DNA from: Pseudomonas sp. ADAK18
GTDB taxonomy: Bacteria; Pseudomonadota; Gammaproteobacteria; Pseudomonadales; Pseudomonadaceae
Reading direction: 5' to 3'
DNA length: 64,000 nucleotides
Assembly: GCF_012935695.1 (NCBI RefSeq)
Contig: NZ_CP052859.1
Location: forward strand, 4,815,001-4,879,000
Shown here: positions 1-64,000 of the stretch, piece after piece
Layout: each line of letters begins with the position of its first letter
Numbering within the stretch: the stretch's first letter is position 1
Made by a program: the position numbers and the translations under genes
Notes under the pieces: model-generated
Told to the model about the DNA's origin: nothing
Databases searched by the model: none
What the model saw: the letters and a program-made list of their open reading frames with translations, nothing else

Positions 1-398
1 TCATGGCGCCGCTGAAAAACCGCGACAAGATCATCGTCATCTCAGCCTGCTACTCCGGCGGTTTCATCCCCACATTGAAAGATGAACACACCCTGATCAT
101 GACGGCCTCCCGGGCCGACCGCGTCTCGTTCGGCTGCTCCGAGGAAGCTGACTTCACGTACTTCGGCGACGCCCTGTTCGCCCAGGCCTTCAACCAGACC
201 GACGATTTGCAGCAAGCCTTCAAGCTGGCGCAAATGCATGTCACCGAACGCGAAATGGCGGAGAACTTCGAAGCCTCTGAGCCGCAAATCTGGGCTCCCA
301 AAGGGGTGATCGCCCATTGGCAGCTACTGCGTAAACAACAAGCACGAAAGGCACTGGAAAGCGCCTCTATAAATAGCAAGGAAGCGAAGAGCAACTAA
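1..398 (+). CDS. C13-family (legumain/caspase-like) peptidase, C-terminal part
   Basis: Only the last ~131 residues lie in the window; the reading frame is open to the left edge, so the ATG at 3 is probably internal. The segment DKIIVISACYSGGF carries the Cys of a clan CD cysteine peptidase (strand-turn ending in A-C-Y-S-G-G), and further down is the conserved stretch ADFTYFGDALFAQAF. Family knowledge: Pseudomonas carries C13-like peptidases with an N-terminal membrane anchor next to the ubiX-mpl region; their substrate is unknown. The next gene starts 29 bp after the stop and is preceded by AGGGGG, so the two may be co-transcribed. Family assignment is fairly firm; function is not known. Confidence 0.7.
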   Translation, partial: MAPLKNRDKIIVISACYSGGFIPTLKDEHTLIMTASRADRVSFGCSEEADFTYFGDALFAQAFNQTDDLQQAFKLAQMHVTEREMAENFEASEPQIWAPKGVIAHWQLLRKQQARKALESASINSKEAKSN

Positions 399-426
399 GC
401 TGAAATAGTATCAAGGGGGAAATATC

Positions 427-1068
427 ATGTACTTGACGCCTCAGCATATCTTGCTTGCCGGAGCCTCTGGCTTGACCGGGGAACATTTGTTGGACCGCCT
501 GCTCAACGAGCCCACCGTCACGCGTGTGCTCGCGCCCAGCCGTAAACCGCTGGCCGAGCATCCACACCTGGAAAACCCGGTGGGTGATCCGGCGGTGTTC
601 CTGCCGCAACTGAGCGGCCAGGTGGATATCGCCTTCTGCTGCCTGGGCACCACCATCAAGCAAGCCGGTTCCGAAGCAGCCTTTCGCGCGGTGGACCTGG
701 ACATGGTGGTGGCCTTTGCCAAGCGCGCACGGGAAATGGGCGCGCGGCACCTGATCGTAATCAGCGCGATTGGCGCCGACCCGAAATCCTCGATTTTCTA
801 CAACCGGGTCAAAGGGGAGATGGAACAAGCATTGAAGGCCCAGGACTGGCCGCAACTGACTATCGTCAGGCCTTCTCTGTTGCTGGGGGAACGACTGGAA
901 CCACGGCTGGCCGAGCAATTGGCCGGACCGTTATCCCGATTGATCCCCGGCAAATACCGCGGCATCGAAGTGTGCGAACTGGCGCGAGCCATGTGGCGCC
1001 TGGCACTGGAAGAGCAGGATGGCGTGCGGGTTGTGGAGTCGGATGAGTTGCGCAAGCTCGGCAAGTGA
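427..1068 (+). CDS. NAD(P)-binding oxidoreductase (atypical SDR, HTATIP2/YbjT-like)
   Basis: A 213-residue Rossmann-fold protein. The N-terminus has the dinucleotide-binding glycine motif GASGLTG (residues ~12-18), then a second strand ending in CCLGTT and a third in VISAIGAD, as in atypical short-chain dehydrogenases related to HTATIP2. [10 protein letters not shown] segment provides the Tyr/Lys pair expected of the SDR active site. AGGGGG sits 8 bp before the ATG, which fixes the start. It follows the C13 peptidase closely and is followed by a REP-like palindrome. Substrate unknown; probably cytosolic. Confidence 0.8.
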
Positions 1069-1082
1069 TTTTGCAGTGGGTC

Positions 1083-1179
1083 GGCTGGCGTCATCGCAGG
1101 CAAGCCAGCTCCCACATTTGAATGCATTCACACATTCAAAATGTGGGAGACGGGCTTGCCCGCGATGAGGCCGGCACAA
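1083..1179. repeat. REP-like inverted pair
   Basis: Two inverted copies of the Pseudomonas motif GTGGGAG-(N)-GGGCTTGCCCGCGATG face each other around a short spacer between the oxidoreductase and the lipoprotein gene. The left copy is diverged (GCAGGCAAGCCAGCTCCCAC) and the right copy is close to consensus. Such REP doublets are intergenic mobile repeats and can act as transcription terminators or mRNA stabilisers between converging genes. Confidence 0.75.
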
Positions 1180-1198
1180 ACACCCTCTATGTTGCAGG

Positions 1199-1483
1199 CT
1201 ACAACCCACCCGTCGCGTTAAACCCAACTCCCAGCACCGTCAACACCGACAGCGGTAACAGCAGCGTGTCGAGCAAGGCGCTGGCTGGCAGATCAACACC
1301 GGGATAGCTCGGCGCCTCGGCACCAAACCGATCCATCGCGCAGCACCCGCCCTGCATTGCATACAGATCCAGCCGCGTCCCGGAGTACACCACCGGCGCG
1401 CCGAGTTGCGCCGCATTCAGGGTACGCGCCGTGGCACAACCACCCAGTTGCAGCGCCAGCACTACCATGAGTGCCTTATTCAT
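1199..1483 (-). CDS. YceK/YidQ-family lipoprotein
   Basis: A 94-residue protein starting [18 protein letters not shown]: a type II signal peptide with lipobox LGGC, so Cys15 would be the lipidated first residue. The mature part has the pattern of the YceK/YidQ family: [15 protein letters not shown], a Cys-Cys pair, then [19 protein letters not shown] near the C-terminus, which precedes a hydrophobic tail. Its start overlaps the end of ubiX by 8 bp, which suggests co-transcription with mpl and ubiX. Probable outer- or inner-membrane lipoprotein of unknown role. Confidence 0.8.
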
Positions 1484-2105
1484 CGCTGCTCAAATGGTGT
1501 TCACCCCAACGCGGCAGCATGTCCTGAGGAATATTCAGCAGGTTGAGAATCCGTGCCACCACAAAATCCACCAGGTCATCGATGGTTTGCGGTTGGTGAT
1601 AAAAGCCCGGCGACGCCGGCAAGATGGTCACGCCCATGTTGGACAGCTTGAGCATGTGCTCCAGATGGATGCTCGAATACGGCGCCTCGCGCGGCACCAG
1701 AATCAGTTGCCGACGCTCCTTCAATGTCACGTCTGCCGCACGCTCGATCAAATTATTGCAGGCGCCCGTGGCAATGGCCGACAACGTCCCGGTGGAACAC
1801 GGAACTACCACCATCGCCGCCGGCGCGCCGGAGCCCGAGGCCACCGGCGACATCCAGTCTTCCTTGCCATAGACCTTGATCTGCCCCGCCGCCGCACCGG
1901 TGTATTCGGTGAGGAAGGCCTGCATCATCTGCACCTTGGCGGGCAGCGCGACGTCGGTCTCGGTGGCCACCACCAGTTGCGCGGCCTTGGAGATCAGAAA
2001 GTGCACCTCGCGATCTTCCCGTATCAGGCAATCCAGCAGCCGCAGGCCATAGGGCGCGCCGGACGCGCCGGTCATCGCCAGGGTGACGCGCTCCGGGCCG
2101 CTCAC
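1476..2105 (-). CDS. ubiX: Flavin prenyltransferase UbiX
   Basis: The 209-residue protein matches UbiX/Pad1: an N-terminal [20 protein letters not shown] segment (FMN phosphate loop), a [26 protein letters not shown] segment, and the [23 protein letters not shown] signature followed by [21 protein letters not shown]. UbiX adds a dimethylallyl group to FMN to make the prenylated cofactor used by UbiD in ubiquinone synthesis; it works in the cytosol as a dodecamer (family knowledge). The start overlaps the stop of mpl by 4 bp (ATGA type), so the pair is translationally coupled. Confidence 0.95.
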
Positions 2106-3451
2106 TTCAGGGCCTCGGCCAGTTTGCCGTGCAGGCCACCAAAGCCGCCGTTGCTCATGATCACCACGTGGGTGCCGGGCTTGGCCTGGTGTTTCACGTG
2201 TTCAATGATGCCTTCCAGCGAATCGCTGACCATCGACGGCACCGTACACAGCGCGGCGATGGCGGGCAGGTCCCAACCGAGGTTGGCTGGCGCATACCAA
2301 ACCACCTGATCAGCATCGTTCACACTTTCCGGCAGGCCGTCACGGTGCGCGCCAAGCTTCATGGAGTTGGAACGCGGCTCGACAATGGCGATCACTTGAG
2401 CATCGCCGACACGCTTGCGCAGGCCATCGAGGGTGGTGGCAATGGCCGTCGGGTGGTGGGCAAAGTCATCGTAGATGGTGATCCCATTCACTTCGGCGAC
2501 CTTTTCCATACGGCGCTTGACGCTTTTGAACGCGCTCAACGCCGCAATCCCCATGGACGGCACTACGCCAACGTGTCGAGCGGCCGCCAGGGTGACCAAA
2601 GCATTGGCGACGTTATGTTGGCCGGTCATGTCCCAATCGACGATGCCTTGGGCAACACCTTCGAACAGCACTTCAAATTTGGAGCCGTCTTCGCTCAGCA
2701 ACTTGACCTGCCACTGCCCGCCCGCGCCGGTGGTCTGCACTGGGGTCCAGCACCCCATCTCGATCACTCGCTGCAACGCAGGCTCAGTGGTCGGATGGAT
2801 CACCAGGCCTTCGCTGGGGATGGTACGGACCAAGTGGTGGAATTGCCGCTCGATGGCTGGCAGATCGGGGAAGATGTCGGCGTGATCGTATTCCAGGTTG
2901 TTCAGGATCGCCGTGCGCGGGCGGTAATGAACAAATTTCGAACGTTTGTCGAAGAACGCGCTGTCGTATTCATCCGCTTCGATGACGAAGAATGGCGTGT
3001 CGCCCAGGCGTGCAGAAACCGAGAAGTTCTGCGGCACACCGCCAATCAGGAAGCCCGGGCTCATGCCCGCATGCTCCAGGACCCAGGCCAGCATACTGCT
3101 GGTGGTGGTCTTGCCATGGGTACCGGCCACAGCAAGTACCCAACGACCTTGCAACACATGGTCCGCCAGCCATTGTGGGCCGGACACATAAGGCAGGCCT
3201 TTGTTCAGCACGTACTCGACGGCCGGGTTGCCGCGGGTCATGGCATTGCCAATAACGACCAGGTCCGGGGCTGGGTCGAATTGCGCCGGGTCGTAACCCT
3301 GTGTCAACTCAATGCCCTGGGCCTGCAACTGCGTGCTCATGGGCGGATAAACGTTGGCATCGGAGCCAGTGACATGATGGCCCAGCTCTTTGGCCAGAAC
3401 CGCCATCGACCCCATGAAGGTGCCGCAAATACCGAGAATATGAATGTGCAT
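2102..3451 (-). CDS. mpl: UDP-MurNAc:L-Ala-gamma-D-Glu-meso-DAP ligase Mpl
   Basis: 449 residues from the ATG at 3451 ([15 protein letters not shown]); the frame is open further upstream, but homologues begin here. The Mur-ligase three-domain layout is visible: the N-terminal GICGTFMG glycine loop, the ATP-binding [15 protein letters not shown] (residues ~100-115), then the [16 protein letters not shown] and [10 protein letters not shown] signatures. Mpl reattaches recycled murein tripeptide to UDP-MurNAc in peptidoglycan recycling (family knowledge). It leads the mpl-ubiX-lipoprotein run. Confidence 0.95.
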
Positions 3452-3522
3452 AGTCGACCTCGTAAAACATCGAGGCAGGTTAGCGTAGGGTGGGATAAAT
3501 CGCACTCTTTAGCTGTAGGACC

Positions 3523-5433
3523 TCAGCGGGTAATCCCATGTTTACGCAGCTTTCTATATAAGGTGTTGCGGCTTACACCCAACTGCTCCGCCGTATGACT
3601 CATGTGCCAGCGCTGCTGCTCAAGGGCATTAAGCAAAGCCAGCCGCTCAGCATCACCCAACGGCGAGTCCGAAGGCTCATCCACCGCTATTGCTTGCGAT
3701 CGCGCCTGGCGAATCATGACAGGCAAGTCCTCAAGCCCGACGCACCCGTCTTCACATAAAGCCGCCAACGTACGTAACACCGTGCGCAACTGCCGCACAT
3801 TCCCCGGCCAGGCAAATGCCAGCAGCGCCTGACGCGCCGATGCATCCAATAACACCGACTGTTCCCCTGCCTCTTCCGCCAGCAGAAAATCCAGCAACTG
3901 CGACTTGTCAGTACGCTCACGCAGCGGCGGCAGGGAGACTTCCAGGCCATTGAGCCGGTAATACAAATCTTCACGGAAACTGCCGTCCTGCACCCGCTCC
4001 AGTAAATTGCGGTGAGTGGCGCTGATGATGCGCACGTCCACCGCCTGCGGCTCACCACCGATAGGCACCACCAGGCGATCCTCCAGGACCCTTAATAGAC
4101 GGGTCTGCAAAGCGAGGGGCATATCGCCGATTTCGTCGAGAAACAAGGTCCCGCCGTCGGCCTGTTGCAGCTTGCCGCGCATACCTTCCTTGCGGGCACC
4201 AGTGAAACTGCCGCCGCGATAGCCGAACAGTTCACTTTCGATCAGGCTTTCCGGAATCGCGGCACAATTGAGGGCAACGAACGCCTTGTCCGCCCGCAGA
4301 CTGGCGTGGTGTACCGCTTTGGCGAAGGCTTCCTTGCCGGAGCCGGTTTCACCGTTGATCAGCAAAGGTACGTCGCGCTCGAACACCCGCAGTGACTTGC
4401 GAAAATCCTCTTGCAGCGCCGCGTCCCCCAGGCAAATGCCCGACAACCGTGGTCGTTCAACACCCGGAGGTGCCTTGACCAGCGGACTCGGCACACTGCG
4501 CGGCTGCCCTCGCAACACTGCGAACAACCCGCGCCCATCACGGGTACGCAGGGGCCAACTGGCGCTGGCATTGGCGCTGGCACGACCGAGCAGTTCATCC
4601 AGCGAGCAGTCGAAAAACGCCTCCACCGGCTGCCCCAACAAGCCACCGCGTATTTGCCCCAGCAAGTTCAGCGCGCTCTGGTTGACCGCGCAGATCCGCC
4701 CTTCGCCGTCGAACGCCAGCAGCCCTTCGCTGAACAGCCCCACCGACTCGGCTTGCAAATGAAAACGCAGCAACCAGTGGTTCTCGAAATGCCGCAGGAA
4801 GTAGCAACTCTCGATCATCTTCGCCGAGAGGTTAACCAACGCCATGGTGTGAAACTGACTTTGCCGCGACACAGCTTCCCGGGCCGAGGACACATCGAGC
4901 ACCGCCAGCAGTTCGCCATGAGGGTCGAACACCGGGCTGGCGGAGCACGTCAGGCCGGTGTGCCGGCCACGAAAGTGTTCGTCGCGATGGATGGTGAGCG
5001 ACTGACGCTCAACCAGGCAGGTGCCGATGCCGTTGGTACCTTCGCAGGCTTCGCTCCAGTCGGCGCCGAGCCACAGCCCGGCGCGTTCGAAAATCTTGCG
5101 TTCGCTGGGGGCGGTGACACAGTTAAGGATTACCCCACGCGCATCCGTCAGTAGCACCGCGTGGCCGGCACCGGATAGCTGTTGATGCAGGCTGTTCATT
5201 TCACTGCCGGCGATGCGCAGCACTTGTTGCAGGCGTTCGCGACTTTCCAGCAGACGGCCATGTTCCAGAACCGTCGGGGCGATGGTCAGGGCAGGGTCGA
5301 GGTGATAGTCCTCCAGGCAACGCAGCCAGGAGCGGGCAATGGATGGGTCGCTCCCGGGGCCGTGCAAAGGGTCCTGACCGCGGGTGACGGTCAGCACTTG
5401 CTGGGCATGGCGACTGAAATGATCGTTGTGCAT
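3523..5433 (-). CDS. eatR: Sigma-54-dependent activator of ethanolamine catabolism (AcoR/EatR type)
   Basis: 636 residues from the ATG at 5433, chosen because AGGAGA lies 8 bp upstream; the open frame to 5556 has no such site. An N-terminal GAF-like sensor (to ~residue 300) with EGTNGIGTCL is typical of AcoR-type activators, followed by the AAA+ domain with Walker A INGETGSGKEAFAK, the sigma-54 contact ELFGYRGGSFTGA, Walker B GGTLFLDEIGDMP, and a C-terminal Fis-type HTH (MSHTAEQLGVSRNTLYRKLRKHG). It is divergent from the aldehyde dehydrogenase and the ethanolamine genes, as PA4021 (EatR) is in P. aeruginosa, so the likely inducer is ethanolamine. The symbol rests on that synteny. Confidence 0.88.
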   Translation of the reverse strand: MHNDHFSRHAQQVLTVTRGQDPLHGPGSDPSIARSWLRCLEDYHLDPALTIAPTVLEHGRLLESRERLQQVLRIAGSEMNSLHQQLSGAGHAVLLTDARGVILNCVTAPSERKIFERAGLWLGADWSEACEGTNGIGTCLVERQSLTIHRDEHFRGRHTGLTCSASPVFDPHGELLAVLDVSSAREAVSRQSQFHTMALVNLSAKMIESCYFLRHFENHWLLRFHLQAESVGLFSEGLLAFDGEGRICAVNQSALNLLGQIRGGLLGQPVEAFFDCSLDELLGRASANASASWPLRTRDGRGLFAVLRGQPRSVPSPLVKAPPGVERPRLSGICLGDAALQEDFRKSLRVFERDVPLLINGETGSGKEAFAKAVHHASLRADKAFVALNCAAIPESLIESELFGYRGGSFTGARKEGMRGKLQQADGGTLFLDEIGDMPLALQTRLLRVLEDRLVVPIGGEPQAVDVRIISATHRNLLERVQDGSFREDLYYRLNGLEVSLPPLRERTDKSQLLDFLLAEEAGEQSVLLDASARQALLAFAWPGNVRQLRTVLRTLAALCEDGCVGLEDLPVMIRQARSQAIAVDEPSDSPLGDAERLALLNALEQQRWHMSHTAEQLGVSRNTLYRKLRKHGITR

Positions 5434-5548
5434 GTTCTTATTGTTCTCCTGCTGCGTAATACACGTCGCGAACCGGGACGCCCAGCATCCCTCACCCTTC
5501 CCGCCATTGCAATCCCGACTCGACCCACCGGTCACAGGCTGTATCGCT

Positions 5549-5559
5549 TGTGGCACAAA
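5549..5559. promoter_or_regulatory. Candidate activator site (TTGTGGCACAA) upstream of the ethanolamine operon
   Basis: An 11-bp perfect palindrome in the divergent gap, about 85 bp upstream of the -24 element, a usual distance for an enhancer bound by a sigma-54 activator. Around it the motif GTCAC followed 0-2 bp later by AGGCTGTA occurs twice (5531-5542 and 5562-5575). Binding by EatR is inference. Confidence 0.35.
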
Positions 5560-5643
5560 CTGTCACTCAGGCTGTACCAGTCCTGTCACAGCAGCTCCCC
5601 GCAACACACCACAAAGCCTTGGTTTACCTGGCCTGCACGGCAC

Positions 5644-5659
5644 TGGCCCGACCTTTGCT
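5644..5659 (+). promoter_or_regulatory. Sigma-54 (-24/-12) promoter of the aldehyde dehydrogenase/ethanolamine operon
   Basis: TGGCCCGACCTTTGCT matches the consensus TGGCACGNNNNTTGCW at all fixed positions except one, with the invariant GG and GC separated by 10 bp. It lies about 65 bp before the ATG of the dehydrogenase and faces it, opposite a gene that encodes a sigma-54 activator. Confidence 0.75.
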
Positions 5660-5723
5660 CTACGCTTTAACAAGCACAACAGTGCGTCCTCCAATAAACA
5701 CAAAAAGCCAGGAGATACCCACC

Positions 5724-7244
5724 ATGCGTTACGCACACCCCGGTACTGAAGGCGCTATCGTTTCGTTCAAGGCCAAGTACGGCAACTACATTGGCGGCGA
5801 ATTTGTCGCGCCGGTGGATGGCAACTATTTCACCAACACTTCGCCGGTCAACGGCAAGCCAATCGCCGACTTCCCGCGCTCCACCGCCAAAGACATCGAC
5901 AAAGCGCTGGACGCCGCCCACGCAGCCGCTGACGCCTGGGGCAAGACCTCGGCCCAGGACCGCTCGCTGGTGCTGCTGAAAATCGCCGACCGCATCGAAC
6001 AGAACCTCGAACTGCTGGCCGTCACCGAAACCTGGGACAACGGCAAAGCGGTACGCGAAACACTCAACGCCGACATCCCCTTGGCCGCTGACCACTTCCG
6101 TTACTTCGCTGGCTGCATCCGCGCCCAGGAAGGCAGCAGCGCCGAGATCAACGAACTCACCGCCGCCTATCATTTCCACGAGCCATTGGGCGTGGTCGGC
6201 CAGATCATCCCGTGGAACTTCCCGCTGCTGATGGCCGCCTGGAAACTCGCGCCAGCCCTGGCCGCCGGTAACTGCGTGGTGCTCAAACCTGCCGAGCAAA
6301 CCCCGCTGGGCATCAACGTGTTGATGGAGTTGATCGGCGACCTGCTGCCGCCTGGTGTGTTGAACGTGGTCCACGGTTTCGGCAAAGAAGCCGGCGAAGC
6401 CCTGGCTACCAGCAAACGCATCGCCAAGATTGCCTTCACCGGCTCCACGCCTGTGGGCTCGCACATCATGCACGCGGCGGCCGAAAACATTATTCCGTCC
6501 ACTGTTGAACTGGGCGGCAAGTCGCCGAACATCTTCTTCGCCGACATCATGAAAGCCGAACCGCAATTCATCGAGAAAGCCGCCGAAGGCCTGGTGCTGG
6601 CGTTCTTCAACCAGGGCGAAGTCTGCACCTGCCCATCCCGTGCGTTGGTGGAAGAGTCGATCTACGACGACTTCATGAAAGTGGTGATGAAGAAGGTCGA
6701 GTCGATCAAACGTGGCGACCCGCTGGACACCGACACCATGGTCGGCGCCCAGGCATCCGAGCAGCAATTCGACAAGATCCTGTCCTACCTGGAAATCGCC
6801 AAGGGCGAAGGCGCCGAGCTGCTGACCGGCGGCAAAGTCGAGAAGCTGACTGGCGACCTGGCCACCGGCTATTACATTCAACCGACCCTGCTCAAGGGCA
6901 CCAACAAGATGCGGGTGTTCCAGGAAGAAATCTTTGGCCCGGTGGTGAGTATCACCACCTTCAAGGACGAAGCCGAAGCCCTGGCGATTGCCAACGACAC
7001 CGAGTTTGGTCTGGGTGCAGGCCTGTGGACCCGTGACATCAACCGCGCGTACCGCATGGGTCGGGCGATCAAGGCCGGACGTGTGTGGACCAACTGCTAT
7101 CACCTGTACCCGGCGCACGCTGCGTTTGGCGGTTACAAGAAGTCGGGTGTTGGCCGTGAAACCCACAAGATGATGTTGGATCACTATCAGCAGACCAAAA
7201 ACCTGCTGGTGAGCTACGACATTAATCCGTTGGGCTTTTTCTAA
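5724..7244 (+). CDS. exaC: NAD-dependent aldehyde dehydrogenase (ExaC/AldA type), acetaldehyde oxidation
   Basis: 506 residues from the ATG at 5724, preceded by AGGAGATACCCACC. The aldehyde dehydrogenase signatures are present: [23 protein letters not shown], the cofactor turn [11 protein letters not shown], the general-base Glu in [13 protein letters not shown], and the nucleophile Cys in [11 protein letters not shown]. The C-terminus ([21 protein letters not shown] type) is that of the ExaC/AcoD group. The acetaldehyde released by EutBC would be its substrate. It is the first gene of the ethanolamine operon downstream of the sigma-54 promoter; the P. aeruginosa counterpart at this position is PA4022, also studied as hydrazone dehydrogenase HdhA. 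Confidence 0.9.
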
Positions 7245-7257
7245 CTCACCAACAGAC

Positions 7258-7382
7258 AACCCGCTCCCACATTTGAAATGCAATTAAACATGTGGGAGCG
7301 GGCTTGCTCGCGAATGCGGTGTATCAGTCATATATGCATCAACTGACACACCGCATTCGCGAGCAAGCCCGCTCCCACATTT
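7258..7382. repeat. REP doublet (33-bp perfect inverted arms)
   Basis: Arms at 7290-7322 and 7348-7380 are perfect inverted copies of a Pseudomonas REP motif (GTGGGAGCGGGCTTGCTCGC core), spaced by 25 bp; a third partial copy lies at 7259-7274. The pair would fold into a long hairpin between the dehydrogenase and permease genes and could lower or protect the downstream message. Confidence 0.85.
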
Positions 7383-7459
7383 GATCTTCACAAGTACTCA
7401 ACATCTCATCCGGCTCAAGTAAGTCGGGATAAAACAATAAGAACGAAAGGTACTTCTTC

Positions 7460-8908
7460 ATGCCTAGCGAACCCACTGGCGCCCCGGCGTCTGGATCTTC
7501 CGTCGACTTCGAAAAAGTCGGCTCCGACTATTTCCAGCAACGTGAACTGAAAAAAGGTGCCGCCGGCTGGGTGCTTTTAGTCGGCCTCGGCGTTGCCTAT
7601 GTGATCTCCGGCGACTACGCCGGCTGGAACTTCGGCCTGGCCCAAGGCGGCTGGGGTGGCATGTTCCTCGCCACATTGTTGATGGCCACCATGTACCTGT
7701 GCATGTGTTTCTCACTGGCCGAACTGTCTTCCATGATTCCTACAGCGGGCGGTGGCTACGGCTTTGCCCGCAGTGCATTCGGGCCCTGGGGTGGATTCCT
7801 CACCGGCACGGCGATCCTGATTGAATACGCCATCGCCCCCGCCGCCATCGCGGTGTTTATCGGTGCCTATTGCGAGTCGCTGTTCGGCATCGGCGGCTGG
7901 ATGATCTACCTGGCGTTCTACATCATCTTTATCGGCATCCACATCTTCGGGGTCGGTGAAGCGTTGAAACTGATGTTCGTCATCACCGCCGTCGCCGCGA
8001 TTGCCCTGGGCGTGTTTTTGGTCGCGATGGTGCCGCACTTCAACGTCGCCAACCTGCTGGATATCCCGGTGACCGAGGCCAAGGGTGCCAGCACCTTCCT
8101 GCCGTTTGGTTATGTCGGTGTGTGGGCAGCGATTCCCTACGCGATCTGGTTCTTCCTTGCCGTCGAAGGCGTGCCGCTGGCGGCCGAAGAAACCAAGAAC
8201 CCGAAACGCGACCTGCCACGCGGCCTGATCGGCGCCATTGTGGTGCTGACCAGCTTTGCCCTGTTGATCCTGGTGATCGCCCCCGGCGGTGCCGGCGCCC
8301 ATGCGCTGATGGCCTCGGGCAATCCGCTGGTGGAAGCCTTGTCCAAGGCCTATGGCGGCTCGACCTGGATGGGCAGCTTCGTCAACCTGGTGGGCCTGGC
8401 TGGGCTGATCGCGAGCTTTTTCTCGATCATCTACGCCTACTCCCGGCAGATCTTCGCCTTGTCCCGCGCCGGCTACCTGCCACGCAAGCTGTCCCAGACC
8501 AACAAAAGCAAAGCACCGGTATTGGCCTTGATCATCCCCGGCATCATCGGCTTTGGTTTGTCGCTGACCGGGCAAGGCGACCTGCTGATTCTGGTGGCGG
8601 TGTTCGGCGCCACCATCTCCTACGTGCTGATGATGGCCGCGCACATCACCCTGCGCATCCGTCGCCCCAAAATGGACCGTCCGTACCGCACACCGGGCGG
8701 CATCTTCACCTCCGGCGTGGCGCTGGTGCTGGCGTGTATCGCCGTGGTGGCGGGCTTTCTGGTGGATCCGCGGGTGGTGATTGGCGCTGCGATCATCTAT
8801 GGAGTATTAATTGCTTACTTTGCTTTCTACAGTCGGCATCACTTGGTAGCAGGCACGCCGGAAGAAGAGTTTGCGGCGATCCAGGCCGCAGAGGCCGCCT
8901 TGCACTAA
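7460..8908 (+). CDS. eat: Ethanolamine permease (APC superfamily)
   Basis: 482 residues with about 12 hydrophobic segments, starting MPSEPTGAPASGSS, and an AAAGG box 9 bp upstream. APC-family features include the first helix region ISGDYAGWNFGLAQGGWGGM, followed by SSMIPTAGGGYGFARSAFGPWGGFLTG and the AVEGVPLAAEETKNPKRDLPRG loop, all characteristic of the ethanolamine permease subgroup. It imports ethanolamine across the inner membrane for EutBC. Called eat or eutP in Pseudomonas annotations; it occupies the same position as PA4023. Confidence 0.92.
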   Translation: MPSEPTGAPASGSSVDFEKVGSDYFQQRELKKGAAGWVLLVGLGVAYVISGDYAGWNFGLAQGGWGGMFLATLLMATMYLCMCFSLAELSSMIPTAGGGYGFARSAFGPWGGFLTGTAILIEYAIAPAAIAVFIGAYCESLFGIGGWMIYLAFYIIFIGIHIFGVGEALKLMFVITAVAAIALGVFLVAMVPHFNVANLLDIPVTEAKGASTFLPFGYVGVWAAIPYAIWFFLAVEGVPLAAEETKNPKRDLPRGLIGAIVVLTSFALLILVIAPGGAGAHALMASGNPLVEALSKAYGGSTWMGSFVNLVGLAGLIASFFSIIYAYSRQIFALSRAGYLPRKLSQTNKSKAPVLALIIPGIIGFGLSLTGQGDLLILVAVFGATISYVLMMAAHITLRIRRPKMDRPYRTPGGIFTSGVALVLACIAVVAGFLVDPRVVIGAAIIYGVLIAYFAFYSRHHLVAGTPEEEFAAIQAAEAALH

Positions 8909-8960
8909 ACGCCGTAAACCTCGGTGCGCACATCAGTGCGCACCGTCATGGAGACTCTGT

Positions 8961-10355
8961 ATGGCAAGTTTTTCCCACGCGGTTGGCGCATTCACCTACC
9001 GCTTCGACAGCCTCAAGGACGTCCTGGCCAAGGCCAGCCCGGCACGCTCCGGGGACTTCCTCGCCGGTGTCGCGGCGCAGAACGATGGTGAGCGGGTGGC
9101 GGCGCAAATGGCCCTGGCCAATATCCCGTTGAAATACTTTCTCGAAGAAGTGCTGATTCCCTATGAAAGCGACGAAGTCACCCGGCTGATCATCGACACC
9201 CACGACAAGCAGGCATTTTCGGTGGTCAGCCACCTGACGGTTGGCAGCTTTCGCGATTGGCTGCTCAGTGACGCGGCCGATGAACAAAGCCTACGCGCCC
9301 TGGCGCCAGGGCTGACACCGGAAATGGTCGCCGCCGTGTCGAAGATCATGCGCGTGCAGGACTTGGTGTTGGTGGCGCAAAAAATCCGCGTCGTCACGAA
9401 GTTTCGCGGCACCATGGGCTTGCGCGGACGCCTGTCCACGCGCCTGCAACCGAACCATCCGACCGATGAACCGGCCGGCATCGCCGCAAGCATTCTCGAC
9501 GGCCTGCTCTACGGCAACGGCGACGCGATGATCGGCATCAACCCGGCCACCGACAGCATCGCTTCGATCTGCGCCATGCTGGAAATGCTCGACGCGATTA
9601 TCCAGCGCTACGACATCCCGACCCAGGCCTGCGTGCTGACCCACGTCACCACCTCCATTGAGGCCATCAACCGCGGTGTGCCGCTAGACCTGGTGTTCCA
9701 GTCGATTGCCGGCACCGAGGCAGCCAACGCCAGTTTCGGTATCAGCCTGAGCGTGCTGCAGGAAGGCTACGACGCCGGCTTGAGCCTCAATCGCGGGACC
9801 TTGGGGCAAAACCTGATGTACTTCGAAACCGGTCAGGGCAGCGCCTTGTCGGCCAACGCGCACTTTGGCGTTGACCAGCAAACCTGCGAAACCCGCGCCT
9901 ACGCAGTGGCCCGCCACTTCAAGCCGTTTTTGGTAAACACCGTCGTCGGCTTTATCGGCCCCGAGTACCTGTACAACGGCAAGCAGATCATCCGCGCCGG
10001 CCTTGAAGACCACTTCTGCGGCAAGCTGCTGGGCGTGCCCATGGGTTGCGACATCTGCTACACCAACCATGCCGAAGCCGACCAGGACGACATGGACACC
10101 CTGCTGACCCTCCTGGGAGTGGCCGGAATCAACTTCATCATGGGCATCCCCGGTTCCGACGACATCATGCTCAACTACCAGACCACCTCGTTTCACGACG
10201 CGCTGTACGCCCGGCAAACATTGGGTTTAAAGCCGGCGCCGGAATTTGAACAGTGGCTGGCGAAAATGGGCATCTTCACGCAGGCCGATGGCAAGGTGCA
10301 CTTCGGCAACAGCCTGCCGCCAGCCTTCCGCCAGGCCTTGGCGCAATTGGGATGA
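8961..10355 (+). CDS. eutB: Ethanolamine ammonia-lyase heavy chain EutB
   Basis: 464 residues from the ATG at 8961, preceded by GGAG at 8950. The TIM-barrel large subunit of the B12-dependent lyase is recognisable by its length and by segments such as [31 protein letters not shown], and the substrate/cobalamin region [20 protein letters not shown] followed by [25 protein letters not shown]. EutB with EutC converts ethanolamine to acetaldehyde and ammonia. It lies 52 bp after the permease and overlaps eutC. No EutA reactivase or shell-protein genes are nearby, as is normal for pseudomonads. Confidence 0.96.
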
Positions 10356-11197
10356 AGGAGCCGCCTGTGCCTATCGATACCCCTGACACCATTCCGGACA
10401 ACCCGTGGCTGGAACTGCGCCGCCTGACGCCCGCGCGAATTGCCCTGGGCCGCACCGGCACCAGCATCCCTACCGGTGCGCAGCTGGACTTCCAGTTTGC
10501 CCACGCTCAGGCGCGGGACGCCGTGCATCTGCCTTTCGACCATGCCGCCCTGAGCACTCAACTGACAGAACGCGGCCGCGATAGCCTGTTACTGCACAGC
10601 GCCGCCGTCGACCGTCACAGCTACCTGCAACGCCCGGACCAGGGGCGGCGCCTGAGTGACGAGTCGGCCCAAACCCTGCGCGATTACGCCCAAGCCAACC
10701 CGGGCGGTGTGGACCTGGCGGTAGTGGTGGCCGATGGTTTATCCGCTCTGGCGGTGCATAAACACACGTTGCCATTTCTGACGCGCATGGAGGAACAGAC
10801 CCATGCCGAAGGCTGGTCGCTGTCGCCGGTGATTCTGGTGGAGCAAGGCCGGGTGGCGGTGGCCGATGAAATCGGTCAGTTGCTGGGGGCAAAAATGGTG
10901 GTGATCCTGATCGGCGAACGGCCGGGGCTCAGCTCGCCGGATAGCTTGGGGCTGTACTTCACCTACAACCCCAAGGTCGGGCTGACCGATGCCTATCGCA
11001 ACTGCATTTCCAACGTGCGCCTGGAGGGCTTGAGCTACGGCATGGCAGCTCACCGACTGTTGTACTTGATGCGCGAAGCCTGTCGCCGACAGCTGTCCGG
11101 GGTCAATCTCAAGGATGAAGCCCAGGTTCAGACGATCGAATCGGACAATCCAGACCTGATGAAAGGCAACTTCCTGCTCAGCCCGCCGGAGGACTGA
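10352..11197 (+). CDS. eutC: Ethanolamine ammonia-lyase light chain EutC
   Basis: 281 residues from the ATG that overlaps the eutB stop (ATGA at 10352). An in-frame GTG at 10367 with AAGGAG six bases ahead is an alternative start giving 276 residues; the choice is not settled by sequence alone. Family features: [13 protein letters not shown] near the start, [18 protein letters not shown], then [32 protein letters not shown], and [18 protein letters not shown]. The small subunit closes the cobalamin site of EutB. A weak hairpin follows the stop. Confidence 0.95.
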
Positions 11198-11288
11198 TCG
11201 CGACACGATTGCGATTTTTCACAGCTTTAGGCAGCATCAAGCCACGGCCGCTCGTGTCGTCATAGCCCATTGGAAGTTGAGGCCTAGC

Positions 11289-11747
11289 ATGCGGATTACT
11301 CAAGCGACCCTGGAACACCTGGACCTGTTGACTCCGCTGTTCGTCAAATACCGTGAGTTTTATGGGGCGCTGCCATTTCCTGACTCGTCTCGGGCCTTTC
11401 TGGAGAAGCGTCTGCGACGCAAGGAGTCGGTGATCTACCTGGCCCTGCCGGATGACGATGACAGCAAGTTGCTCGGGTTTTGTCAGCTGTATCCGAGTTT
11501 TTCGTCGCTCTCGCTGAAACGGGTGTGGATCCTCAACGATATCTACGTGGCCGAAGATGCCCGGCGACAGTTGGTCGCCGATAACCTGATGCGTACGGCG
11601 AAGAAGATGGCCAAGGAGACGAACGCCGTGCGCCTGCGGGTGTCGACCAGCAGTGACAATGAAGTGGCACAGAAGACCTATGAGTCGATTGGGTTTCGGG
11701 AAGACACGGAATTCAAGAACTATGTGCTGCCTCTCAGTGATGAGTAA
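11289..11747 (+). CDS. GNAT-family N-acetyltransferase
   Basis: 152 residues from the ATG at 11289; the TTG at 11277 in the same frame is a less likely start. GNAT architecture: FVKYREFYG in the first helix, FCQLYPSFSSLSLKRVWILNDIYVAEDARR (beta-4 and the start of the acetyl-CoA loop; the pyrophosphate loop here is AEDARRQLVADNLM), and SSDNEVAQKTYESIGFRED near the end. Substrate unknown. It sits after eutC, as PA4026 does, with its own gap of about 90 bp, and is followed by a REP doublet. Confidence 0.82.
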   Translation: MRITQATLEHLDLLTPLFVKYREFYGALPFPDSSRAFLEKRLRRKESVIYLALPDDDDSKLLGFCQLYPSFSSLSLKRVWILNDIYVAEDARRQLVADNLMRTAKKMAKETNAVRLRVSTSSDNEVAQKTYESIGFREDTEFKNYVLPLSDE

Positions 11748-11782
11748 CCCCGATTAATCCAACACTGGAGGCTATTCGCGAT

Positions 11783-11889
11783 TGCTTGTAGCCGCTGCCG
11801 AGGCACGAGGCTGCGATGGGTTGCGAAGCGGCCCCAAGCGGTCTACGGACCCGCATCGCAGCCTCGTGCCTGCGCAGCGGCTACAAGCA
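11783..11889. repeat. REP/inverted repeat with ~38-bp arms
   Basis: The left arm 11783-11820 (TGCTTGTAGCCGCTGC start) and right arm 11852-11889 are inverted copies with few mismatches, built on the motif GGCACGAGGCTGCGAT, a second REP family found widely in fluorescens-group genomes. It lies between the acetyltransferase and dedA and may end transcription of the former. Confidence 0.75.
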
Positions 11890-11953
11890 GCGACAAGAAC
11901 ACCCCGCGACATCCCCCGCTACAAAACCAACACGCTTTTCACCTCTCTATCCG

Positions 11954-11959
11954 TATAAT
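11954..11959 (+). promoter_or_regulatory. Likely -10 box of dedA
   Basis: A perfect TATAAT, about 105 bp before the dedA ATG. No convincing -35 is seen at 16-18 bp upstream. The leader between it and the ATG is GC-rich with a short inverted GGGG/CCCC pair (11972-11996), of unknown meaning. Confidence 0.4.
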
Positions 11960-12063
11960 GCCGAGCTTTCTGGGGCGTAAGAAATACGGTAACCCCGTGT
12001 AGCCTTATTACCCGAAGCCTCCGCACAGGTCCGCTGAGTCGGCCATTCACACAGGTGCCATCC

Positions 12064-12720
12064 ATGGATTTCAACCCGCTCGACCTTATCCTGCATCTCG
12101 ACGTGTACCTCGACATGCTGGTAACCAACTACGGTCCGTGGATCTACGCCATTCTGTTCCTGGTGATTTTTTGCGAAACCGGTCTGGTGGTCATGCCATT
12201 CCTGCCGGGTGATTCCCTGCTGTTTATCGCCGGCGCCGTAGCCGCTGGTGGTGGCATGGATCCAGTCTTGCTGGGCGGCCTGCTGATGCTGGCGGCGATC
12301 CTCGGCGACAGTACCAACTACGTCATCGGACGAACGGCCGGGGAACGCTTGTTCAGCAACCCCAACTCAAAAATCTTCCGTCGCGACTACCTGCAAAAAA
12401 CCCACGATTTCTACGACAAGCACGGCGGCAAAACCGTGACCCTGGCGCGCTTCCTGCCGATCCTGCGGACTTTCGCACCGTTCGTCGCAGGCATCGCCAA
12501 AATGCCTTATCCGCGATTCTTCGGTTTCAGTGTCTTCGGCACCGTCATCTGGGTCGGCGGCCTGGTCACCCTCGGCTACTTCTTCGGTAACGTACCGTTT
12601 ATCAAGAAAAACCTGTCACTGCTGGTGGTGTTTATCATCCTGCTGTCCCTGGTGCCGATGATCATTGGCGTGGTCCGCAGCCGTTTCAGCCGCACCTCGT
12701 CCGAAGCCAACACGCACTGA
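12064..12720 (+). CDS. DedA-family inner-membrane protein
   Basis: 218 residues with several membrane spans. DedA signatures: FCETGLVVMPFLPGDSLLFIAGAVAA, ILGDSTNYVIGRTAGERLF, then the FYDKHGGKTVTLARFLPILRTFAPFVAGIAKMPYPRFFGFSVFGTVIWV stretch containing the conserved acidic and arginine residues of DedA/Tvp38 proteins. Family members are proposed lipid carriers (undecaprenyl phosphate or phosphatidyl lipids) that depend on proton motive force. The downstream mtfA starts 6 bp after the stop, so they form an operon. Start chosen at the ATG giving MDFNPLDLILHLDVYLD. Confidence 0.92.
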   Translation: MDFNPLDLILHLDVYLDMLVTNYGPWIYAILFLVIFCETGLVVMPFLPGDSLLFIAGAVAAGGGMDPVLLGGLLMLAAILGDSTNYVIGRTAGERLFSNPNSKIFRRDYLQKTHDFYDKHGGKTVTLARFLPILRTFAPFVAGIAKMPYPRFFGFSVFGTVIWVGGLVTLGYFFGNVPFIKKNLSLLVVFIILLSLVPMIIGVVRSRFSRTSSEANTH

Positions 12721-12726
12721 CCCACG

Positions 12727-13539
12727 ATGTGGTCCCTCAGCGCCTGGCGTCGCCGGCGCCTTCTGGCCAAGCACCCGATTGCCGATGACACCTGGCAGCG
12801 GGTGCGCCAGCACCTGACCTTTCTCGACGGCATCAGCGTCGAGCAGGATCAATGGCTGCGTGAAGCCTGCGTAGTCTTTCTGGCTGAAAAACACCTCACT
12901 GCCCTGCCCGGCGTCGAACTGCACCAGGAACAACGCCTGCTGCTCGCCGCCCAGGCGCAACTGCCGCTGATGAACCTCGGTGATCTCGACTGGTATCAAG
13001 GCTTCCACGAAATCGTCCTCTACCCCGACGACTTCCTCAGCCCCCAGCGCCACCGTGACGCCAGCGGCGTCGAACACGAATGGAACGGCGAACACAGCGG
13101 CGAAGCCTGGCAGCAAGGCCCGGTAATCCTGGCGTGGCCCGGCGTATTGGCCAGCGGCAACTGGGAAGGCTACAACCTGGTGATCCACGAACTGGCCCAC
13201 AAACTGGACATGCTCAACGGCGACGCCAATGGCCTGCCACCGTTGCACAACGACATGCGTGTGCAGGAATGGGCCAGCGTAATGCAAAGCGCCTACGACG
13301 ACCTGAACCGTCAACTTGACCGCAACCCCGACGCCGAGACACCCATTGACCCCTACGCCGCAGAGAACCCGGCGGAGTTCTTCGCCGTCACCAGTGAATA
13401 TTTTTTCAGTGCCCCGGATTTGCTGGTCAGCACTTATCCACAGGTCTACGCGCAACTGAGCCGCTTTTACCGCCAGGATCCATTGGCCCGCCTCACCCAA
13501 CTGCAAGCCAGCGACCCACGCTATCAAGCGCAACACTGA
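12727..13539 (+). CDS. mtfA: MtfA-like zinc metallopeptidase (M90)
   Basis: 270 residues. The zinc site is plain: VIHELAHKLDMLNG (HExxH, residues ~156-160), with a downstream Glu in NPAEFFAVTSEYFF as third ligand, which is the M90/MtfA arrangement related to anthrax lethal factor. In E. coli MtfA binds the glucose-PTS repressor Mlc; the role in Pseudomonas is not established. It lacks a signal peptide and is cytosolic. Coupled to dedA by a 6-bp gap and a weak ribosome site. Confidence 0.9.
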   Translation: MWSLSAWRRRRLLAKHPIADDTWQRVRQHLTFLDGISVEQDQWLREACVVFLAEKHLTALPGVELHQEQRLLLAAQAQLPLMNLGDLDWYQGFHEIVLYPDDFLSPQRHRDASGVEHEWNGEHSGEAWQQGPVILAWPGVLASGNWEGYNLVIHELAHKLDMLNGDANGLPPLHNDMRVQEWASVMQSAYDDLNRQLDRNPDAETPIDPYAAENPAEFFAVTSEYFFSAPDLLVSTYPQVYAQLSRFYRQDPLARLTQLQASDPRYQAQH

Positions 13540-13584
13540 CGGCTGTACGACGTCTGGCGCATGGCATCAGCCGCAGAATATGCC

Positions 13585-13590
13585 TATAAT
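13585..13590 (+). promoter_or_regulatory. Likely -10 box of ppa
   Basis: TATAAT preceded by TGCC, 61 bp before the ppa ATG; it lies in the mtfA-ppa gap, so ppa probably has its own promoter. The -35 side is not obvious. Confidence 0.45.
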
Positions 13591-13650
13591 CGCCGCCACT
13601 TTCAGGCCAATCCGGCCAAGTTTTATGGCCAACTACGGGGGCAACGCCCA

Positions 13651-14178
13651 ATGAGCTACAGCAAGATTCCGGCTGGCAAAGACCTGCCGAACGACATCTA
13701 CGTCGCGATCGAAATTCCGGCCAACCACGCGCCGATCAAATACGAAATCGACAAAGACAGCGACTGCCTGTTCGTTGACCGTTTCATGGCCACCCCAATG
13801 TTCTACCCGGCCAACTACGGTTTCATCCCCAACACCCTGGCTGACGACGGTGATCCCCTCGACGTGCTGGTCGTGACTCCTTATCCGGTCACCCCAGGTT
13901 CGGTCATCCGCGCTCGCCCGGTTGGCATCCTGCACATGACCGACGACGGCGGCGGCGATGCCAAAGTCATCGCAGTGCCACACGACAAGCTGTCCCAGCT
14001 GTACGTCGACGTGAAGGAATACACCGACCTGCCGCCACTGCTGCTGGAACAGATCAAGCACTTCTTCGAGAACTACAAAGACCTCGAAAAAGGCAAATGG
14101 GTGAAGATCGAAGGTTGGGGCAACGCAGACGCCGCCCGTGCCGAGATCATGAAGTCGGTAGCCGCCTACAAAGGCTGA
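13651..14178 (+). CDS. ppa: Inorganic pyrophosphatase
   Basis: 175 residues, the family I bacterial length. The start at 13651 ([25 protein letters not shown]) matches homologues. The active-site motif [10 protein letters not shown] (Asp residues binding Mg2+) is intact, with YEIDKDS and [12 protein letters not shown] upstream of it and the [14 protein letters not shown] segment near the end. It hydrolyses pyrophosphate to drive biosynthesis. A strong terminator follows; this is the last core gene before the accessory region. Confidence 0.97.
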
Positions 14179-14210
14179 TACCTACTACTCATTGCGCAAG
14201 CGATAAAAAA

Positions 14211-14237
14211 AGCCCCGATCATTCGGGGCTTTTTTTG
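14211..14237 (+). terminator. Rho-independent terminator of ppa
   Basis: Stem AGCCCCGA/TCGGGGCT around a small loop followed by seven T, 32 bp after the ppa stop. The A-run in front of the stem makes it work in both directions. Confidence 0.9.
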
Positions 14238-14402
14238 TGCGAAAAACACAAACATCCACTCAACTAAATAAACAAAAACCAGTTCAATGTTTAACTAATA
14301 ACATGGAGAGAAAGATCAATCATGCAATAAGGAAATACCTACAAAAGCATCTCAACGCATAGTTTATTTGATCTAGTTTTCCGGCCAGTAAACTCTGCGT
14401 TT

Positions 14403-15176
14403 ATGAATACATCAGGTGATCGCTTAAGAGCGCTACTTCGGGAAGTTCATCTTTCCGCTTCCGACTTCGCCAAGAACCGCGGTGTCACGCCCCAGCACGT
14501 GAACAACTGGTTCAAACGCGGCGTCCCCATGGGCCGACTTGAGGAGTTCGCCGAACTGCTGTGCGTCACCAGCCGCTGGCTGCGCACCGGCGAAGGCCCT
14601 AAACATCCACTCATAACCTTCCAACCGATAAACCCCGACGCCAGCAACGCGCACCCCGCTCGAGAAGACAACGGCAACTACCTCGTCACTCCGGCCTGCG
14701 GACCGGAAAAAATCGACGTGGAAATCCCCCTCCACAGCTCCTTCAATTCACAAGAAAGCATCCGGCTCTCGCTGCAAACCCTTGAAACCCTCAACGTCGC
14801 TCCCGAACGCGCCTTGGGCGCCTACATGATCGGCAATAGCATGATCGACATCATCCAGGACGGCTCCACCCTCGCCATCGATCGCGGCCGCACCCGAATC
14901 ATCGACGGCGCAATCTACGCCCTCGAACACGACGGCATGCTGCGCATCAAACACCTCTACAACCGACCCGGCGGTGGCCTGCGCTTGCGTAGCCACAACA
15001 GCGCCGAGCATCCCGACGAGTTTCTGACCTACGACCAACGGCACGAACAGAACCTGAATATCCTGGGTTGGGTATTCTGGTGGTCCACCCTCAATCATTG
15101 CCTGCCGCCCGTACCGCTGGATGAGCATCTACTGGGCTACGAAGGCTCTAAATCGGATCTGAAGCTGGGAAATTGA
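14403..15176 (+). CDS. LexA/CI-like repressor (XRE HTH + S24 peptidase-like)
   Basis: 257 residues. An N-terminal HTH (SASDFAKNRGVTPQHVNNWFKRGVP, residues ~18-42) is followed by a linker and a C-terminal S24-type domain. In that domain GNSMIDIIQDGSTLAID contains the catalytic-type Ser (GNSM) and the Lys lies in MLRIKHLYN, so RecA-stimulated self-cleavage is plausible. Such proteins repress prophage or pyocin genes. No structural phage genes are next to it, so it may be a leftover prophage repressor or a regulator of the neighbouring integrative element. The 160 bp before it is AT-rich and probably holds its operator. Confidence 0.85.
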   Translation: MNTSGDRLRALLREVHLSASDFAKNRGVTPQHVNNWFKRGVPMGRLEEFAELLCVTSRWLRTGEGPKHPLITFQPINPDASNAHPAREDNGNYLVTPACGPEKIDVEIPLHSSFNSQESIRLSLQTLETLNVAPERALGAYMIGNSMIDIIQDGSTLAIDRGRTRIIDGAIYALEHDGMLRIKHLYNRPGGGLRLRSHNSAEHPDEFLTYDQRHEQNLNILGWVFWWSTLNHCLPPVPLDEHLLGYEGSKSDLKLGN

Positions 15177-15220
15177 AGCGAAGGTGGGTATAGTGCGCGG
15201 CACATTTGGCAGGGGTTGGC

Positions 15221-15334
15221 GTGAAGCCGAGCGCCCTGCCCGGCGATGCGGAGGAGTTCCCGCTGATGCCCCCTATCACCCGGATGAGAGTCAGGGTGAA
15301 TGATTTGAAGGCTGGTGAGGTTTACCAAAAATAG
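15221..15334 (+). CDS. Possible 37-residue small protein
   Basis: A short frame GTG...TAG (VKPSALPGDAEEF start) with AGGGG five bases before the GTG and a clean terminator 18 bp after the stop. Its third-position GC is high, as in real Pseudomonas genes. The next upstream in-frame stop is at 15191. I do not recognise it, and a GTG start leaves doubt; the terminator just after it is the main support. Confidence 0.4.
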   Translation: MKPSALPGDAEEFPLMPPITRMRVRVNDLKAGEVYQK

Positions 15335-15352
15335 ATTGAACCAGTCCCCGAG

Positions 15353-15376
15353 AAGCCGGCCACAAGCCGGCTTTTT
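15353..15376 (+). terminator. Rho-independent terminator
   Basis: Perfect 8-bp stem AAGCCGGC/GCCGGCTT with a 5-nt loop and a T-run. It ends transcription from the repressor and the small frame at 15221 before the integrase. Confidence 0.85.
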
Positions 15377-15543
15377 AATTGTCCGAAATAATCCTATCCC
15401 ATCCAAGAATCTTCCTGATAGCTTAGCTATTCCGGGGCTTTCAGGCATCCCCCTGTCCGATGGTGTTCAACGCCATTTGACCTCATCCGACGATGAAGTG
15501 GGGGGACAGTTGGGGGGACAAAAGGGACGACAGGGGAAAACCG

Positions 15544-16758
15544 ATGGGTAAGCTGAATCCGAAACAAGTCGAAAACCTGACCGACCCCGGCACCTATGAA
15601 GATGGTGATGGGCTTCGCTTGGTCGTCAAACCTACCGGGCGTAAATCCTGGCTGCTTCGCTTCCAACTGGCGGGCCGTCGTAGAGAGATGGGGCTGGGCT
15701 CATTCCCTGAGGTGAGTCTCAAGAAGGCCAGGCAAGATGCCAGTGCTAAACGCAGCCAACTGAGTGATGGCATCGATCCCTTGGCTGCCAGAGACGTAGA
15801 GCGAGCGACCCAACGGGAAGCCCAGCGTGCAAGTGAAGCCAAGCAACTGAGGTTCGAAACGCTCGCAATGGAATACCGTGATGCTCACGGTGCCGCGTGG
15901 TCAGAGAAATGGCGTAAAGGCTGGCTGCGAAAGCTGGAGCTGTATGCGTTTAATCAAATAGGCAAGCTGTCAGCCGAAGACATCGGTACTCCCGAAGTAC
16001 TCAAGGTTTTACAACCTATCTGGGCCACCAAGACCAGAACCGCTGACGAGGTTCGCGGCCAGATTGAGCAAGTTCTGGATGCAGCCAAGGCACGCAACCT
16101 GCGACAGGGTGAGAACCCTGCTCGCTGGCGCGGGCATTTGGACAACCTGCTGAGCCGTTCTGAAAAGAGGAAGGCTCGGAAGCGTGAGCACTTTGAAGCC
16201 TTGAGCTGGCAGGAAGTGCCCGATTTGATAATAAAACTCAGGGCAAACTCAACACCTCCGTCTCAGGCGGCTCAACTCCTGATCATGACGAGCGCACGCG
16301 CCCACATGGTCAGGTTTGCTCGTTGGGATGAGTTTGATCTAGCGGCCGGAACTTGGTCACTCCCAGATGAGCGAATGAAGATGCGAGTAGCTTTCGTGAT
16401 TCCGCTTTCCAAAGAGGTCGTAAAGCTGGTGAGGAGCATTCCGAGAAATGAAGGAAGCGCCTTTTTATTCCCTGGTCAAGGCAAGACAGGTGTCATGCAC
16501 GCAAACGCAGTACGAACGCTCTTACATGGCATGGGGTACAAGCACATCACAAGACACGGCTTTCGTTCCTCATTTCGAGACTGGGCTGGGGAATGCACCA
16601 ATTACCCACGCGAGGTATGTGAGATGGCGCTTGCGCATGATGAACGTGACCAAACCGAAGGAGCCTACTCACGCTCGGATTTTCTGGATAAGCGTCGCGC
16701 CCTGATGAACGACTGGAGTGACTTTTTAAACACTTCCATAAAAGCCTCCAAACCCTGA
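15544..16758 (+). CDS. int: Tyrosine-recombinase integrase (P4 type, DUF4102 arm-binding domain)
   Basis: 404 residues from the ATG at 15544 (MGKLNPKQVENLTDPG). The N-terminal arm-binding domain has the P4-integrase pattern YEDGDGLRLVVKPTGRKSWLLRFQLAGRRREMGLGSFPEVSLKKAR. The catalytic domain shows the first Arg in TSARAHMVRFARWDEF, the HGFR box in TRHGFRSSFRDWA, His in ALAH, and the Tyr nucleophile in EGAYSRSD. It would integrate the element at an att site. No tRNA gene is visible beside it; the direct repeat that defines the element ends was not found by eye. Confidence 0.92.
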   Translation: MGKLNPKQVENLTDPGTYEDGDGLRLVVKPTGRKSWLLRFQLAGRRREMGLGSFPEVSLKKARQDASAKRSQLSDGIDPLAARDVERATQREAQRASEAKQLRFETLAMEYRDAHGAAWSEKWRKGWLRKLELYAFNQIGKLSAEDIGTPEVLKVLQPIWATKTRTADEVRGQIEQVLDAAKARNLRQGENPARWRGHLDNLLSRSEKRKARKREHFEALSWQEVPDLIIKLRANSTPPSQAAQLLIMTSARAHMVRFARWDEFDLAAGTWSLPDERMKMRVAFVIPLSKEVVKLVRSIPRNEGSAFLFPGQGKTGVMHANAVRTLLHGMGYKHITRHGFRSSFRDWAGECTNYPREVCEMALAHDERDQTEGAYSRSDFLDKRRALMNDWSDFLNTSIKASKP

Positions 16759-16870
16759 GCGTGATTCGCCCCCCACTATCACCTGTAAAAGTAGTATGTT
16801 GCTCTCCAAAACCACACAAACTAACGAATTGCGCGACACTGTATCAATGAGCATCGCCAAGGACTGCACT

Positions 16871-17590
16871 ATGACCAAAGCAACTCAGCCACTATTTCCA
16901 CCACATCAAATCACAGCGAGCATGAATGAAAGCATAGGCAACACTACAGTTGTTGAAGCTATTGCTAGAAACCACAGCATGCTTCGAGATCACTTTTTTG
17001 ATTCGTTACTTGACCTCGATCACTATATTCAACTACTAGAGGGCATCCGCGCAGTCACAGGTAACCCAGCACTACAAGCCGAACTAGAGACTCGATGGGA
17101 AAACGAAGACATACAGCAGGATGAAGAATTCAACACACTGTTGCATCAAGTGAGATATGCGTGCCTTTACCTTGAGCTGGGGAGCACCGCTGAGGCACAA
17201 AAAAACCGTGATCGGGCATGGGCTTTCACCAACTATGCCAGTGTAATGGTCGGCGAGATCATAGAAAAATCTGCAGCCTTCCAAAATGCAATCGAAGCAG
17301 ATAATCGTTCGAGCCAGAACAGTAGAAATGCTCAAGCACGAAACAAATCTATCCTTCTGGTAAAAGACGAGGCAGCAAGACTACTAGTGGAGCGACAACC
17401 TGAGGATGGGTGGCCAACAAAGATTAAAGCCGTTTACCACCTTGAAGATCCTTTGGCCGAGTTTATTGAAAAAAATAACATTCCTGCTCTAAAGATCTCA
17501 AATATTGAGAAATGGCTGATCGCGTGGCTACGTGAAGATATACTCGTTAATCAGGCTTGGGAAAAAACCAAGCATGCTAAAGCACGATAA
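16871..17590 (+). CDS. Hypothetical protein between integrase and YagK-like gene
   Basis: 239 residues from the ATG at 16871, chosen because AAGGA lies 7 bp before it; earlier in-frame ATGs at 16796 and 16847 lack a ribosome site. The protein is acidic and probably all-helical and soluble, with no signal peptide or membrane segment. It has no motif I recognise. Codon use is poorer in GC than the core region. By position it could be cargo of the integrative element, for example a defence or regulatory gene; this is only a positional guess. Confidence 0.6.
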   Translation: MTKATQPLFPPHQITASMNESIGNTTVVEAIARNHSMLRDHFFDSLLDLDHYIQLLEGIRAVTGNPALQAELETRWENEDIQQDEEFNTLLHQVRYACLYLELGSTAEAQKNRDRAWAFTNYASVMVGEIIEKSAAFQNAIEADNRSSQNSRNAQARNKSILLVKDEAARLLVERQPEDGWPTKIKAVYHLEDPLAEFIEKNNIPALKISNIEKWLIAWLREDILVNQAWEKTKHAKAR

Positions 17591-17670
17591 AGTCTAGATT
17601 AGCGGCATTGAATTTTATTCATCGACCAGACTGCCTTCAGCGCCTCTAGGGGGCCTCTGCGGTGATACCC

Positions 17671-18741
17671 CTAGACCATGCGCTCCCTTGACGACGAAAC
17701 AGCCCTTGACCTACCACGGGTGCCTTTGGGGGCAGGGCTTAACCCTTTGCCCATACCCCGGCCTTGAGTTTGCAGCTTCATGTAAAGGTCCGTTTTCGTG
17801 AGGTAGATCACCGCGCCTCGCAAAGCCTCACGTAACGCGGACTGAGTATGGTCGATCATCCCGACCCCACAGGTCTTGTAGGCGTGCTTGTTCGCATTGC
17901 AGTTGAAATACAGACCACGCCCTTTCGTGACTACATCCGCCCAATACTCACCCACCCGCCTAGCCAGGGTCACGTCTTCTCGAACCTTGGATCCATCAAA
18001 GAAAAACATCATGTGGTAATGGAAGCCCTTCTCCGGTCCGTGTTCCAGCTTCCAGATGTAACCCACCAAATCGTCAAACAATTTGTTCGACCTGGCGTTC
18101 CCGAACAGGCGCTCTCGATCTTGCTTAGCAACTGCCTGCGTAGTTTTGGAGTTCTCTTTCGAGTAGGAAAGATCAACCCTCAGCACCAGCAGCCTGGAGT
18201 AGCGCTCAAACAAAGAATCAACGTACCCGGTGAGCTCCTTATAGTTTTTGTTGCTTGATCGCTGATAGCTATTGAGCCGAGCTTGGAAAGCTTTAGTCTT
18301 GACACTTTTACGAATCTGACTCACACACTCATTTAAATGCTTCACGAGCATTTCAGCTTCATTAATAGGCCTTTCAAACCTCCAGGTCATGCAGTGGTAG
18401 TACAGATCAAACTCTTTAATCTTACTCATCGCCATCTCCAGATATGGCTCAAGCGTATAAAGAGCGTTGAACCAGTTATCGTCCGGCATGTGTAGCCTTA
18501 CCAACCTGAGCAACAATTTACCGGAAGGGTAGCTTTCCAGACTTGCGTTACCAAACTCATCTGTCGCAGTTAGTCTGAACGCATCTCCTTGCGACCTCAC
18601 TAGCCTTCCTACAATGGAAGAAGCGTCTTTCAATGTACAGATCAATCCTGCGTCTACAGCTCCTACCTGACCAACACCCTCTACGTTTACGTCCATCTTA
18701 CTCACGAGCGCCGTATAGCGCTCCTCAATGTCAACACTCAT
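17671..18741 (-). CDS. YagK/YfjJ C-terminal domain protein (inovirus Gp2-like)
   Basis: 356 residues. The central part (residues ~185-310) fits the YagK/YfjJ family: LLVLRVDLSYSK, then KLEHGPEKGFHYHMMFFFDGSKV with an H-x-H motif, and YWADVVTKGRGLYFNCN. Proteins of this family are encoded on P4-like satellites and inoviruses and are suspected replication or primase-associated factors; the HxH strand resembles HUH nucleases, though no catalytic Tyr is assigned here. The basic tail (RGRSRAVSSSRERMV) suggests nucleic-acid binding. A perfect 18-bp palindrome sits 31 bp before its start. Confidence 0.75.
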   Translation of the reverse strand: MSVDIEERYTALVSKMDVNVEGVGQVGAVDAGLICTLKDASSIVGRLVRSQGDAFRLTATDEFGNASLESYPSGKLLLRLVRLHMPDDNWFNALYTLEPYLEMAMSKIKEFDLYYHCMTWRFERPINEAEMLVKHLNECVSQIRKSVKTKAFQARLNSYQRSSNKNYKELTGYVDSLFERYSRLLVLRVDLSYSKENSKTTQAVAKQDRERLFGNARSNKLFDDLVGYIWKLEHGPEKGFHYHMMFFFDGSKVREDVTLARRVGEYWADVVTKGRGLYFNCNANKHAYKTCGVGMIDHTQSALREALRGAVIYLTKTDLYMKLQTQGRGMGKGLSPAPKGTRGRSRAVSSSRERMV

Positions 18742-19237
18742 AAGCGCACACCATCACTTCTCCAGACACTCGGTATTCAATTGAATACCACTCACTTACT
18801 TGATTACTGATCAACCCTATACACTTCGTTTTTTTACACACCTCCTACTCACATACTCGTGCTCATCAACAGTCAAAGGTTGTCATTAAGACATGACAAC
18901 ACCAACCTACTAACAAGATGACTACCATTACAACACTGCTAACTGCAACACCACCTATACTAACGCCACCCACAACACTGGCAATTATTATCATCACCAC
19001 TAAGTGGTAATCACTGACACTACTACCCCACCAATACTACTAATTATTAATCTAATTACTAATAACATATAAACCAGAAATAATAATGCGATAAACCCCT
19101 AATCAAAGCACTATCAACAACGGGTAATTCAATCTAAACAGAGCAGAATTTCATATACAGAGTTAGTGCGAGATCTCAACACAAAATAGCTAAGGCTTTT
19201 TCAGCCCCCACAACTTAATAACGTTCCAGTTCAATAC
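18742..19237. other. AT-rich, A/C-biased intergenic region with palindromes
   Basis: About 500 bp without a supported gene. The stretch 18880-19100 is rich in repeated ACT/ACA/ACC triplets and AT runs, unlike the flanks. It contains a perfect 13-bp palindrome ACCACTAAGTGGT (18996-19008) and the 18-bp palindrome at 18772. It may be the replication or control region of the element; no true iterons were identified. Confidence 0.5.
18772..18789. promoter_or_regulatory. Perfect 18-bp palindrome GGTATTCAATTGAATACC
   Basis: A perfect dyad lying 31 bp upstream of the YagK-like gene start, where a promoter would be. Probably an operator for AlpA or another element-encoded regulator. Confidence 0.6.
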
Positions 19238-19468
19238 TCAGCGCGCCTCCTTAACAGACATGCGCTGCTCAATCCAGGTGGTGATTTCGGAGTCAATCCA
19301 GCCGATAGCCGCAGCCCCCAATTTGATCGGTTTTGGAAACGTAGCGTCGTACCTTGGTGACTGGGCGTCCATGCGGTCATAGATCGTTGACCGGCCTAGA
19401 CCTATGCGTTCGCTCAGCTGCTTGAGACGTAAAATTCTCGGGTAGGGAACAGATGTTGAATTTGTCAC
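19238..19468 (-). CDS. alpA: AlpA-family transcriptional regulator
   Basis: 76 residues with the AlpA/MerR-like winged HTH: RILRLKQLSERIGLGRSTIYDRM, then the FPKPIKLGAAAIGWIDSEITTWIEQR segment in which the family's Trp-x-x-x-Glu pattern is present. In P4-like elements AlpA/Vis/Cox proteins activate or repress the integrase and excision. It lies upstream of and in the same direction as the YagK-like gene, separated by the AT-rich palindrome-bearing region. Confidence 0.9.
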   Translation of the reverse strand: MTNSTSVPYPRILRLKQLSERIGLGRSTIYDRMDAQSPRYDATFPKPIKLGAAAIGWIDSEITTWIEQRMSVKEAR

Positions 19469-20041
19469 TTGCCTTCTCGCTGTTGGCTTGGGAGTGATCG
19501 AACTTTAAATCTCTCTCAATCCAACAAAAAGGTCGGCAGCGACGAGTATTTTTTTCCTGAGCTTGGGATAGATTTTCTGATTCAAGCTGAGCAAGTGCTT
19601 CGCTGTAGAAGTCGTATACCGGCCTGCTGCTTGCAACGACGATAGGTCACCTTTACCGTGGGTCTCTGGGCCCTGGCATGCCTTGAGCTGCCCCGGACAC
19701 TCAGCAGCTTCTCGTGCATCCAGGCACTGCTCAGCTTTATGGGGGCTGCTCTGATCTTTCAGGTGGATGACTTAATGTGGGCCGGTGCGTATGCCATAAC
19801 GCATCCGGGTAGTTTTTTCCCTGCGAATCACGCCAGCCGAAAATGCAGTCAAAAAGCGCCGCAAAGGCGAGCAAAGAACTAACTCTGCACATCGAGCACT
19901 GGAGTCGTTTTCAGCAGGAACTAACTCCGTATAGCATTTACAGAAAATTGCCGGTTTTTGGCACCGCCACAAGGTGCACACCTGCTCCTCCCCGAAAATT
20001 AGAACGGTTTTTAAGCCTATATCACGACACTGACATCCACC
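19469..20041. other. 570 bp without a supported gene
   Basis: Both strands were read; only short frames without ribosome sites were found. This is the junction between the satellite-like module and the ICE-like module and could contain the right end of the integrative element. No repeat of the integrase-proximal sequence was recognised by eye. Confidence 0.4.
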
Positions 20042-20056
20042 GTGGAATCCAAAACC

Positions 20057-20386
20057 ATGTCATTTCAGTGCCCTCGCTGTAACTCCAAAGAGATTGCTTT
20101 CCTCAGAACAGCCATGACGATCGCGGCCAGTGTTGGTGCCGTAGGCGGTGCTGCACGAGGAGCAAGTACCGCACTCGCCGGTAGCCAAATAGGTGCAACT
20201 GTCGGTACTCTTGCCGGACCGTTTGGCATCACCATCGGTACAGTCTCTGGCGCCATCCTTGGCGGACTGGCTGGCGGTGTCGGTGGTTGTGCCATTGGCG
20301 CCCAGCTCGGCGAAAAACTGGATCGCCATGTATTGGCAAATAACCACTGCTTGGTCTGCGGGCATCGCTTCAACCTGCCCACTTAA
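20057..20386 (+). CDS. Split zinc-ribbon protein with glycine-zipper membrane segment
   Basis: 109 residues from the ATG at 20057 (MSFQCPRCNSKEIAF); a GTG at 20042 is possible. CPRC at the N-terminus and CLVCGH at the C-terminus look like two halves of one zinc ribbon. Between them is a long Gly/Ala-rich hydrophobic stretch (GAVGGAARGAS to LGGLAGGVGGCAIGAQLGE) of the glycine-zipper type. The topology implies a hairpin in the membrane with both CxxC halves on the same side. Function unknown; similar small proteins occur on ICEs. An IS4 element is inserted 16 bp after its stop. Confidence 0.7.
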   Translation: MSFQCPRCNSKEIAFLRTAMTIAASVGAVGGAARGASTALAGSQIGATVGTLAGPFGITIGTVSGAILGGLAGGVGGCAIGAQLGEKLDRHVLANNHCLVCGHRFNLPT

Positions 20387-20452
20387 ATAGCCCCCTCTCC
20401 CCTAATGCCGATCAGTTAAGCCTTCTCGCTTGACCTTTGGCCGCAAGAAATC

Positions 20453-20487
20453 AAAATCCGATGCCTGTACTGGCATCGGATTTTTTT
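20453..20487 (+). terminator. Hairpin with T-run inside IS4, before the transposase ATG
   Basis: Stem of 13 bp, AAAATCCGATGCC / GGCATCGGATTTT with a 6-nt loop, followed by T's and then directly by the ATG at 20488. It fits a terminator or a structure that hides the start on read-through transcripts, a known way for IS elements to limit transposase made from outside promoters. Confidence 0.65.
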
Positions 20488-21819
20488 ATGCGTCTCGCTC
20501 GGGCACTGGAACTGACCCATAACATCGCCTCCACCCCCAACTCAATCGAGGGACTGGACGCTTTACTTGATCCTTCTTTGGTCGAACAGGCGCTTGAACA
20601 GGCCGGCGTAGCAACCCTGCGCAAGCGTCGCTTACCCTTGGAAATGATGCTCTGGTGTGTGATCTCCATGGCGTTTTTCCGGCGCATGTCGGCGTGGGAC
20701 GTGGTCAGTCGCATGAACATCATGCTGCCGGGCCAACGCCCGTTGGTCGCCCCCAGCGCCGTAGTCCAAGCCCGTCAGAGATTGGGCAGCGAAGCTGTAC
20801 GACAGGTCTTCGATCTGACTCAGAAAAGTTGGCATGAAGCGGCTGGCCATCCGACGTGGGCCGGTTTGCGCTTGCTAGGCGTCGACGGCGTCGTCTGGCG
20901 AACACCCGATACACCGGAAAACAGAGCCCGCTATGACTCGGCCAGCAACCAGCATGGCGACACTGGATTTCCTCAGGTGCGCATGGTCTGCCAAATGGAG
21001 TTGACCAGCCATTTGCTGATTGGCAGTGCATTTGACGGCTATCGCAGCAACGAAATGAAACTGGCGGAGCAACTGATCGAAACCACCCCCGATCACTCGT
21101 TGACCTTGTTCGATCGGGGTTTCTATTCGTTAGGTTTACTGCATCAGTGGCAGCAAGCAGGCGTTGAACGCCATTGGCTAATGCCGCTGAAAAAAGGCTC
21201 GCAGTATGAGGTGATCCAACGTTTGGGGCGTCAGGATGCAATTGTTTTGCTGAGCACTTCGCCGCAGGCCCGCAAGCAATGGCCGTGGCTGCCGGAGAGC
21301 CTGACGGCACGACTTCTGAGCAAAACCATCAAGGGTAAGGTGTGTCAGATCCTGACGTCGATGGCCGATCCGCTGCGCTTTCCGCCAGACGAAATCGTAG
21401 ATCTGTACAGTCAGCGCTGGGAGATCGAATTAGGCTTTCGGGAAATGAAACAGACCCTGCTTAACAGCAGCTATACGTTGCGCAGCAAGACGCCAGAGAT
21501 GATCGAGCAGGAGTTGTGGGGCGTGTTGTTGGGCTACAACTTGTTGCGTTATCAGATGGTGGAAATGAGCCGCCATTGTCCTGGCATCTACCCGTGCGAA
21601 TTGAGCTTCACGGCGTGCACCTGGGCGATTCTCGGATTTATTAACAGCGTCTCCGCCGACCGCTCCGGGAACATCCCCAAGTACTTGGCCGAGCTTCACG
21701 CTTTAGCGCCGCACTACGTGCTGCCGCATCCGCGCGAGGAGCGTGTTTATCCTCGGGCCATCCGGCTGAAATCACCGAAGTATCCGGTCAAAAATAAAAA
21801 TGCCAGTCAGCTTAACTGA
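20488..21819 (+). CDS. IS4-family transposase
   Basis: 443 residues from the ATG at 20488; the frame is open back to a TTG at 20437, but that lead lies across the hairpin. DDE residues: first Asp in [13 protein letters not shown], second in [10 protein letters not shown], Glu in the YREK signature [15 protein letters not shown] (spacing Y-2-R-3-E-6-K exact). The stop codon lies inside the right inverted repeat. No frameshift or internal stop; the enzyme should be active. Confidence 0.93.
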
Positions 21820-21911
21820 CTGGCATTACCCCTCTCCCCACACATTAATCCCGGATCGTGCTGCGCTCTGCGCAGTGCTTATGCCGACCTGCATCCAAAG
21901 GAATCTTTCCC

Positions 21912-22880
21912 ATGGCTCACCTCATTGAACAAATGGCTTACGTTGGTGCTACCCCTTGGCACGGCTTGGGCAGTCGCCTTACCGAAAAACAACCGCTGGA
22001 AGTCTGGCAGCAAGAAGCGGGCATGAATTGGCAGATCCAGGACAGCCCGGTTCATTTCAAAGCCGAGGCCGCCGGTCACTTGGGCAGCATTCACACATTC
22101 CCGGAGCAAAAAGTGCTGTATCGATCAGACACCAAAGCACCGTTGTCAGTGGTCTCCAATCGCTATCAGGTTGTGCAACCCCGTGAAGTGCTGGAGTTCT
22201 ACCGAGACCTGACGGATTTCTCAGGGTACGAGCTGGAAACCGCTGGCGTGCTCAAAGGTGGACGCAAGTTCTGGGCTCTTGCCAGAACTGGTCAGGCTGC
22301 AACGCTGAAGGGTAATGATCAGGTCAATGGCTATCTGCTGCTGGCAACCTCCTGCGACGGCACACTGGCGACCACAGCCACCCCTACCACTGTTCGCGTA
22401 GTCTGCAACAACACCTTGAGCATTTCGCTCAACGGTGCCACTCACGCCATCAAGGTGCCGCACAGCACGCGCTTTGATCCTCGAACGGTCAAAAAGCAAC
22501 TGGGCATCGCCGTCTCGCAATGGGACGAGTTCATGTATCGGATGCGTATCCTCGCCGAACGCAGAGTTCAGTCGAAAGAGGCCCTAGGCTTCTTTATGGA
22601 CGTGCTGTGTGACACCAGCCTCCACGACCCCATTCCCGAAGTGCTACCCAACAAACGGGCAATGGAGAAGGTGCAAAGCCTGTACGAAGGAAAAGGTCGA
22701 GGTGCTGATCTACGGTCCGCGCGCGATACCGCCTGGGGTTTGCTGAACGCGGTAACGGAGTACGTGGATCACGAGCGACGAGCCCGAAGCTCGGAGTACC
22801 GAATGGATTCCGCCTGGTTTGGCCAAGGGGCGGTGATCAAACAGAAAGCGCTGAATGCTGCGCTGCAACTCGTGGCGTAA
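21912..22880 (+). CDS. DUF932 / phage-plasmid-like protein (TIGR03299 type)
   Basis: 322 residues from the ATG at 21912 with AAGGA upstream. The N-terminus MAHLIEQMAYVGATPWHGLG and internal VSNRYQVVQPREVLEFYRDL and ATSCDGTLATTATPTTVRVVCNNTLSISL are characteristic of DUF932 proteins carried by plasmids, phages and ICEs. The biochemical role is unknown; they are usually found with transfer or replication genes. Its promoter region has been moved 1.4 kb away from the preceding gene by the IS4 insertion. Confidence 0.88.
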   Translation: MAHLIEQMAYVGATPWHGLGSRLTEKQPLEVWQQEAGMNWQIQDSPVHFKAEAAGHLGSIHTFPEQKVLYRSDTKAPLSVVSNRYQVVQPREVLEFYRDLTDFSGYELETAGVLKGGRKFWALARTGQAATLKGNDQVNGYLLLATSCDGTLATTATPTTVRVVCNNTLSISLNGATHAIKVPHSTRFDPRTVKKQLGIAVSQWDEFMYRMRILAERRVQSKEALGFFMDVLCDTSLHDPIPEVLPNKRAMEKVQSLYEGKGRGADLRSARDTAWGLLNAVTEYVDHERRARSSEYRMDSAWFGQGAVIKQKALNAALQLVA

Positions 22881-23030
22881 GCCAAAGAGCAACGCTCATA
22901 AACCTGCACAAACTCAACGCGAGCGATACTGCTGGCAACCCGGAACACAGCTATCTCTAGAGATCCAATCCAGCAAACACCTCCCTTCCGTCACTCACAC
23001 TTTAAACGTCCTATTACAGGAAAAACGTCC

Positions 23031-23219
23031 ATGTCAGTACTTCGATTTTTTCTCACGCTGTTCATGTTCATTTGCCTGCTCGCTGGTAGCAGCGTCGTGG
23101 TAACGACCCTCTGCCTGATGTTGCGCTTTCCACCCCTGCTGTTCGCCGTTGTGCTGGCTTGCGCTCTGCTGGTCATCGTCCTGAGACAACTTCGCAGGCA
23201 TAACCCCGCGACCGTTTGA
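23031..23219 (+). CDS. Small two-span membrane protein
   Basis: 62 residues, MSVLRFFLTLFMFICLLAG..., with two hydrophobic stretches (~residues 4-30 and 33-50) joined by RFPP and a basic tail RQLRRHN. AGGA lies 10 bp before the ATG. No homologue recognised. It sits in the same direction as DUF932 and the broken zinc-ribbon gene after it, so the three may be one unit. Confidence 0.55.
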   Translation: MSVLRFFLTLFMFICLLAGSSVVVTTLCLMLRFPPLLFAVVLACALLVIVLRQLRRHNPATV

Positions 23220-23273
23220 TGCCCACGGCGGCGTGCTCAACACTGCATTCACTCTCCAGATTAGAGATCCAGT

Positions 23274-23589
23274 ATGAACCCAAACTGTTTGATTTGTGAG
23301 TCTTCAGCCGTCCTTAGCCAGGACAATGCCAAGGCGATCGTTCAGCTCTTTACGGTGCTAAAATGGCTTCGCCCGTGAATGGCGCGCCCTCCAACCCTCC
23401 ACCAAGAACCCACACCCAGTGGCGCCGATGGCGTGTTTTCTGCAAACCATGACTGCTGCTGTGGCGAACACCGCCTCCGCGCTGCGCGACAGTGACACGT
23501 TTATTCAGGATATGCAGAAATATCAGTTCGGCGAATTTACCTGTTTGTGTCTGCGTTGTGGCGCCCGCTTCGATGCAATCGCCCCATGA
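23274..23589 (+). pseudogene. Zinc-ribbon protein gene with a +1 frameshift
   Basis: An ATG at 23274 opens a frame MNPNCLICESSAVLSQDNAK that stops at 23378. The +1 frame from there continues without a stop to 23589 and ends EFTCLCLRCGARFDAIAP. The two parts join if one base is removed near the AAAA run at 23360-23363 (coding LNGFAREWRALQPS after repair), giving about 104 residues. As in the gene at 20057, one CxxC is at each end. No slippery-site signature is seen, so a disabling indel is more likely than programmed frameshifting. It abuts the stop of the convergent XRE gene with no gap. Confidence 0.6.
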
Positions 23590-23934
23590 TCACGTTTTCA
23601 GTCGGTTGACTAAACGCTCGACCAATTCGACCACCAACTCTCTATCGGACTGATCCAACGACACCAATAAATGGTTGATCCGACTGGCCTGGTCATCAAC
23701 GAGTGGGCTCACCTCACTCAGCAGCTCAGCCGCCTCGCAGCCAAAGATGTCGGCGAACTCCAAAAGCCGAGTGATATTCGGCATCACAATCCCTCGCTCG
23801 ATACGAGAAACCGCCTCGTTCCCCACGCCCAAGCGCTCCGCAACCGCCTCCTGGGTTAGTCCGCTAAGCACCCGCTGTTTCGATATGGCACGCCCTACGG
23901 TGCCCGCCAATTGCTTCTGATCAATTTCAGCCAT
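23590..23934 (-). CDS. XRE-family transcriptional regulator
   Basis: 114 residues from the ATG at 23934 (MAEIDQKQLAGTVG), with GGGAGAG upstream. The HTH is clear: RAISKQRVLSGLTQEAVAERLGVGNEAVSRIERGIVMPNITRLLEFADIFG (residues ~14-64). The C-terminal part (DQSDRELVVELVERLVNRLK) is helical and probably dimerises. Two CAACC-N5-GGTTG dyads in the divergent region ahead of it are likely operators for autorepression and control of the secreted-protein gene. Confidence 0.88.
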   Translation of the reverse strand: MAEIDQKQLAGTVGRAISKQRVLSGLTQEAVAERLGVGNEAVSRIERGIVMPNITRLLEFADIFGCEAAELLSEVSPLVDDQASRINHLLVSLDQSDRELVVELVERLVNRLKT

Positions 23935-23949
23935 GTTGCTCTCCCATCT

Positions 23950-23964
23950 CAACCTAGATGGTTG
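23950..23964. promoter_or_regulatory. Operator 1 of the XRE regulator (CAACCTAGATGGTTG)
   Basis: 15-bp interrupted dyad CAACC-N5-GGTTG located 16 bp upstream of the XRE start, matching a second copy 57 bp away. Confidence 0.55.
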
Positions 23965-24006
23965 GGCATCACCTCATTGACATGAAGAACATCAAAAGTT
24001 GAAAAT

Positions 24007-24021
24007 CAACCTTAAAGGTTG
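24007..24021. promoter_or_regulatory. Operator 2 of the XRE regulator (CAACCTTAAAGGTTG)
   Basis: 15-bp dyad with 7-bp arms, 49 bp before the start of the secreted-protein gene. It overlaps a third dyad GTTGAAAATCAAC (23998-24010). Shared half-site CAACC with operator 1. Confidence 0.6.
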
Positions 24022-24069
24022 TTATTCATCTTAAGATCACAAATCAACACCACTCGATAAGGAACATCC

Positions 24070-24522
24070 ATGAATACGAAAACCCTACTAATGGTGGCGT
24101 TTAGCTGCCTGGCCGCGAATACCGCCTCTGCCGGAACCAATACCTGGACTGCGGGCTGGGCGATGGGCACCAACGAATATGCCGTTGACGACGGCAATGG
24201 CAACGAATTGGTGATTGCGTGCCCGAATGATGACGACCGCTATATCTCGGCCAGCGCCACAGTGAACGGCCAAGGCTATAGCTCAGAAAACGGACAAGGT
24301 TTTGACCTCATCGTGGATGGCAAAACCTTCCGAAACCCGTTCTACACCGACTGCCGTGCATGCAGCAGCATCTTCACCCATGAGTTCTGGGGTGCCTTGC
24401 GCAAAGCCAATCGATTGCAGTTCAGCGCTCAAGGCAAGATCTTCAACCTACCCACCAAGAACCTCAAAGCGGTACTGCCGACACTGAACGACAAAAACAA
24501 TAGCTGCCAGGCTGCTTGGTAA
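24070..24522 (+). CDS. Secreted hypothetical protein
   Basis: 150 residues with a type I signal peptide (MNTKTLLMVAFSCLAANTASA, cleavage after ~21). The mature protein has four cysteines (IACPND, TDCRACSS, NNSCQA) and a beta-rich, acidic N-terminal half, so disulfides in the periplasm are likely. Not recognised. It is divergent from the XRE regulator across two operators and is followed 34 bp later by a small membrane protein; the pair probably forms an XRE-controlled operon. Confidence 0.65.
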   Translation: MNTKTLLMVAFSCLAANTASAGTNTWTAGWAMGTNEYAVDDGNGNELVIACPNDDDRYISASATVNGQGYSSENGQGFDLIVDGKTFRNPFYTDCRACSSIFTHEFWGALRKANRLQFSAQGKIFNLPTKNLKAVLPTLNDKNNSCQAAW

Positions 24523-24556
24523 CTGACTCGACCAATCATCACAAAAGGAGAATCAC

Positions 24557-24934
24557 ATGTCTCAACAAGGCAAGAACCCACAGAGCGGCGTCAACAAAGA
24601 AGGCGACAACACAAGCGGCATCAGTCCAGCCATGATTGGCTGGGGTGTGGCAGCGGCGGTGTTGGCAATAGTGAGCGTGACCTTCAACACGTCGCACATG
24701 GCATTGGGCGCAGGCTGGTTTGCTAAATGCGTGGCCGTTCTGGTCGGTGCGTTTCTGGGCTGGCTGGGAGCCCTGGCTGGCGATGCCATCCGTAAATTCG
24801 CTCATCCAGATGCAGTGTTCACCAACGGTGGCATCCTGAGCCTAATTTGGATCAAGGTGTTTTGGGCGGTTGGCCCACAAGTACTTGGCTTGTGTGTGGG
24901 TGTATTCTTCGGCGGCGCCATGGTGCTGCGCTAA
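24557..24934 (+). CDS. Small membrane protein of the ICE-like module
   Basis: 125 residues from the ATG at 24557 with AAAGGAG 9 bp ahead. Three to four hydrophobic segments follow a polar N-terminus: PAMIGWGVAAAVLAIVSVTF, FAKCVAVLVGAFLGWLGALAG, and LIWIKVFWAVGPQVLGLCVGVFFGGAMVL. Not recognised. A diverged copy of its last ~28 codons and 3' flank is present in inverted orientation near 52.7 kb, so this module once existed, or was duplicated, on both sides of the fimbrial region. Confidence 0.65.
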   Translation: MSQQGKNPQSGVNKEGDNTSGISPAMIGWGVAAAVLAIVSVTFNTSHMALGAGWFAKCVAVLVGAFLGWLGALAGDAIRKFAHPDAVFTNGGILSLIWIKVFWAVGPQVLGLCVGVFFGGAMVLR

Positions 24935-25417
24935 TTCTCGGAGCCTGCCTACCCCCTGAGATGTAGCGCGATCGTCTCATTGCTGCTACAGGTGGGTTGT
25001 TCCGATGAAAACTCGAAAGCCAGGGGGGGGAGTTCCTTTCTGGCTGCGTACAAAGCGGAGCGTCGAAAGCTATTGGCGCATGTACTTTTCAGAAACTGGA
25101 AGTGAAGTACTCACCAGCAGAGCTTCGCTCAGGTAGATCAGACAAACTACTCCAAGTAGTAATAACCTCTGCAAACGCCTGCGGGAACGAGTGACCAGCA
25201 AATATAACAATAAAAGAAACTACCGGACGAAATCATTACCGTGCAATAAAGCCTGAAGATTCAATCCAAAGGGCGATAGCTGCAACCTGACAATTGACGG
25301 AGGGAGAGATCATGTAAGTCGAGCCAAATTACCTGGTTTATTTACCGTTTTCGTCGGACACAAACAAAAACTGCCCTATGGAGTTCTGCAATATTCTAGA
25401 CAAGACGTAATTGGTCT
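24935..25417. other. 480 bp without a supported gene
   Basis: Contains a run of eight G (25022-25029) and short frames only. It ends at the IS66 left repeat. No promoter, repeat or RNA gene recognised. Confidence 0.4.
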
Positions 25418-25520
25418 GTAACCGTCCGGGCAACACACCTTCCTGATGCCATCGCTTAAGGCGATGGTGTCCACCTAAATTTAAGTGGACACCATTTTTA
25501 GCCTTTTTAAGCGGACGCCC

Positions 25521-25853
25521 ATGCCACAAGAACGCCGTTCCTATTCCAAGTCCTTTAAGGCCCAGGTCATCGCCGAGTGCGCGCAGGCTGACACCTCGAT
25601 TGCCAATGTCGCCTTGACCCACAACCTCAATGCAAACCTTGTCCATAAATGGATTCGGGTGCATGCGCAGAAAAACCTGGCACTGCAAACTGCCTTTATT
25701 CCGGTCAAGGCATTGTCTTCGACAGCGGCCCCTCAAGTTCTTCCGGCCACGATTCGAATCGAAGTGCCTCATTCAAAAGGCGTAGTCGTGGTGAGTTGGC
25801 CGGCAGAAAATGCAGCGGCATGTTCCGCTTTCCTGCGAGACCTGCTGCGATGA
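25521..25853 (+). CDS. tnpA: IS66 TnpA (Orf1)
   Basis: 110 residues from the ATG at 25521 (MPQERRSYSKSFKAQVIAEC). An HTH of the IS3/IS66 OrfA type, with NLNANLVHKWIRVHAQ as recognition region and the conserved ending AFLRDLLR. Its stop overlaps the tnpB ATG (ATGA). Required together with TnpB and TnpC for transposition in IS66 elements. Confidence 0.88.
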   Translation: MPQERRSYSKSFKAQVIAECAQADTSIANVALTHNLNANLVHKWIRVHAQKNLALQTAFIPVKALSSTAAPQVLPATIRIEVPHSKGVVVVSWPAENAAACSAFLRDLLR

Positions 25854-26185
25854 TTCGCATCGACACCATCTGGCTCGCCATCGAGCCCATGGACATGCGC
25901 GCCGGCACTGAAACCGCGCTGGCACGAGTTGTCGCGGTGTTCGGTGCGGCGAAGCCGCACTGTGCTTATCTGTTCGCCAACCGCCGTGCCAATCGTATGA
26001 AAGTGTTGGTGCATGACGGCGTGGGGATTTGGCTTGCAGCCCGGCGCTTGAATCAAGGGCGCTTCTTTTGGCCAGGCGTGCGACACGGCTCTGAAGTCGA
26101 GTTGGATGCAGAGCAACTTCAAGCCTTGGTGCTCGGTTTACCTTGGCAACGCGTCGGTTCCGGAGGCGCCATCACGGTGCTCTAA
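25850..26185 (+). CDS. tnpB: IS66 TnpB (Orf2)
   Basis: 111 residues, typical IS66 Orf2: MIRIDTIWLAIEPMDMRAGTETALARVV, then AYLFANRRANRMKVLVHDGVGIWLAARRLNQGRFFWP. The N-terminal I-x-P-x-D-M-R-x-G motif is intact. Translationally coupled to tnpA. tnpC follows after an 84-bp gap. Confidence 0.88.
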   Translation: MIRIDTIWLAIEPMDMRAGTETALARVVAVFGAAKPHCAYLFANRRANRMKVLVHDGVGIWLAARRLNQGRFFWPGVRHGSEVELDAEQLQALVLGLPWQRVGSGGAITVL

Positions 26186-26268
26186 CTCGTCTGCCATGGC
26201 GCGCTTGCCAGCACAATTGGCCCATCAGTCTATCGCCGCCACTAGCCCTCTCTGGCAAAATCGGCGGC

Positions 26269-27794
26269 ATGACTTCGCATCCGAATCTCGATCAATTAAA
26301 CCCTGAAGAACTGCGTGCCTTGGCGGCGCAGTTGATCCAGCGCGTCGAAACGATGGACAAGCAAATCACTCATCACAAGTCGGTCAACGAGAAACTGGCC
26401 CACGAGATCGCGCTGCTCAAACGCTTCAAGTTTGCCAAGCGCAGCGAGCAGTTGAGCCCGAATCAAGCCAGCCTGCTCGACGACTTGATCGATACGGATA
26501 TCGCCGCTATCGAAGCCGAACTTGAGGCGCTGCAACCGGCACCTGTCGAAGCCAAAGTACGCCAGCAACCCAAGCGCGCACCGCTGCCACCGCAGTTTCC
26601 TCGCACGCTGATCCATCACGAACCGGACAACAGCCACTGCCAGTGCGGCTGCGCCCTCAAGCGCATCGGCGAAGATGCCAGCGAAAAGCTCGACTACACG
26701 CCCGGCGTGTTTACCGTCGAGCGCCACATCCGTGGAAAGTGGGCCTGCGAACAGTGCGAAACGCTAATCCAGGCGCCGGTACCGGCGCACGTCATCGACA
26801 AAGGCATACCGACAGCGGGCCTGCTGGCCCACGTCATGGTGGCCAAGTTTGTCGACCATCTGCCGCTGTATCGGCAGGAGAAAATCTTCGGCCGCGCTGG
26901 ACTGCCTATTGCTCGCTCGACCTTGGCGCAGTGGGTGGGCAACTGCGGCGTGCAATTACAGCCGCTGGTTGATGCGCTGCGCGAAGCCGTGCTGACGCAC
27001 GGCTTCGTCCACGCTGACGAAACGCCGGTACAAATGTTGACGCCTGGCGCGAAGAAAACTCATCGCGCTTACGTCTGGGCCTATGCCACCAGTCAGTTCT
27101 CCGATCTGGCGGCGGTCGTTTACGACTTCAGCCCGAGCCGTGCTGGCGAACATGCTCGAAACTTCCTCGGCCACTGGAACGGGAAGCTGGTCTGCGATGA
27201 CTTCGCTGGCTACAAGGCAGGCTTTGAACTGGGCGTCACGGAGATCGGCTGCATGGCCCATGCACGCCGCAAGTTCTTCGACTTGCACGCGACCAACAAG
27301 AGCCAGATCGCCGAAAAAGCGCTGCACTACATCGCGGCCTTGTAAGAAGTTGAACGAGAGACACGCGAGCTGGAGCCGGGTGTCCGGCAGCGAATACGGC
27401 AGGAAAAAGCAGCGCCGATCATCGACGCACTTCATACCTGGATGATCGCCCAGAGGCAGCTGGTGCCTGAGGGATCGGCCATCGCCAAGGCGTTGGATTA
27501 CAGCCTCAAACGCTGGATAGCGCTGACGCGCTATCTCGATGACGGTGCTGTGCCCATCGATAACAACTGGTGCGAGAATCAAATCCGGCCGTGGGCTCTT
27601 GGGCGCTCGAACTGGCTGTTCGCGGGCTCGTTACGTAGAGGTAAACGGGCGGCGGCGATCATGAGTTTGATCCAGTCGCGCGGCTCAACGGGCATGATCC
27701 GTATGCTTACTTGAAGGATGTTCTCACACGCCTGCCGACGCAGCGTGCGAGTGAGATTGCCGAGCTGCTACCGCACAGGTGGGCGCCCGTTTAA
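26269..27794 (+). pseudogene. tnpC: IS66 TnpC transposase, nonsense mutation plus frameshift
   Basis: Reads as a normal IS66 transposase from MTSHPNLDQLNPEELRA: leucine-zipper N-terminus, zinc-binding CQCGCALKRIGEDASEKLDY, and DDE-type HADETPVQML and VCDDFAGYKAGF segments. At 27343 a TAA replaces the Tyr codon expected in IAALYEVERETREL. The frame then continues to 27671, where one G is missing in IQS(AR)LNGHDPY, sending it out of frame; the original end RWAPV is at 27791. Two independent lesions show it has been dead for some time. Confidence 0.88.
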
Positions 27795-27824
27795 TCACGC
27801 AAGGTGTGTTGGGCGGACGCTTAC

Positions 27825-28339
27825 CTTTAAAATTCAGATTTATAGGGCCATTGCCTACGATCGTGCCAGTTCTGACGAATCGATATTCTAAATTACCTAT
27901 GGGCACAACGGGCCATGAACTTTCATTTTTTTATCGTAGATAAAAGGGATTCTACCGAACTGCGACGAATTGTAGATGCTGACGCCGATGCCCTGAACTC
28001 CGGTTGTGTAAACGCTAAAAAAGCCTTTCTCCTCCTGCATCACGCTATCTGGTGCTATGGCATACCTTATCTTAAGTTCGGCAACGTCTGGGGACATAAA
28101 ACTCCCTTGTAAACCGGCATTTCGGCTATACCATCTATATACGTTTTGCCCGTGGTGCCCATGACCTGACCGACTTCAACCATTTTGAGATCAACTTTGG
28201 ACGGCAGGCGCGCGGTCAAAAAATGATGGCTTTCTAAACCGGTGTGCTTCCAATAGCACTTGTCGGGGTTTGCCGCCCGAGCACTACAAAATCCCGACAA
28301 ACTAAGTACGGCTGCCAACAATAGAATTATCTTTTTCAT
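27825..28339 (-). pseudogene. Fimbrial tip adhesin, second copy: two frameshifts, truncated by IS66
   Basis: Starts with a signal peptide (MKKIILLLAAVLSLSGFCSARA) and then NPDKCYWKHTGLESHHF, closely similar to the intact adhesin upstream (NPDKCYWRMDGSAQHH). After VLCPQ the frame shifts near 28090 into DVAELKIRYAIAPDSV...TTGVQGIGVSIY, and near 27900 into GNLEYRFVRTGTIVGNGPINLNFK. These match in order the intact copy's PEVKIAYEMAHDSA, GLKGVGIRF and FAYELVRTSKLLDIGPLKLDYK. The C-terminal pilin domain is gone at the IS66 border. It is a tandem duplicate at the end of the fimbrial operon. Confidence 0.8.
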
Positions 28340-28430
28340 GGTTTATTTTCTTAGTACGCGCAGATCACGACCACCCGGTCATAACTAAGCATTTGGGGCC
28401 ATCGAACAACCAGACCAGGAAGGGCTGGCG

Positions 28431-29438
28431 CTAGTTGTATTCAATGATGTAGTTGAGCACCGCGTCCGCCCTGCCTACGGTGACCGGGGTACCAGGTTTC
28501 TGGATATAGCGGGCCTTGGCCGGCAGGTTGTAAATCTCCCCTTCCGCGTCGCTTCTCATCCACTCCATACTCATGGCTCGGCTCTGTGAGAAAGGCAGCT
28601 CTGCACCCATCGCATTTTGCAGGGAGATTTCCACTCCTGTGGCTCCGCCGGAAGTCAGGTTCAAGCGCCCATCCGAAGGCGAATCTCCTTCGAAGTAGAC
28701 CTTGACCGGCAGCTTGGTGCCGGCCGGCAGACCTGTGCAGCGCACATTCAGATCAAACCCTTCAGTGCGCGCACTATTGGACTGAAGTTCACCAGTCCAG
28801 GTTTTGCTCATCAGTACCTTGATGTCTTTTCTTACCCCGGCACACCCGCTGAAATAGCTATCGGTCTCGACCGGGATGTCGCCGCTTCCGTGGATCGTTG
28901 CCGCGTGCCAGTCATTGAGTCGAAAAGCGATCTTGTAATCTAATTTAAGCGGGCCGATGTCCAATAACTTAGAGGTCCTGACGAGCTCATAAGCGAACTG
29001 TGCTGTGACTAGGACCGACACTGAGTTCCCGTTACGAGAGACACTCATGCTGGGGACCACCCCGTACGTGCTCGTTTTGAACCTTATACCGACACCTTTG
29101 AGCCCAGTTTTGTAAACGTCCGTGTAACCATCCTCCAGTTGTGCTGCGCTATCATGGGCCATTTCGTAGGCGATCTTCACTTCGGGAACCATTTGGTACG
29201 GGCATTTAGCCCCACTCCACACGACTCCTGGCGCCACCACGGCAAAATCTGCACGGGCCATGATCTGGCCAACACCCACAAATTTGAGTTTTATATTGGA
29301 CGGTATCTTTGCGCTTAAGTCGTGGTGCTGGGCGCTGCCGTCCATCCTCCAATAACATTTGTCGGGGTTATTCGCCCACGCGCTACAAACGCCGAACAAA
29401 CTGAGTACTGACACTAATAGCAACGTTATCTGTTTCAT
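28431..29438 (-). CDS. Fimbrial tip adhesin/minor subunit, operon 1
   Basis: 335 residues: a signal peptide (cleavage near SAWA, ~residue 22), an N-terminal domain beginning NPDKCYWRMDG with cysteines at CYW and KCPYQ, then a C-terminal pilin domain starting about residue 195 (DSYFSGCAGVRKDIKVLMSKTWTGEL) and ending VGRADAVLNYIIEYN, the donor-strand/chaperone-binding terminus of chaperone-usher subunits. The two-domain layout suggests a receptor-binding tip protein. It starts 3 bp after the usher stop and is the last intact gene of operon 1. The ligand cannot be told from sequence. Confidence 0.82.
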   Translation of the reverse strand: MKQITLLLVSVLSLFGVCSAWANNPDKCYWRMDGSAQHHDLSAKIPSNIKLKFVGVGQIMARADFAVVAPGVVWSGAKCPYQMVPEVKIAYEMAHDSAAQLEDGYTDVYKTGLKGVGIRFKTSTYGVVPSMSVSRNGNSVSVLVTAQFAYELVRTSKLLDIGPLKLDYKIAFRLNDWHAATIHGSGDIPVETDSYFSGCAGVRKDIKVLMSKTWTGELQSNSARTEGFDLNVRCTGLPAGTKLPVKVYFEGDSPSDGRLNLTSGGATGVEISLQNAMGAELPFSQSRAMSMEWMRSDAEGEIYNLPAKARYIQKPGTPVTVGRADAVLNYIIEYN

Positions 29439-29441
29439 GGC

Positions 29442-31952
29442 TTATTTCTCAACAGGTTGAACTGTGCAGACCACAGCCACTCGGTCATAAACTGCACTTT
29501 TGTCCACTTCGGGCAATCGGTAAGGGAAGGTGCAACCGCCTTCGGCCCAAATCACACGGAGTTGCCCCAACTCCTTGATCCCAAACACCAGCGCACGGCT
29601 CAGGTTGTCCACCACCGCCAGTTGCCTGCCCTGCTCATCGAGCACTTGCGCGCCAAAGGGAATCGGCGTGACCGACGCATGGCTCAGCTCGAACTGCACC
29701 CGCCGCCCGGACTCAGCCTCGAAGCGCGCCTTAACGATGGCGCCACGGCGCGGCACCAGCATCTTCGAGCTCTCGCTGAGCTCCACGTCGCTGCCCAGGG
29801 TCTGGGTATCCAGGTTCGCCCAGTTGTAGCGGTAGGGCTGCGCATAGCTGCTGACGATGTACCCGGCGCTATCGGAACGAGCGTTAGAGCCCTGCAGGCC
29901 CGCGCCCTTGACTCCCGGCACTTCGATCAAGGCGAAGGTTTCCCCCACCGGCTGGCCAAAGGTCACGCCGCCTGCGTGGGCCACCACCGAGCCCGAGGCA
30001 GTGAGGTCCATATGACGGTTGTCACCCGTACGCGAATAGTTGCCCGCGACCCGTGCCGAAGGCGCGTCCCAGCCTAGGCCGATACCGGCAGAGCGGTCGG
30101 CCTGAGTCACTCCGGCCTGGGCCGAGTAGGACAGGGTTGCCGCCTCATTGAGATAGCCGCTGACACCCGACTGCAGGCTGCGCTGGCCATTGCCTGCCGA
30201 GGTCATGTCGCTGTAGAAGCGATGGGAGCGCCCCGGACCGCCAAAAGGCACGCTGAAGGACAGCGAGACCTGGTTGTCCGAGCCTTGGGAATTACTGGAA
30301 CTCTGGGTGCGCAAAACCGACAGGCTGTAGCTCACATCCTTAACGTTGCCGCTGTAGCCCATCTGCAGGCGCTTAGTACGGCCGAAGCGGTTCCAGTAAC
30401 TGGTTTCACCGGCGCTGAAGAACAGCGAACCACGCCCCCGGAGCGACTGATTGACGTTCAGGTCGATGCGGCTCTTCTGCCGGCCGAGGCTGTAGCCCCC
30501 ACTGCGTCCGGTCACGTACTCCTGCTCATCCACGTGTTGGCTCAAGGTCCGATAGCCCTCGGTGGAATAACGGTAGCCGACCATGGTGAAGGTGGTGTCG
30601 GTCTGGTTCAGGGTCTTGGAGTACAGAAAGCGCACACTCTGCCCTTGCTTCCTCTCACCCTGATCGGGCTGCGAGCGGCTGTTGGTCACGTCCACCGACA
30701 TACCGCCCACGGAGGTATTGAGCCCCAGGCCCAGGTTCAACGCGTCATAGCCCTCGGAACGCAAAAAACCACCATAGGTGGTGAGGTTGTCGGTGGCGCC
30801 ATAGACCCCAGTGGCTTGCACCAGGCTCGGTGAGGCGCTGCTTTTGGCATCATATTGCCCCGCCGCCACACTATATTGCAGGTTGCCGCGCCGGGTCATC
30901 ACCGGCAGGTAGGAATAGGCCTGGGAATAGCTGCGCTCGCGGCCATCGGCTTCGATGATCTTGATCTCCAAGTCGCCGTTGGAACCGCCCGGGTAGATGT
31001 CGCGGATCTCGAAGGCCCCCGGGGACACGGCGGTGGAATAAATCACGTAGCCGTTCTGCCGCACCTCCACCGTGGCGTGGGTTTCGGCGATGCCACGGAC
31101 CACCGGCGCATAGCCGGTCTCGTTGTCCGGCAACATGCCGATATCCGTGCCCAGCAGCACCCCGCGAATCCGCGTGCTGTCGAAGATTTCACCATTGGTG
31201 TACAGCTCTCCGGCGGAAAACCGGCTCTTAAGGCTGGAGACGTCGCGCTCCACATAGCTGCGGTTACTGGAAAATTCCCGGGCCATGTCAGTGCCTTGGG
31301 TCAGCGACGACTCGTTGCGCAGGCGCCACGGGCCGATGTTGAAGCCGTTGCGCAGGCCCAGGTAGGCGTAATCGCTTTTGAAGCCATTGCTGCTGTTGCG
31401 GCTGAAGTTGGCCTGGTAGTCGCTAAAGCCTGCGGTGATGCCTTCGTCCCACAAGGACGGGTCGACGTAGCCACGGGAGTTACGCTGAATGTAGGTATGG
31501 GGAATGCTCAGCAGCAAGGCCAGATTCGCCACCTCGAGATCAACCGAAGCGCTTTCGATACGGTTGATGTCGTAGTTCTCGGCGTCATCGCTGCCGGCCG
31601 TCAACAAGCCGTCCTGCTCCAGACGCTGAATATCCACGCCAATTTCACGAAGCAATCCGATAGACAGCAGGGGGCGCACCTCGCCACTCTCGGTGTCGGC
31701 TTCGAAAGTGATTTCCTGGCGGCGGCTGAGGGACTGGTTCAGATACAAGTCGACGTTGTAGGTACCCGGCAAGACACCGCTGCCCCGTTCAAAAAAACGC
31801 AGGTCCACAGCCGCTCCTTTATCCTTGAGAAAGTAAGGATTGAACTGGGCGGCCAGGACGCTGGGCGAACTTAACAAACCCGCCGCCGCCAGCCAGGAAA
31901 AACCTGCTTGAGGACTGAACTTCAAGTCCCGATTTTTTCTTACATTCGACAT
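29442..31952 (-). CDS. Outer-membrane fimbrial usher, operon 1
   Basis: 836 residues from the ATG at 31952; a TTG at 31970 with GGAG upstream is an alternative. After a signal peptide (ends SVLA-AQFNP) come the N-terminal chaperone-binding domain (FNPYFLKDKGAAVDLRFFERG), the TM beta-barrel with the plug domain (FEIRDIYPGGSNGDLEIKIIEADGRERSYSQ) and C-terminal domains (PRRGAIVKARFEAESGRRVQF, PFGAQVLDEQGRQLAVVDN). It secretes and assembles subunits. Length and order are those of PapC/FimD ushers and of the Pseudomonas Cup ushers. Confidence 0.93.
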   Translation of the reverse strand: MSNVRKNRDLKFSPQAGFSWLAAAGLLSSPSVLAAQFNPYFLKDKGAAVDLRFFERGSGVLPGTYNVDLYLNQSLSRRQEITFEADTESGEVRPLLSIGLLREIGVDIQRLEQDGLLTAGSDDAENYDINRIESASVDLEVANLALLLSIPHTYIQRNSRGYVDPSLWDEGITAGFSDYQANFSRNSSNGFKSDYAYLGLRNGFNIGPWRLRNESSLTQGTDMAREFSSNRSYVERDVSSLKSRFSAGELYTNGEIFDSTRIRGVLLGTDIGMLPDNETGYAPVVRGIAETHATVEVRQNGYVIYSTAVSPGAFEIRDIYPGGSNGDLEIKIIEADGRERSYSQAYSYLPVMTRRGNLQYSVAAGQYDAKSSASPSLVQATGVYGATDNLTTYGGFLRSEGYDALNLGLGLNTSVGGMSVDVTNSRSQPDQGERKQGQSVRFLYSKTLNQTDTTFTMVGYRYSTEGYRTLSQHVDEQEYVTGRSGGYSLGRQKSRIDLNVNQSLRGRGSLFFSAGETSYWNRFGRTKRLQMGYSGNVKDVSYSLSVLRTQSSSNSQGSDNQVSLSFSVPFGGPGRSHRFYSDMTSAGNGQRSLQSGVSGYLNEAATLSYSAQAGVTQADRSAGIGLGWDAPSARVAGNYSRTGDNRHMDLTASGSVVAHAGGVTFGQPVGETFALIEVPGVKGAGLQGSNARSDSAGYIVSSYAQPYRYNWANLDTQTLGSDVELSESSKMLVPRRGAIVKARFEAESGRRVQFELSHASVTPIPFGAQVLDEQGRQLAVVDNLSRALVFGIKELGQLRVIWAEGGCTFPYRLPEVDKSAVYDRVAVVCTVQPVEK

Positions 31953-32053
31953 GGGTCCATCCAGCAGCAAACCACGCTCCGTTGGAGAGTGCGTTATTCG
32001 AATAGAGGGGGAACAGCGAGAAGCGAAGGCTTTATAAATATATCTGACTTACG

Positions 32054-32773
32054 CTACTTACTAACAGACGTCTCATGTTTGATAAGGCCACCATAATCAT
32101 TAATGGCTTCCCAATAGAGCTTGGCAGTACCAAGTGGTAAACCGTTCAACTTTTTTATCTTCATGTAAGTGGTACTTTTGGGAGCCAGCATTTGTTCTTC
32201 CACTGCATAGTCCCGTTGTCCACTGTTCAACTTTAGAGTGCCCAGGGAAATATTCAGAGCGGAAGAATTCTGCACTTCCAACTGGCTGGCGCCGTCACGA
32301 GTTACCAGGCGCCATTGCAACTGCGCGGACGCTTCGGTCGGGGTCCCAGTGATACCCGCCGGGCGATAGAACACCTTGATCCGCTGCCGGAAAGCCACCT
32401 GCAGGGTGTTGTCTTCCTTGGCCTGTTGGGGGATTTCCTGGATGTTGAGCCAGAACACCGACTCACGATCTTCAGCCAGGCCCTTGCCGTGATAGAAGAT
32501 GCGCAGCATCTGCTGCTTGTTGCCGCCCATACGCGCCAGCGACGGGGTGATGGCAAACGGTACATCCGCCTCCTTGTCACGGGTATCGGGCTCCATCCAG
32601 GACTGAATCATGATGTCCGCCGAACCCTGGTTGCGCACCAGGATCGAGGCTTCACGGTCCGCCGCCGGATAGACGACACGGGTGCCGCCTAGCTGGATAC
32701 CCGCCGAGCAGACACTGGAAAACACGCACAGGGCCAGAGCCAGGCAATAACGCATAGCAAAAATAGATTTCAT
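32054..32773 (-). CDS. Periplasmic fimbrial chaperone, operon 1
   Basis: 239 residues from the ATG at 32773, with AGGT four bases ahead. A signal peptide (ends SVCSA-GI) is followed by the PapD-like first domain: LGGTRVVYPAADREASILVRNQ, RMGGNKQQMLRIFYHGKGLAEDRESVFWLNIQEIP (the chaperone signature with the Arg and Lys that bind the subunit C-terminus), and KVFYRPAGI at the domain border. It would deliver subunits to the usher in the periplasm. It is separated from the pilin by a stable hairpin. Confidence 0.93.
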   Translation of the reverse strand: MKSIFAMRYCLALALCVFSSVCSAGIQLGGTRVVYPAADREASILVRNQGSADIMIQSWMEPDTRDKEADVPFAITPSLARMGGNKQQMLRIFYHGKGLAEDRESVFWLNIQEIPQQAKEDNTLQVAFRQRIKVFYRPAGITGTPTEASAQLQWRLVTRDGASQLEVQNSSALNISLGTLKLNSGQRDYAVEEQMLAPKSTTYMKIKKLNGLPLGTAKLYWEAINDYGGLIKHETSVSK

Positions 32774-32790
32774 GGGCACCTCGCTGTTAG

Positions 32791-32811
32791 TGGGGGCATT
32801 GCGCCCCCACT
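32791..32811 (-). terminator. Intercistronic hairpin between pilin and chaperone, operon 1
   Basis: Perfect 8-bp stem GTGGGGGC/GCCCCCAC with a 5-nt loop, 10 bp after the pilin stop, no T-run. Likely limits read-through or protects the pilin mRNA 3' end so that pilin exceeds chaperone and usher. The second fimbrial operon has the same arrangement. Confidence 0.65.
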
Positions 32812-32821
32812 GGACGGACGT

Positions 32822-33418
32822 TTACTTGTACGACAGGGTGAACGGCAGGGTACCGTTGGCGGTACCAACGTCCAGCTTCTCACCGTTGGCGACATAGGCC
32901 GCACGCAAGTTCAGATTCGCGGTGTACTTGGCGCTTGCGTCTTCGCCGGACTTGATCAGCGGAGCGTCGAAGCTTTCGTTGCCGGCCAGGTTCAGCAGGG
33001 TGTTGTCAGCGTTGTAGATACCGATGCCCACACCGGTGGCGCCGCCAACGGTCTTAAGCAGCTTGTTGTTGTGAGTGTCAACGCCGGAACCGGACATCGG
33101 GTCGAAGTTGACGCTGACGGTGGACAGGCCCGCAGCGGTATTGCCACAATCCAGGTTCAGGTTGATTGCGGTGCCACCGACAATACCGGCTTCGCTACCG
33201 CTATCCAGAGAGTCCAGGCTGACCTTACCGAGCGCGACATCGATGATCTGCTGGCCGGCAGCGCCACCGACAGTGGTACCGGCACCGGCGGATGCCACGC
33301 AGGAGGCAGCGATGATTTCACCGCTGAAGTTGATGGTACCGTCGGCCGCTATTGCACTATTGGTGAATGCGCAGATTACCGACGATGCCAACAAGCATTT
33401 GAACATTTTAAATGCCAC
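32822..33418 (-). CDS. Major fimbrial subunit (pilin), operon 1
   Basis: 198 residues. The GTG at 33418 is preferred because AAGGA lies 7 bp before it; ATG 33406 has no site. A signal peptide ends NSAIA, then the donor strand DGTINFSGEIIAASCVAS with the first Cys, the second Cys in NLDCGNTAA, and the ending TLPFTLSYK with the penultimate aromatic residue expected of pilins. It polymerises into the fimbrial shaft. First gene of the minus-strand operon; an RcsB-like box lies 116 bp upstream. Confidence 0.92.
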   Translation of the reverse strand: MAFKMFKCLLASSVICAFTNSAIAADGTINFSGEIIAASCVASAGAGTTVGGAAGQQIIDVALGKVSLDSLDSGSEAGIVGGTAINLNLDCGNTAAGLSTVSVNFDPMSGSGVDTHNNKLLKTVGGATGVGIGIYNADNTLLNLAGNESFDAPLIKSGEDASAKYTANLNLRAAYVANGEKLDVGTANGTLPFTLSYK

Positions 33419-33533
33419 GATTTTTTCCTTGAAGATTAGAGTTCATCAAACTAATGAGCGACACCATCACTGGTGCCCAACAAGGATAAAAGTACCCGGA
33501 CACTCAGACCATAAGCGCCATCTCCTTATCACC

Positions 33534-33547
33534 CAAGAAATTTCTCG
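33534..33547. promoter_or_regulatory. RcsB-like box upstream of pilin 1 (CAAGAAATTTCTCG)
   Basis: A 14-bp imperfect dyad that fits YARGAA-NN-TTCYTR with one half degraded. It lies 116 bp before the pilin 1 start. Weak alone; supported by better copies elsewhere in the window. Confidence 0.4.
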
Positions 33548-33715
33548 GATGTGTTTAATGGCATGTATTCATGTCAAAAAAGTTGCCCGCTTGCGGCGCA
33601 ACCGGAGCGTGGGCCGGGGGATATTTGCTCGTCCAGCGCGTGCCGAACCATTGAAAACCATCAGTAGAAATGAGATACGAAGCTGGACCATTACTATCGA
33701 GGGGGGAGAGCAGCG

Positions 33716-34450
33716 ATGAATATGGATTACGCAAAGTACATTGAGGACGTAACGGAAGACATCAAAACCTGTATCGGTGATATGGCGTGTCAGCCCATCC
33801 TGTTCATGGGCTCCGGTTTCACCAAGCGCTATCTCAACGCCCGAACTGGGAGGAGCTGCTCAAGGACCTCGCCGCGCGATGCCCGGAGATCCGTCAGTTC
33901 GCCTACTACAAGCAGCGCTACCCAGACTTCGTTGATATGGCACCCAGTTCTCCGAAAAATACAATGACTGGGCTTGGGGAGCCGGCCAAGATCAGTTCCC
34001 CATAGAGCTCTACGACGAAGCTAGCTCGCCCCAGATTTACATCAAGCACACAGTTGCTGAGATCTTCAAAGAGTTGCTTGCGTCGGGTGAGCATAAGCTG
34101 GATGAAGAGATCGAGCGGCCACACTCGGTGATTACCACCAACTACGATCAGTTGCTCGAAGAATGTTTCCCCGAGTACGAGACGATCGTTGGACAGAAGA
34201 TTCTTTATGCCGACCATTCGAGCATTGGTGAGATCTTCAAGATCCATGGCTGCGCATCCCATCCCGAGAGCATCGTACTGACGCGTGCAGACTACGATGA
34301 GTTCGTGAAGCGCAAGAAGTACCTTTCCGCGAAGCTGCTGGCCTTCTTTGCCGAGCATCCACTTCACTTGTGTTCATCGGGGACCGGCCGAAGATCCAAA
34401 CATCAAGGCGATCCTCGCGGATATAGACGAAATTCTTTCGGAGGATGGTA
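33716..34450 (+). pseudogene. SIR2-domain (defence-type) protein gene, multiple frameshifts
   Basis: An ATG at 33716 with GGGGGGAG upstream opens MNMDYAKYIEDVTEDI...QPILFMGSGFTKRYLNA, the NAD-loop of bacterial SIR2 proteins (GSG). The sequence then moves to another frame (PNWEELLKDLAARCPEI), then another (NDWAWGAGQDQFPIELYDE...PHSVITTNYDQLLEE, IFKIHGCASHPESIVLTRADYDEF), and once more near 34375 (PNIKAILADIDEILSEDGKL). TTNYD and KIHG are hallmark SIR2 motifs. At least three indels, and the C-terminal half is absent. Proteins of this type deplete NAD in anti-phage defence (family knowledge); this one is dead. Confidence 0.82.
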
Positions 34451-34937
34451 AGCTGATCCCAAACAGCGTCACCAGTCCCGCCAGATCACTGCCCAACACG
34501 GCCGGCAGTTCTGCGCCATTGCGTACTCGGCAAGTGCCGTGATGGTCAGCGCGCGATGGCGTCAGATACATTGTCGGTAGTGGCTGACCCAAGCCGATGA
34601 GGCTATGAGCGTTTTTACACACTCTGGGCCAATTGCGGCCGTACGATCCAGGTTGGTTTCTGGCGAACAGCAATAGCCAAGCACGTTGAAATGTTCTTTG
34701 CTTGGCGCGCAAGATTATAGCGCTCAATGATTGTCCGAGAAATACGCGTATAGACAATTTGCATGGCAATTCGATATCGTCTCTTCTTCAAAAAATGCAC
34801 CCACAAATTCTGTAACCTAAATTAAGTTTATTGGTCAGTTCGGACAGTAGAAGGTGCACCTCTCATGGTCCTCAAGCATCTCTAATGACTTCAACCCTAT
34901 TACGGCCCCAGGAATGCCGGAAAAATATGGATATAAC
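34451..34937. other. Junction of two decayed genes, no gene supported
   Basis: About 490 bp. On the minus strand the segment 34500-34640 has a GC content and base pattern unlike the AT-rich DNA on its right, perhaps the tail of another mobile element (motif GTGTGTAAAAACGCTCA read on minus). Not identified. Confidence 0.35.
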
Positions 34938-35778
34938 ATGAAAATATTGCTTGTAGCTGGAAATGGCTTGTCTATTTCAATGTTGAATCAGATACACAAA
35001 TGCGTCGATCTTTCTAATCTTTTCTCGACGGGATGTGATGCGACATGACCCGCAACGGGAAAACCTGGACTCCTTAGCTATGAACATTGCCCAAGTTTGT
35101 GGGAACTCGGCGCTCGACAAACAACTTCGCCACAAAACTCATATGATGTAATAGAGCAGGCTATTACCGCCGTAAATGCATGCTGCCTAGCCGACCCAGC
35201 TTCACTCGAAGATGGAATATGTATACGTGCATACAAAGAGCTTGTAGCTTAACTGAGGTATCTGTTTGTGCATTATGATACAATTTTGCTATCAGAAAAC
35301 TTCTTTTCCAGTGATGATGCCAGCCAATTGATTGGCTTATTGAGGCCGTAAAAGATGACAATATAAGCAGTGTTTATATAATAAGTTTTAATTGCGGCGC
35401 TTTTCTTGAGAGGACTCTTCAAGCAAAGGGTATCGCGTTTTCAACACCCCTACTTGATGAAGATCAAAACTCGAAAATTACGATCCACAAGCCCCGTGGC
35501 TCGATTACTTTTTGCGGGAAATCAGCCATTGATAACACTGCATTCTCGGTTAATTATGAAGCTAGTTTTACTGAAGGGGGCATAGACGAGCTTGCGGTGA
35601 AATATGAGGATTTGGACAAGCACTACCCATTAGTCAGGATATTGCCTCCAGCGGGAGAGTCAGACAGATTTGGGATAAAGCTATTGAGGCAGCAAAGAAA
35701 TTAGAAGAGAATGACATTGTTATCATTTATGGTCTAAGCTATTGGCATGTGGGCCGTAAGGAGATAGACATGCTTCTA

Positions 35779-36931
35779 GTGTCCTGTCTCCGAAATAAGT
35801 TTCTAGTCTGAGCTATGCTTCTGTGGTCAGTCAGTGCATGGAATGATCACATGAATTTTCAGGACATTGTGCTCAGTGAAGCCGAACAAGTTGAACTGAG
35901 TCGGCGCATAAGATCCGCCACGATCAGTCAGCGCGACGGTCGTCGAGCGCGGGTGATTTTGCTGGCGGCTCAAGGTCGTTCGCGTAACGAGATTGCCCAA
36001 TTGACCGGTCTTTCCGTTGTTTCAGCAAGCGTTTTCAAGAGCTGCGTCTACAAGGCCTGGTGGATCTGCCCGGACGCGGTCGCAAGCCATCCTTGCCGGC
36101 CGAAGCATTGAAACGAACCCTTGAGCAAGTCACTCAACCGCGTATCGGTCAACCTCGCTGGAGCTGCCGAAGCATGGCGCGAGTCGCCGGCATCTCTCCG
36201 GCCAGCGTCCAGCGCATATGGGCCGCCAACGATATAAAGCCGCACCTGACACGTACCTTCAAACTGTCCAACGATCCAAACTTCGAAGAGAAATTCTGGG
36301 ACGTTATTGGGCTGTATCTGGATCCGCCGGATAAGGCACTGGTGCTCTGTTGCGATGAAAAAAGCCAGGTTCAGGCCTTGGAGCGCACTCAGCCTGGACT
36401 GCCTTTGGGGATCGGTCATATCCGCACGCAATCGCACGATTATATCCGCCATGGCACCGTCACCTTGTTCACAGCGCTGGACTATCTTCAGGGACGCTTG
36501 ATCAGTTCCATCGGGCGACAACACCGGCATCAGGAATGGCTGGAGTTTCTCAAGAAGATCAATCGCGAAACGCCCAAGCACCTTCAGCTGCATTTGATCG
36601 TCGACAACTACGCCACGCACAAGCATCCAAAAGTGAAGGCTTGGCTGGAAAAACATAAACGCTTCCACATGCATTTCACCCCGACTTCCAGCTCGTGGAT
36701 GAACATGGTTGAACGCTTCTTTCGCGACATCACGGTGTACCTGCGTGACGGAAGTTTCAGTTCGGTTCGCGAACTGGAAAGCTCGATCACCACCTTCCTG
36801 GCACTGCGAAATGCGCAGCCGACTCGCTACGTCTGGAACGCCAAGGGGGAAGATATTTTGAACAAGATACAGCGAGCCCGTGAGGCAATGGTCTCACAGG
36901 GATGAGGAGCTTTATTTGTGAGACGGCACAC
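35779..36931 (+). mobile_element. IS630-family element, 1153 bp, TA target duplication
   Basis: Ends GTGTCCTGTCTCCGAAATAA (left) and, read inward, GTGTGCCGTCTCACAAATAA (right), bordered by TA at 35777-35778 and 36932-36933 as expected for IS630/Tc1 elements. It splits a SIR2-like gene. Confidence 0.85.
35851..36905 (+). pseudogene. IS630-family transposase with internal out-of-frame deletion
   Basis: The N-terminal part (MNFQDIVLSEAEQVELSRRIRSA, HTH RSRNEIAQLTGLSVVS) runs from 35851. Around 36025-36035 about a dozen bases expected to code for the SKWRKRFQE region are missing, and the reading frame shifts. From 36060 it continues as LPGRGRKPSLPAEALKR with the DDE residues in LVLCCDEKSQVQALER, LIVDNYATHKHP and TPTSSSWMNMVERFF. 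The catalytic domain is intact but separated from its DNA-binding domain, so the element is probably immobile. Confidence 0.82.
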
Positions 36932-36985
36932 TAGATGTGCCAGATGTAATTGGGGGGTATGAGTACCGTATGAGCTGAAAAATAT

Positions 36986-37141
36986 TTAATGCTCGGATTT
37001 GTCTGCGCTACCAGGATTTTTTTGGGCCAGCGAATGATTGAGGTCGTGCAACGACTGTTCCACCCGGGCCAGCGCGGTCTCGGTACCGGCGCGCATGTCC
37101 ATGGGCTCAGTGGCGAGCCAGATGGCGTCGATGCGGATCAT
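36986..37141 (-). pseudogene. IS66 TnpB fragment fused to unrelated 3' sequence
   Basis: Starts MIRIDAIWLATEPMDMRAGTETALARV, the first ~28 residues of an IS66 TnpB, then changes abruptly into EQSLHDLNHSLAQKNPGSADKSEH and a stop, which is not TnpB sequence. The break marks a recombination joint beside the IS630 insertion area. Confidence 0.75.
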
Positions 37142-37461
37142 CGCAACAGGTCTCGAAGGAAAGCGGCGCAGGCAGCAGCACTTTCGGTTGGCCAGTTCAC
37201 TTTGACGGTGCCGCGCGGGTGCAGAATCTCAACGCTGATATTCGATGAAGACAGATGCGCCGTCGTTTGCATAGGCAATGGGATGAATGCAGTTTGTAGC
37301 GCCGTGCTTTTCTGCGCTTGCCCCCGAATCCATTTGTGGATGAGGTTAGCGTTGAGGCTATGGCCGAGGGCGATACTGGCGATTGAAGCGCCGGGCTGGT
37401 CGCACTCTTGAATGATCTGAGCCTTGAAGGATTTGGAATAGGAACGGTGTGCTGGCTGCAT
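37138..37461 (-). CDS. tnpA: IS66 TnpA (remnant of a second IS66)
   Basis: 107 residues from the ATG at 37461 (MQPAHRSYSKSFKAQIIQEC), with the ending FLRDLLR and overlapping ATGA junction to tnpB as in the full element at 25.4 kb, but clearly diverged from it (LIHKWIRGQAQKSTALQ). Intact frame, but alone it cannot move. A TnpC scrap in the other direction (LIGEDVSEKL) is at about 37575-37604. Confidence 0.75.
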   Translation of the reverse strand: MQPAHRSYSKSFKAQIIQECDQPGASIASIALGHSLNANLIHKWIRGQAQKSTALQTAFIPLPMQTTAHLSSSNISVEILHPRGTVKVNWPTESAAACAAFLRDLLR

Positions 37462-37499
37462 GAAATACCCGCTTAAAAGGCTAGAACTGGTGCCCACTT

Positions 37500-37758
37500 A
37501 AATTTAAGTGCACACCATGTCCGCGCATTGCGGGGTTGGGTAGATGACTTGGCCAGACGCATACACTCAAACTCATCGGTGAGGACGTCAGCGAGAAGCT
37601 AAACTCGAATCCCTGCGCATTTTTCGCCATCTCCTCACTGGTCTCGGTCAGCGCATTGATGCTGATGCTCTCACGGCGACCAGGCATAGACAGCGAAGGG
37701 GCGGCTGCACATGGTCAAGCATGAAATGCATGCTTGTCTATGAGTCGGAACTCGGTAA
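37500..37758. other. Scrambled IS66 remnants, no intact gene
   Basis: Carries an AAATTTAAGTG inverted repeat like the tnpA-proximal hairpin of the IS66 at 25.4 kb, and, on the plus strand near 37570, codons for IGEDVSEKL, a piece of IS66 TnpC. The rest is not recognised. Confidence 0.45.
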
Positions 37759-38358
37759 TCAGGCGATTAGTTCAGCTATTTGCGCCCTAGCGTTAGCTAG
37801 TCCTTTCGCCACCCCATCCGGTCTCATATCCATTCCCTCGGCATAAACAAACTTCACATCGGTAATGCCTATCAAACCGAGTACCGCGCGCAAATAAGGG
37901 GTGACCGCATCTGTGTCCTGGCCGACATGCGCACCACCACTGGAGCTAATGACTACGGCACTCACGCCGTCAACAAGCCCCTCCGGGTACGTTTCGGCAT
38001 ATCTAAAAGTAACCTTGGCGCGGGCAATTAGGTCGAACCAATTTTTCAACTGAGTTGGCACATTGAGGTTGTACATCGGGGCCCCAATCAACAGCAGATC
38101 ACTAGCCTTGAGTTCAGAGACTAGTTCGTCAGATAGAGCCACCACGCGTTGAGCATGTTCGCTCAAATTTTCCGCTCCCCGCAGGGCAAAAAAAATCTCA
38201 TTGTCTAGCACCGGCAGATCAAGCGCGACTAGATCATGTACCACCACTTGGTCAGCGAGCCCCTGCTTTTTGCGCTCGGCCAGAAAGGTTTCAATCAGGG
38301 CATTTGTCTGAGAGTTACTGCCCATGATGCTGGACTTGAGGGCGAGAATTTTGGTCAT
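37759..38358 (-). CDS. azoR: FMN-dependent NADH-azoreductase
   Basis: 199 residues from the ATG at 38358 (MTKILALKSSIMGSNSQTNALIETFLAE), with GGAGC 8 bp upstream. A flavodoxin-like fold of the AzoR/quinone reductase family: the phosphate loop SIMGSNSQTN, APMYNLNVPTQLKNWFDLIARAKVTFRYAETYPEGL, and SSSGGAHVGQDTDAVTPYLRAVLGLIGI. It reduces azo dyes and quinones with NADH, and is thought to protect against electrophilic quinones. Divergent from a LysR regulator with a perfect LysR-type dyad between them. Confidence 0.92.
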   Translation of the reverse strand: MTKILALKSSIMGSNSQTNALIETFLAERKKQGLADQVVVHDLVALDLPVLDNEIFFALRGAENLSEHAQRVVALSDELVSELKASDLLLIGAPMYNLNVPTQLKNWFDLIARAKVTFRYAETYPEGLVDGVSAVVISSSGGAHVGQDTDAVTPYLRAVLGLIGITDVKFVYAEGMDMRPDGVAKGLANARAQIAELIA

Positions 38359-38413
38359 GAAAGTAAGCTCCGAACTCATTGGTTTATGCAATACACAAAG
38401 ATTATCATCGTCT

Positions 38414-38436
38414 TTTTATCCCCAGTAGCGATAAAA
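38414..38436. promoter_or_regulatory. LysR-type operator between azoR and lysR
   Basis: Perfect inverted repeat TTTTATC-N9-GATAAAA, which contains the LysR box T-N11-A, in the 99-bp divergent gap. Confidence 0.6.
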
Positions 38437-38457
38437 TTTCTCATCATTGATTTCTAA

Positions 38458-39390
38458 ATGGCTACAATCATGCGAATAAATCTGAACGGTATTGACGTCT
38501 TCGTGGCAGTCGTAGAGGCGGGTAATTTCGCCCAGGCTGCTGAAAAGGAAAACGTCACTCGCTCGGCAATAAGTAAGAGCATCGCCCGCCTGGAGCACCG
38601 GCTAGGGGTTCTGCTGTTTCACCGGACAACACGCAGTCAAAGCCTCACCGATGAGGGGCTGTTGTTCTATAAGCATTGTTTACGAGGCCTTAAAGAGATC
38701 CGGGCAGGGGCAGTTTTACTGGAAAGCGGTAAAGAGCAAGTGAGCGGCCGGATACGAGTTTCAATGCCAGTCCTGTTTGGCCATCTGTGCATAGCGCCCA
38801 TCCTGATCGAACTAGCGCAAGAGTATTCTGGCCTGACCCTGGAAATGTCATTCAACGACAGGATGGTGGACTTGACCGAGGATGGATTTGATCTGGCTAT
38901 CCGTATCGGCTCATTACCGGATAGTAGCAGTCTCGTGGCCCGCAAGTTAGGTGAGCATCATATGGCATTTTGTGCTTCGCCAACCTATCTGCAGCGACAC
39001 GGGGAGCCGAAAACCATTGAAGATCTTAGGCAGCACGATGCGGTGTCCTATATGCGCTTCGATCGGATACACAATTGGCAGTCACGCCTTGATGTTCAGG
39101 CTCAGGAAATCATGCCTAAAACTCGTTTGCTAATGGACGACATGCGGGCGGTGACAGATGCCACGCTCGCTCACCTAGGCATTGCATGGCTTCCGTACTG
39201 GTTGGTCCGAGATCATCTTTTGCGCGGTGAGTTACAAGAAGTTTTACCTAAGCACCCGAGCGCAACCTTTGCGATTAACGCGGTTTGGCCGCACACGTCT
39301 CATCTTCCATTGAGGACACGAGTGGTAGTGGATGCATTACTGGAAAAATTGCCTAGTCGAATGGCCGCGGTTGAATCACGAACTGTTTGA
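38458..39390 (+). CDS. LysR-family transcriptional regulator
   Basis: 310 residues from the ATG at 38458 (306 from the ATG at 38470; neither has a clear ribosome site). N-terminal wHTH: LNGIDVFVAVVEAGNFAQAAEKENVTRSAISKSIARLEHRLGVLLFHRTTRSQSLT. C-terminal effector domain of the periplasmic-binding-protein type (GRIRVSMPVLFGHLCIAP..., DLAIRIGSLPDSSSLVARKLGEHHMAFCASPTYL). It probably controls azoR in response to a quinone or similar compound. It belongs to the CrgA/DsdC-like subgroup with short C-terminal tail. Confidence 0.92.
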   Translation: MATIMRINLNGIDVFVAVVEAGNFAQAAEKENVTRSAISKSIARLEHRLGVLLFHRTTRSQSLTDEGLLFYKHCLRGLKEIRAGAVLLESGKEQVSGRIRVSMPVLFGHLCIAPILIELAQEYSGLTLEMSFNDRMVDLTEDGFDLAIRIGSLPDSSSLVARKLGEHHMAFCASPTYLQRHGEPKTIEDLRQHDAVSYMRFDRIHNWQSRLDVQAQEIMPKTRLLMDDMRAVTDATLAHLGIAWLPYWLVRDHLLRGELQEVLPKHPSATFAINAVWPHTSHLPLRTRVVVDALLEKLPSRMAAVESRTV

Positions 39391-39442
39391 GATGACGTGA
39401 CACTCAACGAGTCCGATAGTGTTCGGATACGCCTTTGAGTTG

Positions 39443-39456
39443 TAGGAATTTTCCTA
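39443..39456. promoter_or_regulatory. RcsB-like box upstream of EAL gene 1 (TAGGAATTTTCCTA)
   Basis: Arms TAGGAA/TTCCTA perfect (extended G/C at each side), 84 bp before the start of EAL gene 1. It is close to the enterobacterial RcsAB box TAAGAATATTCCTA. A half site (AATTCTTCTA) follows 15 bp later. Confidence 0.6.
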
Positions 39457-39539
39457 CAGATCGGCAGGACAATTCTTCTACAGCCGTAGGTTGTTGTTCG
39501 GCACAGTTCCGCTCATCAGCAATGGTCGGGTTGAAATAG

Positions 39540-40730
39540 ATGATTGAGGGGTGTGTTCTCGTTGTAGAAAGTCATGCTTTACAGCGCAGTGTGTTGGTTA
39601 ACTGGTTGTTGAATCTGCAGGTCGCGTGCGTTTTGTCGGCAGGGAACGCTTTACAAGCAGTCGATCATATTTGCCGCCAGGAAATAATCGATATCATTTT
39701 CTTTGACCTGAGTGACGGATCAATCAACAATCTTGATTTTCTTAGTGTCGGCAGCAAATTGGGCAACGTACGAACTTTGGTCGTGCATGGAGAGTTGCCA
39801 TTGGCGTTGCTACGTTCGGTTTCCAGATTGAGTTCGTTGTCTTCTATCCGTTTACTGGGTGTACTGGACAAACCTCTGCAACCGCAAGCCTTGCAAAAAA
39901 TATTGTCTGCTTTCAAAACACACCACAGTGCTTCACTCAGAGAACCGGCAGCAAAACTCGAGTTGACTCCTCATGCTGAGGTGCTGCAAGGGTTGATTGC
40001 TGGAGAGTTTCAGGCTTGGTATCAACCCAAGTTCAACCTGCATGATGGCCGACTGTTTGGTGCCGAGGTGTTGGTGCGCTGGGAGCACCCCAAGAAAGGG
40101 CTTTTGATGCCCTCGAATCTACTGGCGACGGTAGTGGCTTATGACTTAATCGATGATATGTTCAAACAGCTTTTGGAACAAGGGCTCGAATTCATGAGCC
40201 GTCAGCGGGAGCAAGGGCTTGATCTGGGGCTCGCATTCAACCTGACGGCCTCTCAGTTGGTACGCGATGACTTGGTCGAGCACATTGTCCAGCGCTTGGA
40301 TCAATATAAAATGCCCGGCTCAGCGCTCATGTTCGAAGTCACCGAAAACGGCCTGCTGGATTTGCCTCCGTCTGCTGTAGAAAATTTGCTGCATCTGCAT
40401 CAAGCCGGCTGTGGTTTGTCGATTGATGACTTCGGTATTGGTTTTTCCTCGTTGAGGCAGTTGGCACATCTGCCCTTCAACCAACTCAAGCTCGACACTG
40501 TATTTGTCCGAGATGTTGACGACCTGGGTAACCGGGCGGTCATTTCAAGCAGTGTAGCGTTAGCCAAGGCATTACGGATGGACCTAGTGGTCGTGGGCAT
40601 TGAAAATGCACACGAGCTTCACACCCTCATCAGCCTGGGCTGCTCTTTTGGCCAGGGCTTTCATCTTGCACTCCCCATGACGGGCGCTGATTTTTCCTTG
40701 TGGCTGAAACTTCATGCTCCGGCCGTGTAA
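39540..40730 (+). CDS. REC-EAL protein 1 (RocR/PvrR-like), predicted catalytically impaired
   Basis: 396 residues. The N-terminal receiver is partly degenerate: VVES replaces the acidic pair, while Asp56 (FFDLS) and Lys111 (LDKPL) remain. The EAL domain (~145-390) keeps Glu176 (AEVLVRW), Asn234, Glu269, Asp296-Asp297 (DDFGIGFSSL), Lys317 (LKLD) and Gln372 (GQGF). The Glu of the A-E-G-V-E-T motif, the general base equivalent to RocR Glu352, is Val352 (VVVGIEN). It may bind c-di-GMP without hydrolysing it, or work by protein contact, as EAL regulators of the Roc system do with kinases. First gene of EAL-LuxR-kinase cluster 1. Confidence 0.88.
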   Translation: MIEGCVLVVESHALQRSVLVNWLLNLQVACVLSAGNALQAVDHICRQEIIDIIFFDLSDGSINNLDFLSVGSKLGNVRTLVVHGELPLALLRSVSRLSSLSSIRLLGVLDKPLQPQALQKILSAFKTHHSASLREPAAKLELTPHAEVLQGLIAGEFQAWYQPKFNLHDGRLFGAEVLVRWEHPKKGLLMPSNLLATVVAYDLIDDMFKQLLEQGLEFMSRQREQGLDLGLAFNLTASQLVRDDLVEHIVQRLDQYKMPGSALMFEVTENGLLDLPPSAVENLLHLHQAGCGLSIDDFGIGFSSLRQLAHLPFNQLKLDTVFVRDVDDLGNRAVISSSVALAKALRMDLVVVGIENAHELHTLISLGCSFGQGFHLALPMTGADFSLWLKLHAPAV

Positions 40731-40844
40731 AAAACAAATACTACAATTGCGCCTGGAGCGATATGCGCTACATTTTGATGAGGCTCAAAATCGCAACGAT
40801 TGTGTCCGGCTTAAGGTGCGCTGCTTTCTCTTCTAGAGGTTCAC

Positions 40845-41471
40845 ATGTTCAAAGCATTAGTCGTTGACGACCATCCGTTTATTCGTGCTTCCGTTAAGGC
40901 GTTGCTTGGGGCAGAGCAGTTTGAAATAGTGGCGGAGGCGGGTAATGGTGTAGACGCTTTGCACTTGGCGCGTGAGTATGTCCCCGACCTGATTTTACTC
41001 GATATATCCATGCCGCTTCTCGACGGCATAGACGTTATCAGCCGCATCGTTGCCTCGGGTTTGCCCTGTAAAATCCTGGTGCTGACCTCCCTGGATGCGT
41101 CTTTTTACGCTTGGCGTTGCATGAACGCCGGAGCGTCTGGTTATGTCTCCAAGACCGGAAATCTTGCAGAGCTGACCCGGGCGATCAAGGCGATTATGGA
41201 TGGCTACAGCTATTTTCCAGTGCTCGCCAACAGTTCGGTACGCACCGTTGATTACCAAGCCAGCGAGCATGACTTGATTCGAAACCTGTCCAACCGTGAA
41301 CTGACCATTTTGCAGCAACTGGCTCGGGGTTTCAGTAACAAGGAAATTGGTGACGCCATGCTACTGAGCAACAAGACCATCAGTACTTATAAAACCCGAC
41401 TGATTGAAAAGCTCAACGTCAAGTCAGTGGTCTATCTCGCTGATTTTGCCAAGCGCAACAATCTTCTCTAA
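40845..41471 (+). CDS. LuxR/NarL-type response regulator 1 (RocA/RcsB/BvgA-like)
   Basis: 208 residues. Receiver: DD at 8-9, phospho-acceptor Asp53 (LILLDISMP), Thr81 and Lys103 (GYVSKTG). C-terminal HTH: SNRELTILQQLARGFSNKEIGDAMLLSNKTISTYKTRLIEKLNVKSVVYLADFAKRNNLL, of the BvgA/RcsB group. It likely binds the TAGGAA-NN-TTCCTA or CAAGAA-NN-TTCTTG dyads of this locus and activates fimbrial genes. Kinase 1 begins 2 bp after its stop, so the pair is coupled. Confidence 0.93.
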   Translation: MFKALVVDDHPFIRASVKALLGAEQFEIVAEAGNGVDALHLAREYVPDLILLDISMPLLDGIDVISRIVASGLPCKILVLTSLDASFYAWRCMNAGASGYVSKTGNLAELTRAIKAIMDGYSYFPVLANSSVRTVDYQASEHDLIRNLSNRELTILQQLARGFSNKEIGDAMLLSNKTISTYKTRLIEKLNVKSVVYLADFAKRNNLL

Positions 41472-41473
41472 AC

Positions 41474-44400
41474 ATGAAGTGGCCATTCGGGATTCTGATC
41501 GTTTTACTGTGTATCAACCCCTTTGTTCAAGCGGCGAACTTTCCTGACGATTTCGAACCACTGAAGTTGTTGGGACGTTCCCAGCTCACAGGTGTGACCC
41601 TGAAGTTGTCAGAAATTGACAGGGGCTTGTTGCGCGAAAAAAAAATAATGCGAGTCGGGGTTGTCACCACCGACGCCTCACCTTTGGGGTTGAGTACGAG
41701 TACTTACGATTACGAGGGGATTGCAGCCGACTACTTGGAGCTGATTGCCGGCTTGTTGAATGTCGAAATTCAGATTCAACGCTATCAAGCCCGTATACAA
41801 GCGGTAGAAGCGCTCAAAAGAGGCGAGGTGGACCTGTTGGGGATCGCTTCCGCCGTTGATGCAACGGATCCTGAACTGGTGGTTTCGAGGTCCTATCTCG
41901 ATGACCAACCTGTGTTAGTCAGCCGCAGGGACAGCAATGCGATCCTGCCGAAGGACCTTGCTGGGCAACAATTGGCAATGGCTGAATATGACCCGTCTGT
42001 CTCCTTGGTCAGGGCGCATTACCCGTTGGCAAAGCTGCAGTTGTATCCGACAGATCTGGATGCCATCAGCGCTGTAGTTTTTGACCAAGCTGATGTTTAC
42101 CTCGGTGGAGCGACGACTGCTAGCTACCTGATCAATAGAAACTTTCTGTCCGATGTTTATCTGACGGACTTCGCGAGCCTGGACGTGACCAGTATCGGTT
42201 TTGCGCTGCGGGTTGAAGATCAGCAGTTGTTGGGTATTGTCAACCGGGCGTTGATAACCATCCCAGCAGAAGAAAGCACAATAATCAAACGGCGCTGGGG
42301 GGTAGAAACGATCACTGTAAGTGACCATGATAAGATTGAACTCAGCCCGAATGAGCAACGCTGGCTGGCGAACCACCCCCACTTGAGGGTAGCGGTACTG
42401 GAGAACAGTCCACCGTTGGCCTTTTTCGATCAGCAGGGAAGTTTTCGCGGTATCAGCGCTGATCTGTTGGCCGTGCTTCGTCGTCGTACAGGTCTTACCT
42501 TAGAGGTGACACGTGCCTACTCGCTGGATGGCCTTGTAGAGTTGGTCAAAAATGGCAAGGCTGACTTCATTGCGGCGTTCAATCCAAACGCTGCTAACAG
42601 CGACCTGCGGTTTACCCGATCCTATTTGACCACACCCTATGTACTGAGCGTTCGTACTGGCGATGAGAAAGTCGGCAGTTTGGATGATCTGGCGGGGAAG
42701 CGTCTGGCAATCAGAAAAGGTGGTGATGTACGGGGTTATATTGGTCGGTATTATCCGCAGATAATTTTGGTTGATACAGCAGATGCTACTGATGCCTTAT
42801 CGATGGTCGCGGAGGGTAAAGCCGATGCCGCCGTCACTACTTGGGTCAACGCCCGCTATCTGATTGCTACTCGGTACCAATCCCGTGTTCGGGTGAGTCG
42901 AACCGTTGGTTTGCAGCCCGCGCAAATAGCACTTGCCACTGATCGCGGGTCGTTAGAGCTGTATTCAATTCTGGACAAGGTGATGATGAGTCTCTCCCCG
43001 CAGGAGTTGGATGAGCTTACCAGTCGTTGGCGTAATGAAGTCGTGGTGGACAATAAACGCACACAGGCCAATCAATCGGAAATCATACGAGGTTCGGCTA
43101 TCGCCGCGATTTTGTTACTGGCGGCGTTCGGATGGATTATCTACTTGCAGCGCCTGATTCAGAGACGTGAGGTGGCCGAGCAGGCGTTGAATGAACAAAT
43201 GGAGTTCATGCGGGTACTGATCGATGGGTTACCTCACCCTATCTACGTCCGAGACCGCAAGACACGGATGCTACTGTGCAATCAACGTTTTCTGGAGGCG
43301 GTTGGAAGTACTCGCGAGAAGATTATTGGCACACGGTTATCCGAAACCGGGATCATCGATTCAAGCCTCGGGGCCGTGTTCGAACGGCAATACCTAGAGG
43401 TCATGGAAGGAGGTCAGGAATTGATTGCTGACTGCCAGCTGTCGTTTCCCAATGGCCAGGTTATTACGGCTTATCATTGGATACTGCCGTTTCGCGACAA
43501 CTCGGACGAGGTCAAGGGCATTATTGCCGGGTGGATTGATATCAGTGAGCGCGAGCGCTTGCTCGAGCAGCTTACAGACGCCAAGAAGGACGCGGATAAG
43601 GCCAATCGAGCGAAAACCACTTTCCTGGCAACCATGAGTCATGAAATACGTACCCCGATGAACGCTGTGGTGGGGATGCTGGAGCTGGCCATGAAAAAGG
43701 CTGACCAAGGCATTCTCGACCGTTTTGCCATTGACGTGGCATCGGGCGCTGCGCGAGGACTTCTGGAACTGATTGGCGACATCCTGGATGTGGTACGCAT
43801 CGAGTCTGAGCGCTTGACGCTGGTACCGCAACGGGCGGCGCTCAAAGAACTTGTGGTGTCGGTGGTACGGGTATTCGAAGGGTTAGCCCGGCAGAAACAG
43901 TTGAGTCTTGTGTTGTCATTCGATGAAAAAGCCAACAAAGACGTTCTGATCGATCCGATACGGTTCAAGCAGGTACTGTCCAACCTGATCGGTAACGCCA
44001 TCAAGTTCACGAGTGTCGGGCAGGTGCAGGTCTGTGTAAAGGTCACGCATTCGGCCAACAACCAAAGCATGGGTGTTCAGGTGTTGGTGCGCGATACCGG
44101 GATAGGTATTTCCGTGGACGATCAGCAGCGGCTATTCGTGCCATTCAACCAGGCCAGCCATTCGAGTGCGGGAGGTTCAGGCTTGGGGCTGGCGATTAGC
44201 CGCAAACTGTGTTCGATGATGCAGGGTGAGTTGAACCTCGCCAGCGTGTTAGGGCAAGGCACACAGACCGAGGTGTTGCTGGAACTGGAGGTTCTTGCTC
44301 CATTGCCGCCCACCAGACCGGAGCCCGTGTTACCCGAAGTTGGCAAGGTATTGAAAGTGCTGGTGGTTGATGATTATCCAGCCAACCGTTTGCTGTTATC

Positions 44401-45094
44401 ACAGCAGTTGAGTTACCTGGGGCACACGGTCGATGACGAGCCGGACGGTGCCCATGGCTTGTGTGCCTGGCGCAATGGTCATTTCGATGTGGTGATTACC
44501 GACTGCAACATGCCGGTGATGACAGGCTACGAACTGGCCAGGGCGATCCGCGCTGAGGAGGCTGATTCGGGCGCGGCGCGTTGCTTGATCCTGGGGTTCA
44601 CCGCCAACGCGCAACCGGAGGAAAAGGATCGCTGCCTGGAAGCGGGCATGGATGATTGTCTATTCAAGCCCATCAGTATGAAGGACCTGACTGCGCGCTT
44701 GTCCGGTGTGGAGTTGGTGTTCGATGAAACAGGGGACGCTGATGGCTCAATACCACTGTCCGACGACATTGACCTCAGGAGCCTCGAACAACTGGCTCAT
44801 GGTGACCGAACGCTGGTTAACAGCTTGTTGCGGGATCTGGCCAGTAGCAACGAAGAGGATTTGTTACGGCTGCTCAAACTCTACAGTGATCACGACTTGA
44901 GCGGGCTGTCCGACCTGGGCCATCGGGTCAAGGGAGGAGCACGTATCATCAAGGCGCATCGCCTGATCCAGTGCTGCGAGCAATTGCAAACTGAATGTAA
45001 TGGCCATGACGCGGTGCGGCTGACCCAGGCGGTGGATGCTCTGCACGAGGCCATGGAGGCATTGGCGCAGCGTCTGGAGGCGTGTATTGACTAG
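41474..45094 (+). CDS. BvgS/RocS-type hybrid sensor histidine kinase 1
   Basis: 1206 residues: signal peptide (~1-20), two tandem SBP_bac_3 (Venus-flytrap) domains in the periplasm (~53-275 and ~297-525), one TM helix (~540-560), PAS (~575-695), HisKA with His723 (ATMSHEIRTPMNAV), HATPase (NLIGNAIKFT, DTGIGI, GSGLGLAIS), receiver with Asp1010 (VITDCNMP), and HPt with His1150 (GHRVKGGARII). All phosphorelay residues are present, so His-Asp-His then Asp53 of regulator 1 is the expected path. The periplasmic ligands are unknown. A family match to RocS1/PvrS of P. aeruginosa and BvgS of Bordetella. Confidence 0.95.
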   Translation: MKWPFGILIVLLCINPFVQAANFPDDFEPLKLLGRSQLTGVTLKLSEIDRGLLREKKIMRVGVVTTDASPLGLSTSTYDYEGIAADYLELIAGLLNVEIQIQRYQARIQAVEALKRGEVDLLGIASAVDATDPELVVSRSYLDDQPVLVSRRDSNAILPKDLAGQQLAMAEYDPSVSLVRAHYPLAKLQLYPTDLDAISAVVFDQADVYLGGATTASYLINRNFLSDVYLTDFASLDVTSIGFALRVEDQQLLGIVNRALITIPAEESTIIKRRWGVETITVSDHDKIELSPNEQRWLANHPHLRVAVLENSPPLAFFDQQGSFRGISADLLAVLRRRTGLTLEVTRAYSLDGLVELVKNGKADFIAAFNPNAANSDLRFTRSYLTTPYVLSVRTGDEKVGSLDDLAGKRLAIRKGGDVRGYIGRYYPQIILVDTADATDALSMVAEGKADAAVTTWVNARYLIATRYQSRVRVSRTVGLQPAQIALATDRGSLELYSILDKVMMSLSPQELDELTSRWRNEVVVDNKRTQANQSEIIRGSAIAAILLLAAFGWIIYLQRLIQRREVAEQALNEQMEFMRVLIDGLPHPIYVRDRKTRMLLCNQRFLEAVGSTREKIIGTRLSETGIIDSSLGAVFERQYLEVMEGGQELIADCQLSFPNGQVITAYHWILPFRDNSDEVKGIIAGWIDISERERLLEQLTDAKKDADKANRAKTTFLATMSHEIRTPMNAVVGMLELAMKKADQGILDRFAIDVASGAARGLLELIGDILDVVRIESERLTLVPQRAALKELVVSVVRVFEGLARQKQLSLVLSFDEKANKDVLIDPIRFKQVLSNLIGNAIKFTSVGQVQVCVKVTHSANNQSMGVQVLVRDTGIGISVDDQQRLFVPFNQASHSSAGGSGLGLAISRKLCSMMQGELNLASVLGQGTQTEVLLELEVLAPLPPTRPEPVLPEVGKVLKVLVVDDYPANRLLLSQQLSYLGHTVDDEPDGAHGLCAWRNGHFDVVITDCNMPVMTGYELARAIRAEEADSGAARCLILGFTANAQPEEKDRCLEAGMDDCLFKPISMKDLTARLSGVELVFDETGDADGSIPLSDDIDLRSLEQLAHGDRTLVNSLLRDLASSNEEDLLRLLKLYSDHDLSGLSDLGHRVKGGARIIKAHRLIQCCEQLQTECNGHDAVRLTQAVDALHEAMEALAQRLEACID

Positions 45095-45152
45095 CTAGCG
45101 CGTCAGGAGAGCCTGGTGTATTTGCGAATGGCGGGGAAAGCTTGGGGAATGG

Positions 45153-45184
45153 CCAACGACCCCACTGTATCAATGGGGCGTTGG
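45153..45184. terminator. Hairpin between kinase 1 and adhesin 2
   Basis: Stem CCAACG(A)CCCC / GGGGCGTTGG with one bulge and an 11-nt loop, between converging genes. No clear T-run; may end transcription from either side. Confidence 0.4.
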
Positions 45185-45224
45185 CGTTGTAGGGCATGAG
45201 TCGCTCATCGAGCAGGGCTGATGA

Positions 45225-46313
45225 TCACTGATAAACGATGTTCAGCGTGGCGGTTGCCCTGATCTCGCCACTGGTAAGTTCAGCGGGGTTGTAAGGGAAG
45301 TAGTAAGCGCCCATGCCAACTGAGAAATTGCTATTAACCACAGCACCTGCAGCGGCACTGAAAATGGAGGTGGCACTTCCGCGGTTTAAGGTGGAGGTGG
45401 AAAAGACAACCGGTGCGTTGGGAGTGTCGCGTTTGGCTACCTTTATACCGACGCCTTTCGCCGAGCCAGGCGTGCTGTCCATCAATACGCTATTGTCGGA
45501 TGGAAGCAGGTTATTGCTGGATAAAAACATGTCGATTGCGCGGTCGGTGCTGCCGTTAGCCAGCAGGTTGTTACAGCTGAAATTCAATGTAAATGGCGTA
45601 TAACCCGGTTGAGGGATTTTTGTCAGCTGCGCAACACCTATTTTAGGAAGATTCACCATCAACCCTGCGTTGTTGAAGTTGCAGGTAGCCATCTTAGGTG
45701 TATAAGTGATGATGAGATTTTGTGAGTACATATCTCGTTCATTTAGAGGCCAGCCCGTGAATCCCTTCAGAATCCACACGGCGACATTGTAAGCAAAAAC
45801 AGCTGGAGATGCTGCCCACTCCAACCAGCCCATTCCAGACGTATCTCTCACAATTATTAAGTTACTAAACTGCCCCGTATTACCGCTGACTTTAGCATCG
45901 TCAGGCCCGTTGCTCATCAGGGAGAAACGCATGGTGATTGGCGTGTTCAACTCTGAGGATGTATGTCCACCACTTGATAACAGTTTACCTTGTATCGGCC
46001 CTACAACCTCCACTCGTACCCAGTGTTTTCCATCTTCCAGTCCAACAGATATTACCTTGGAGGTATCTGACAGGGGAGAGAAGTAATCAAAATTGGCATC
46101 TGTCGAACAATTGAAGCCAAATGCCCCCAAGTCGCTGTTAATTGTTTGTGTCCAGACACGGCTTCTTTCGCTTAGTTTGTCTGAAAGGTCGATTGCCATA
46201 ACTGAACCATATTCGGTAGGTCCATTATAACAGGTTGCGTAACTGATCGTGCTGAACAACCCAGACACCAAAAACACAATAATAAATCTGTTCATGATAA
46301 TTAATTTTCTCAT
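45225..46313 (-). CDS. Fimbrial tip adhesin, operon 2
   Basis: 362 residues from the ATG at 46313, which follows the usher stop by 1 bp; ATGs at 46328 and 46295 are alternatives. A signal peptide ends STISYA, then CYNGPTEYGSV with a lectin-like N-terminal domain, and a pilin-type C-terminal domain from about residue 200 (ATCNFNNAGLMVNLPKIG, FTLNFSCNNLL) ending GEIRATATLNIVYQ. Usual layout of a two-domain tip adhesin. It has no close likeness to the operon 1 adhesin, so the two fimbriae probably recognise different targets. Confidence 0.83.
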   Translation of the reverse strand: MRKLIIMNRFIIVFLVSGLFSTISYATCYNGPTEYGSVMAIDLSDKLSERSRVWTQTINSDLGAFGFNCSTDANFDYFSPLSDTSKVISVGLEDGKHWVRVEVVGPIQGKLLSSGGHTSSELNTPITMRFSLMSNGPDDAKVSGNTGQFSNLIIVRDTSGMGWLEWAASPAVFAYNVAVWILKGFTGWPLNERDMYSQNLIITYTPKMATCNFNNAGLMVNLPKIGVAQLTKIPQPGYTPFTLNFSCNNLLANGSTDRAIDMFLSSNNLLPSDNSVLMDSTPGSAKGVGIKVAKRDTPNAPVVFSTSTLNRGSATSIFSAAAGAVVNSNFSVGMGAYYFPYNPAELTSGEIRATATLNIVYQ

Positions 46314-46314
46314 A

Positions 46315-48810
46315 TTAATGGCAGACATTTTGAGAAGTATCCGTAGCCAAGTCGGGCTGGCGGATAATGCAGCTACCGTTACTCAGTCGAACCTCAAGGT
46401 GCTCCGGTTTTTCTTCGGATTTTATGTACAGGACACTGGCCTGACCGACAAAGCCGACAGACTCGCCTGATTTATCCAATACCTCTGCACCAAATGGCAT
46501 AGGGCTACCATCTGCCTTGCGCGCCTGAACGGTGTAAGACTGACGTTGGTCTGTCTCAAACTTCACATGACTAACCGTGCCGGCAAAAGGCACAGTGTTG
46601 GCAATATTTCCGATAATCTCTGCGCCGGAACTGTTACCGCTGTCGGACAACGTAACTGAATTCAAGCGGTAAGGTGTCGCGTATGGAACCAACGCCAAGC
46701 CATCTTTGTTGGTCACAATACTTTGGTCTCCATTGACCATAAGGCCTTTGGCTTTGGGAGCCTCAACTACCATCATGGTGCTGCCGATTTCATTGGAGGC
46801 CAATATATGCCCAGGAATCATCACGATACTGCCTCGAGCACCTAAGCCGGTTTGCCGATAATCGGACGACTCACCATAAGAGGCACCCACTGTTGAAACA
46901 TTGGTACGGTAGGAGGTATTAACGCTGGCGGTGTTATTCCCTCCGTTTTGATTGCTGGCAGCTACGGTGTAACTCAGGCGGTTTGATTCCAGTGCATTGC
47001 CACTCACGCTAACGTTACTTTGCTGATAGCGCGAGTCCACCAGTGATGCACCACTGTTGAGATACGCCCTGTTGCCGGCGATATCAAAGGGCATGGTCAT
47101 TGAGAGATAGAATCGCGTCTCTTCATCACGGTTTGAGTTTCTGACGCGGTTGGCAGAGAGATTGTAATTAACCTGCCCTACAGCGTTTGTGTAACCAAAT
47201 TGGTACTCACGACTTTTAGTGTTATTTGTCCAGTAGTCGCGTTGTGTTCCGGAAAAAAACACGGTGCCCCAGTTATCTTTCAAACGCTGGTTCAGACTTA
47301 AATTAAAGGTGTTACGTGGGCGTGCGCTTCGCAGGGCATCCCAGGTATTCAAGTCGAGGATCGGAGCATCATCTTCGTCAAGTGTGTTTCGATAGTCGTT
47401 GATTTGTCTTTCGAGTTCACGGTAGCCCTCTTGGGAATAAATGGCATCGCTGAAGCTGTAGTAGCCTTCGGTAGAATAGCGATACGCCGCCAAGGTAAAG
47501 TTGGTGGCCGTTACATCCAGGAATTTACTGTAGGAAACGCGTACACTTTGCCCGCTTTTGCTTTGGTTCTTTAACTGAGTATTCGATTGGGTCACGTCAA
47601 CAGAGACGGCACCGATCGGCAGGTTCAAGCCGCTGCCGACAAGATAGGCGCGGTAATCATTGCTGAGGGTTGTGCCTGCATATCCGGTCAACAGATTGTT
47701 GAGCCCATACTGCAACGTACCCTGCACAAAACCAGGGCTATAGTCGGTATTGGTCTGGTTAACTTTACCGGCCACCAAGCTGTACTTACTGATCCCTTCC
47801 TTGAGCATATTAGGCACGGCAGAAAACGGTACGTTGAACGACTGCTCGCGACCATCGGCCTCGTGGACCACCACCGTCAGGTCGCCAGCGGACCCGGAGG
47901 GCTGGATATTGTCGAAGGTAAAGGCGCCAGGAGGTACGCTTTCCTGATAAACCACGTTGCCGTTCTGCATGACTTTTACCAGGGCATTGGTTTGTGCAAC
48001 GCCACGCACAATGGGCGAGAACCCTTGTTTGGAGTTGGGCAGCATATTAATGTCGGACGTCAACGACACACCGCGAACTCTGATCGAGTCAAAGAGATCA
48101 CCTGCCGAGTAGAAATCACCGAGCTTGAAGTTGGACGTAATAGAGGAAATATTTTTCTGAAGATAGCGTGTGTTGTTTTGATACTTGAAGTTATCCGAGG
48201 AGCTTTTTCTTAACGAACTATTTTCACGGAATTGCCAGCCAGCAAAGTTAATGCCGAAATCCAAGCCAGAGTACAACTCGTCGTTAGATGCCCCGCCATT
48301 TTTCGATTGTATGCTGTAATGCATGGCATTGTAGCCGAATAAAAATGCGGGCACGCCATGATCCCAGAATTTCGGGTCGACATAACCGGCCTCCGAGCGA
48401 TTCACATAAGACTGGGGCACAGTCAGCTTCAGGCTCAGGGTGCTGATATCTAAAAGAAAAGAACCGCCTTGAACCAATTGGCTGATTTGTAGACTGTCCT
48501 CGCCTGGTTGCACAGGGGGCAAGCCACTCATGTTGATCCCAAGAAGTGCGCTATCTTCATAGCTGATCTTGATATCGTCTTTTACGCCGCCAAATACTAA
48601 TGAATAGCGGCCTTTCCAGGTGCTATTGACATAAATATCAATATCTTGTTTGCCCGCAGGTATCTCGGAGCTCGCATAAAAGCGTGAAAGATCAGATTCC
48701 CGGGACTTGCCGGCCATCAGCGAAGTGTCAAAGGTTTCTGCATAGGCTTTGTCCAGTAGAAACAGCAAGGACACTGTGAGGGCTTTAATAAGGGTTTTGT
48801 GCTGTTTCAT
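46315..48810 (-). CDS. Outer-membrane fimbrial usher, operon 2
   Basis: 831 residues with signal peptide (ends DKAYA), N-terminal domain (FDTSLMAGKSRESDLSRFYASSEIPAGKQDIDIYVN), barrel and plug (GAFTFDNIQPSGSAGDLTVVVHEADGREQSFNVPF), and C-terminal domains (GTVSHVKFETDQRQSYTVQARKADGSPMPFGAEVLDKSGESVGFVGQ) ending with the cysteine pair CIIRQPDLATDTSQNVCH. Clearly related to usher 1 but well diverged, so the operons are ancient paralogues, not a recent duplication. GC is lower than in operon 1. Confidence 0.93.
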   Translation of the reverse strand: MKQHKTLIKALTVSLLFLLDKAYAETFDTSLMAGKSRESDLSRFYASSEIPAGKQDIDIYVNSTWKGRYSLVFGGVKDDIKISYEDSALLGINMSGLPPVQPGEDSLQISQLVQGGSFLLDISTLSLKLTVPQSYVNRSEAGYVDPKFWDHGVPAFLFGYNAMHYSIQSKNGGASNDELYSGLDFGINFAGWQFRENSSLRKSSSDNFKYQNNTRYLQKNISSITSNFKLGDFYSAGDLFDSIRVRGVSLTSDINMLPNSKQGFSPIVRGVAQTNALVKVMQNGNVVYQESVPPGAFTFDNIQPSGSAGDLTVVVHEADGREQSFNVPFSAVPNMLKEGISKYSLVAGKVNQTNTDYSPGFVQGTLQYGLNNLLTGYAGTTLSNDYRAYLVGSGLNLPIGAVSVDVTQSNTQLKNQSKSGQSVRVSYSKFLDVTATNFTLAAYRYSTEGYYSFSDAIYSQEGYRELERQINDYRNTLDEDDAPILDLNTWDALRSARPRNTFNLSLNQRLKDNWGTVFFSGTQRDYWTNNTKSREYQFGYTNAVGQVNYNLSANRVRNSNRDEETRFYLSMTMPFDIAGNRAYLNSGASLVDSRYQQSNVSVSGNALESNRLSYTVAASNQNGGNNTASVNTSYRTNVSTVGASYGESSDYRQTGLGARGSIVMIPGHILASNEIGSTMMVVEAPKAKGLMVNGDQSIVTNKDGLALVPYATPYRLNSVTLSDSGNSSGAEIIGNIANTVPFAGTVSHVKFETDQRQSYTVQARKADGSPMPFGAEVLDKSGESVGFVGQASVLYIKSEEKPEHLEVRLSNGSCIIRQPDLATDTSQNVCH

Positions 48811-48824
48811 TCTTGGGTTTTACC

Positions 48825-49520
48825 TTAGTGCGATACTACAGCTTTAGTTTTGTAAGCACCCAAATCATCGATATACATCATGGTGTAGGGTGCATTTTTA
48901 CTGACGGACTCTTTACTCTCGACGAATGTAGAGGAAAAAGGAGCGATCATGACTGAGTCAACGAGCAGATGTTTTTTGTCGTGTTGATCAATGTTAGCGA
49001 GTGTGAAGAAGTACGCGCTTTTATTGATCACGTTAAAACCTTTCGCGACCGCTTGCAGTTCGATTTTTTCGATGCTGCTGCTGGCCTTTTCCTTTAGCCC
49101 GCTCGGGCGATAGAACATTTTTATGCGAGACTTGATCGCCAGCTGCAGTGTGTTTGCTCCCTTTAAATTTTCAGGGGTTGGAGGGATGTCTAGCACATTT
49201 AAAAAGAAAACAGACTCCCGATCCGCAACCAGTGGAGCGCCGACTTTAGTAATTCTGAGTTGTTGACCGCTTTCTCCAGAAACTTTGACAACTGGCGGAG
49301 ATAGGAGGAACGGAACATTGGCTGTTTCCGGCGTGGAGTTGATGTCGCCATCATCTATCCATGCTTGAACCAAGGAGGAGTCACTTCCATTATTGATGAG
49401 TTGAACTATTACATCTTTGTTTGCTCCTGGATAAATAACACGAGTGCCATTGATGACAATGTTGGCCTGCGCAGACACGGAGCTGAGTAGTAATCCTGCT
49501 AAAACTAGTTTCTTTATCAT
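48825..49520 (-). CDS. Periplasmic fimbrial chaperone, operon 2
   Basis: 231 residues from the ATG at 49520, AGGA 8 bp upstream. A signal peptide ends SAQA, then INGTRVIYPGANKDVIVQLINNGSDSSLVQAWID, the signature SGESGQQLRITKVGAPLVADRESVFFLNVLDIPP, and IKMFYRPSGL. The Arg and Lys that anchor the subunit C-terminus are present. Fourteen bp before usher 2. The pilin-chaperone gap holds a strong hairpin. Confidence 0.93.
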   Translation of the reverse strand: MIKKLVLAGLLLSSVSAQANIVINGTRVIYPGANKDVIVQLINNGSDSSLVQAWIDDGDINSTPETANVPFLLSPPVVKVSGESGQQLRITKVGAPLVADRESVFFLNVLDIPPTPENLKGANTLQLAIKSRIKMFYRPSGLKEKASSSIEKIELQAVAKGFNVINKSAYFFTLANIDQHDKKHLLVDSVMIAPFSSTFVESKESVSKNAPYTMMYIDDLGAYKTKAVVSH

Positions 49521-49533
49521 GATATTTTCCTGA

Positions 49534-49558
49534 ACCAGGCCCATGGGATGGGCCTGGT
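49534..49558 (-). terminator. Intercistronic hairpin between pilin and chaperone, operon 2
   Basis: Perfect 11-bp stem ACCAGGCCCAT/ATGGGCCTGGT with loop GGG, 12 bp after the pilin stop. Same place as the hairpin in operon 1 though the sequence differs, so the structure seems selected. Likely attenuator or 3' mRNA protector for pilin. Confidence 0.7.
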
Positions 49559-49570
49559 ACACGGGCTGTA

Positions 49571-50149
49571 TTACAAGTAGGAAATGGTGTAGGTCAGATT
49601 GGAACTAAGGGCGCCAACTTTGGCGTCGGCGGCATTGGTTTTGTAGTAGTACGCATCAAGCACGAGTGTTTCAGGTGTTGTACCTGCTCCGCTGATGCCA
49701 GTGTCGAGCGGCACGTTCAATTGGATTGGCGCGATAGAGCCTGGCTTCGCCAGTGAGAAACCGACGTTTTTGGCAACATCAGCATCACTTTCGTTGACTG
49801 TGTTGTTCAGCAAAAACTTACCGTCTGTGGAAATGTTATCTGCGGACGAGAAATACATTTTCAATGGAGTGCCAGCAACTCCTGCGGCTGGGGTGCAGCC
49901 CGAGAAGGTCAAAGAAAACGATTTTTTGTTTTTGGTCAGCGGGCCAACGGCGTTACCGGCGTCAATCACGGAAATAGGAGACAGCGCAACGGTGAAATCT
50001 GCACTTTTACCGCCATTGATAGTGCAAGTAGTGTCGGTAATCGCGCCGCTGAAGGAAATAACACCGCCGGCAGCGTTATCATCGGCCATGACGTTTGCGG
50101 AAGCCAGGACAGAGGCCAGTGCTGCCAGAGAGAAAGCGTGCTTAATCAT
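49571..50149 (-). CDS. Major fimbrial subunit (pilin), operon 2
   Basis: 192 residues: a signal peptide ends NVMA, donor strand GGVISFSGAITDTTCTING with Cys, second Cys in LTFSGCTPAAG, and C-terminal ending LSSNLTYTISYL with the penultimate Tyr. Ordinary type of the FimA/CupA1 family. First gene of the second minus-strand operon; ahead of it are a weak dyad at 50224 and two strong ones at 50471 and 50529. Confidence 0.92.
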   Translation of the reverse strand: MIKHAFSLAALASVLASANVMADDNAAGGVISFSGAITDTTCTINGGKSADFTVALSPISVIDAGNAVGPLTKNKKSFSLTFSGCTPAAGVAGTPLKMYFSSADNISTDGKFLLNNTVNESDADVAKNVGFSLAKPGSIAPIQLNVPLDTGISGAGTTPETLVLDAYYYKTNAADAKVGALSSNLTYTISYL

Positions 50150-50223
50150 TAGAACTCCGTTAATTCGTTAATGTTTATTAATGTTGCTGTTGCCAAAAAC
50201 TCAAAGAAAATATTTGTCTTATA

Positions 50224-50237
50224 CAAGAATTTTTTTG
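50224..50237. promoter_or_regulatory. Weak RcsB-like box upstream of pilin 2 (CAAGAATTTTTTTG)
   Basis: CAAGAA half perfect, other half TTTTTG; 75 bp before the pilin 2 start. Could be chance in an AT-rich leader. Confidence 0.3.
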
Positions 50238-50470
50238 AGGTCAGTATCATGTTGCGCTTGCACAATGGGGCAAACATCAACGATAAATTCAGTCAGGTGC
50301 GACACTACATGTGCAGCACAGTCCTACAATATTGTCGATGTGGTCACCTCGTTTTTCATCCTGCGAAACCAATCAGTTTCTGCAGAGTAGAAAATTAGAA
50401 CTCGAAATGAGCTGGTCATAGTTTGTCTAGGTGCAAGGAAGGAGCCTGTAGGATCGATCTCTATGCCGTG

Positions 50471-50484
50471 TAGGAAATTTCCTA
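50471..50484. promoter_or_regulatory. RcsB-like box (TAGGAAATTTCCTA), perfect 14-bp palindrome
   Basis: Perfect palindrome in the divergent region between pilin 2 (50149) and EAL gene 2 (50774). A second near-identical copy lies 58 bp further, about five to six helical turns. Confidence 0.65.
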
Positions 50485-50528
50485 GGGTGTTTCGAGGTTG
50501 CTTGAGTGCCGTGCAGAGCTAAAATTGG

Positions 50529-50542
50529 AAGGAAATTTCCTA
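50529..50542. promoter_or_regulatory. RcsB-like box (AAGGAAATTTCCTA)
   Basis: Differs from the copy at 50471 only in the first base. Lies 232 bp before EAL gene 2. Confidence 0.6.
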
Positions 50543-50773
50543 CGTGTTGGTGGGATTTTTCGAGGTTTTTGTGCGCTGAACAAAGGCGAATATATGGCAA
50601 TCCAGCTAAGTTATATCAATGCATCGTTTCGCAAACTTCAAGCTTGAAATATGGCGCTACTGATGTTGAGCGTAGTGTATGGATCATGTTTAGGATAAGG
50701 AGGTGCTTTAGAAAAGCATTTATGAAAAAGGAATATCGAGAACTGAAGTTATGCCGTATTCCGGAGAGTTATC

Positions 50774-52003
50774 ATGCTAGTGTTGCCCCTACGCGTTTTT
50801 GTCCTGAACGCGAATTTTTTTCAGCGAGCAACTACTGTCAATATGTTGCGGCACCTGGGGTGTGATGTCGTATTCAGTGCGTCGTCCGCCAGTCACGCGT
50901 GGCATGCTCTGTACAACGTCGGGCCGGTAGATATCGCTTTCTGCGACTTGCGTACGGAAGGGCTAGATAGCCTTGATTTTTTGCAACGTTCGGCGAAGAG
51001 CGGGCTGGTGCGATCGGTCATCATCAACAATTCGCTCGCTGAAGATGTACAGCGGGCAGCGAGACAACTGATGCCCCTGTTGGGGCTGAAGATGTTGGGT
51101 GAGATGGGTAATCCTCTACAGCTTGATACGCTGAACGGTCTTCTGATGAGTTGTTTGAACCAGTCTGCGGGCCCGGTGGATTCCACCGGTGTGAACGTAG
51201 TGGTCAGTGAGGAAGAGATCCGCTCGGCTATGGCGAGTGGCCAAATGGAGACCTACTTTCAGCCCAAGATCAATCTGGTGAACAACCAAGTCTCGGGTGT
51301 CGAAGCGCTTACTCGCTGGAACCACCCAAGAAAAGGGGTCGTTTCGCCTATAGTGTTTATGCCGACTATTGAGCGCTGTGGCTTGCTTAATCAGTTGTTT
51401 TTTGCACAGCTCGATCATGGGTTGCAATTGCAGCGCCGCTGTCTGACGCGTGGTCAAATTCTAAACGTTGCGTTCAACCTGCAACCTTCCCAGTTGTCCG
51501 ATGTGGCATTGGTTTCCAGGATTAAAGCAGCCTTGGCGAGTTTCAAATTACCGGCGGCCGGAGTGACCTTCGAGTTGACCGAAACCGGGTTGGTGGAAGC
51601 GTCGGCCGGGTGCATGGAAAACCTGGTGCGACTGCGCATGATGGGTTGTCGATTATCCATTGATGATTTTGGTTCCGGTTTTTCATCGTTGCAACGCTTG
51701 TGTCAGTTGCCCTTCAACGAGATCAAGCTGGACGGTGAATTCGTTCAGGCAATGGACGATGGGCCGCGTCCCCGGGCCGTTATCAGCAGCACCATTGCTT
51801 TGGGTGAGTCCCTGGGTATGACGGTAGTGGCTGAGGGTATCGAAACACAGAAGCAACACAACCAATTAGTGGCTCTGGGCTGCGTGCATGGGCAGGGCTA
51901 CTTCTTTGCCAAACCGATGACGAAGCAAGACCTGGATTGTTGGCTTCAATCAGGGGGCCCACACGCTGGGGAGAGTGGGCAGTATTCGACCATTTCTCCA
52001 TGA
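50774..52003 (+). CDS. REC-EAL protein 2 (RocR/PvrR-like), EAL intact, receiver degenerate
   Basis: 409 residues from the ATG at 50774, GGAG 7 bp upstream. The receiver keeps Asp58 (AFCDLR) but lacks the acidic pair (FVLNANFF) and the conserved Lys (GEMGNPLQ instead of K-P). The EAL domain has all catalytic residues: Glu177 (VEALTRW), Asn235, Glu270, Asp297-Asp298 (DDFGSGFSSL), Lys318 (IKLD), Glu354 and Glu357 (VVAEGIET), Gln in GQGYFFAKP. Predicted active c-di-GMP phosphodiesterase not controlled by ordinary phosphorylation. Followed 76 bp later by a stand-alone receiver. Confidence 0.92.
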   Translation: MLVLPLRVFVLNANFFQRATTVNMLRHLGCDVVFSASSASHAWHALYNVGPVDIAFCDLRTEGLDSLDFLQRSAKSGLVRSVIINNSLAEDVQRAARQLMPLLGLKMLGEMGNPLQLDTLNGLLMSCLNQSAGPVDSTGVNVVVSEEEIRSAMASGQMETYFQPKINLVNNQVSGVEALTRWNHPRKGVVSPIVFMPTIERCGLLNQLFFAQLDHGLQLQRRCLTRGQILNVAFNLQPSQLSDVALVSRIKAALASFKLPAAGVTFELTETGLVEASAGCMENLVRLRMMGCRLSIDDFGSGFSSLQRLCQLPFNEIKLDGEFVQAMDDGPRPRAVISSTIALGESLGMTVVAEGIETQKQHNQLVALGCVHGQGYFFAKPMTKQDLDCWLQSGGPHAGESGQYSTISP

Positions 52004-52079
52004 CATTTCGGCCTCAGTATGTAGATCGACATCGCTATCTGCAGCCTCTGCTTGCTCGTGTAATATATAAGGATTAAAA

Positions 52080-52505
52080 ATGCCAACCCCCTCTTTACGT
52101 ATCTTGATTGTTGACGATCAACCTGCGCAGCGGTTGAGTATCGAGAAAATGCTGAATCAGCAGGGTTATCACCGAATCGCACCAGTGGCGACATTTGCGG
52201 AGTTGTTGGCAATGGTCGAAGGCGCCATCGAGCCCTTTGATCTGTTGGTGATCAATAGCGCTCTGGGAGCAGATGCAACGTTCAATCTGGATGATTTTTT
52301 TCGCAACTGTCCGGCTATTCGTCACACGCTGGTTTATGACGGTCTGCCGCGCGGTGAACAGGAAATAGTCTTGGTGCCGGGATCAAGGGTAATTAAAAGG
52401 CTCTTGCAAACACCTGATGAGCAGACGATAAGAAACCTCATGCTGGCTATTGATTCGCCAAAGGGGCATCCCACACGCAGCCCTTGTCTGCGTTGGGTGC
52501 CTTGA
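52080..52505 (+). CDS. Stand-alone pseudo-receiver protein
   Basis: 141 residues from ATG 52080, AAGGAT 7 bp ahead. The fold begins as a receiver: SLRILIVDDQPAQRLSIEKMLNQQGY with the acidic pair at 12-13, but the phospho-acceptor position is Asn59 (LLVINSAL). The tail is short, with no output domain. It cannot be phosphorylated in the usual way and may act as a decoy partner for a kinase or EAL protein. The same direction and spacing suggest co-transcription with EAL gene 2. Confidence 0.8.
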   Translation: MPTPSLRILIVDDQPAQRLSIEKMLNQQGYHRIAPVATFAELLAMVEGAIEPFDLLVINSALGADATFNLDDFFRNCPAIRHTLVYDGLPRGEQEIVLVPGSRVIKRLLQTPDEQTIRNLMLAIDSPKGHPTRSPCLRWVP

Positions 52506-52854
52506 GCCTTAGGCCGTTATCGTGCTATTCCCTGGTTCGTGTTCGGCGTCGTGTTTCAAAGGCGCCGAGGATCTCTTCTTTATTTTCCATTAGCATAGAT
52601 TCGGACATCGCTTACGAACTGTCTTGTGCGGTTGTGGCTTTCGCCGCAGGGAAACGCTCAGCCGTGTCCGGTCTCAGGGATAGGCAAGCTCCGGGCATTA
52701 GCGCTGTACCATGGCGCCGTCGAAGAAGACGCCCACACACAAGCAAAGTACTTGTGGGGCAACCGCCCAAAATACCTTGATCCAAACTAGTCCATACGAT
52801 GAAGTTTAGATTTCACACATCTGAACTCTGTCGGATGAGATGGAGAGAATATCA
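52506..52854. other. Intergenic, holding a fossil of the 24.6-kb membrane protein gene
   Basis: 350 bp with no intact gene. The minus strand from about 52787 to 52667 is described separately as a decayed copy. Otherwise nothing recognised. Confidence 0.5.
52667..52787 (-). pseudogene. 3' fossil of the small membrane protein gene (copy of 24842-24964)
   Basis: Read on the minus strand this is TTTGGATCAAGGTATTTTGG... coding WIKVFWAVAPQVLCLCVGVFF(D)GAMV, against WIKVFWAVGPQVLGLCVGVFFGGAMVL in the intact gene. About 80 bp have near 90 % identity, and likeness continues past the stop (GCGCTAAT, CGGAGC, TGCCTA) for another 40 bp. So the fossil includes the 3' flank of the gene. Confidence 0.8.
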
Positions 52855-54363
52855 ATGAGCGACGGACACCTTCGTTTCACAGCTGGGCTGCATACCATAA
52901 TCGACAACACTGGATCTTATTCCCCTTTAATACCATTAAACTATTTCACTAGGCGCAGTCTGCTCAAGGGTTGCATAGCCGGGATGGGCACCAGCGTGTT
53001 GTCACCTTGTTCGTTGTGGGCGGCATCTTCGGGGAGCCTTATTAACGATGTAACGCAACTCAACCCAATCTGGGTGCGTCAACTGTTCGTTCCGCGTACA
53101 ACCGACGATATACGGCGGGTGCTTACTACATGGCCAGGTCCTGTCAGTATCGGTGGTGGCCGTTTTAGCATGGGTGGACAGATTGCTACCGAAGACAGCT
53201 TGCACTTCGATATGCGTCAGCTCAATCAGGTAATACATTATTCGCCCGAGAACAAGGTCATACGTGTGCAGGCAGGAATACGCTGGCGAGACCTGCAGTC
53301 TGTCATTGATCCGCATGATCTGTCGGTGAAAGTTATGCAGAGCTATGCCAACTTTACCGTCGGTGGAGCGCTGTCGGTAAATGCTCATGGACGGTATGTC
53401 GGTGCTGGTCCAGTAAGCAACTCGGTACGTGCCTTGCGGTTATTGCTTGCTGACGGTTCAGAAGTAGAAGCATCGCGCAATGTAAATACCGACTTGTTCT
53501 ACGCTGCCATGGGGAGCTATGGCGCGCTGGGGATCATCACTGAAGTTGAATTAGATCTTGTGCCAAACGTCAGCATGGAGCGTCAGGTGCACCATATGTC
53601 AGTTACGGATTATCCCAAGTTTTTTAGTGAGCAGATTCGCGGTAACGAGCAAGCTATTCTGCACAATGTAGACTTGACACCACCTTATTTTGATCAAGCC
53701 ACTTCTATCACTTGGCGTATGACGGACAAAGAGCTAACAGTTTCCGACAGGCTAGTGGCACCGGAGCGCTCGTACAAATTCGACCAGGCCATTATGTGGG
53801 GGGTGTCCAGACTTCCCGGCGGCCCGTCAATTCGTAAGGATATAGTCGATCGTCTGCGCTATTTCAGCCAACCGGTTGTGCGTCGCAATTATGAGGCCAG
53901 TAGGGACGTTGCTTCGCTCGGGCCTATCGCAACTCGAAACAGCACCTATGCTCTGCAAGAGTATTTTGTACCGCGAGCTCATCTAAGCGTCTTCGTGACG
54001 CAGATGGCTAGTATACTGCAAACGCACAGTGTTAATGCCGTTAACATATCCATTCGACACTCGCCGCCCGATCCATACACGTGTTTGTCATGGGCACGCG
54101 AAGAGGTGTTTTCGTTCGTACTCTATTACTGGCAACATGTTAGCCTAGCTGACCGCGAGGAGGTCGGCGTATGGACACGCAAACTTATCGATGCGGCGCT
54201 TTCGTTCGGGGGGTGCTACTATCTGCCTTACCAGTTGCATGCGACGAAGGAGCAGTTCTCACGTGCCTATCCCAGCGCCCTGCGCTTATTCGCACTTAAG
54301 GAAAAATTCGATCCGCAAATGCGATTCCGAAACAAACTATGGGACAAATACCACCTTGGGTAG
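52855..54363 (+). CDS. Tat-exported FAD-linked oxidase (FAD_binding_4 / lactone-oxidase-like)
   Basis: 502 residues from the ATG at 52855, with GGAGAG 7 bp before it. A twin-Arg signal (FTRRSLLKGCIAGMGTSVLS, residues ~31-50) precedes a PCMH-type FAD domain: RQLFVPRTTDDIRRVL, PVSIGGGRFSMGGQ, RVQAGIRWRDLQSVID, and FTVGGALSVNAHGRYVGAGPVSNSVRALRLLLADGS. The C-terminal half fits D-arabinono-1,4-lactone oxidase type enzymes and ends RFRNKLWDKY. Substrate unknown. No RcsB-like box lies upstream and AT content is high, so it may be an unrelated insertion in the adhesion locus. Confidence 0.8.
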   Translation: MSDGHLRFTAGLHTIIDNTGSYSPLIPLNYFTRRSLLKGCIAGMGTSVLSPCSLWAASSGSLINDVTQLNPIWVRQLFVPRTTDDIRRVLTTWPGPVSIGGGRFSMGGQIATEDSLHFDMRQLNQVIHYSPENKVIRVQAGIRWRDLQSVIDPHDLSVKVMQSYANFTVGGALSVNAHGRYVGAGPVSNSVRALRLLLADGSEVEASRNVNTDLFYAAMGSYGALGIITEVELDLVPNVSMERQVHHMSVTDYPKFFSEQIRGNEQAILHNVDLTPPYFDQATSITWRMTDKELTVSDRLVAPERSYKFDQAIMWGVSRLPGGPSIRKDIVDRLRYFSQPVVRRNYEASRDVASLGPIATRNSTYALQEYFVPRAHLSVFVTQMASILQTHSVNAVNISIRHSPPDPYTCLSWAREEVFSFVLYYWQHVSLADREEVGVWTRKLIDAALSFGGCYYLPYQLHATKEQFSRAYPSALRLFALKEKFDPQMRFRNKLWDKYHLG

Positions 54364-54641
54364 TACAACGCGGACGCCGGAGAAACAACCCGATGTAGCC
54401 TAGCCAAAGATCGGGCTTGCCCTATTCATAGCGTTCAACGCCGAACGTTTGGACGAGCTGATTAGACGTTGGTGGTTCGTAATGGCCGCACATCAGATGT
54501 CTCCTGATAATTGGCGGCCATGCCCTACGTAGTGGCCAAGGCCAAGTGAATTGATCCTTATTGCAGAGCCGCCCGAGGCTTGAGGAAAGTTTCAGTCTTG
54601 TCGTCTGCCAGTTGGAAAATGAATCGCCCCGGATTCTCTAG
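54364..54641. other. Gap before IS5 copy 1, nothing recognised
   Basis: 280 bp between the oxidase and the first IS5-family element. No frames with ribosome sites and no dyads of note. Confidence 0.3.
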
Positions 54642-55791
54642 GGATGCTCCGATCAACTTGCCGTATGCCGTCGGCCAGTCGCATTTCTCCCGAAGCGCAC
54701 CGCTATTTGCTGAAAAGCGAACGGTGCTTCGGGCATTGAGGGCTTTTCAGCCCAGCTCCCCGCGTTACACGCGTAACTCGCCCATACCCATCAGCTGTTT
54801 TCGAGCCATCCAGAGGTTCGACAGAGCAAACAGCGTGGTCAGTTGAGCAGTGTTTTTCATCAGCCCACGAAAGCGCACTTTCACATAACCAAACTGGCGC
54901 TTGATCACCCGAAACGGAAGTTCGACCTTGGCCCGCGTCAGGGCTTTGCAGTACTCGATTTTGCGCTTGGCCTTGTAGAGCTGGCTGCGTTTATTCAGTC
55001 GTGAATAAGTGCTACGTCGCGCCGCGATCTGCCAGATCACTTCACGACTTTCGTGCTCATCACGCTTCTCGACGCCGGTGTAACCGGCGTCCGCATAGAC
55101 CGCGTTTTCCTCGCCATGTAGCAGCTCAGCAACTTGGGTTACGTCGGCCACATTCGCAGCTGTGCCGTGGACATGGTGAACCAGGCCTGACTCCACATCG
55201 GAGCCGATGTGGGCCTTCATTCCAAAGTAGTATTGGTTACCTTTTTTGGTCTGATGCATCTCAGGATCACGCTTGCCTTCCTCGTTCTTGGTTGAGCTGG
55301 GAGCATCGATGGTGCCCTGGCGCAGGGACAGACCTTTTTCCTGCAAATAACCGTTGATGACAGCCAGGATCGCAGGCGCCAATTTATGCTTCTCCAGCAA
55401 GTGCCGGAAGTTCATGATCGTGGTGTCTTCAGGGATCGGCGCACTTAATGTACGACGGGCGAACTGACGCATGGGAGTGATTTCATAAAGCGCTTCTTCC
55501 ATGGCCGAGTCGCTCAGCGAGAACCAGTTTTGCAGCAGATGGATGCGCAACATGGTCTCCAGCGGATACGGTTTACGGCCACCACCAGCCTTCGGGTAAT
55601 ACGGTTCGATCAACCCCAACACACCACTCCAGGGCACCACCTGATCCATTTCGGCAAGGAAGCGTTCACGGCGGGTTGGCTTGCGCTTGCCGGCGTATTC
55701 AAAGTCGGAAAAGCTCATCTGGCTCATGCGTGGCTCGGGCCAGGTGGTGAAGGTGTATTTCAGCACATCTGAGGACTTGTTCGGAGTTTCC
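54642..55791 (-). mobile_element. IS5-family element copy 1 (1150 bp), atypical left end
   Basis: Right end (start of transposase side) GGAAACTCCGAACAAGTCC read inward is identical to copy 2. The left ~100 bp (54642-54740) differs from copy 2: its end reads GGATGCTCCGATCAAC. Flanks are CTAG (left) and CTAA (right), not a matching duplication. From about 54742 to 55791 the two copies are identical except one base. This points to a recombinant or a sister element with a different left arm. Confidence 0.75.
54765..55727 (-). CDS. IS5-family transposase, copy 1
   Basis: 320 residues from the ATG at 55727 (MSQMSFSDFEYAGKRKPTRRERFLAEMDQVVPW). DDE positions: Asp in QGTIDAPSSTKNEE, Asp in VYADAGYTGVEKR, Glu in AKVELPFRVIKRQFGY. 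Intact; differs from copy 2 in one base (54784), Met for Thr near the C-terminus (LMGMGELRV). Confidence 0.92.
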   Translation of the reverse strand: MSQMSFSDFEYAGKRKPTRRERFLAEMDQVVPWSGVLGLIEPYYPKAGGGRKPYPLETMLRIHLLQNWFSLSDSAMEEALYEITPMRQFARRTLSAPIPEDTTIMNFRHLLEKHKLAPAILAVINGYLQEKGLSLRQGTIDAPSSTKNEEGKRDPEMHQTKKGNQYYFGMKAHIGSDVESGLVHHVHGTAANVADVTQVAELLHGEENAVYADAGYTGVEKRDEHESREVIWQIAARRSTYSRLNKRSQLYKAKRKIEYCKALTRAKVELPFRVIKRQFGYVKVRFRGLMKNTAQLTTLFALSNLWMARKQLMGMGELRV

Positions 55792-55795
55792 CTAA

Positions 55796-56227
55796 ACGCC
55801 GGGCATACTCAGGCGAAACTCCATAACGTTCTATGATCAGAGCACCGGTCTTCCCTTCGCCTCGCCAGTGAGGGTGGATGCGTAGCGGTAAAAGAGCAGG
55901 GCTATTAAGTCTGCGCGTATGAATGGGCATGGTCCATATACCCATTTTAAGCACGTGATGTTGCTGCTAGGGCTCTGCACTAGCGAGGTTGGGCAATTAC
56001 TCCCTAAAGTTGATGCCGGCTTCACCTGCGCAAGGTGTGTACCCCGTTCACTTAGATTAAAATCGCCACTGAGTCGTTCATGAAGCGATTCGTCGAGGGT
56101 GAGGCGCGGACTGGAGTGACGTTGCTATCCGAGTGCCTAGAAGCATCCAGCAAAAGAAAATATGCCGTAGGAAAGGCTGTTGAGAAAACATCGGCAATGG
56201 CGCGAGTGGCGCGTAGCTTAGCCGCCC
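55796..56227. other. 430 bp without a supported gene
   Basis: Between IS5 copy 1 and the end of the autotransporter gene. A minus-strand frame (55760-55954) and others are short and lack ribosome sites. Nothing recognised. Confidence 0.35.
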
Positions 56228-58744
56228 TCACCATTGGTAACCAGCACCTACTGATACAGCCGTATCCCCACGCGAGTTTGTTGATCCTTGCAATTTACTA
56301 ACCCACTTCCCATTTGACGATATATGGGAAATGCCGATGGCCAGAGATGACTGTCCTCGATAGTTTGCTGCACCTCCTGAGATCATACTCGCACCTGGGG
56401 CGTAGGGTTGCGGCAGGGCTGCCATTGCCATGGCCCCCGCGATACCTGCACTGAGATCGCTATCCAACGCCTTAATATCTTTTCGCAGGCTATTAATTGC
56501 CTTGTCAGTGTATGCGTTTGAGTTATTTGTTATTTCAGAGATGCTATTATTTAACTGAGACAAGTTAACGGCATCTGTACCTGAAGTGCCCGACGCGACA
56601 TTAGTGACTTGACGTTCACTACCTGCCGCCCCAACAGAAACACTATTTTCACGATCAGCAACAGAGCCGCTACCTAAAGCAACAGAGTTCTCGGCACTGG
56701 CAGAGGATCCATCACCCAGAGCAACGGAGTGATTAGCCGCAGCATTAGAGTTGGTTCCTATAGCAACACTATTATTACCTGACGCCTTTGATCCGGCTCC
56801 ACCTGCAACAGAATCCTTACCTGTCACTACAGGCTTGGGATTGCCAGATGCGTTATTGACTTGGAACATTCCATCTTTGCCATTTTGAATACTGCTAACA
56901 TCTCCCTCAATATTTGTTACTCTATTATCAATATTATTGATGCTGTTCGTAATATTCGTTACACCATCTGTTATATTACTAATCGAGTCATCTGTATATT
57001 TTTTCGCTTCTGCAACCGCTCCGTCTAGTTGCCCAAGATTAACCACGTCATTGGCTTCCTTGCCGTCAGCGACATTACTGATTGTTCGATTTTCACCTGT
57101 GTCAGCGTTACCGACAGAAACAGTGCCGGTCGTAGTATTGTCTTCCCCAGAGTATTTTCCTTTATACGTTTCAGCCCCTCGTCCGCCGTCACTCGAATTG
57201 GCTCCTATCGCGACACTGCCGTCGGCAGACGCGTTAGCATTTTCGCCCATGGCTATAGAGGCTGCTCCGGACGCCTTTGCTTCATTGCCGGACGCTATTG
57301 AACCGGTACCTGAGGCGATAGACTTAGGACCCATTGCAACGGCATCAGTACCACTTGCAATTGCACCGGTTTTAGTAGAGTTCGATTGGAAAAATTTAAT
57401 TCCGGCACCATTGAAGTTATTTTCAATATTGGTCACGCGATCACCAATATTGTTAACCTGACCGACTAATCCAAATAACTGTGACCCATTAACTGCGTCG
57501 TTAGACGTGGAACTAATAGTCCCGTTCGCCACATCAGTGATTTTGTTGGGTCCTTCTCCCTTATGTTTAGCACTGAAGACTTCGCGAGTTTGATCCCACT
57601 GCAATGAGTCTTCTGCCATCAACGCGACACCTTTTAGCTGTGCAATATTTACAGCATCCGTATCCTGAGTACCCGCGGCCACATTGGTGATTTGTCGGAG
57701 CATACCAGTCTTGGAGTTCCCCACGCTAACTGCACCAAGAGTTCCTGTAAAATCAAAAATTGAAGACCCTGCGACTGCAGAGATACCGGTTTTTGGGTCA
57801 TAGCCGCTTATTCCTCCATCGCGATCGGAAGTAGAGCCGCTGCCTAATGCTACGCTACCTATTGCATTAGCAGCTGATCCACCGCCAATTGCTGTACTAT
57901 TTTTATTACTTGCTAAAGAACCTTCCCCGACAGCAATACCTCGATATCCTAGGGACTGAGAGTTAGCACCGACAGCAATACTGAATGTACCAGAGGAAAC
58001 AGATCTACTGCCATTTGCGATACTGTAAGAACCGGAAGCGTTAGTCTGAGTGCCGATAGCAGTGCTTGAGACCCCAGATGCACTCGCATGTGATCCTATA
58101 GCATTACTCTGCTCTCCGGCAGATATTGCATCTTCCCCCATTGCAAGGCTAGAACGTCCTTCAGATACTGCACCATATCCAAATGCGGAACTACCTTCCC
58201 CTCTGGCTTGAGCCAATACGCCAACAGCCGAGCTACTATACCCGGAGGCATTCGCTCCGTGGCCAATCGCATTACTAAAATCTCCCGAAGCATTAGTATT
58301 CATACCTAAGGCCATAGAATACTTTCCTATTGCCGTTGCTGACTCGCCAAAAGCGATAGCCCTTTCCCCTGATGCAATTGAAGAGTAACCTAATGCCATA
58401 CTTCTCAATCCGGATGCATTGCCTTCTGTCAATACTCGAGGATAAATACTCAAAAAAGACATTGTTTCGGGGTTCTTTGTATCTACTTCTGAATCCTTTG
58501 ATTGCGATGTTTTCAATATATTCATTTCGGGGAGTCGGCCTTCCCCAGCTTTCGCTATGCTGGCTAACCCCGGAGTATGATCCACTACAGTTTCTAAATC
58601 AGAACGATGGATTTTATAATTAGAAGTCTCTACTTCAGGCGGAGATTCAATTATCTCATCTGCCTTAGCGTAGCTCGACAGCGTCGTGAACAATATTAGC
58701 AAGAAGGTATGTCTTGTCTTTTTTAAAGGCTTATAAATTTTCAT
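56228..58744 (-). CDS. Trimeric autotransporter adhesin (YadA family)
   Basis: 838 residues. A signal peptide (ends SYAKA) precedes a head made of many 14-residue YadA-like repeats of the form S-x-A-x-G-x-x-A-x-A (residues ~105-340 and ~480-560, ~655-720). Three HIM/neck motifs follow (ITNVAAGTQDTDAVNIAQL, ISNVADGKEANDVVNLGQL, VTNVASGTSGTDAVNLSQL). Between them run coiled coils (INNIDNRVTNIEGDVSSIQNG), and the C-terminal anchor is SAGIAGAMAMAALPQPYAPGASM ending AVSVGAGYQW. It would form a trimeric surface fibre. GC is low and it is flanked by IS5 copies, which suggests acquisition. Two RcsB-like dyads lie upstream. Confidence 0.95.
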   Translation of the reverse strand: MKIYKPLKKTRHTFLLILFTTLSSYAKADEIIESPPEVETSNYKIHRSDLETVVDHTPGLASIAKAGEGRLPEMNILKTSQSKDSEVDTKNPETMSFLSIYPRVLTEGNASGLRSMALGYSSIASGERAIAFGESATAIGKYSMALGMNTNASGDFSNAIGHGANASGYSSSAVGVLAQARGEGSSAFGYGAVSEGRSSLAMGEDAISAGEQSNAIGSHASASGVSSTAIGTQTNASGSYSIANGSRSVSSGTFSIAVGANSQSLGYRGIAVGEGSLASNKNSTAIGGGSAANAIGSVALGSGSTSDRDGGISGYDPKTGISAVAGSSIFDFTGTLGAVSVGNSKTGMLRQITNVAAGTQDTDAVNIAQLKGVALMAEDSLQWDQTREVFSAKHKGEGPNKITDVANGTISSTSNDAVNGSQLFGLVGQVNNIGDRVTNIENNFNGAGIKFFQSNSTKTGAIASGTDAVAMGPKSIASGTGSIASGNEAKASGAASIAMGENANASADGSVAIGANSSDGGRGAETYKGKYSGEDNTTTGTVSVGNADTGENRTISNVADGKEANDVVNLGQLDGAVAEAKKYTDDSISNITDGVTNITNSINNIDNRVTNIEGDVSSIQNGKDGMFQVNNASGNPKPVVTGKDSVAGGAGSKASGNNSVAIGTNSNAAANHSVALGDGSSASAENSVALGSGSVADRENSVSVGAAGSERQVTNVASGTSGTDAVNLSQLNNSISEITNNSNAYTDKAINSLRKDIKALDSDLSAGIAGAMAMAALPQPYAPGASMISGGAANYRGQSSLAIGISHISSNGKWVSKLQGSTNSRGDTAVSVGAGYQW

Positions 58745-58837
58745 GTTTAAATTACTCTTAAAGTTTGCTTTTTGGATGCCCTTTAAACTTTAAGTTTTTT
58801 TTCTTGTAAAAAAAACAAGGATGTTCTTTGATACAGC

Positions 58838-58851
58838 CAAGAATTTTCTTG
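58838..58851. promoter_or_regulatory. RcsB-like box upstream of the autotransporter (CAAGAATTTTCTTG)
   Basis: Perfect 6-bp arms CAAGAA/TTCTTG, 94 bp before the autotransporter start. Confidence 0.55.
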
Positions 58852-58865
58852 CTTTCACCTGGCGC

Positions 58866-58879
58866 TAGAAATATTCTGT
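58866..58879. promoter_or_regulatory. RcsB-like box upstream of the autotransporter (TAGAAATATTCTGT)
   Basis: Imperfect dyad with the ATATTC centre of the enterobacterial box, 15 bp from the dyad at 58838. Confidence 0.4.
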
Positions 58880-59260
58880 AACGATTGGCAGACTTTAGAG
58901 TGGTTGATCGTAATCAAGATATATGCAGGCGACGGAAAGTCATAAGTTTTAGCGGCCGTATAATAACTGTCGCTATACGGTAGCCCAAAAGGGAATAGAT
59001 CGCCGGCTATAAGGTGCCGCAGATTACTTAAAAATCTTGTATGGTTTGCAATATTGTTGTTTAGAATGTTTGTGTTGCTTGATAGTGGTCTTAAGTGAAA
59101 TATTTTTTCGATCTTTCATGATGATTTGCAAGTAAATGCATTGAATCCTTCTAGTAAAAGTCAAGCGGCAGCCAGTTTTTCTTATTGTCAGTAGGGCTAA
59201 AGTCAGCGAGGACCTGATTCCGAGAGATTTCTTAAGCTAACCAAGCTCTTTCTTGGTTAG

Positions 59261-60413
59261 GGAAACTCCGATCAACATCGCGATGTGCGTGTTGTTAGTC
59301 GAAACGAAAACGAATTTCAGCGCTGCTTAGCGCAGAAAGGCCCGTCCGCACTGCTTCGTCGGGCTTTTTCAGCCCAGCTCCCCGCGTTACACGCGTAACT
59401 CGCCCGTACCCATCAGCTGTTTTCGAGCCATCCAGAGGTTCGACAGAGCAAACAGCGTGGTCAGTTGAGCAGTGTTTTTCATCAGCCCACGAAAGCGCAC
59501 TTTCACATAACCAAACTGGCGCTTGATCACCCGAAACGGAAGTTCGACCTTGGCCCGCGTCAGGGCTTTGCAGTACTCGATTTTGCGCTTGGCCTTGTAG
59601 AGCTGGCTGCGTTTATTCAGTCGTGAATAAGTGCTACGTCGCGCCGCGATCTGCCAGATCACTTCACGACTTTCGTGCTCATCACGCTTCTCGACGCCGG
59701 TGTAACCGGCGTCCGCATAGACCGCGTTTTCCTCGCCATGTAGCAGCTCAGCAACTTGGGTTACGTCGGCCACATTCGCAGCTGTGCCGTGGACATGGTG
59801 AACCAGGCCTGACTCCACATCGGAGCCGATGTGGGCCTTCATTCCAAAGTAGTATTGGTTACCTTTTTTGGTCTGATGCATCTCAGGATCACGCTTGCCT
59901 TCCTCGTTCTTGGTTGAGCTGGGAGCATCGATGGTGCCCTGGCGCAGGGACAGACCTTTTTCCTGCAAATAACCGTTGATGACAGCCAGGATCGCAGGCG
60001 CCAATTTATGCTTCTCCAGCAAGTGCCGGAAGTTCATGATCGTGGTGTCTTCAGGGATCGGCGCACTTAATGTACGACGGGCGAACTGACGCATGGGAGT
60101 GATTTCATAAAGCGCTTCTTCCATGGCCGAGTCGCTCAGCGAGAACCAGTTTTGCAGCAGATGGATGCGCAACATGGTCTCCAGCGGATACGGTTTACGG
60201 CCACCACCAGCCTTCGGGTAATACGGTTCGATCAACCCCAACACACCACTCCAGGGCACCACCTGATCCATTTCGGCAAGGAAGCGTTCACGGCGGGTTG
60301 GCTTGCGCTTGCCGGCGTATTCAAAGTCGGAAAAGCTCATCTGGCTCATGCGTGGCTCGGGCCAGGTGGTGAAGGTGTATTTCAGCACATCTGAGGACTT
60401 GTTCGGAGTTTCC
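59261..60413 (-). mobile_element. IS5-family element copy 2 (1153 bp), TTAG target duplication
   Basis: Ends GGAAACTCCGATCAAC (left) and GGAAACTCCGAACAAG (right, read inward) form inverted repeats; TTAG at 59257-59260 and 60414-60417 is the 4-bp target duplication. A normal intact element. It is inserted beside the dyad CAAGCTCTTTCTTG between the autotransporter and regulator 2. Confidence 0.9.
59387..60349 (-). CDS. IS5-family transposase, copy 2
   Basis: 320 residues from the ATG at 60349, matching copy 1 except for one residue (LMGTGELRV). The longer open frame upstream to 60514 leaves the IS and is not coding. All DDE residues are present. Confidence 0.92.
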   Translation of the reverse strand: MSQMSFSDFEYAGKRKPTRRERFLAEMDQVVPWSGVLGLIEPYYPKAGGGRKPYPLETMLRIHLLQNWFSLSDSAMEEALYEITPMRQFARRTLSAPIPEDTTIMNFRHLLEKHKLAPAILAVINGYLQEKGLSLRQGTIDAPSSTKNEEGKRDPEMHQTKKGNQYYFGMKAHIGSDVESGLVHHVHGTAANVADVTQVAELLHGEENAVYADAGYTGVEKRDEHESREVIWQIAARRSTYSRLNKRSQLYKAKRKIEYCKALTRAKVELPFRVIKRQFGYVKVRFRGLMKNTAQLTTLFALSNLWMARKQLMGTGELRV

Positions 60414-60461
60414 TTAGGGTCTTTGATTTTCGTCTTCAAAGGGAGTAAAGCCGCCAACAAA

Positions 60462-60475
60462 CAAGAACTTTCTTG
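60462..60475. promoter_or_regulatory. RcsB-like box upstream of regulator 2 (CAAGAACTTTCTTG)
   Basis: Perfect CAAGAA/TTCTTG arms, 236 bp before the regulator 2 ATG. With the dyad at 59242-59255 (CAAGCTCTTTCTTG) across the IS5, the site is doubled; before the IS5 insertion they were about 65 bp apart. Confidence 0.5.
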
Positions 60476-60710
60476 CCGCCCAGCGAGGCTGATCTTGACA
60501 AGCATCCAGTTCAATTCTGGTGACCGCGAACCGCTAATCTTGCATCATTTGCCGGTATTAAATTCCAGAAAACAGCCTCGCAACGAGACAAAAGATCAAC
60601 CACACTCCTGTTGTTTTAGGCCAACGCCCCTTCCCGGGTGTCGTTTCTACTATTGCATGGTGATTTACGCTGACCTCGTTCCCTCTTACCTCAACCATGG
60701 ACACCACGGC

Positions 60711-61337
60711 ATGAGCATAAAAGTACTGATCGTCGACGATCACCCAGTGATCTGTCAGGCCATCCGCTACGCTCTGGAACCTCACGATTACGTCATTGTT
60801 GGCGAGACCGGCGACGGTCTCAGCGCACTGGGGATGATCGAGTCGCTCAAGCCAGATATAGTCATCCTCGATATTACCCTGGCAAAACTCGACGGCCTGT
60901 CGGTGCTCAACCGCATCATGCGCGAGAAGCACGATGTTCGAGTGCTGGTGTTTACGTCCCAGTCCATCGATACCTATGCTATGCGCTGCTTTCAGGCCGG
61001 CGCCAATGGTTTTGTCAGCAAAAACGAATCCATCACCCGACTGTTGAGGGCTGTCGAGACCGTCGCCGAGGGTTACGTATTTTTCCCCAAACGCTCCATC
61101 CCCTTCCATGAAAGCGAACGTAGAACCGGTTCCGACGGTGTCCTGAGCGAGCTGACCAACCGCGAACTGCAAGTGCTCAAATTACTTGCCGAAGGCCTGA
61201 GCAACCTGGACATAGCCGAGCGCTTGCACTTGAGTAACAAGACTGTCAGTGGGCACAAAATCAATCTCCAGAGCAAGCTGGGGGTGTCTACGGTGGTAGA
61301 TCTGGCGAGTATCGCCCGACATAACAACCTAGTCTGA
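60711..61337 (+). CDS. LuxR/NarL-type response regulator 2 (RocA/RcsB/BvgA-like)
   Basis: 208 residues from the ATG at 60711 (MSIKVLIVDDHPVICQAIRY); the frame is open upstream into IS5 DNA, but family members begin here. Receiver: DD at 9-10, Asp54 (VILDITLAK), Thr82, Lys104 (GFVSKNE). HTH: TNRELQVLKLLAEGLSNLDIAERLHLSNKTVSGHKINLQSKLGVSTVVDLASIARHNNLV. Same length and type as regulator 1 but its recognition helix differs (SNKTVSGHKINLQ against SNKTISTYKTRLI), so specificity may differ. Kinase 2 begins 11 bp later. Confidence 0.93.
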   Translation: MSIKVLIVDDHPVICQAIRYALEPHDYVIVGETGDGLSALGMIESLKPDIVILDITLAKLDGLSVLNRIMREKHDVRVLVFTSQSIDTYAMRCFQAGANGFVSKNESITRLLRAVETVAEGYVFFPKRSIPFHESERRTGSDGVLSELTNRELQVLKLLAEGLSNLDIAERLHLSNKTVSGHKINLQSKLGVSTVVDLASIARHNNLV

Positions 61338-61348
61338 GCGTCTTTATC

Positions 61349-64000
61349 TTGAAATCACTGATACGTTCGTTGTTCCTGCTGCTGGCTCTGCTCTGCGTGA
61401 CCGCCACGGCGTACAGTACTGACATTCAGATACGTGCACGTCAGAACCTGGACACCCTGCAAGTGCACCTCAGTATCGAGGAGCAGGTTTGGTTGCGACA
61501 CAAAAAAAAACTCGTGGTGGGGATCCTCAACAGAAACCTCCCTCCTTATCAGATGATCAACGAACGCCAGGAACTGGAAGGTATTGGCGCCGATTACCTC
61601 AGCGCCTTGCAACTTGAGCTGGGAGTCCCCGTTCAATTGCAAACTTTCCCTTCCCCGGCCGCTGCCTATAAGGCGCTGAAAACCGGACAGGTGGATCTGG
61701 TAGACAGCGCCACCCAGATAGAGGCCGAGGATTATCAGGTTACCCTCAGCCCACCTTATGCATTCACCGAGCTGGCGCTGTTTGCCGAAAGTGGCGATCT
61801 GCGCGACTACGCCCGCAATATGCCCAGCACTCGAGTAGCTGCCAATGATGGCATGGCCCTCGAACTCTATCAGCGCACGAGTGGACAAGGCCGGATCCAG
61901 CGCTATCCATCACCCCTGGCCGCGATGGCCTCGGTACTGAACGGCGAAGCGGACGTGTATCTGGGAGACACCTTTGCCACCTATTACGTGTCAAACCAGG
62001 TGTTCAGCAATCAACTGGTGGTCAATCACAGTGCCGGGCTGCCGGAAATTCAGGTCGGGTTTGCGATTGCTCCCGATAACCTGTTATTGCAGTCAATCCT
62101 TCAGCGCACGCTGGGCAACCTCAAACGCTGTCAGGTCGTCTCGGCCCTCGCTAAATGGGGAAGCACAGAGAGCTGCGACCTCAGCAGTTTCCGAGAGCGC
62201 CTGGCGGTACCCGAACGCATCTGGCTGGATCAGGCCAAGCCGCTGCGGCTTGTGATCAGCGAAGACCTGGCCCCTTATGCCTTCTTCAATAGTCGGGGAC
62301 GGTTCAATGGTATTGCCTCGGACGTGCTGGATATCGTCCGGCGTAAAACCGGCCTGCGCTTCGAAATCATCCGGGTTACTTCCCAAGGTGACGCGGACGC
62401 CCAATTGCGCAACCATCAAGCTGATCTCAGCGTCTTGACGCAAGTCGACCCCGAGCATCCCGCCTACCTGTTTACCCGGCCTTTCGTCACTACGCCTTAT
62501 GTGCTTTTGCGAAAAAAAGATACCGCCCACATAGAGCTAAACGAAGGTTCCTCCGGCTCATTGGTCTTCGCTAGCGGGCAACTCCTGAGTGGAGACCTGG
62601 CCAGGAGTTATCCGCATCTGCGTTTGGAAGAAACCCGAACCATCGCCGAGGCTCTGAACCGGGTACGCGACGGCCAGGTTGACTTCACCATAGCACCAGC
62701 CAACCTTGCGCATTATTACCTGACCTACAAGTACGAAAATAGCGTGGAAATCAGCGGCATGCTTGCCATCCCCGATGCCCGGATCACCTTTGTTGCCCCC
62801 AAAGAACAGGCCCTGCTGGTTTCGATCATGGACAAGGCCCTGGCCGAAGTACCGCCCCAGGAATACCTGAAAATCATTGGGCGCTGGCGCGCAAACTCAG
62901 CCACCGACGACAAGTACTGGGAAGGTGTCGCCTCGTTTATCTGGAAATCCCTGGGTATCCTCTGCCTATTGCTGGCGGTGGCTGGCTATTGGATTTTCAC
63001 GCAGCGCCGACGAATCATCCGCAAGCGCCAAGACCTCTTGCAACGCCAGCTGCTGCTCGACCAAGTGCAGCTGGCCAAAGAATCTGCGGAAAAAGCCAGC
63101 CGCAGCAAGAGCGTGTTTCTGACCACCATGAGCCATGAAATCAGGACCCCACTCAATGCCATCATCGGCATGCTGGAGCTGGTACTAACCCGCAAAGACA
63201 ATGCCGAACTCAACACCCAATCGGTGCATATTGCCTACGAGTCGGCCCACACCTTACTGGCCTTGATCGGCGACATCCTCGACATCTCACGCATCGAATC
63301 CGGCAGGCTGACTCTGCGCCCGGAGCCCGCCAGCCTTCAGGAGCTGATCGGAGCGGTTGCCAACGTGTTCAAGGGGTTGGCCCGTCAAAAGAACCTGAGC
63401 CTGCACCTGAAACTGGATGATTTAGCACGTCAACCTGTGTGGATTGACGCCCTGAAGTTTAAGCAGATCCTGTCCAATCTGGTGAGCAACGCCATCAAGT
63501 TTACCGATCAGGGCAGCGTCCTGATCCTCTGCCAGGCCAAACCTGCAAAGGACGGTTCAATCAACGTCAGCGTCAGTGTGACCGACACGGGTGCAGGCAT
63601 TGCGCCGTCGCAAATCCGGCAAGTCTTCAGTCCCTTCTTCGAGCTCGATAGTGCGGTTAACAACTCCAACACCGGTGCCGGACTGGGCCTGTCTATCAGC
63701 CAATCGTTGAGCCGCCTGATGAGCGGCAGGCTGAGCGTTGAGAGCGAGGTCGGCGTCGGCACGCGCATGCTGTTCACAGCACGCTTCGAACGTGTCAGCG
63801 AGAAGAGCCGCGATCAGGCCGGCCCTAAACAGCCTTCTGCAACACCGGATATCGACTTGCCGCTGACGGTGCTGATTGTCGAAGACCACCTGCCCAGCCA
63901 ATACCTGCTGAACCAGCAGATCAATTACCTGGGCCACCAGGTCATTACCGCCAACAACGGCGTCGAAGGGCTGGCCCAGTGGCAAGCGCACGATATCGAC
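61349..64000 (+). CDS. BvgS/RocS-type hybrid sensor histidine kinase 2 (partial, right edge)
   Basis: Open from a TTG at 61349 (MKSLIRSLFLLLALLCVTATAYS as signal peptide) through the window end, 884 codons. Layout: two SBP_bac_3 domains (~48-275, ~289-510), one TM (~530-548), no PAS (a short coiled coil instead), HisKA with His596 (TTMSHEIRTPLNAI), HATPase (NLVSNAIKFTD, DTGAGI, GAGLGLSIS) and the start of a receiver (TVLIVEDHLPSQYLL). An HPt is expected beyond the edge. Its direct neighbour regulator 2 is the likely target. No ATG with a ribosome site is found, so the TTG start is inferred. Confidence 0.9.
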   Translation, partial: MKSLIRSLFLLLALLCVTATAYSTDIQIRARQNLDTLQVHLSIEEQVWLRHKKKLVVGILNRNLPPYQMINERQELEGIGADYLSALQLELGVPVQLQTFPSPAAAYKALKTGQVDLVDSATQIEAEDYQVTLSPPYAFTELALFAESGDLRDYARNMPSTRVAANDGMALELYQRTSGQGRIQRYPSPLAAMASVLNGEADVYLGDTFATYYVSNQVFSNQLVVNHSAGLPEIQVGFAIAPDNLLLQSILQRTLGNLKRCQVVSALAKWGSTESCDLSSFRERLAVPERIWLDQAKPLRLVISEDLAPYAFFNSRGRFNGIASDVLDIVRRKTGLRFEIIRVTSQGDADAQLRNHQADLSVLTQVDPEHPAYLFTRPFVTTPYVLLRKKDTAHIELNEGSSGSLVFASGQLLSGDLARSYPHLRLEETRTIAEALNRVRDGQVDFTIAPANLAHYYLTYKYENSVEISGMLAIPDARITFVAPKEQALLVSIMDKALAEVPPQEYLKIIGRWRANSATDDKYWEGVASFIWKSLGILCLLLAVAGYWIFTQRRRIIRKRQDLLQRQLLLDQVQLAKESAEKASRSKSVFLTTMSHEIRTPLNAIIGMLELVLTRKDNAELNTQSVHIAYESAHTLLALIGDILDISRIESGRLTLRPEPASLQELIGAVANVFKGLARQKNLSLHLKLDDLARQPVWIDALKFKQILSNLVSNAIKFTDQGSVLILCQAKPAKDGSINVSVSVTDTGAGIAPSQIRQVFSPFFELDSAVNNSNTGAGLGLSISQSLSRLMSGRLSVESEVGVGTRMLFTARFERVSEKSRDQAGPKQPSATPDIDLPLTVLIVEDHLPSQYLLNQQINYLGHQVITANNGVEGLAQWQAHDID

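Follow-up and report, generated by a model that had tools for sequence, protein, structure and literature searches.

An adhesion locus in Pseudomonas sp. ADAK18 contains conserved, mostly gene-facing pairs of palindromes offset by 22 bp, which are probably operators bound by two types of Roc/BvgA-like regulator. The window analyzed is a 64,000-nucleotide stretch of contig NZ_CP052859.1, and coordinates are counted from its first nucleotide. Our reading is based directly on the sites themselves, on how rare and how conserved they are, on a weaker gene-side partner, and on the way spelling in relatives follows the gene unit, with recognition helices dividing in parallel.

The locus encodes two sets of regulators and surface structures. 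On the forward strand, EAL1 (39540..40730), a RocR-like receiver-EAL protein, is followed by RR1 (40845..41471), a RocA/EvgA-like response regulator with the helix STYKTRL, and by HK1 (41474..45094), a RocS/EvgS-like hybrid kinase. Fimbria 2 (45225..50149, reverse strand) is separated by a gap from EAL2 (50774..52003, forward), a receiver-EAL-like protein. Fimbria 1 lies at 28431..33418 (reverse); in both fimbriae, the usher, chaperone and pilin were assigned by Pfam and the tip by position. A YadA-type trimeric autotransporter adhesin (56228..58744, reverse) is followed by RR2 (60711..61337, forward), an EvgA/FimZ-like response regulator with the helix SGHKINL, and HK2 (61349..64000, forward), a kinase similar to HK1 with 1067 residues in all that extends beyond the window end.

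The palindromes come in two spellings, as the initial annotation had noted. In the TAGGAA class, an exact dyad precedes EAL1 (TAGGAATTTTCCTA, 39443..39456), with a partner offset by 22 bp on the EAL1 side that matches 10 of 12 positions (CAGGACAATTCTTC, 39465..39478). The gap between fimbria 2 and EAL2 holds an exact dyad (TAGGAAATTTCCTA, 50471..50484) with its partner on the pilin 2 side (TAGGATCGATCTCT, 50449..50462; 8/12), and a dyad with one mismatch facing EAL2 (AAGGAAATTTCCTA, 50529..50542) with its partner on the EAL2 side (TGGGATTTTTCGAG, 50551..50564; 8/12). These gap sites have counterparts in the closest relative (G036), where the dyad at 50529 is exact. In the CAAGAA class, exact dyads precede the autotransporter (CAAGAATTTTCTTG, 58838..58851; partner CAAGGATGTTCTTT, 58816..58829, 22 bp away on the autotransporter side, 10/12) and RR2 (CAAGAACTTTCTTG, 60462..60475; partner CGAGGCTGATCTTG, 60484..60497, 22 bp away on the RR2 side, 8/12), and a dyad with one mismatch precedes pilin 1 (CAAGAAATTTCTCG, 33534..33547). 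A further one-mismatch site before pilin 2 (CAAGAATTTTTTTG, 50224..50237) is doubtful: it is CAAGAA-like although it lies at fimbria 2, and nothing in the closest relative corresponds to it.

The weaker second dyad, 22 bp closer to the gene than the primary one, had been overlooked in the initial annotation. Among 192 offsets, +22 on the gene side came out best in two sets of sites: six in the window averaged 8.33 (background 4.06, sd 0.86), and nine from RR2 units averaged 8.22 (background 3.96, sd 0.77). At 33534 and 50224 this position is weak (7/12 each). Combining a strong dyad with a weak gene-side partner is specific enough that a whole-genome scan returned only two matches, before EAL1 and before the trimeric autotransporter, both in this locus, and none for the control. 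This is the layout reported for Bordetella BvgA, whose dimers are described as sitting every 22 bp on one face of the DNA, with one strong site upstream: the locus shares the strong inverted heptad-like dyad with a further site 22 bp promoter-ward, as well as the TTTCCTA-type inverted half-sites. It differs in genus and target genes and in having a second, CAAGAA, spelling, and its candidate operators are known from sequence. Sites of the BvgA regulator family have been called hard to predict. In BvgA-type arrays the site closest to the promoter adjoins the -35 element. A promoter scan of 58600-60740, on the autotransporter and RR2 side, gave one match with 2.3 expected, so that no promoter above chance was found adjoining the autotransporter site in this interval.

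Dyads are retained before homologous genes in relatives, with counterparts to the sites at EAL1, the gap, pilin 1 and RR2. In an unbiased search of 4096 words at nine spacers across 29 regions upstream of EAL homologues in related genomes, TAGGAA-NN-TTCCTA ranked first (16/29 regions, mean 0.36). A dyad matching at least 11 of 12 positions lies 51-150 bp before the protein match in 15 of these 29 homologues; six near-identical loci (the L030 group) have none near the gene. CAAGA-type dyads precede pilin 1 in four relatives, and the dyad at 60462 aligns with dyads upstream of RR2 in five. For pilin 2, none of the three homologue rows showed a dyad of at least 10/12 within 300 bp, and the link of fimbria 2 to these sites therefore relies on the gap sites more than 320 bp away. 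When the same search was applied to the upstream regions of RR2 homologues from the genus (29 in number, 44-54% identity), TAGGAA occurred in 11, with unrelated words equally high; these distant homologues neither confirm nor refute the assignment.

The initial annotation had treated the palindromes as one regulon in which each regulator might own one class; the relatives indicate two regulons instead. TAGGAA dyads accompany the RocR/RocA/RocS-like RR1 unit, where half-sites are 25 T.G, no C.A and 3 mixed, and CAAGAA dyads go with the unit of RR2, its kinase and fimbria 1, where they are 14 C.A, 3 T.G and 1 mixed. The recognition helices split in step: STYK(T/A)RL occurs in 12 of 12 RR1-unit regulators and SGHK in 8 of 8 RR2-type regulators. 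One locus (L110) even carries both spellings, each before its own regulator. Because spellings and helices divide alike, the guess of class ownership is largely supported. It falls short in two places: in one relative (L107), TAGGAAAATTCCCA precedes RR2, and the STYKxRL helix of RR1 is common to three other RocA-like regulators of the source genome (L104, L105, L106), so TAGGAA sites need not belong to RR1 alone. The L107 dyad and the site at 50224 break the class rule, as might be expected if either regulator read either spelling and the classes were drift around one consensus. RocA1, RocA2 and RocA3 of P. aeruginosa have indeed been reported to resemble one another strongly in their motifs and to overlap in the targets they bind in vitro (PMC12051241); the same paper cautions that its motifs may mask differences between regulators. 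Against the parallel split of half-sites and helices and the two-class locus, we consider a single shared regulon unlikely.

The proteins also bear on what the sites should be called. The alignment of EAL1 to RocR (3sy8) spans residues 6-385 (E 5.9e-74), with Pfam detecting the EAL domain only. Next to it, RR1 has the receiver and LuxR-type helix-turn-helix expected of a RocA-like regulator; in an aeruginosa-group genome (G275), the regulator adjacent to rocR shares 49% identity with it and has the same helix STYKTRL. Pfam recovers the domain plan of an unorthodox Roc-type kinase in HK1: two SBP_bac_3 domains, PAS, transmitter, receiver and Hpt. Neither EAL protein reaches the PvrR equivalog cut-off of NCBIfam (580 bits; EAL1 212.9, EAL2 224.6).

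The palindromes had been likened to the enterobacterial RcsAB box. They share with it, and with the RcsB site of cupD1 in PA14, a 14-bp dyad with GAA/TTC cores, and the cupD1 promoter reportedly requires GAA in its RcsAB-box-like site; RcsB-like proteins also occur in relatives (two in L125). That a true RcsB binds these sites, as happens in enterobacteria and at the PA14 cupD island, is nevertheless very improbable. RR2 reaches 69.9 bits where the NCBIfam equivalog cut-off for RcsB is 235, RcsB is absent from the best 25 of 93 families for RR1, EvgA rather than RcsB is the nearest solved structure of both regulators, and in relatives the sites adjoin Roc-like genes. The RcsB label is not supported, given the closeness of both regulators to EvgA, the RocR- and RocS-like EAL1 and HK1, and the 22-bp tandem pairing reported for BvgA; Roc/BvgA-type operator arrays seems to us the better name.

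The sites are rare. The exact dyad YARGAANNTTCYTR occurs five times in the window (15404, 39443, 50471, 58838 and 60462; 0.04 expected in shuffles), and allowing one mismatch adds 33534, 50224 and 50529, giving eight matches where 1.43 are expected. The whole genome (6.47 Mb) has nine exact copies against three for the reversed control, and 103 matches against 70 when one mismatch is allowed. The 27-kb span 33534-60475 holds four of the nine exact copies (binomial p 3.7e-8) and seven of these 103 matches (p 3.0e-7), so the genome-wide background leaves the enrichment of the locus standing. One further exact copy, besides these four, adjoins another RocA-like regulator. The copy at 15404, flanked by repressor-like and integrase-like frames (named by eye), had been missed when no additional copies were noticed. 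Seven of the nine sites originally listed hold up, four of them exact (39443, 50471, 58838, 60462) and three with one mismatch (33534, 50224, 50529); 58866 and 59242 do not. With three mismatches, 58866 is at the level where the window count equals chance (165 against 148 expected). The site at 59242 has two mismatches and is better read as a hairpin with 9-bp arms (59237-59260) adjoining an insertion sequence than as a dyad of this family; with two mismatches each and a distance of 21 bp, it and 59221 could still form an array. The dyad at 60462 is not part of the insertion sequence, whose two copies align only to 60416, 46 bases before it begins. Chance palindromes in AT-rich intergenic DNA may account for single weak sites such as 58866 and perhaps 50224, but given the shuffles, reversed-pattern controls and conservation such an origin is extremely improbable overall, and it is untenable for the exact and one-mismatch sites taken together.

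Under the two-regulator reading, RR1 is the predicted reader of the TAGGAA pairs upstream of EAL1 and between fimbria 2 and EAL2, and RR2 of the CAAGAA pairs upstream of fimbria 1, the autotransporter and its own gene. Each regulator would be phosphorylated by its own kinase, HK1 or HK2, through a phosphorelay. A head-to-head dimer of the regulator would then bind the strong dyad and assist binding of another dimer to the weak dyad on the same DNA face, as reported for BvgA. Bound regulator may switch the adhesin genes on and feed back on the EAL or regulator gene of its own unit, while the outer operator bases (T.G or C.A) and the helix differences would keep the circuits separate. Judged from sequence, each palindrome set likely has its own type of regulator, giving two similar attachment programs with little cross-talk in one cell: fimbria 2 with the EAL proteins, and fimbria 1 with the trimeric autotransporter. 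We lean towards a two-letter operator code that insulates paralogous Roc-type phosphorelays, in which STYKxRL changes to SGHK as T.G changes to C.A and the GAA-NN-TTC core and 22-bp pairing are retained. If this match of helix and operator holds, it offers a rule, open to direct test, by which phosphorelays stay separate after duplication, and adhesins and c-di-GMP enzymes could be assigned to a relay by prediction. A literature search with thin coverage of subscription journals yielded no report that we recognized of such a rule or of the literal consensus strings; a RocA DAP-seq motif has already been published (supplementary Figure S2A of PMC12051241), and DAP-seq data are deposited under GSE179001.

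In the Roc (regulation of cup) phosphorelay of P. aeruginosa, RocA binding controls cup fimbriae; for this locus such control is predicted from the operators and the gene neighbourhood. Like the Roc system, the locus combines a RocR-like EAL protein, a RocA-like regulator and a RocS-like kinase beside chaperone-usher fimbriae, and the aeruginosa-group genome G275 carries TAGGAA-type dyads both in the rocA1-rocR gap and before its fimbria 1 homologue. Unlike Roc, it has two operator spellings with two helix types, and RR2-HK2 with fimbria 1 form a second unit. If the model is correct, the same operators would extend to autotransporters and giant BapA-type adhesins of other Pseudomonas. Across the genus, 121 of 298 genomes contain a paired-dyad match, compared with 23 for the control as read from the listing. 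Among 30 such loci retrieved, six adjoin homologues of window proteins and ten lie inside a stop-to-stop frame of at least 150 codons; outside the source genome, paired dyads are enriched, yet not specific to Roc genes. One locus picked up by the paired pattern alone (L194) has an RR2 homologue (63%) with the helix SGHKIN and a CAAGAA pair.

The initial annotation had read nine palindromes of the form YARGAA-NN-TTCYTR as one RcsB-type regulon spanning the adhesion genes. The core of this finding stands, and the sites are better described as two predicted Roc/BvgA-type operator spellings with a 22-bp pairing than as one RcsB regulon; regulator binding, phosphorylation and the direction of control are what we infer. 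The pattern YARGAANNTTCYTR has five exact matches in the window against 0.04 expected, and eight against 1.43 with one mismatch. Four of the nine listed sites are exact (39443, 50471, 58838 and 60462) and three carry one mismatch (33534, 50224 and 50529). Two drop out: 58866, with three mismatches, is at chance level, and 59242, with two, is a hairpin instead. The fifth exact dyad, CAAGAATCTTCCTG at 15404-15417, is flanked by repressor-like and integrase-like frames far from the adhesion genes. The hairpin (59237-59260, CTAACCAAG-ctcttt-CTTGGTTAG), partly counted as a dyad before, marks the left edge of the second of two IS5-family copies (54740-55794 and 59361-60416; 99.7% identity over 1056 bases). 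This copy lies between the autotransporter and the regulator RR2, has TTAG at both presumed ends by eye, and its aligned end is 46 bases from the 60462 dyad.

A scan of the whole genome (6,471,780 bases, one contig) found nine exact dyads against three in a reversed control, and 103 against 70 with one mismatch. The span 33534-60475 holds four of the nine (binomial p 3.7e-8) and seven of the 103 (p 3.0e-7), so dyads are denser there than genome-wide. One exact copy outside the span (locus L001) is upstream of another RocA-like regulator, 47% identical to RR1; the kinase after it shares 44% identity with HK1. The others are 15404, two copies inside open frames (one of them a ribosomal-protein frame) and a copy that falls between frames, with a permease-like gene close by (names by eye). 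Four of these five outside copies have no 22-bp partner, that is, a weaker dyad nearer the gene, scoring at least 8/12; 15404 has one of 9, at -21. A third Roc-like locus of this genome (L104 4237-8578, within genome positions 1268000-1282000) carries CAGGAATTTTCCTA just upstream of its regulator.

Homologues of the EAL protein EAL1 (E 1e-60) are encoded by 25 of the 149 genomes of the genus, that of the window included, and the named close relatives are Pseudomonas. We fetched 29 of the 39 matches outside the genome. A dyad of at least 11/12 lies 51-150 bp before the protein match in 15 of the 29, and TAGGAA-NN-TTCCTA ranked first among 4096 half-sites at nine spacers, with 16 of 29 upstream regions at two mismatches or fewer; these are related loci and the counts are not independent. 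Six near-identical loci (L030, L031, L032, L035, L036 and L038) have no such dyad in the region before the EAL homologue. In 16 larger stretches, taken from 10 genomes, dyads of at least 11/12 turned up repeatedly upstream of EAL1, EAL2 and usher operons, with none in L102. In the closest relative, G036, the pilin 2/EAL2 gap retains counterparts of both primary dyads and both partners, in flanking DNA that differs in large part; 50224 has no counterpart there.

For six window sites, +22 on the gene side was the best of 192 offsets (8.33/12; background 4.06, sd 0.86), with single scores of 7, 10, 7, 8, 10 and 8. Site 50471 was excluded because its gene is ambiguous, the partner scoring 8 toward pilin 2 and 5 toward EAL2. 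Nine RR2-unit sites of relatives, hand-picked and some with partners already seen beforehand, also peaked at +22 (8.22; background 3.96, sd 0.77), one scoring only 4. The -22 offset was near background, and 15 EAL sites of relatives gave +21 and +22 as top offsets, apart from self-overlap at -1. With at most three mismatches in 24, the paired pattern matched the whole genome twice (EAL1 and the autotransporter) and the control not at all. According to passages of PMC7250471, BvgA dimers sit head to head along one DNA face at 22-bp intervals, and at Pfha the most upstream site is a strong inverted heptad; an excerpt of PMC4314077 gives BvgA heptads as TTTCCTA; the window sites likewise pair best at +22 toward the gene.

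The spellings divide largely by unit. EAL1 (39540-40730, +), RR1 (40845-41471, +) and HK1 (41474-45094, +) stand with fimbria 2 (45225-50149, -) and EAL2 (50774-52003, +). RR2 (60711-61337, +), HK2 (61349-64000, +, running past the window end) and fimbria 1 (28431-33418, -) look like one unit despite a separation of ~27 kb, because RR2-HK2 adjoins fimbria 1 homologues in four of five close RR2 loci (not L108). These five, at 63-69% identity, were among 15 loci found; the other ten were 25-37%. In each of the five, RR2 is preceded by a dyad of 10 or 11/12 that aligns with that of the window, and all four genomes with pilin 1 have CAAGA-type dyads before it (two share the same sequence, and the partner of one scores only 4). 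We tallied the best dyad within 300 bp of each gene, dropping scores below 10, excluding EAL genes of RR2-bearing loci and, for the RR2 group alone, counting each distinct dyad once. Half-sites were classed by their outer bases as T.G (as in TAGGAA) or C.A (as in CAAGAA). RR1-unit genes gave 14 usable rows of 21 (all three rows for pilin 2, two from one locus, are among the seven dropped), with 25 T.G, no C.A and three mixed among 28 half-sites. RR2-unit genes gave 11 rows with nine distinct dyads, whose 18 half-sites were 14 C.A, three T.G and one mixed. The Fisher p of 1.3e-8 is inflated because half-sites and genomes are related. L107 is a clear exception (TAGGAAAATTCCCA), and in L110 the two classes occur within a single locus, where each regulator has its own class in front of it. 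P. protegens 14B2 encodes an RR2 homologue; in this strain CAAGAAAATTCTTG precedes a pilin-like frame, and its partner scores 9. In P. wayambapalatensis, perfect TAGGAAATTTCCTA copies precede a C39-type ABC exporter gene (L158, 5042) and a BapA-type 1863-aa adhesin (L158, 16746), neither with a 22-bp partner of at least 8; another (L171, 4234), without partner, lies before a lipoprotein-like frame ~0.9 kb upstream of pilin 1.

Both regulators consist of a receiver and a LuxR-type HTH, with EvgA as closest solved structure. The helix positions compared here would contact bases, as in NarL-family structures. RR1 and 11 homologues adjoining EAL1/EAL2 homologues (RR1 clade, at least 57%, from L088-L102 and L110) read STYK(T/A)RL; the helix of eight RR2-type proteins is SGHK, continued by IN, VN or VS. 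The paired pattern by itself also led to L194, which encodes an RR2 homologue (63%, helix SGHKIN) with the pair CAAGAAGTTTCTTG-N8-CAAGAAGCATCCCG. Two RcsB-like rows (28%, L125) and two distant regulators of the window's own genome (L054, L055) have neither type. L104, L105 and L106, also of this genome, share STYKxRL, and TAGGAA sites may therefore be common to RR1 and these regulators; this slightly lowers the odds of a helix-operator code insulating the two relays.

G275, an aeruginosa-group genome whose RocR is 97% identical to the solved one, has three exact dyads (control none). One precedes an RcsB-like regulator and one lies at a Wzz-like gene (both genes named by eye); the third (L151, 1501) stands ~200 bp before a YadA-type autotransporter, and the window too has an exact dyad before its autotransporter (56228-58744, -). 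By gene order, G275's fimbria 1 homologue, cupB-like operon, adjoining EAL gene and third fimbria are presumably cupC, cupB, roc3 and cupA. The first has TATGAATTTTCCTA upstream (partner 8), the EAL gene TAGAAATTTTCCTA, and the third fimbria TAAGACGATTCTTA before its pilin, without partner; the rocR-side gap has TAGGAAAATTCCCA, and no dyad of at least 11 precedes the cupB-like operon. Parts of PMC12051241 describe highly similar RocA1-3 motifs and common in vitro targets (roc1, cupB, cupC and lepBA), and a passage of PMC3842833 states that cupD1 requires GAA within an RcsAB-box-like site.

HK1 (two SBP_bac_3, PAS, HisKA, HATPase, receiver and Hpt) has the domain plan given for RocS1 in PMC12051241. 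Pfam bore out the ushers, chaperones, pilins and autotransporter, and EAL1 matched the RocR structure 3sy8 (E 5.9e-74). EAL1 may be a poor phosphodiesterase, judging from its sequence. It has V at the RocR E352 position in the alignment, where the G036 orthologue retains E; in most other EAL1-type copies it is instead the second E of EGxE that is missing, and EAL2-type copies retain both. EAL2 is followed by a small receiver-like protein (52080-52505), which is also found next to EAL2 homologues of several relatives.
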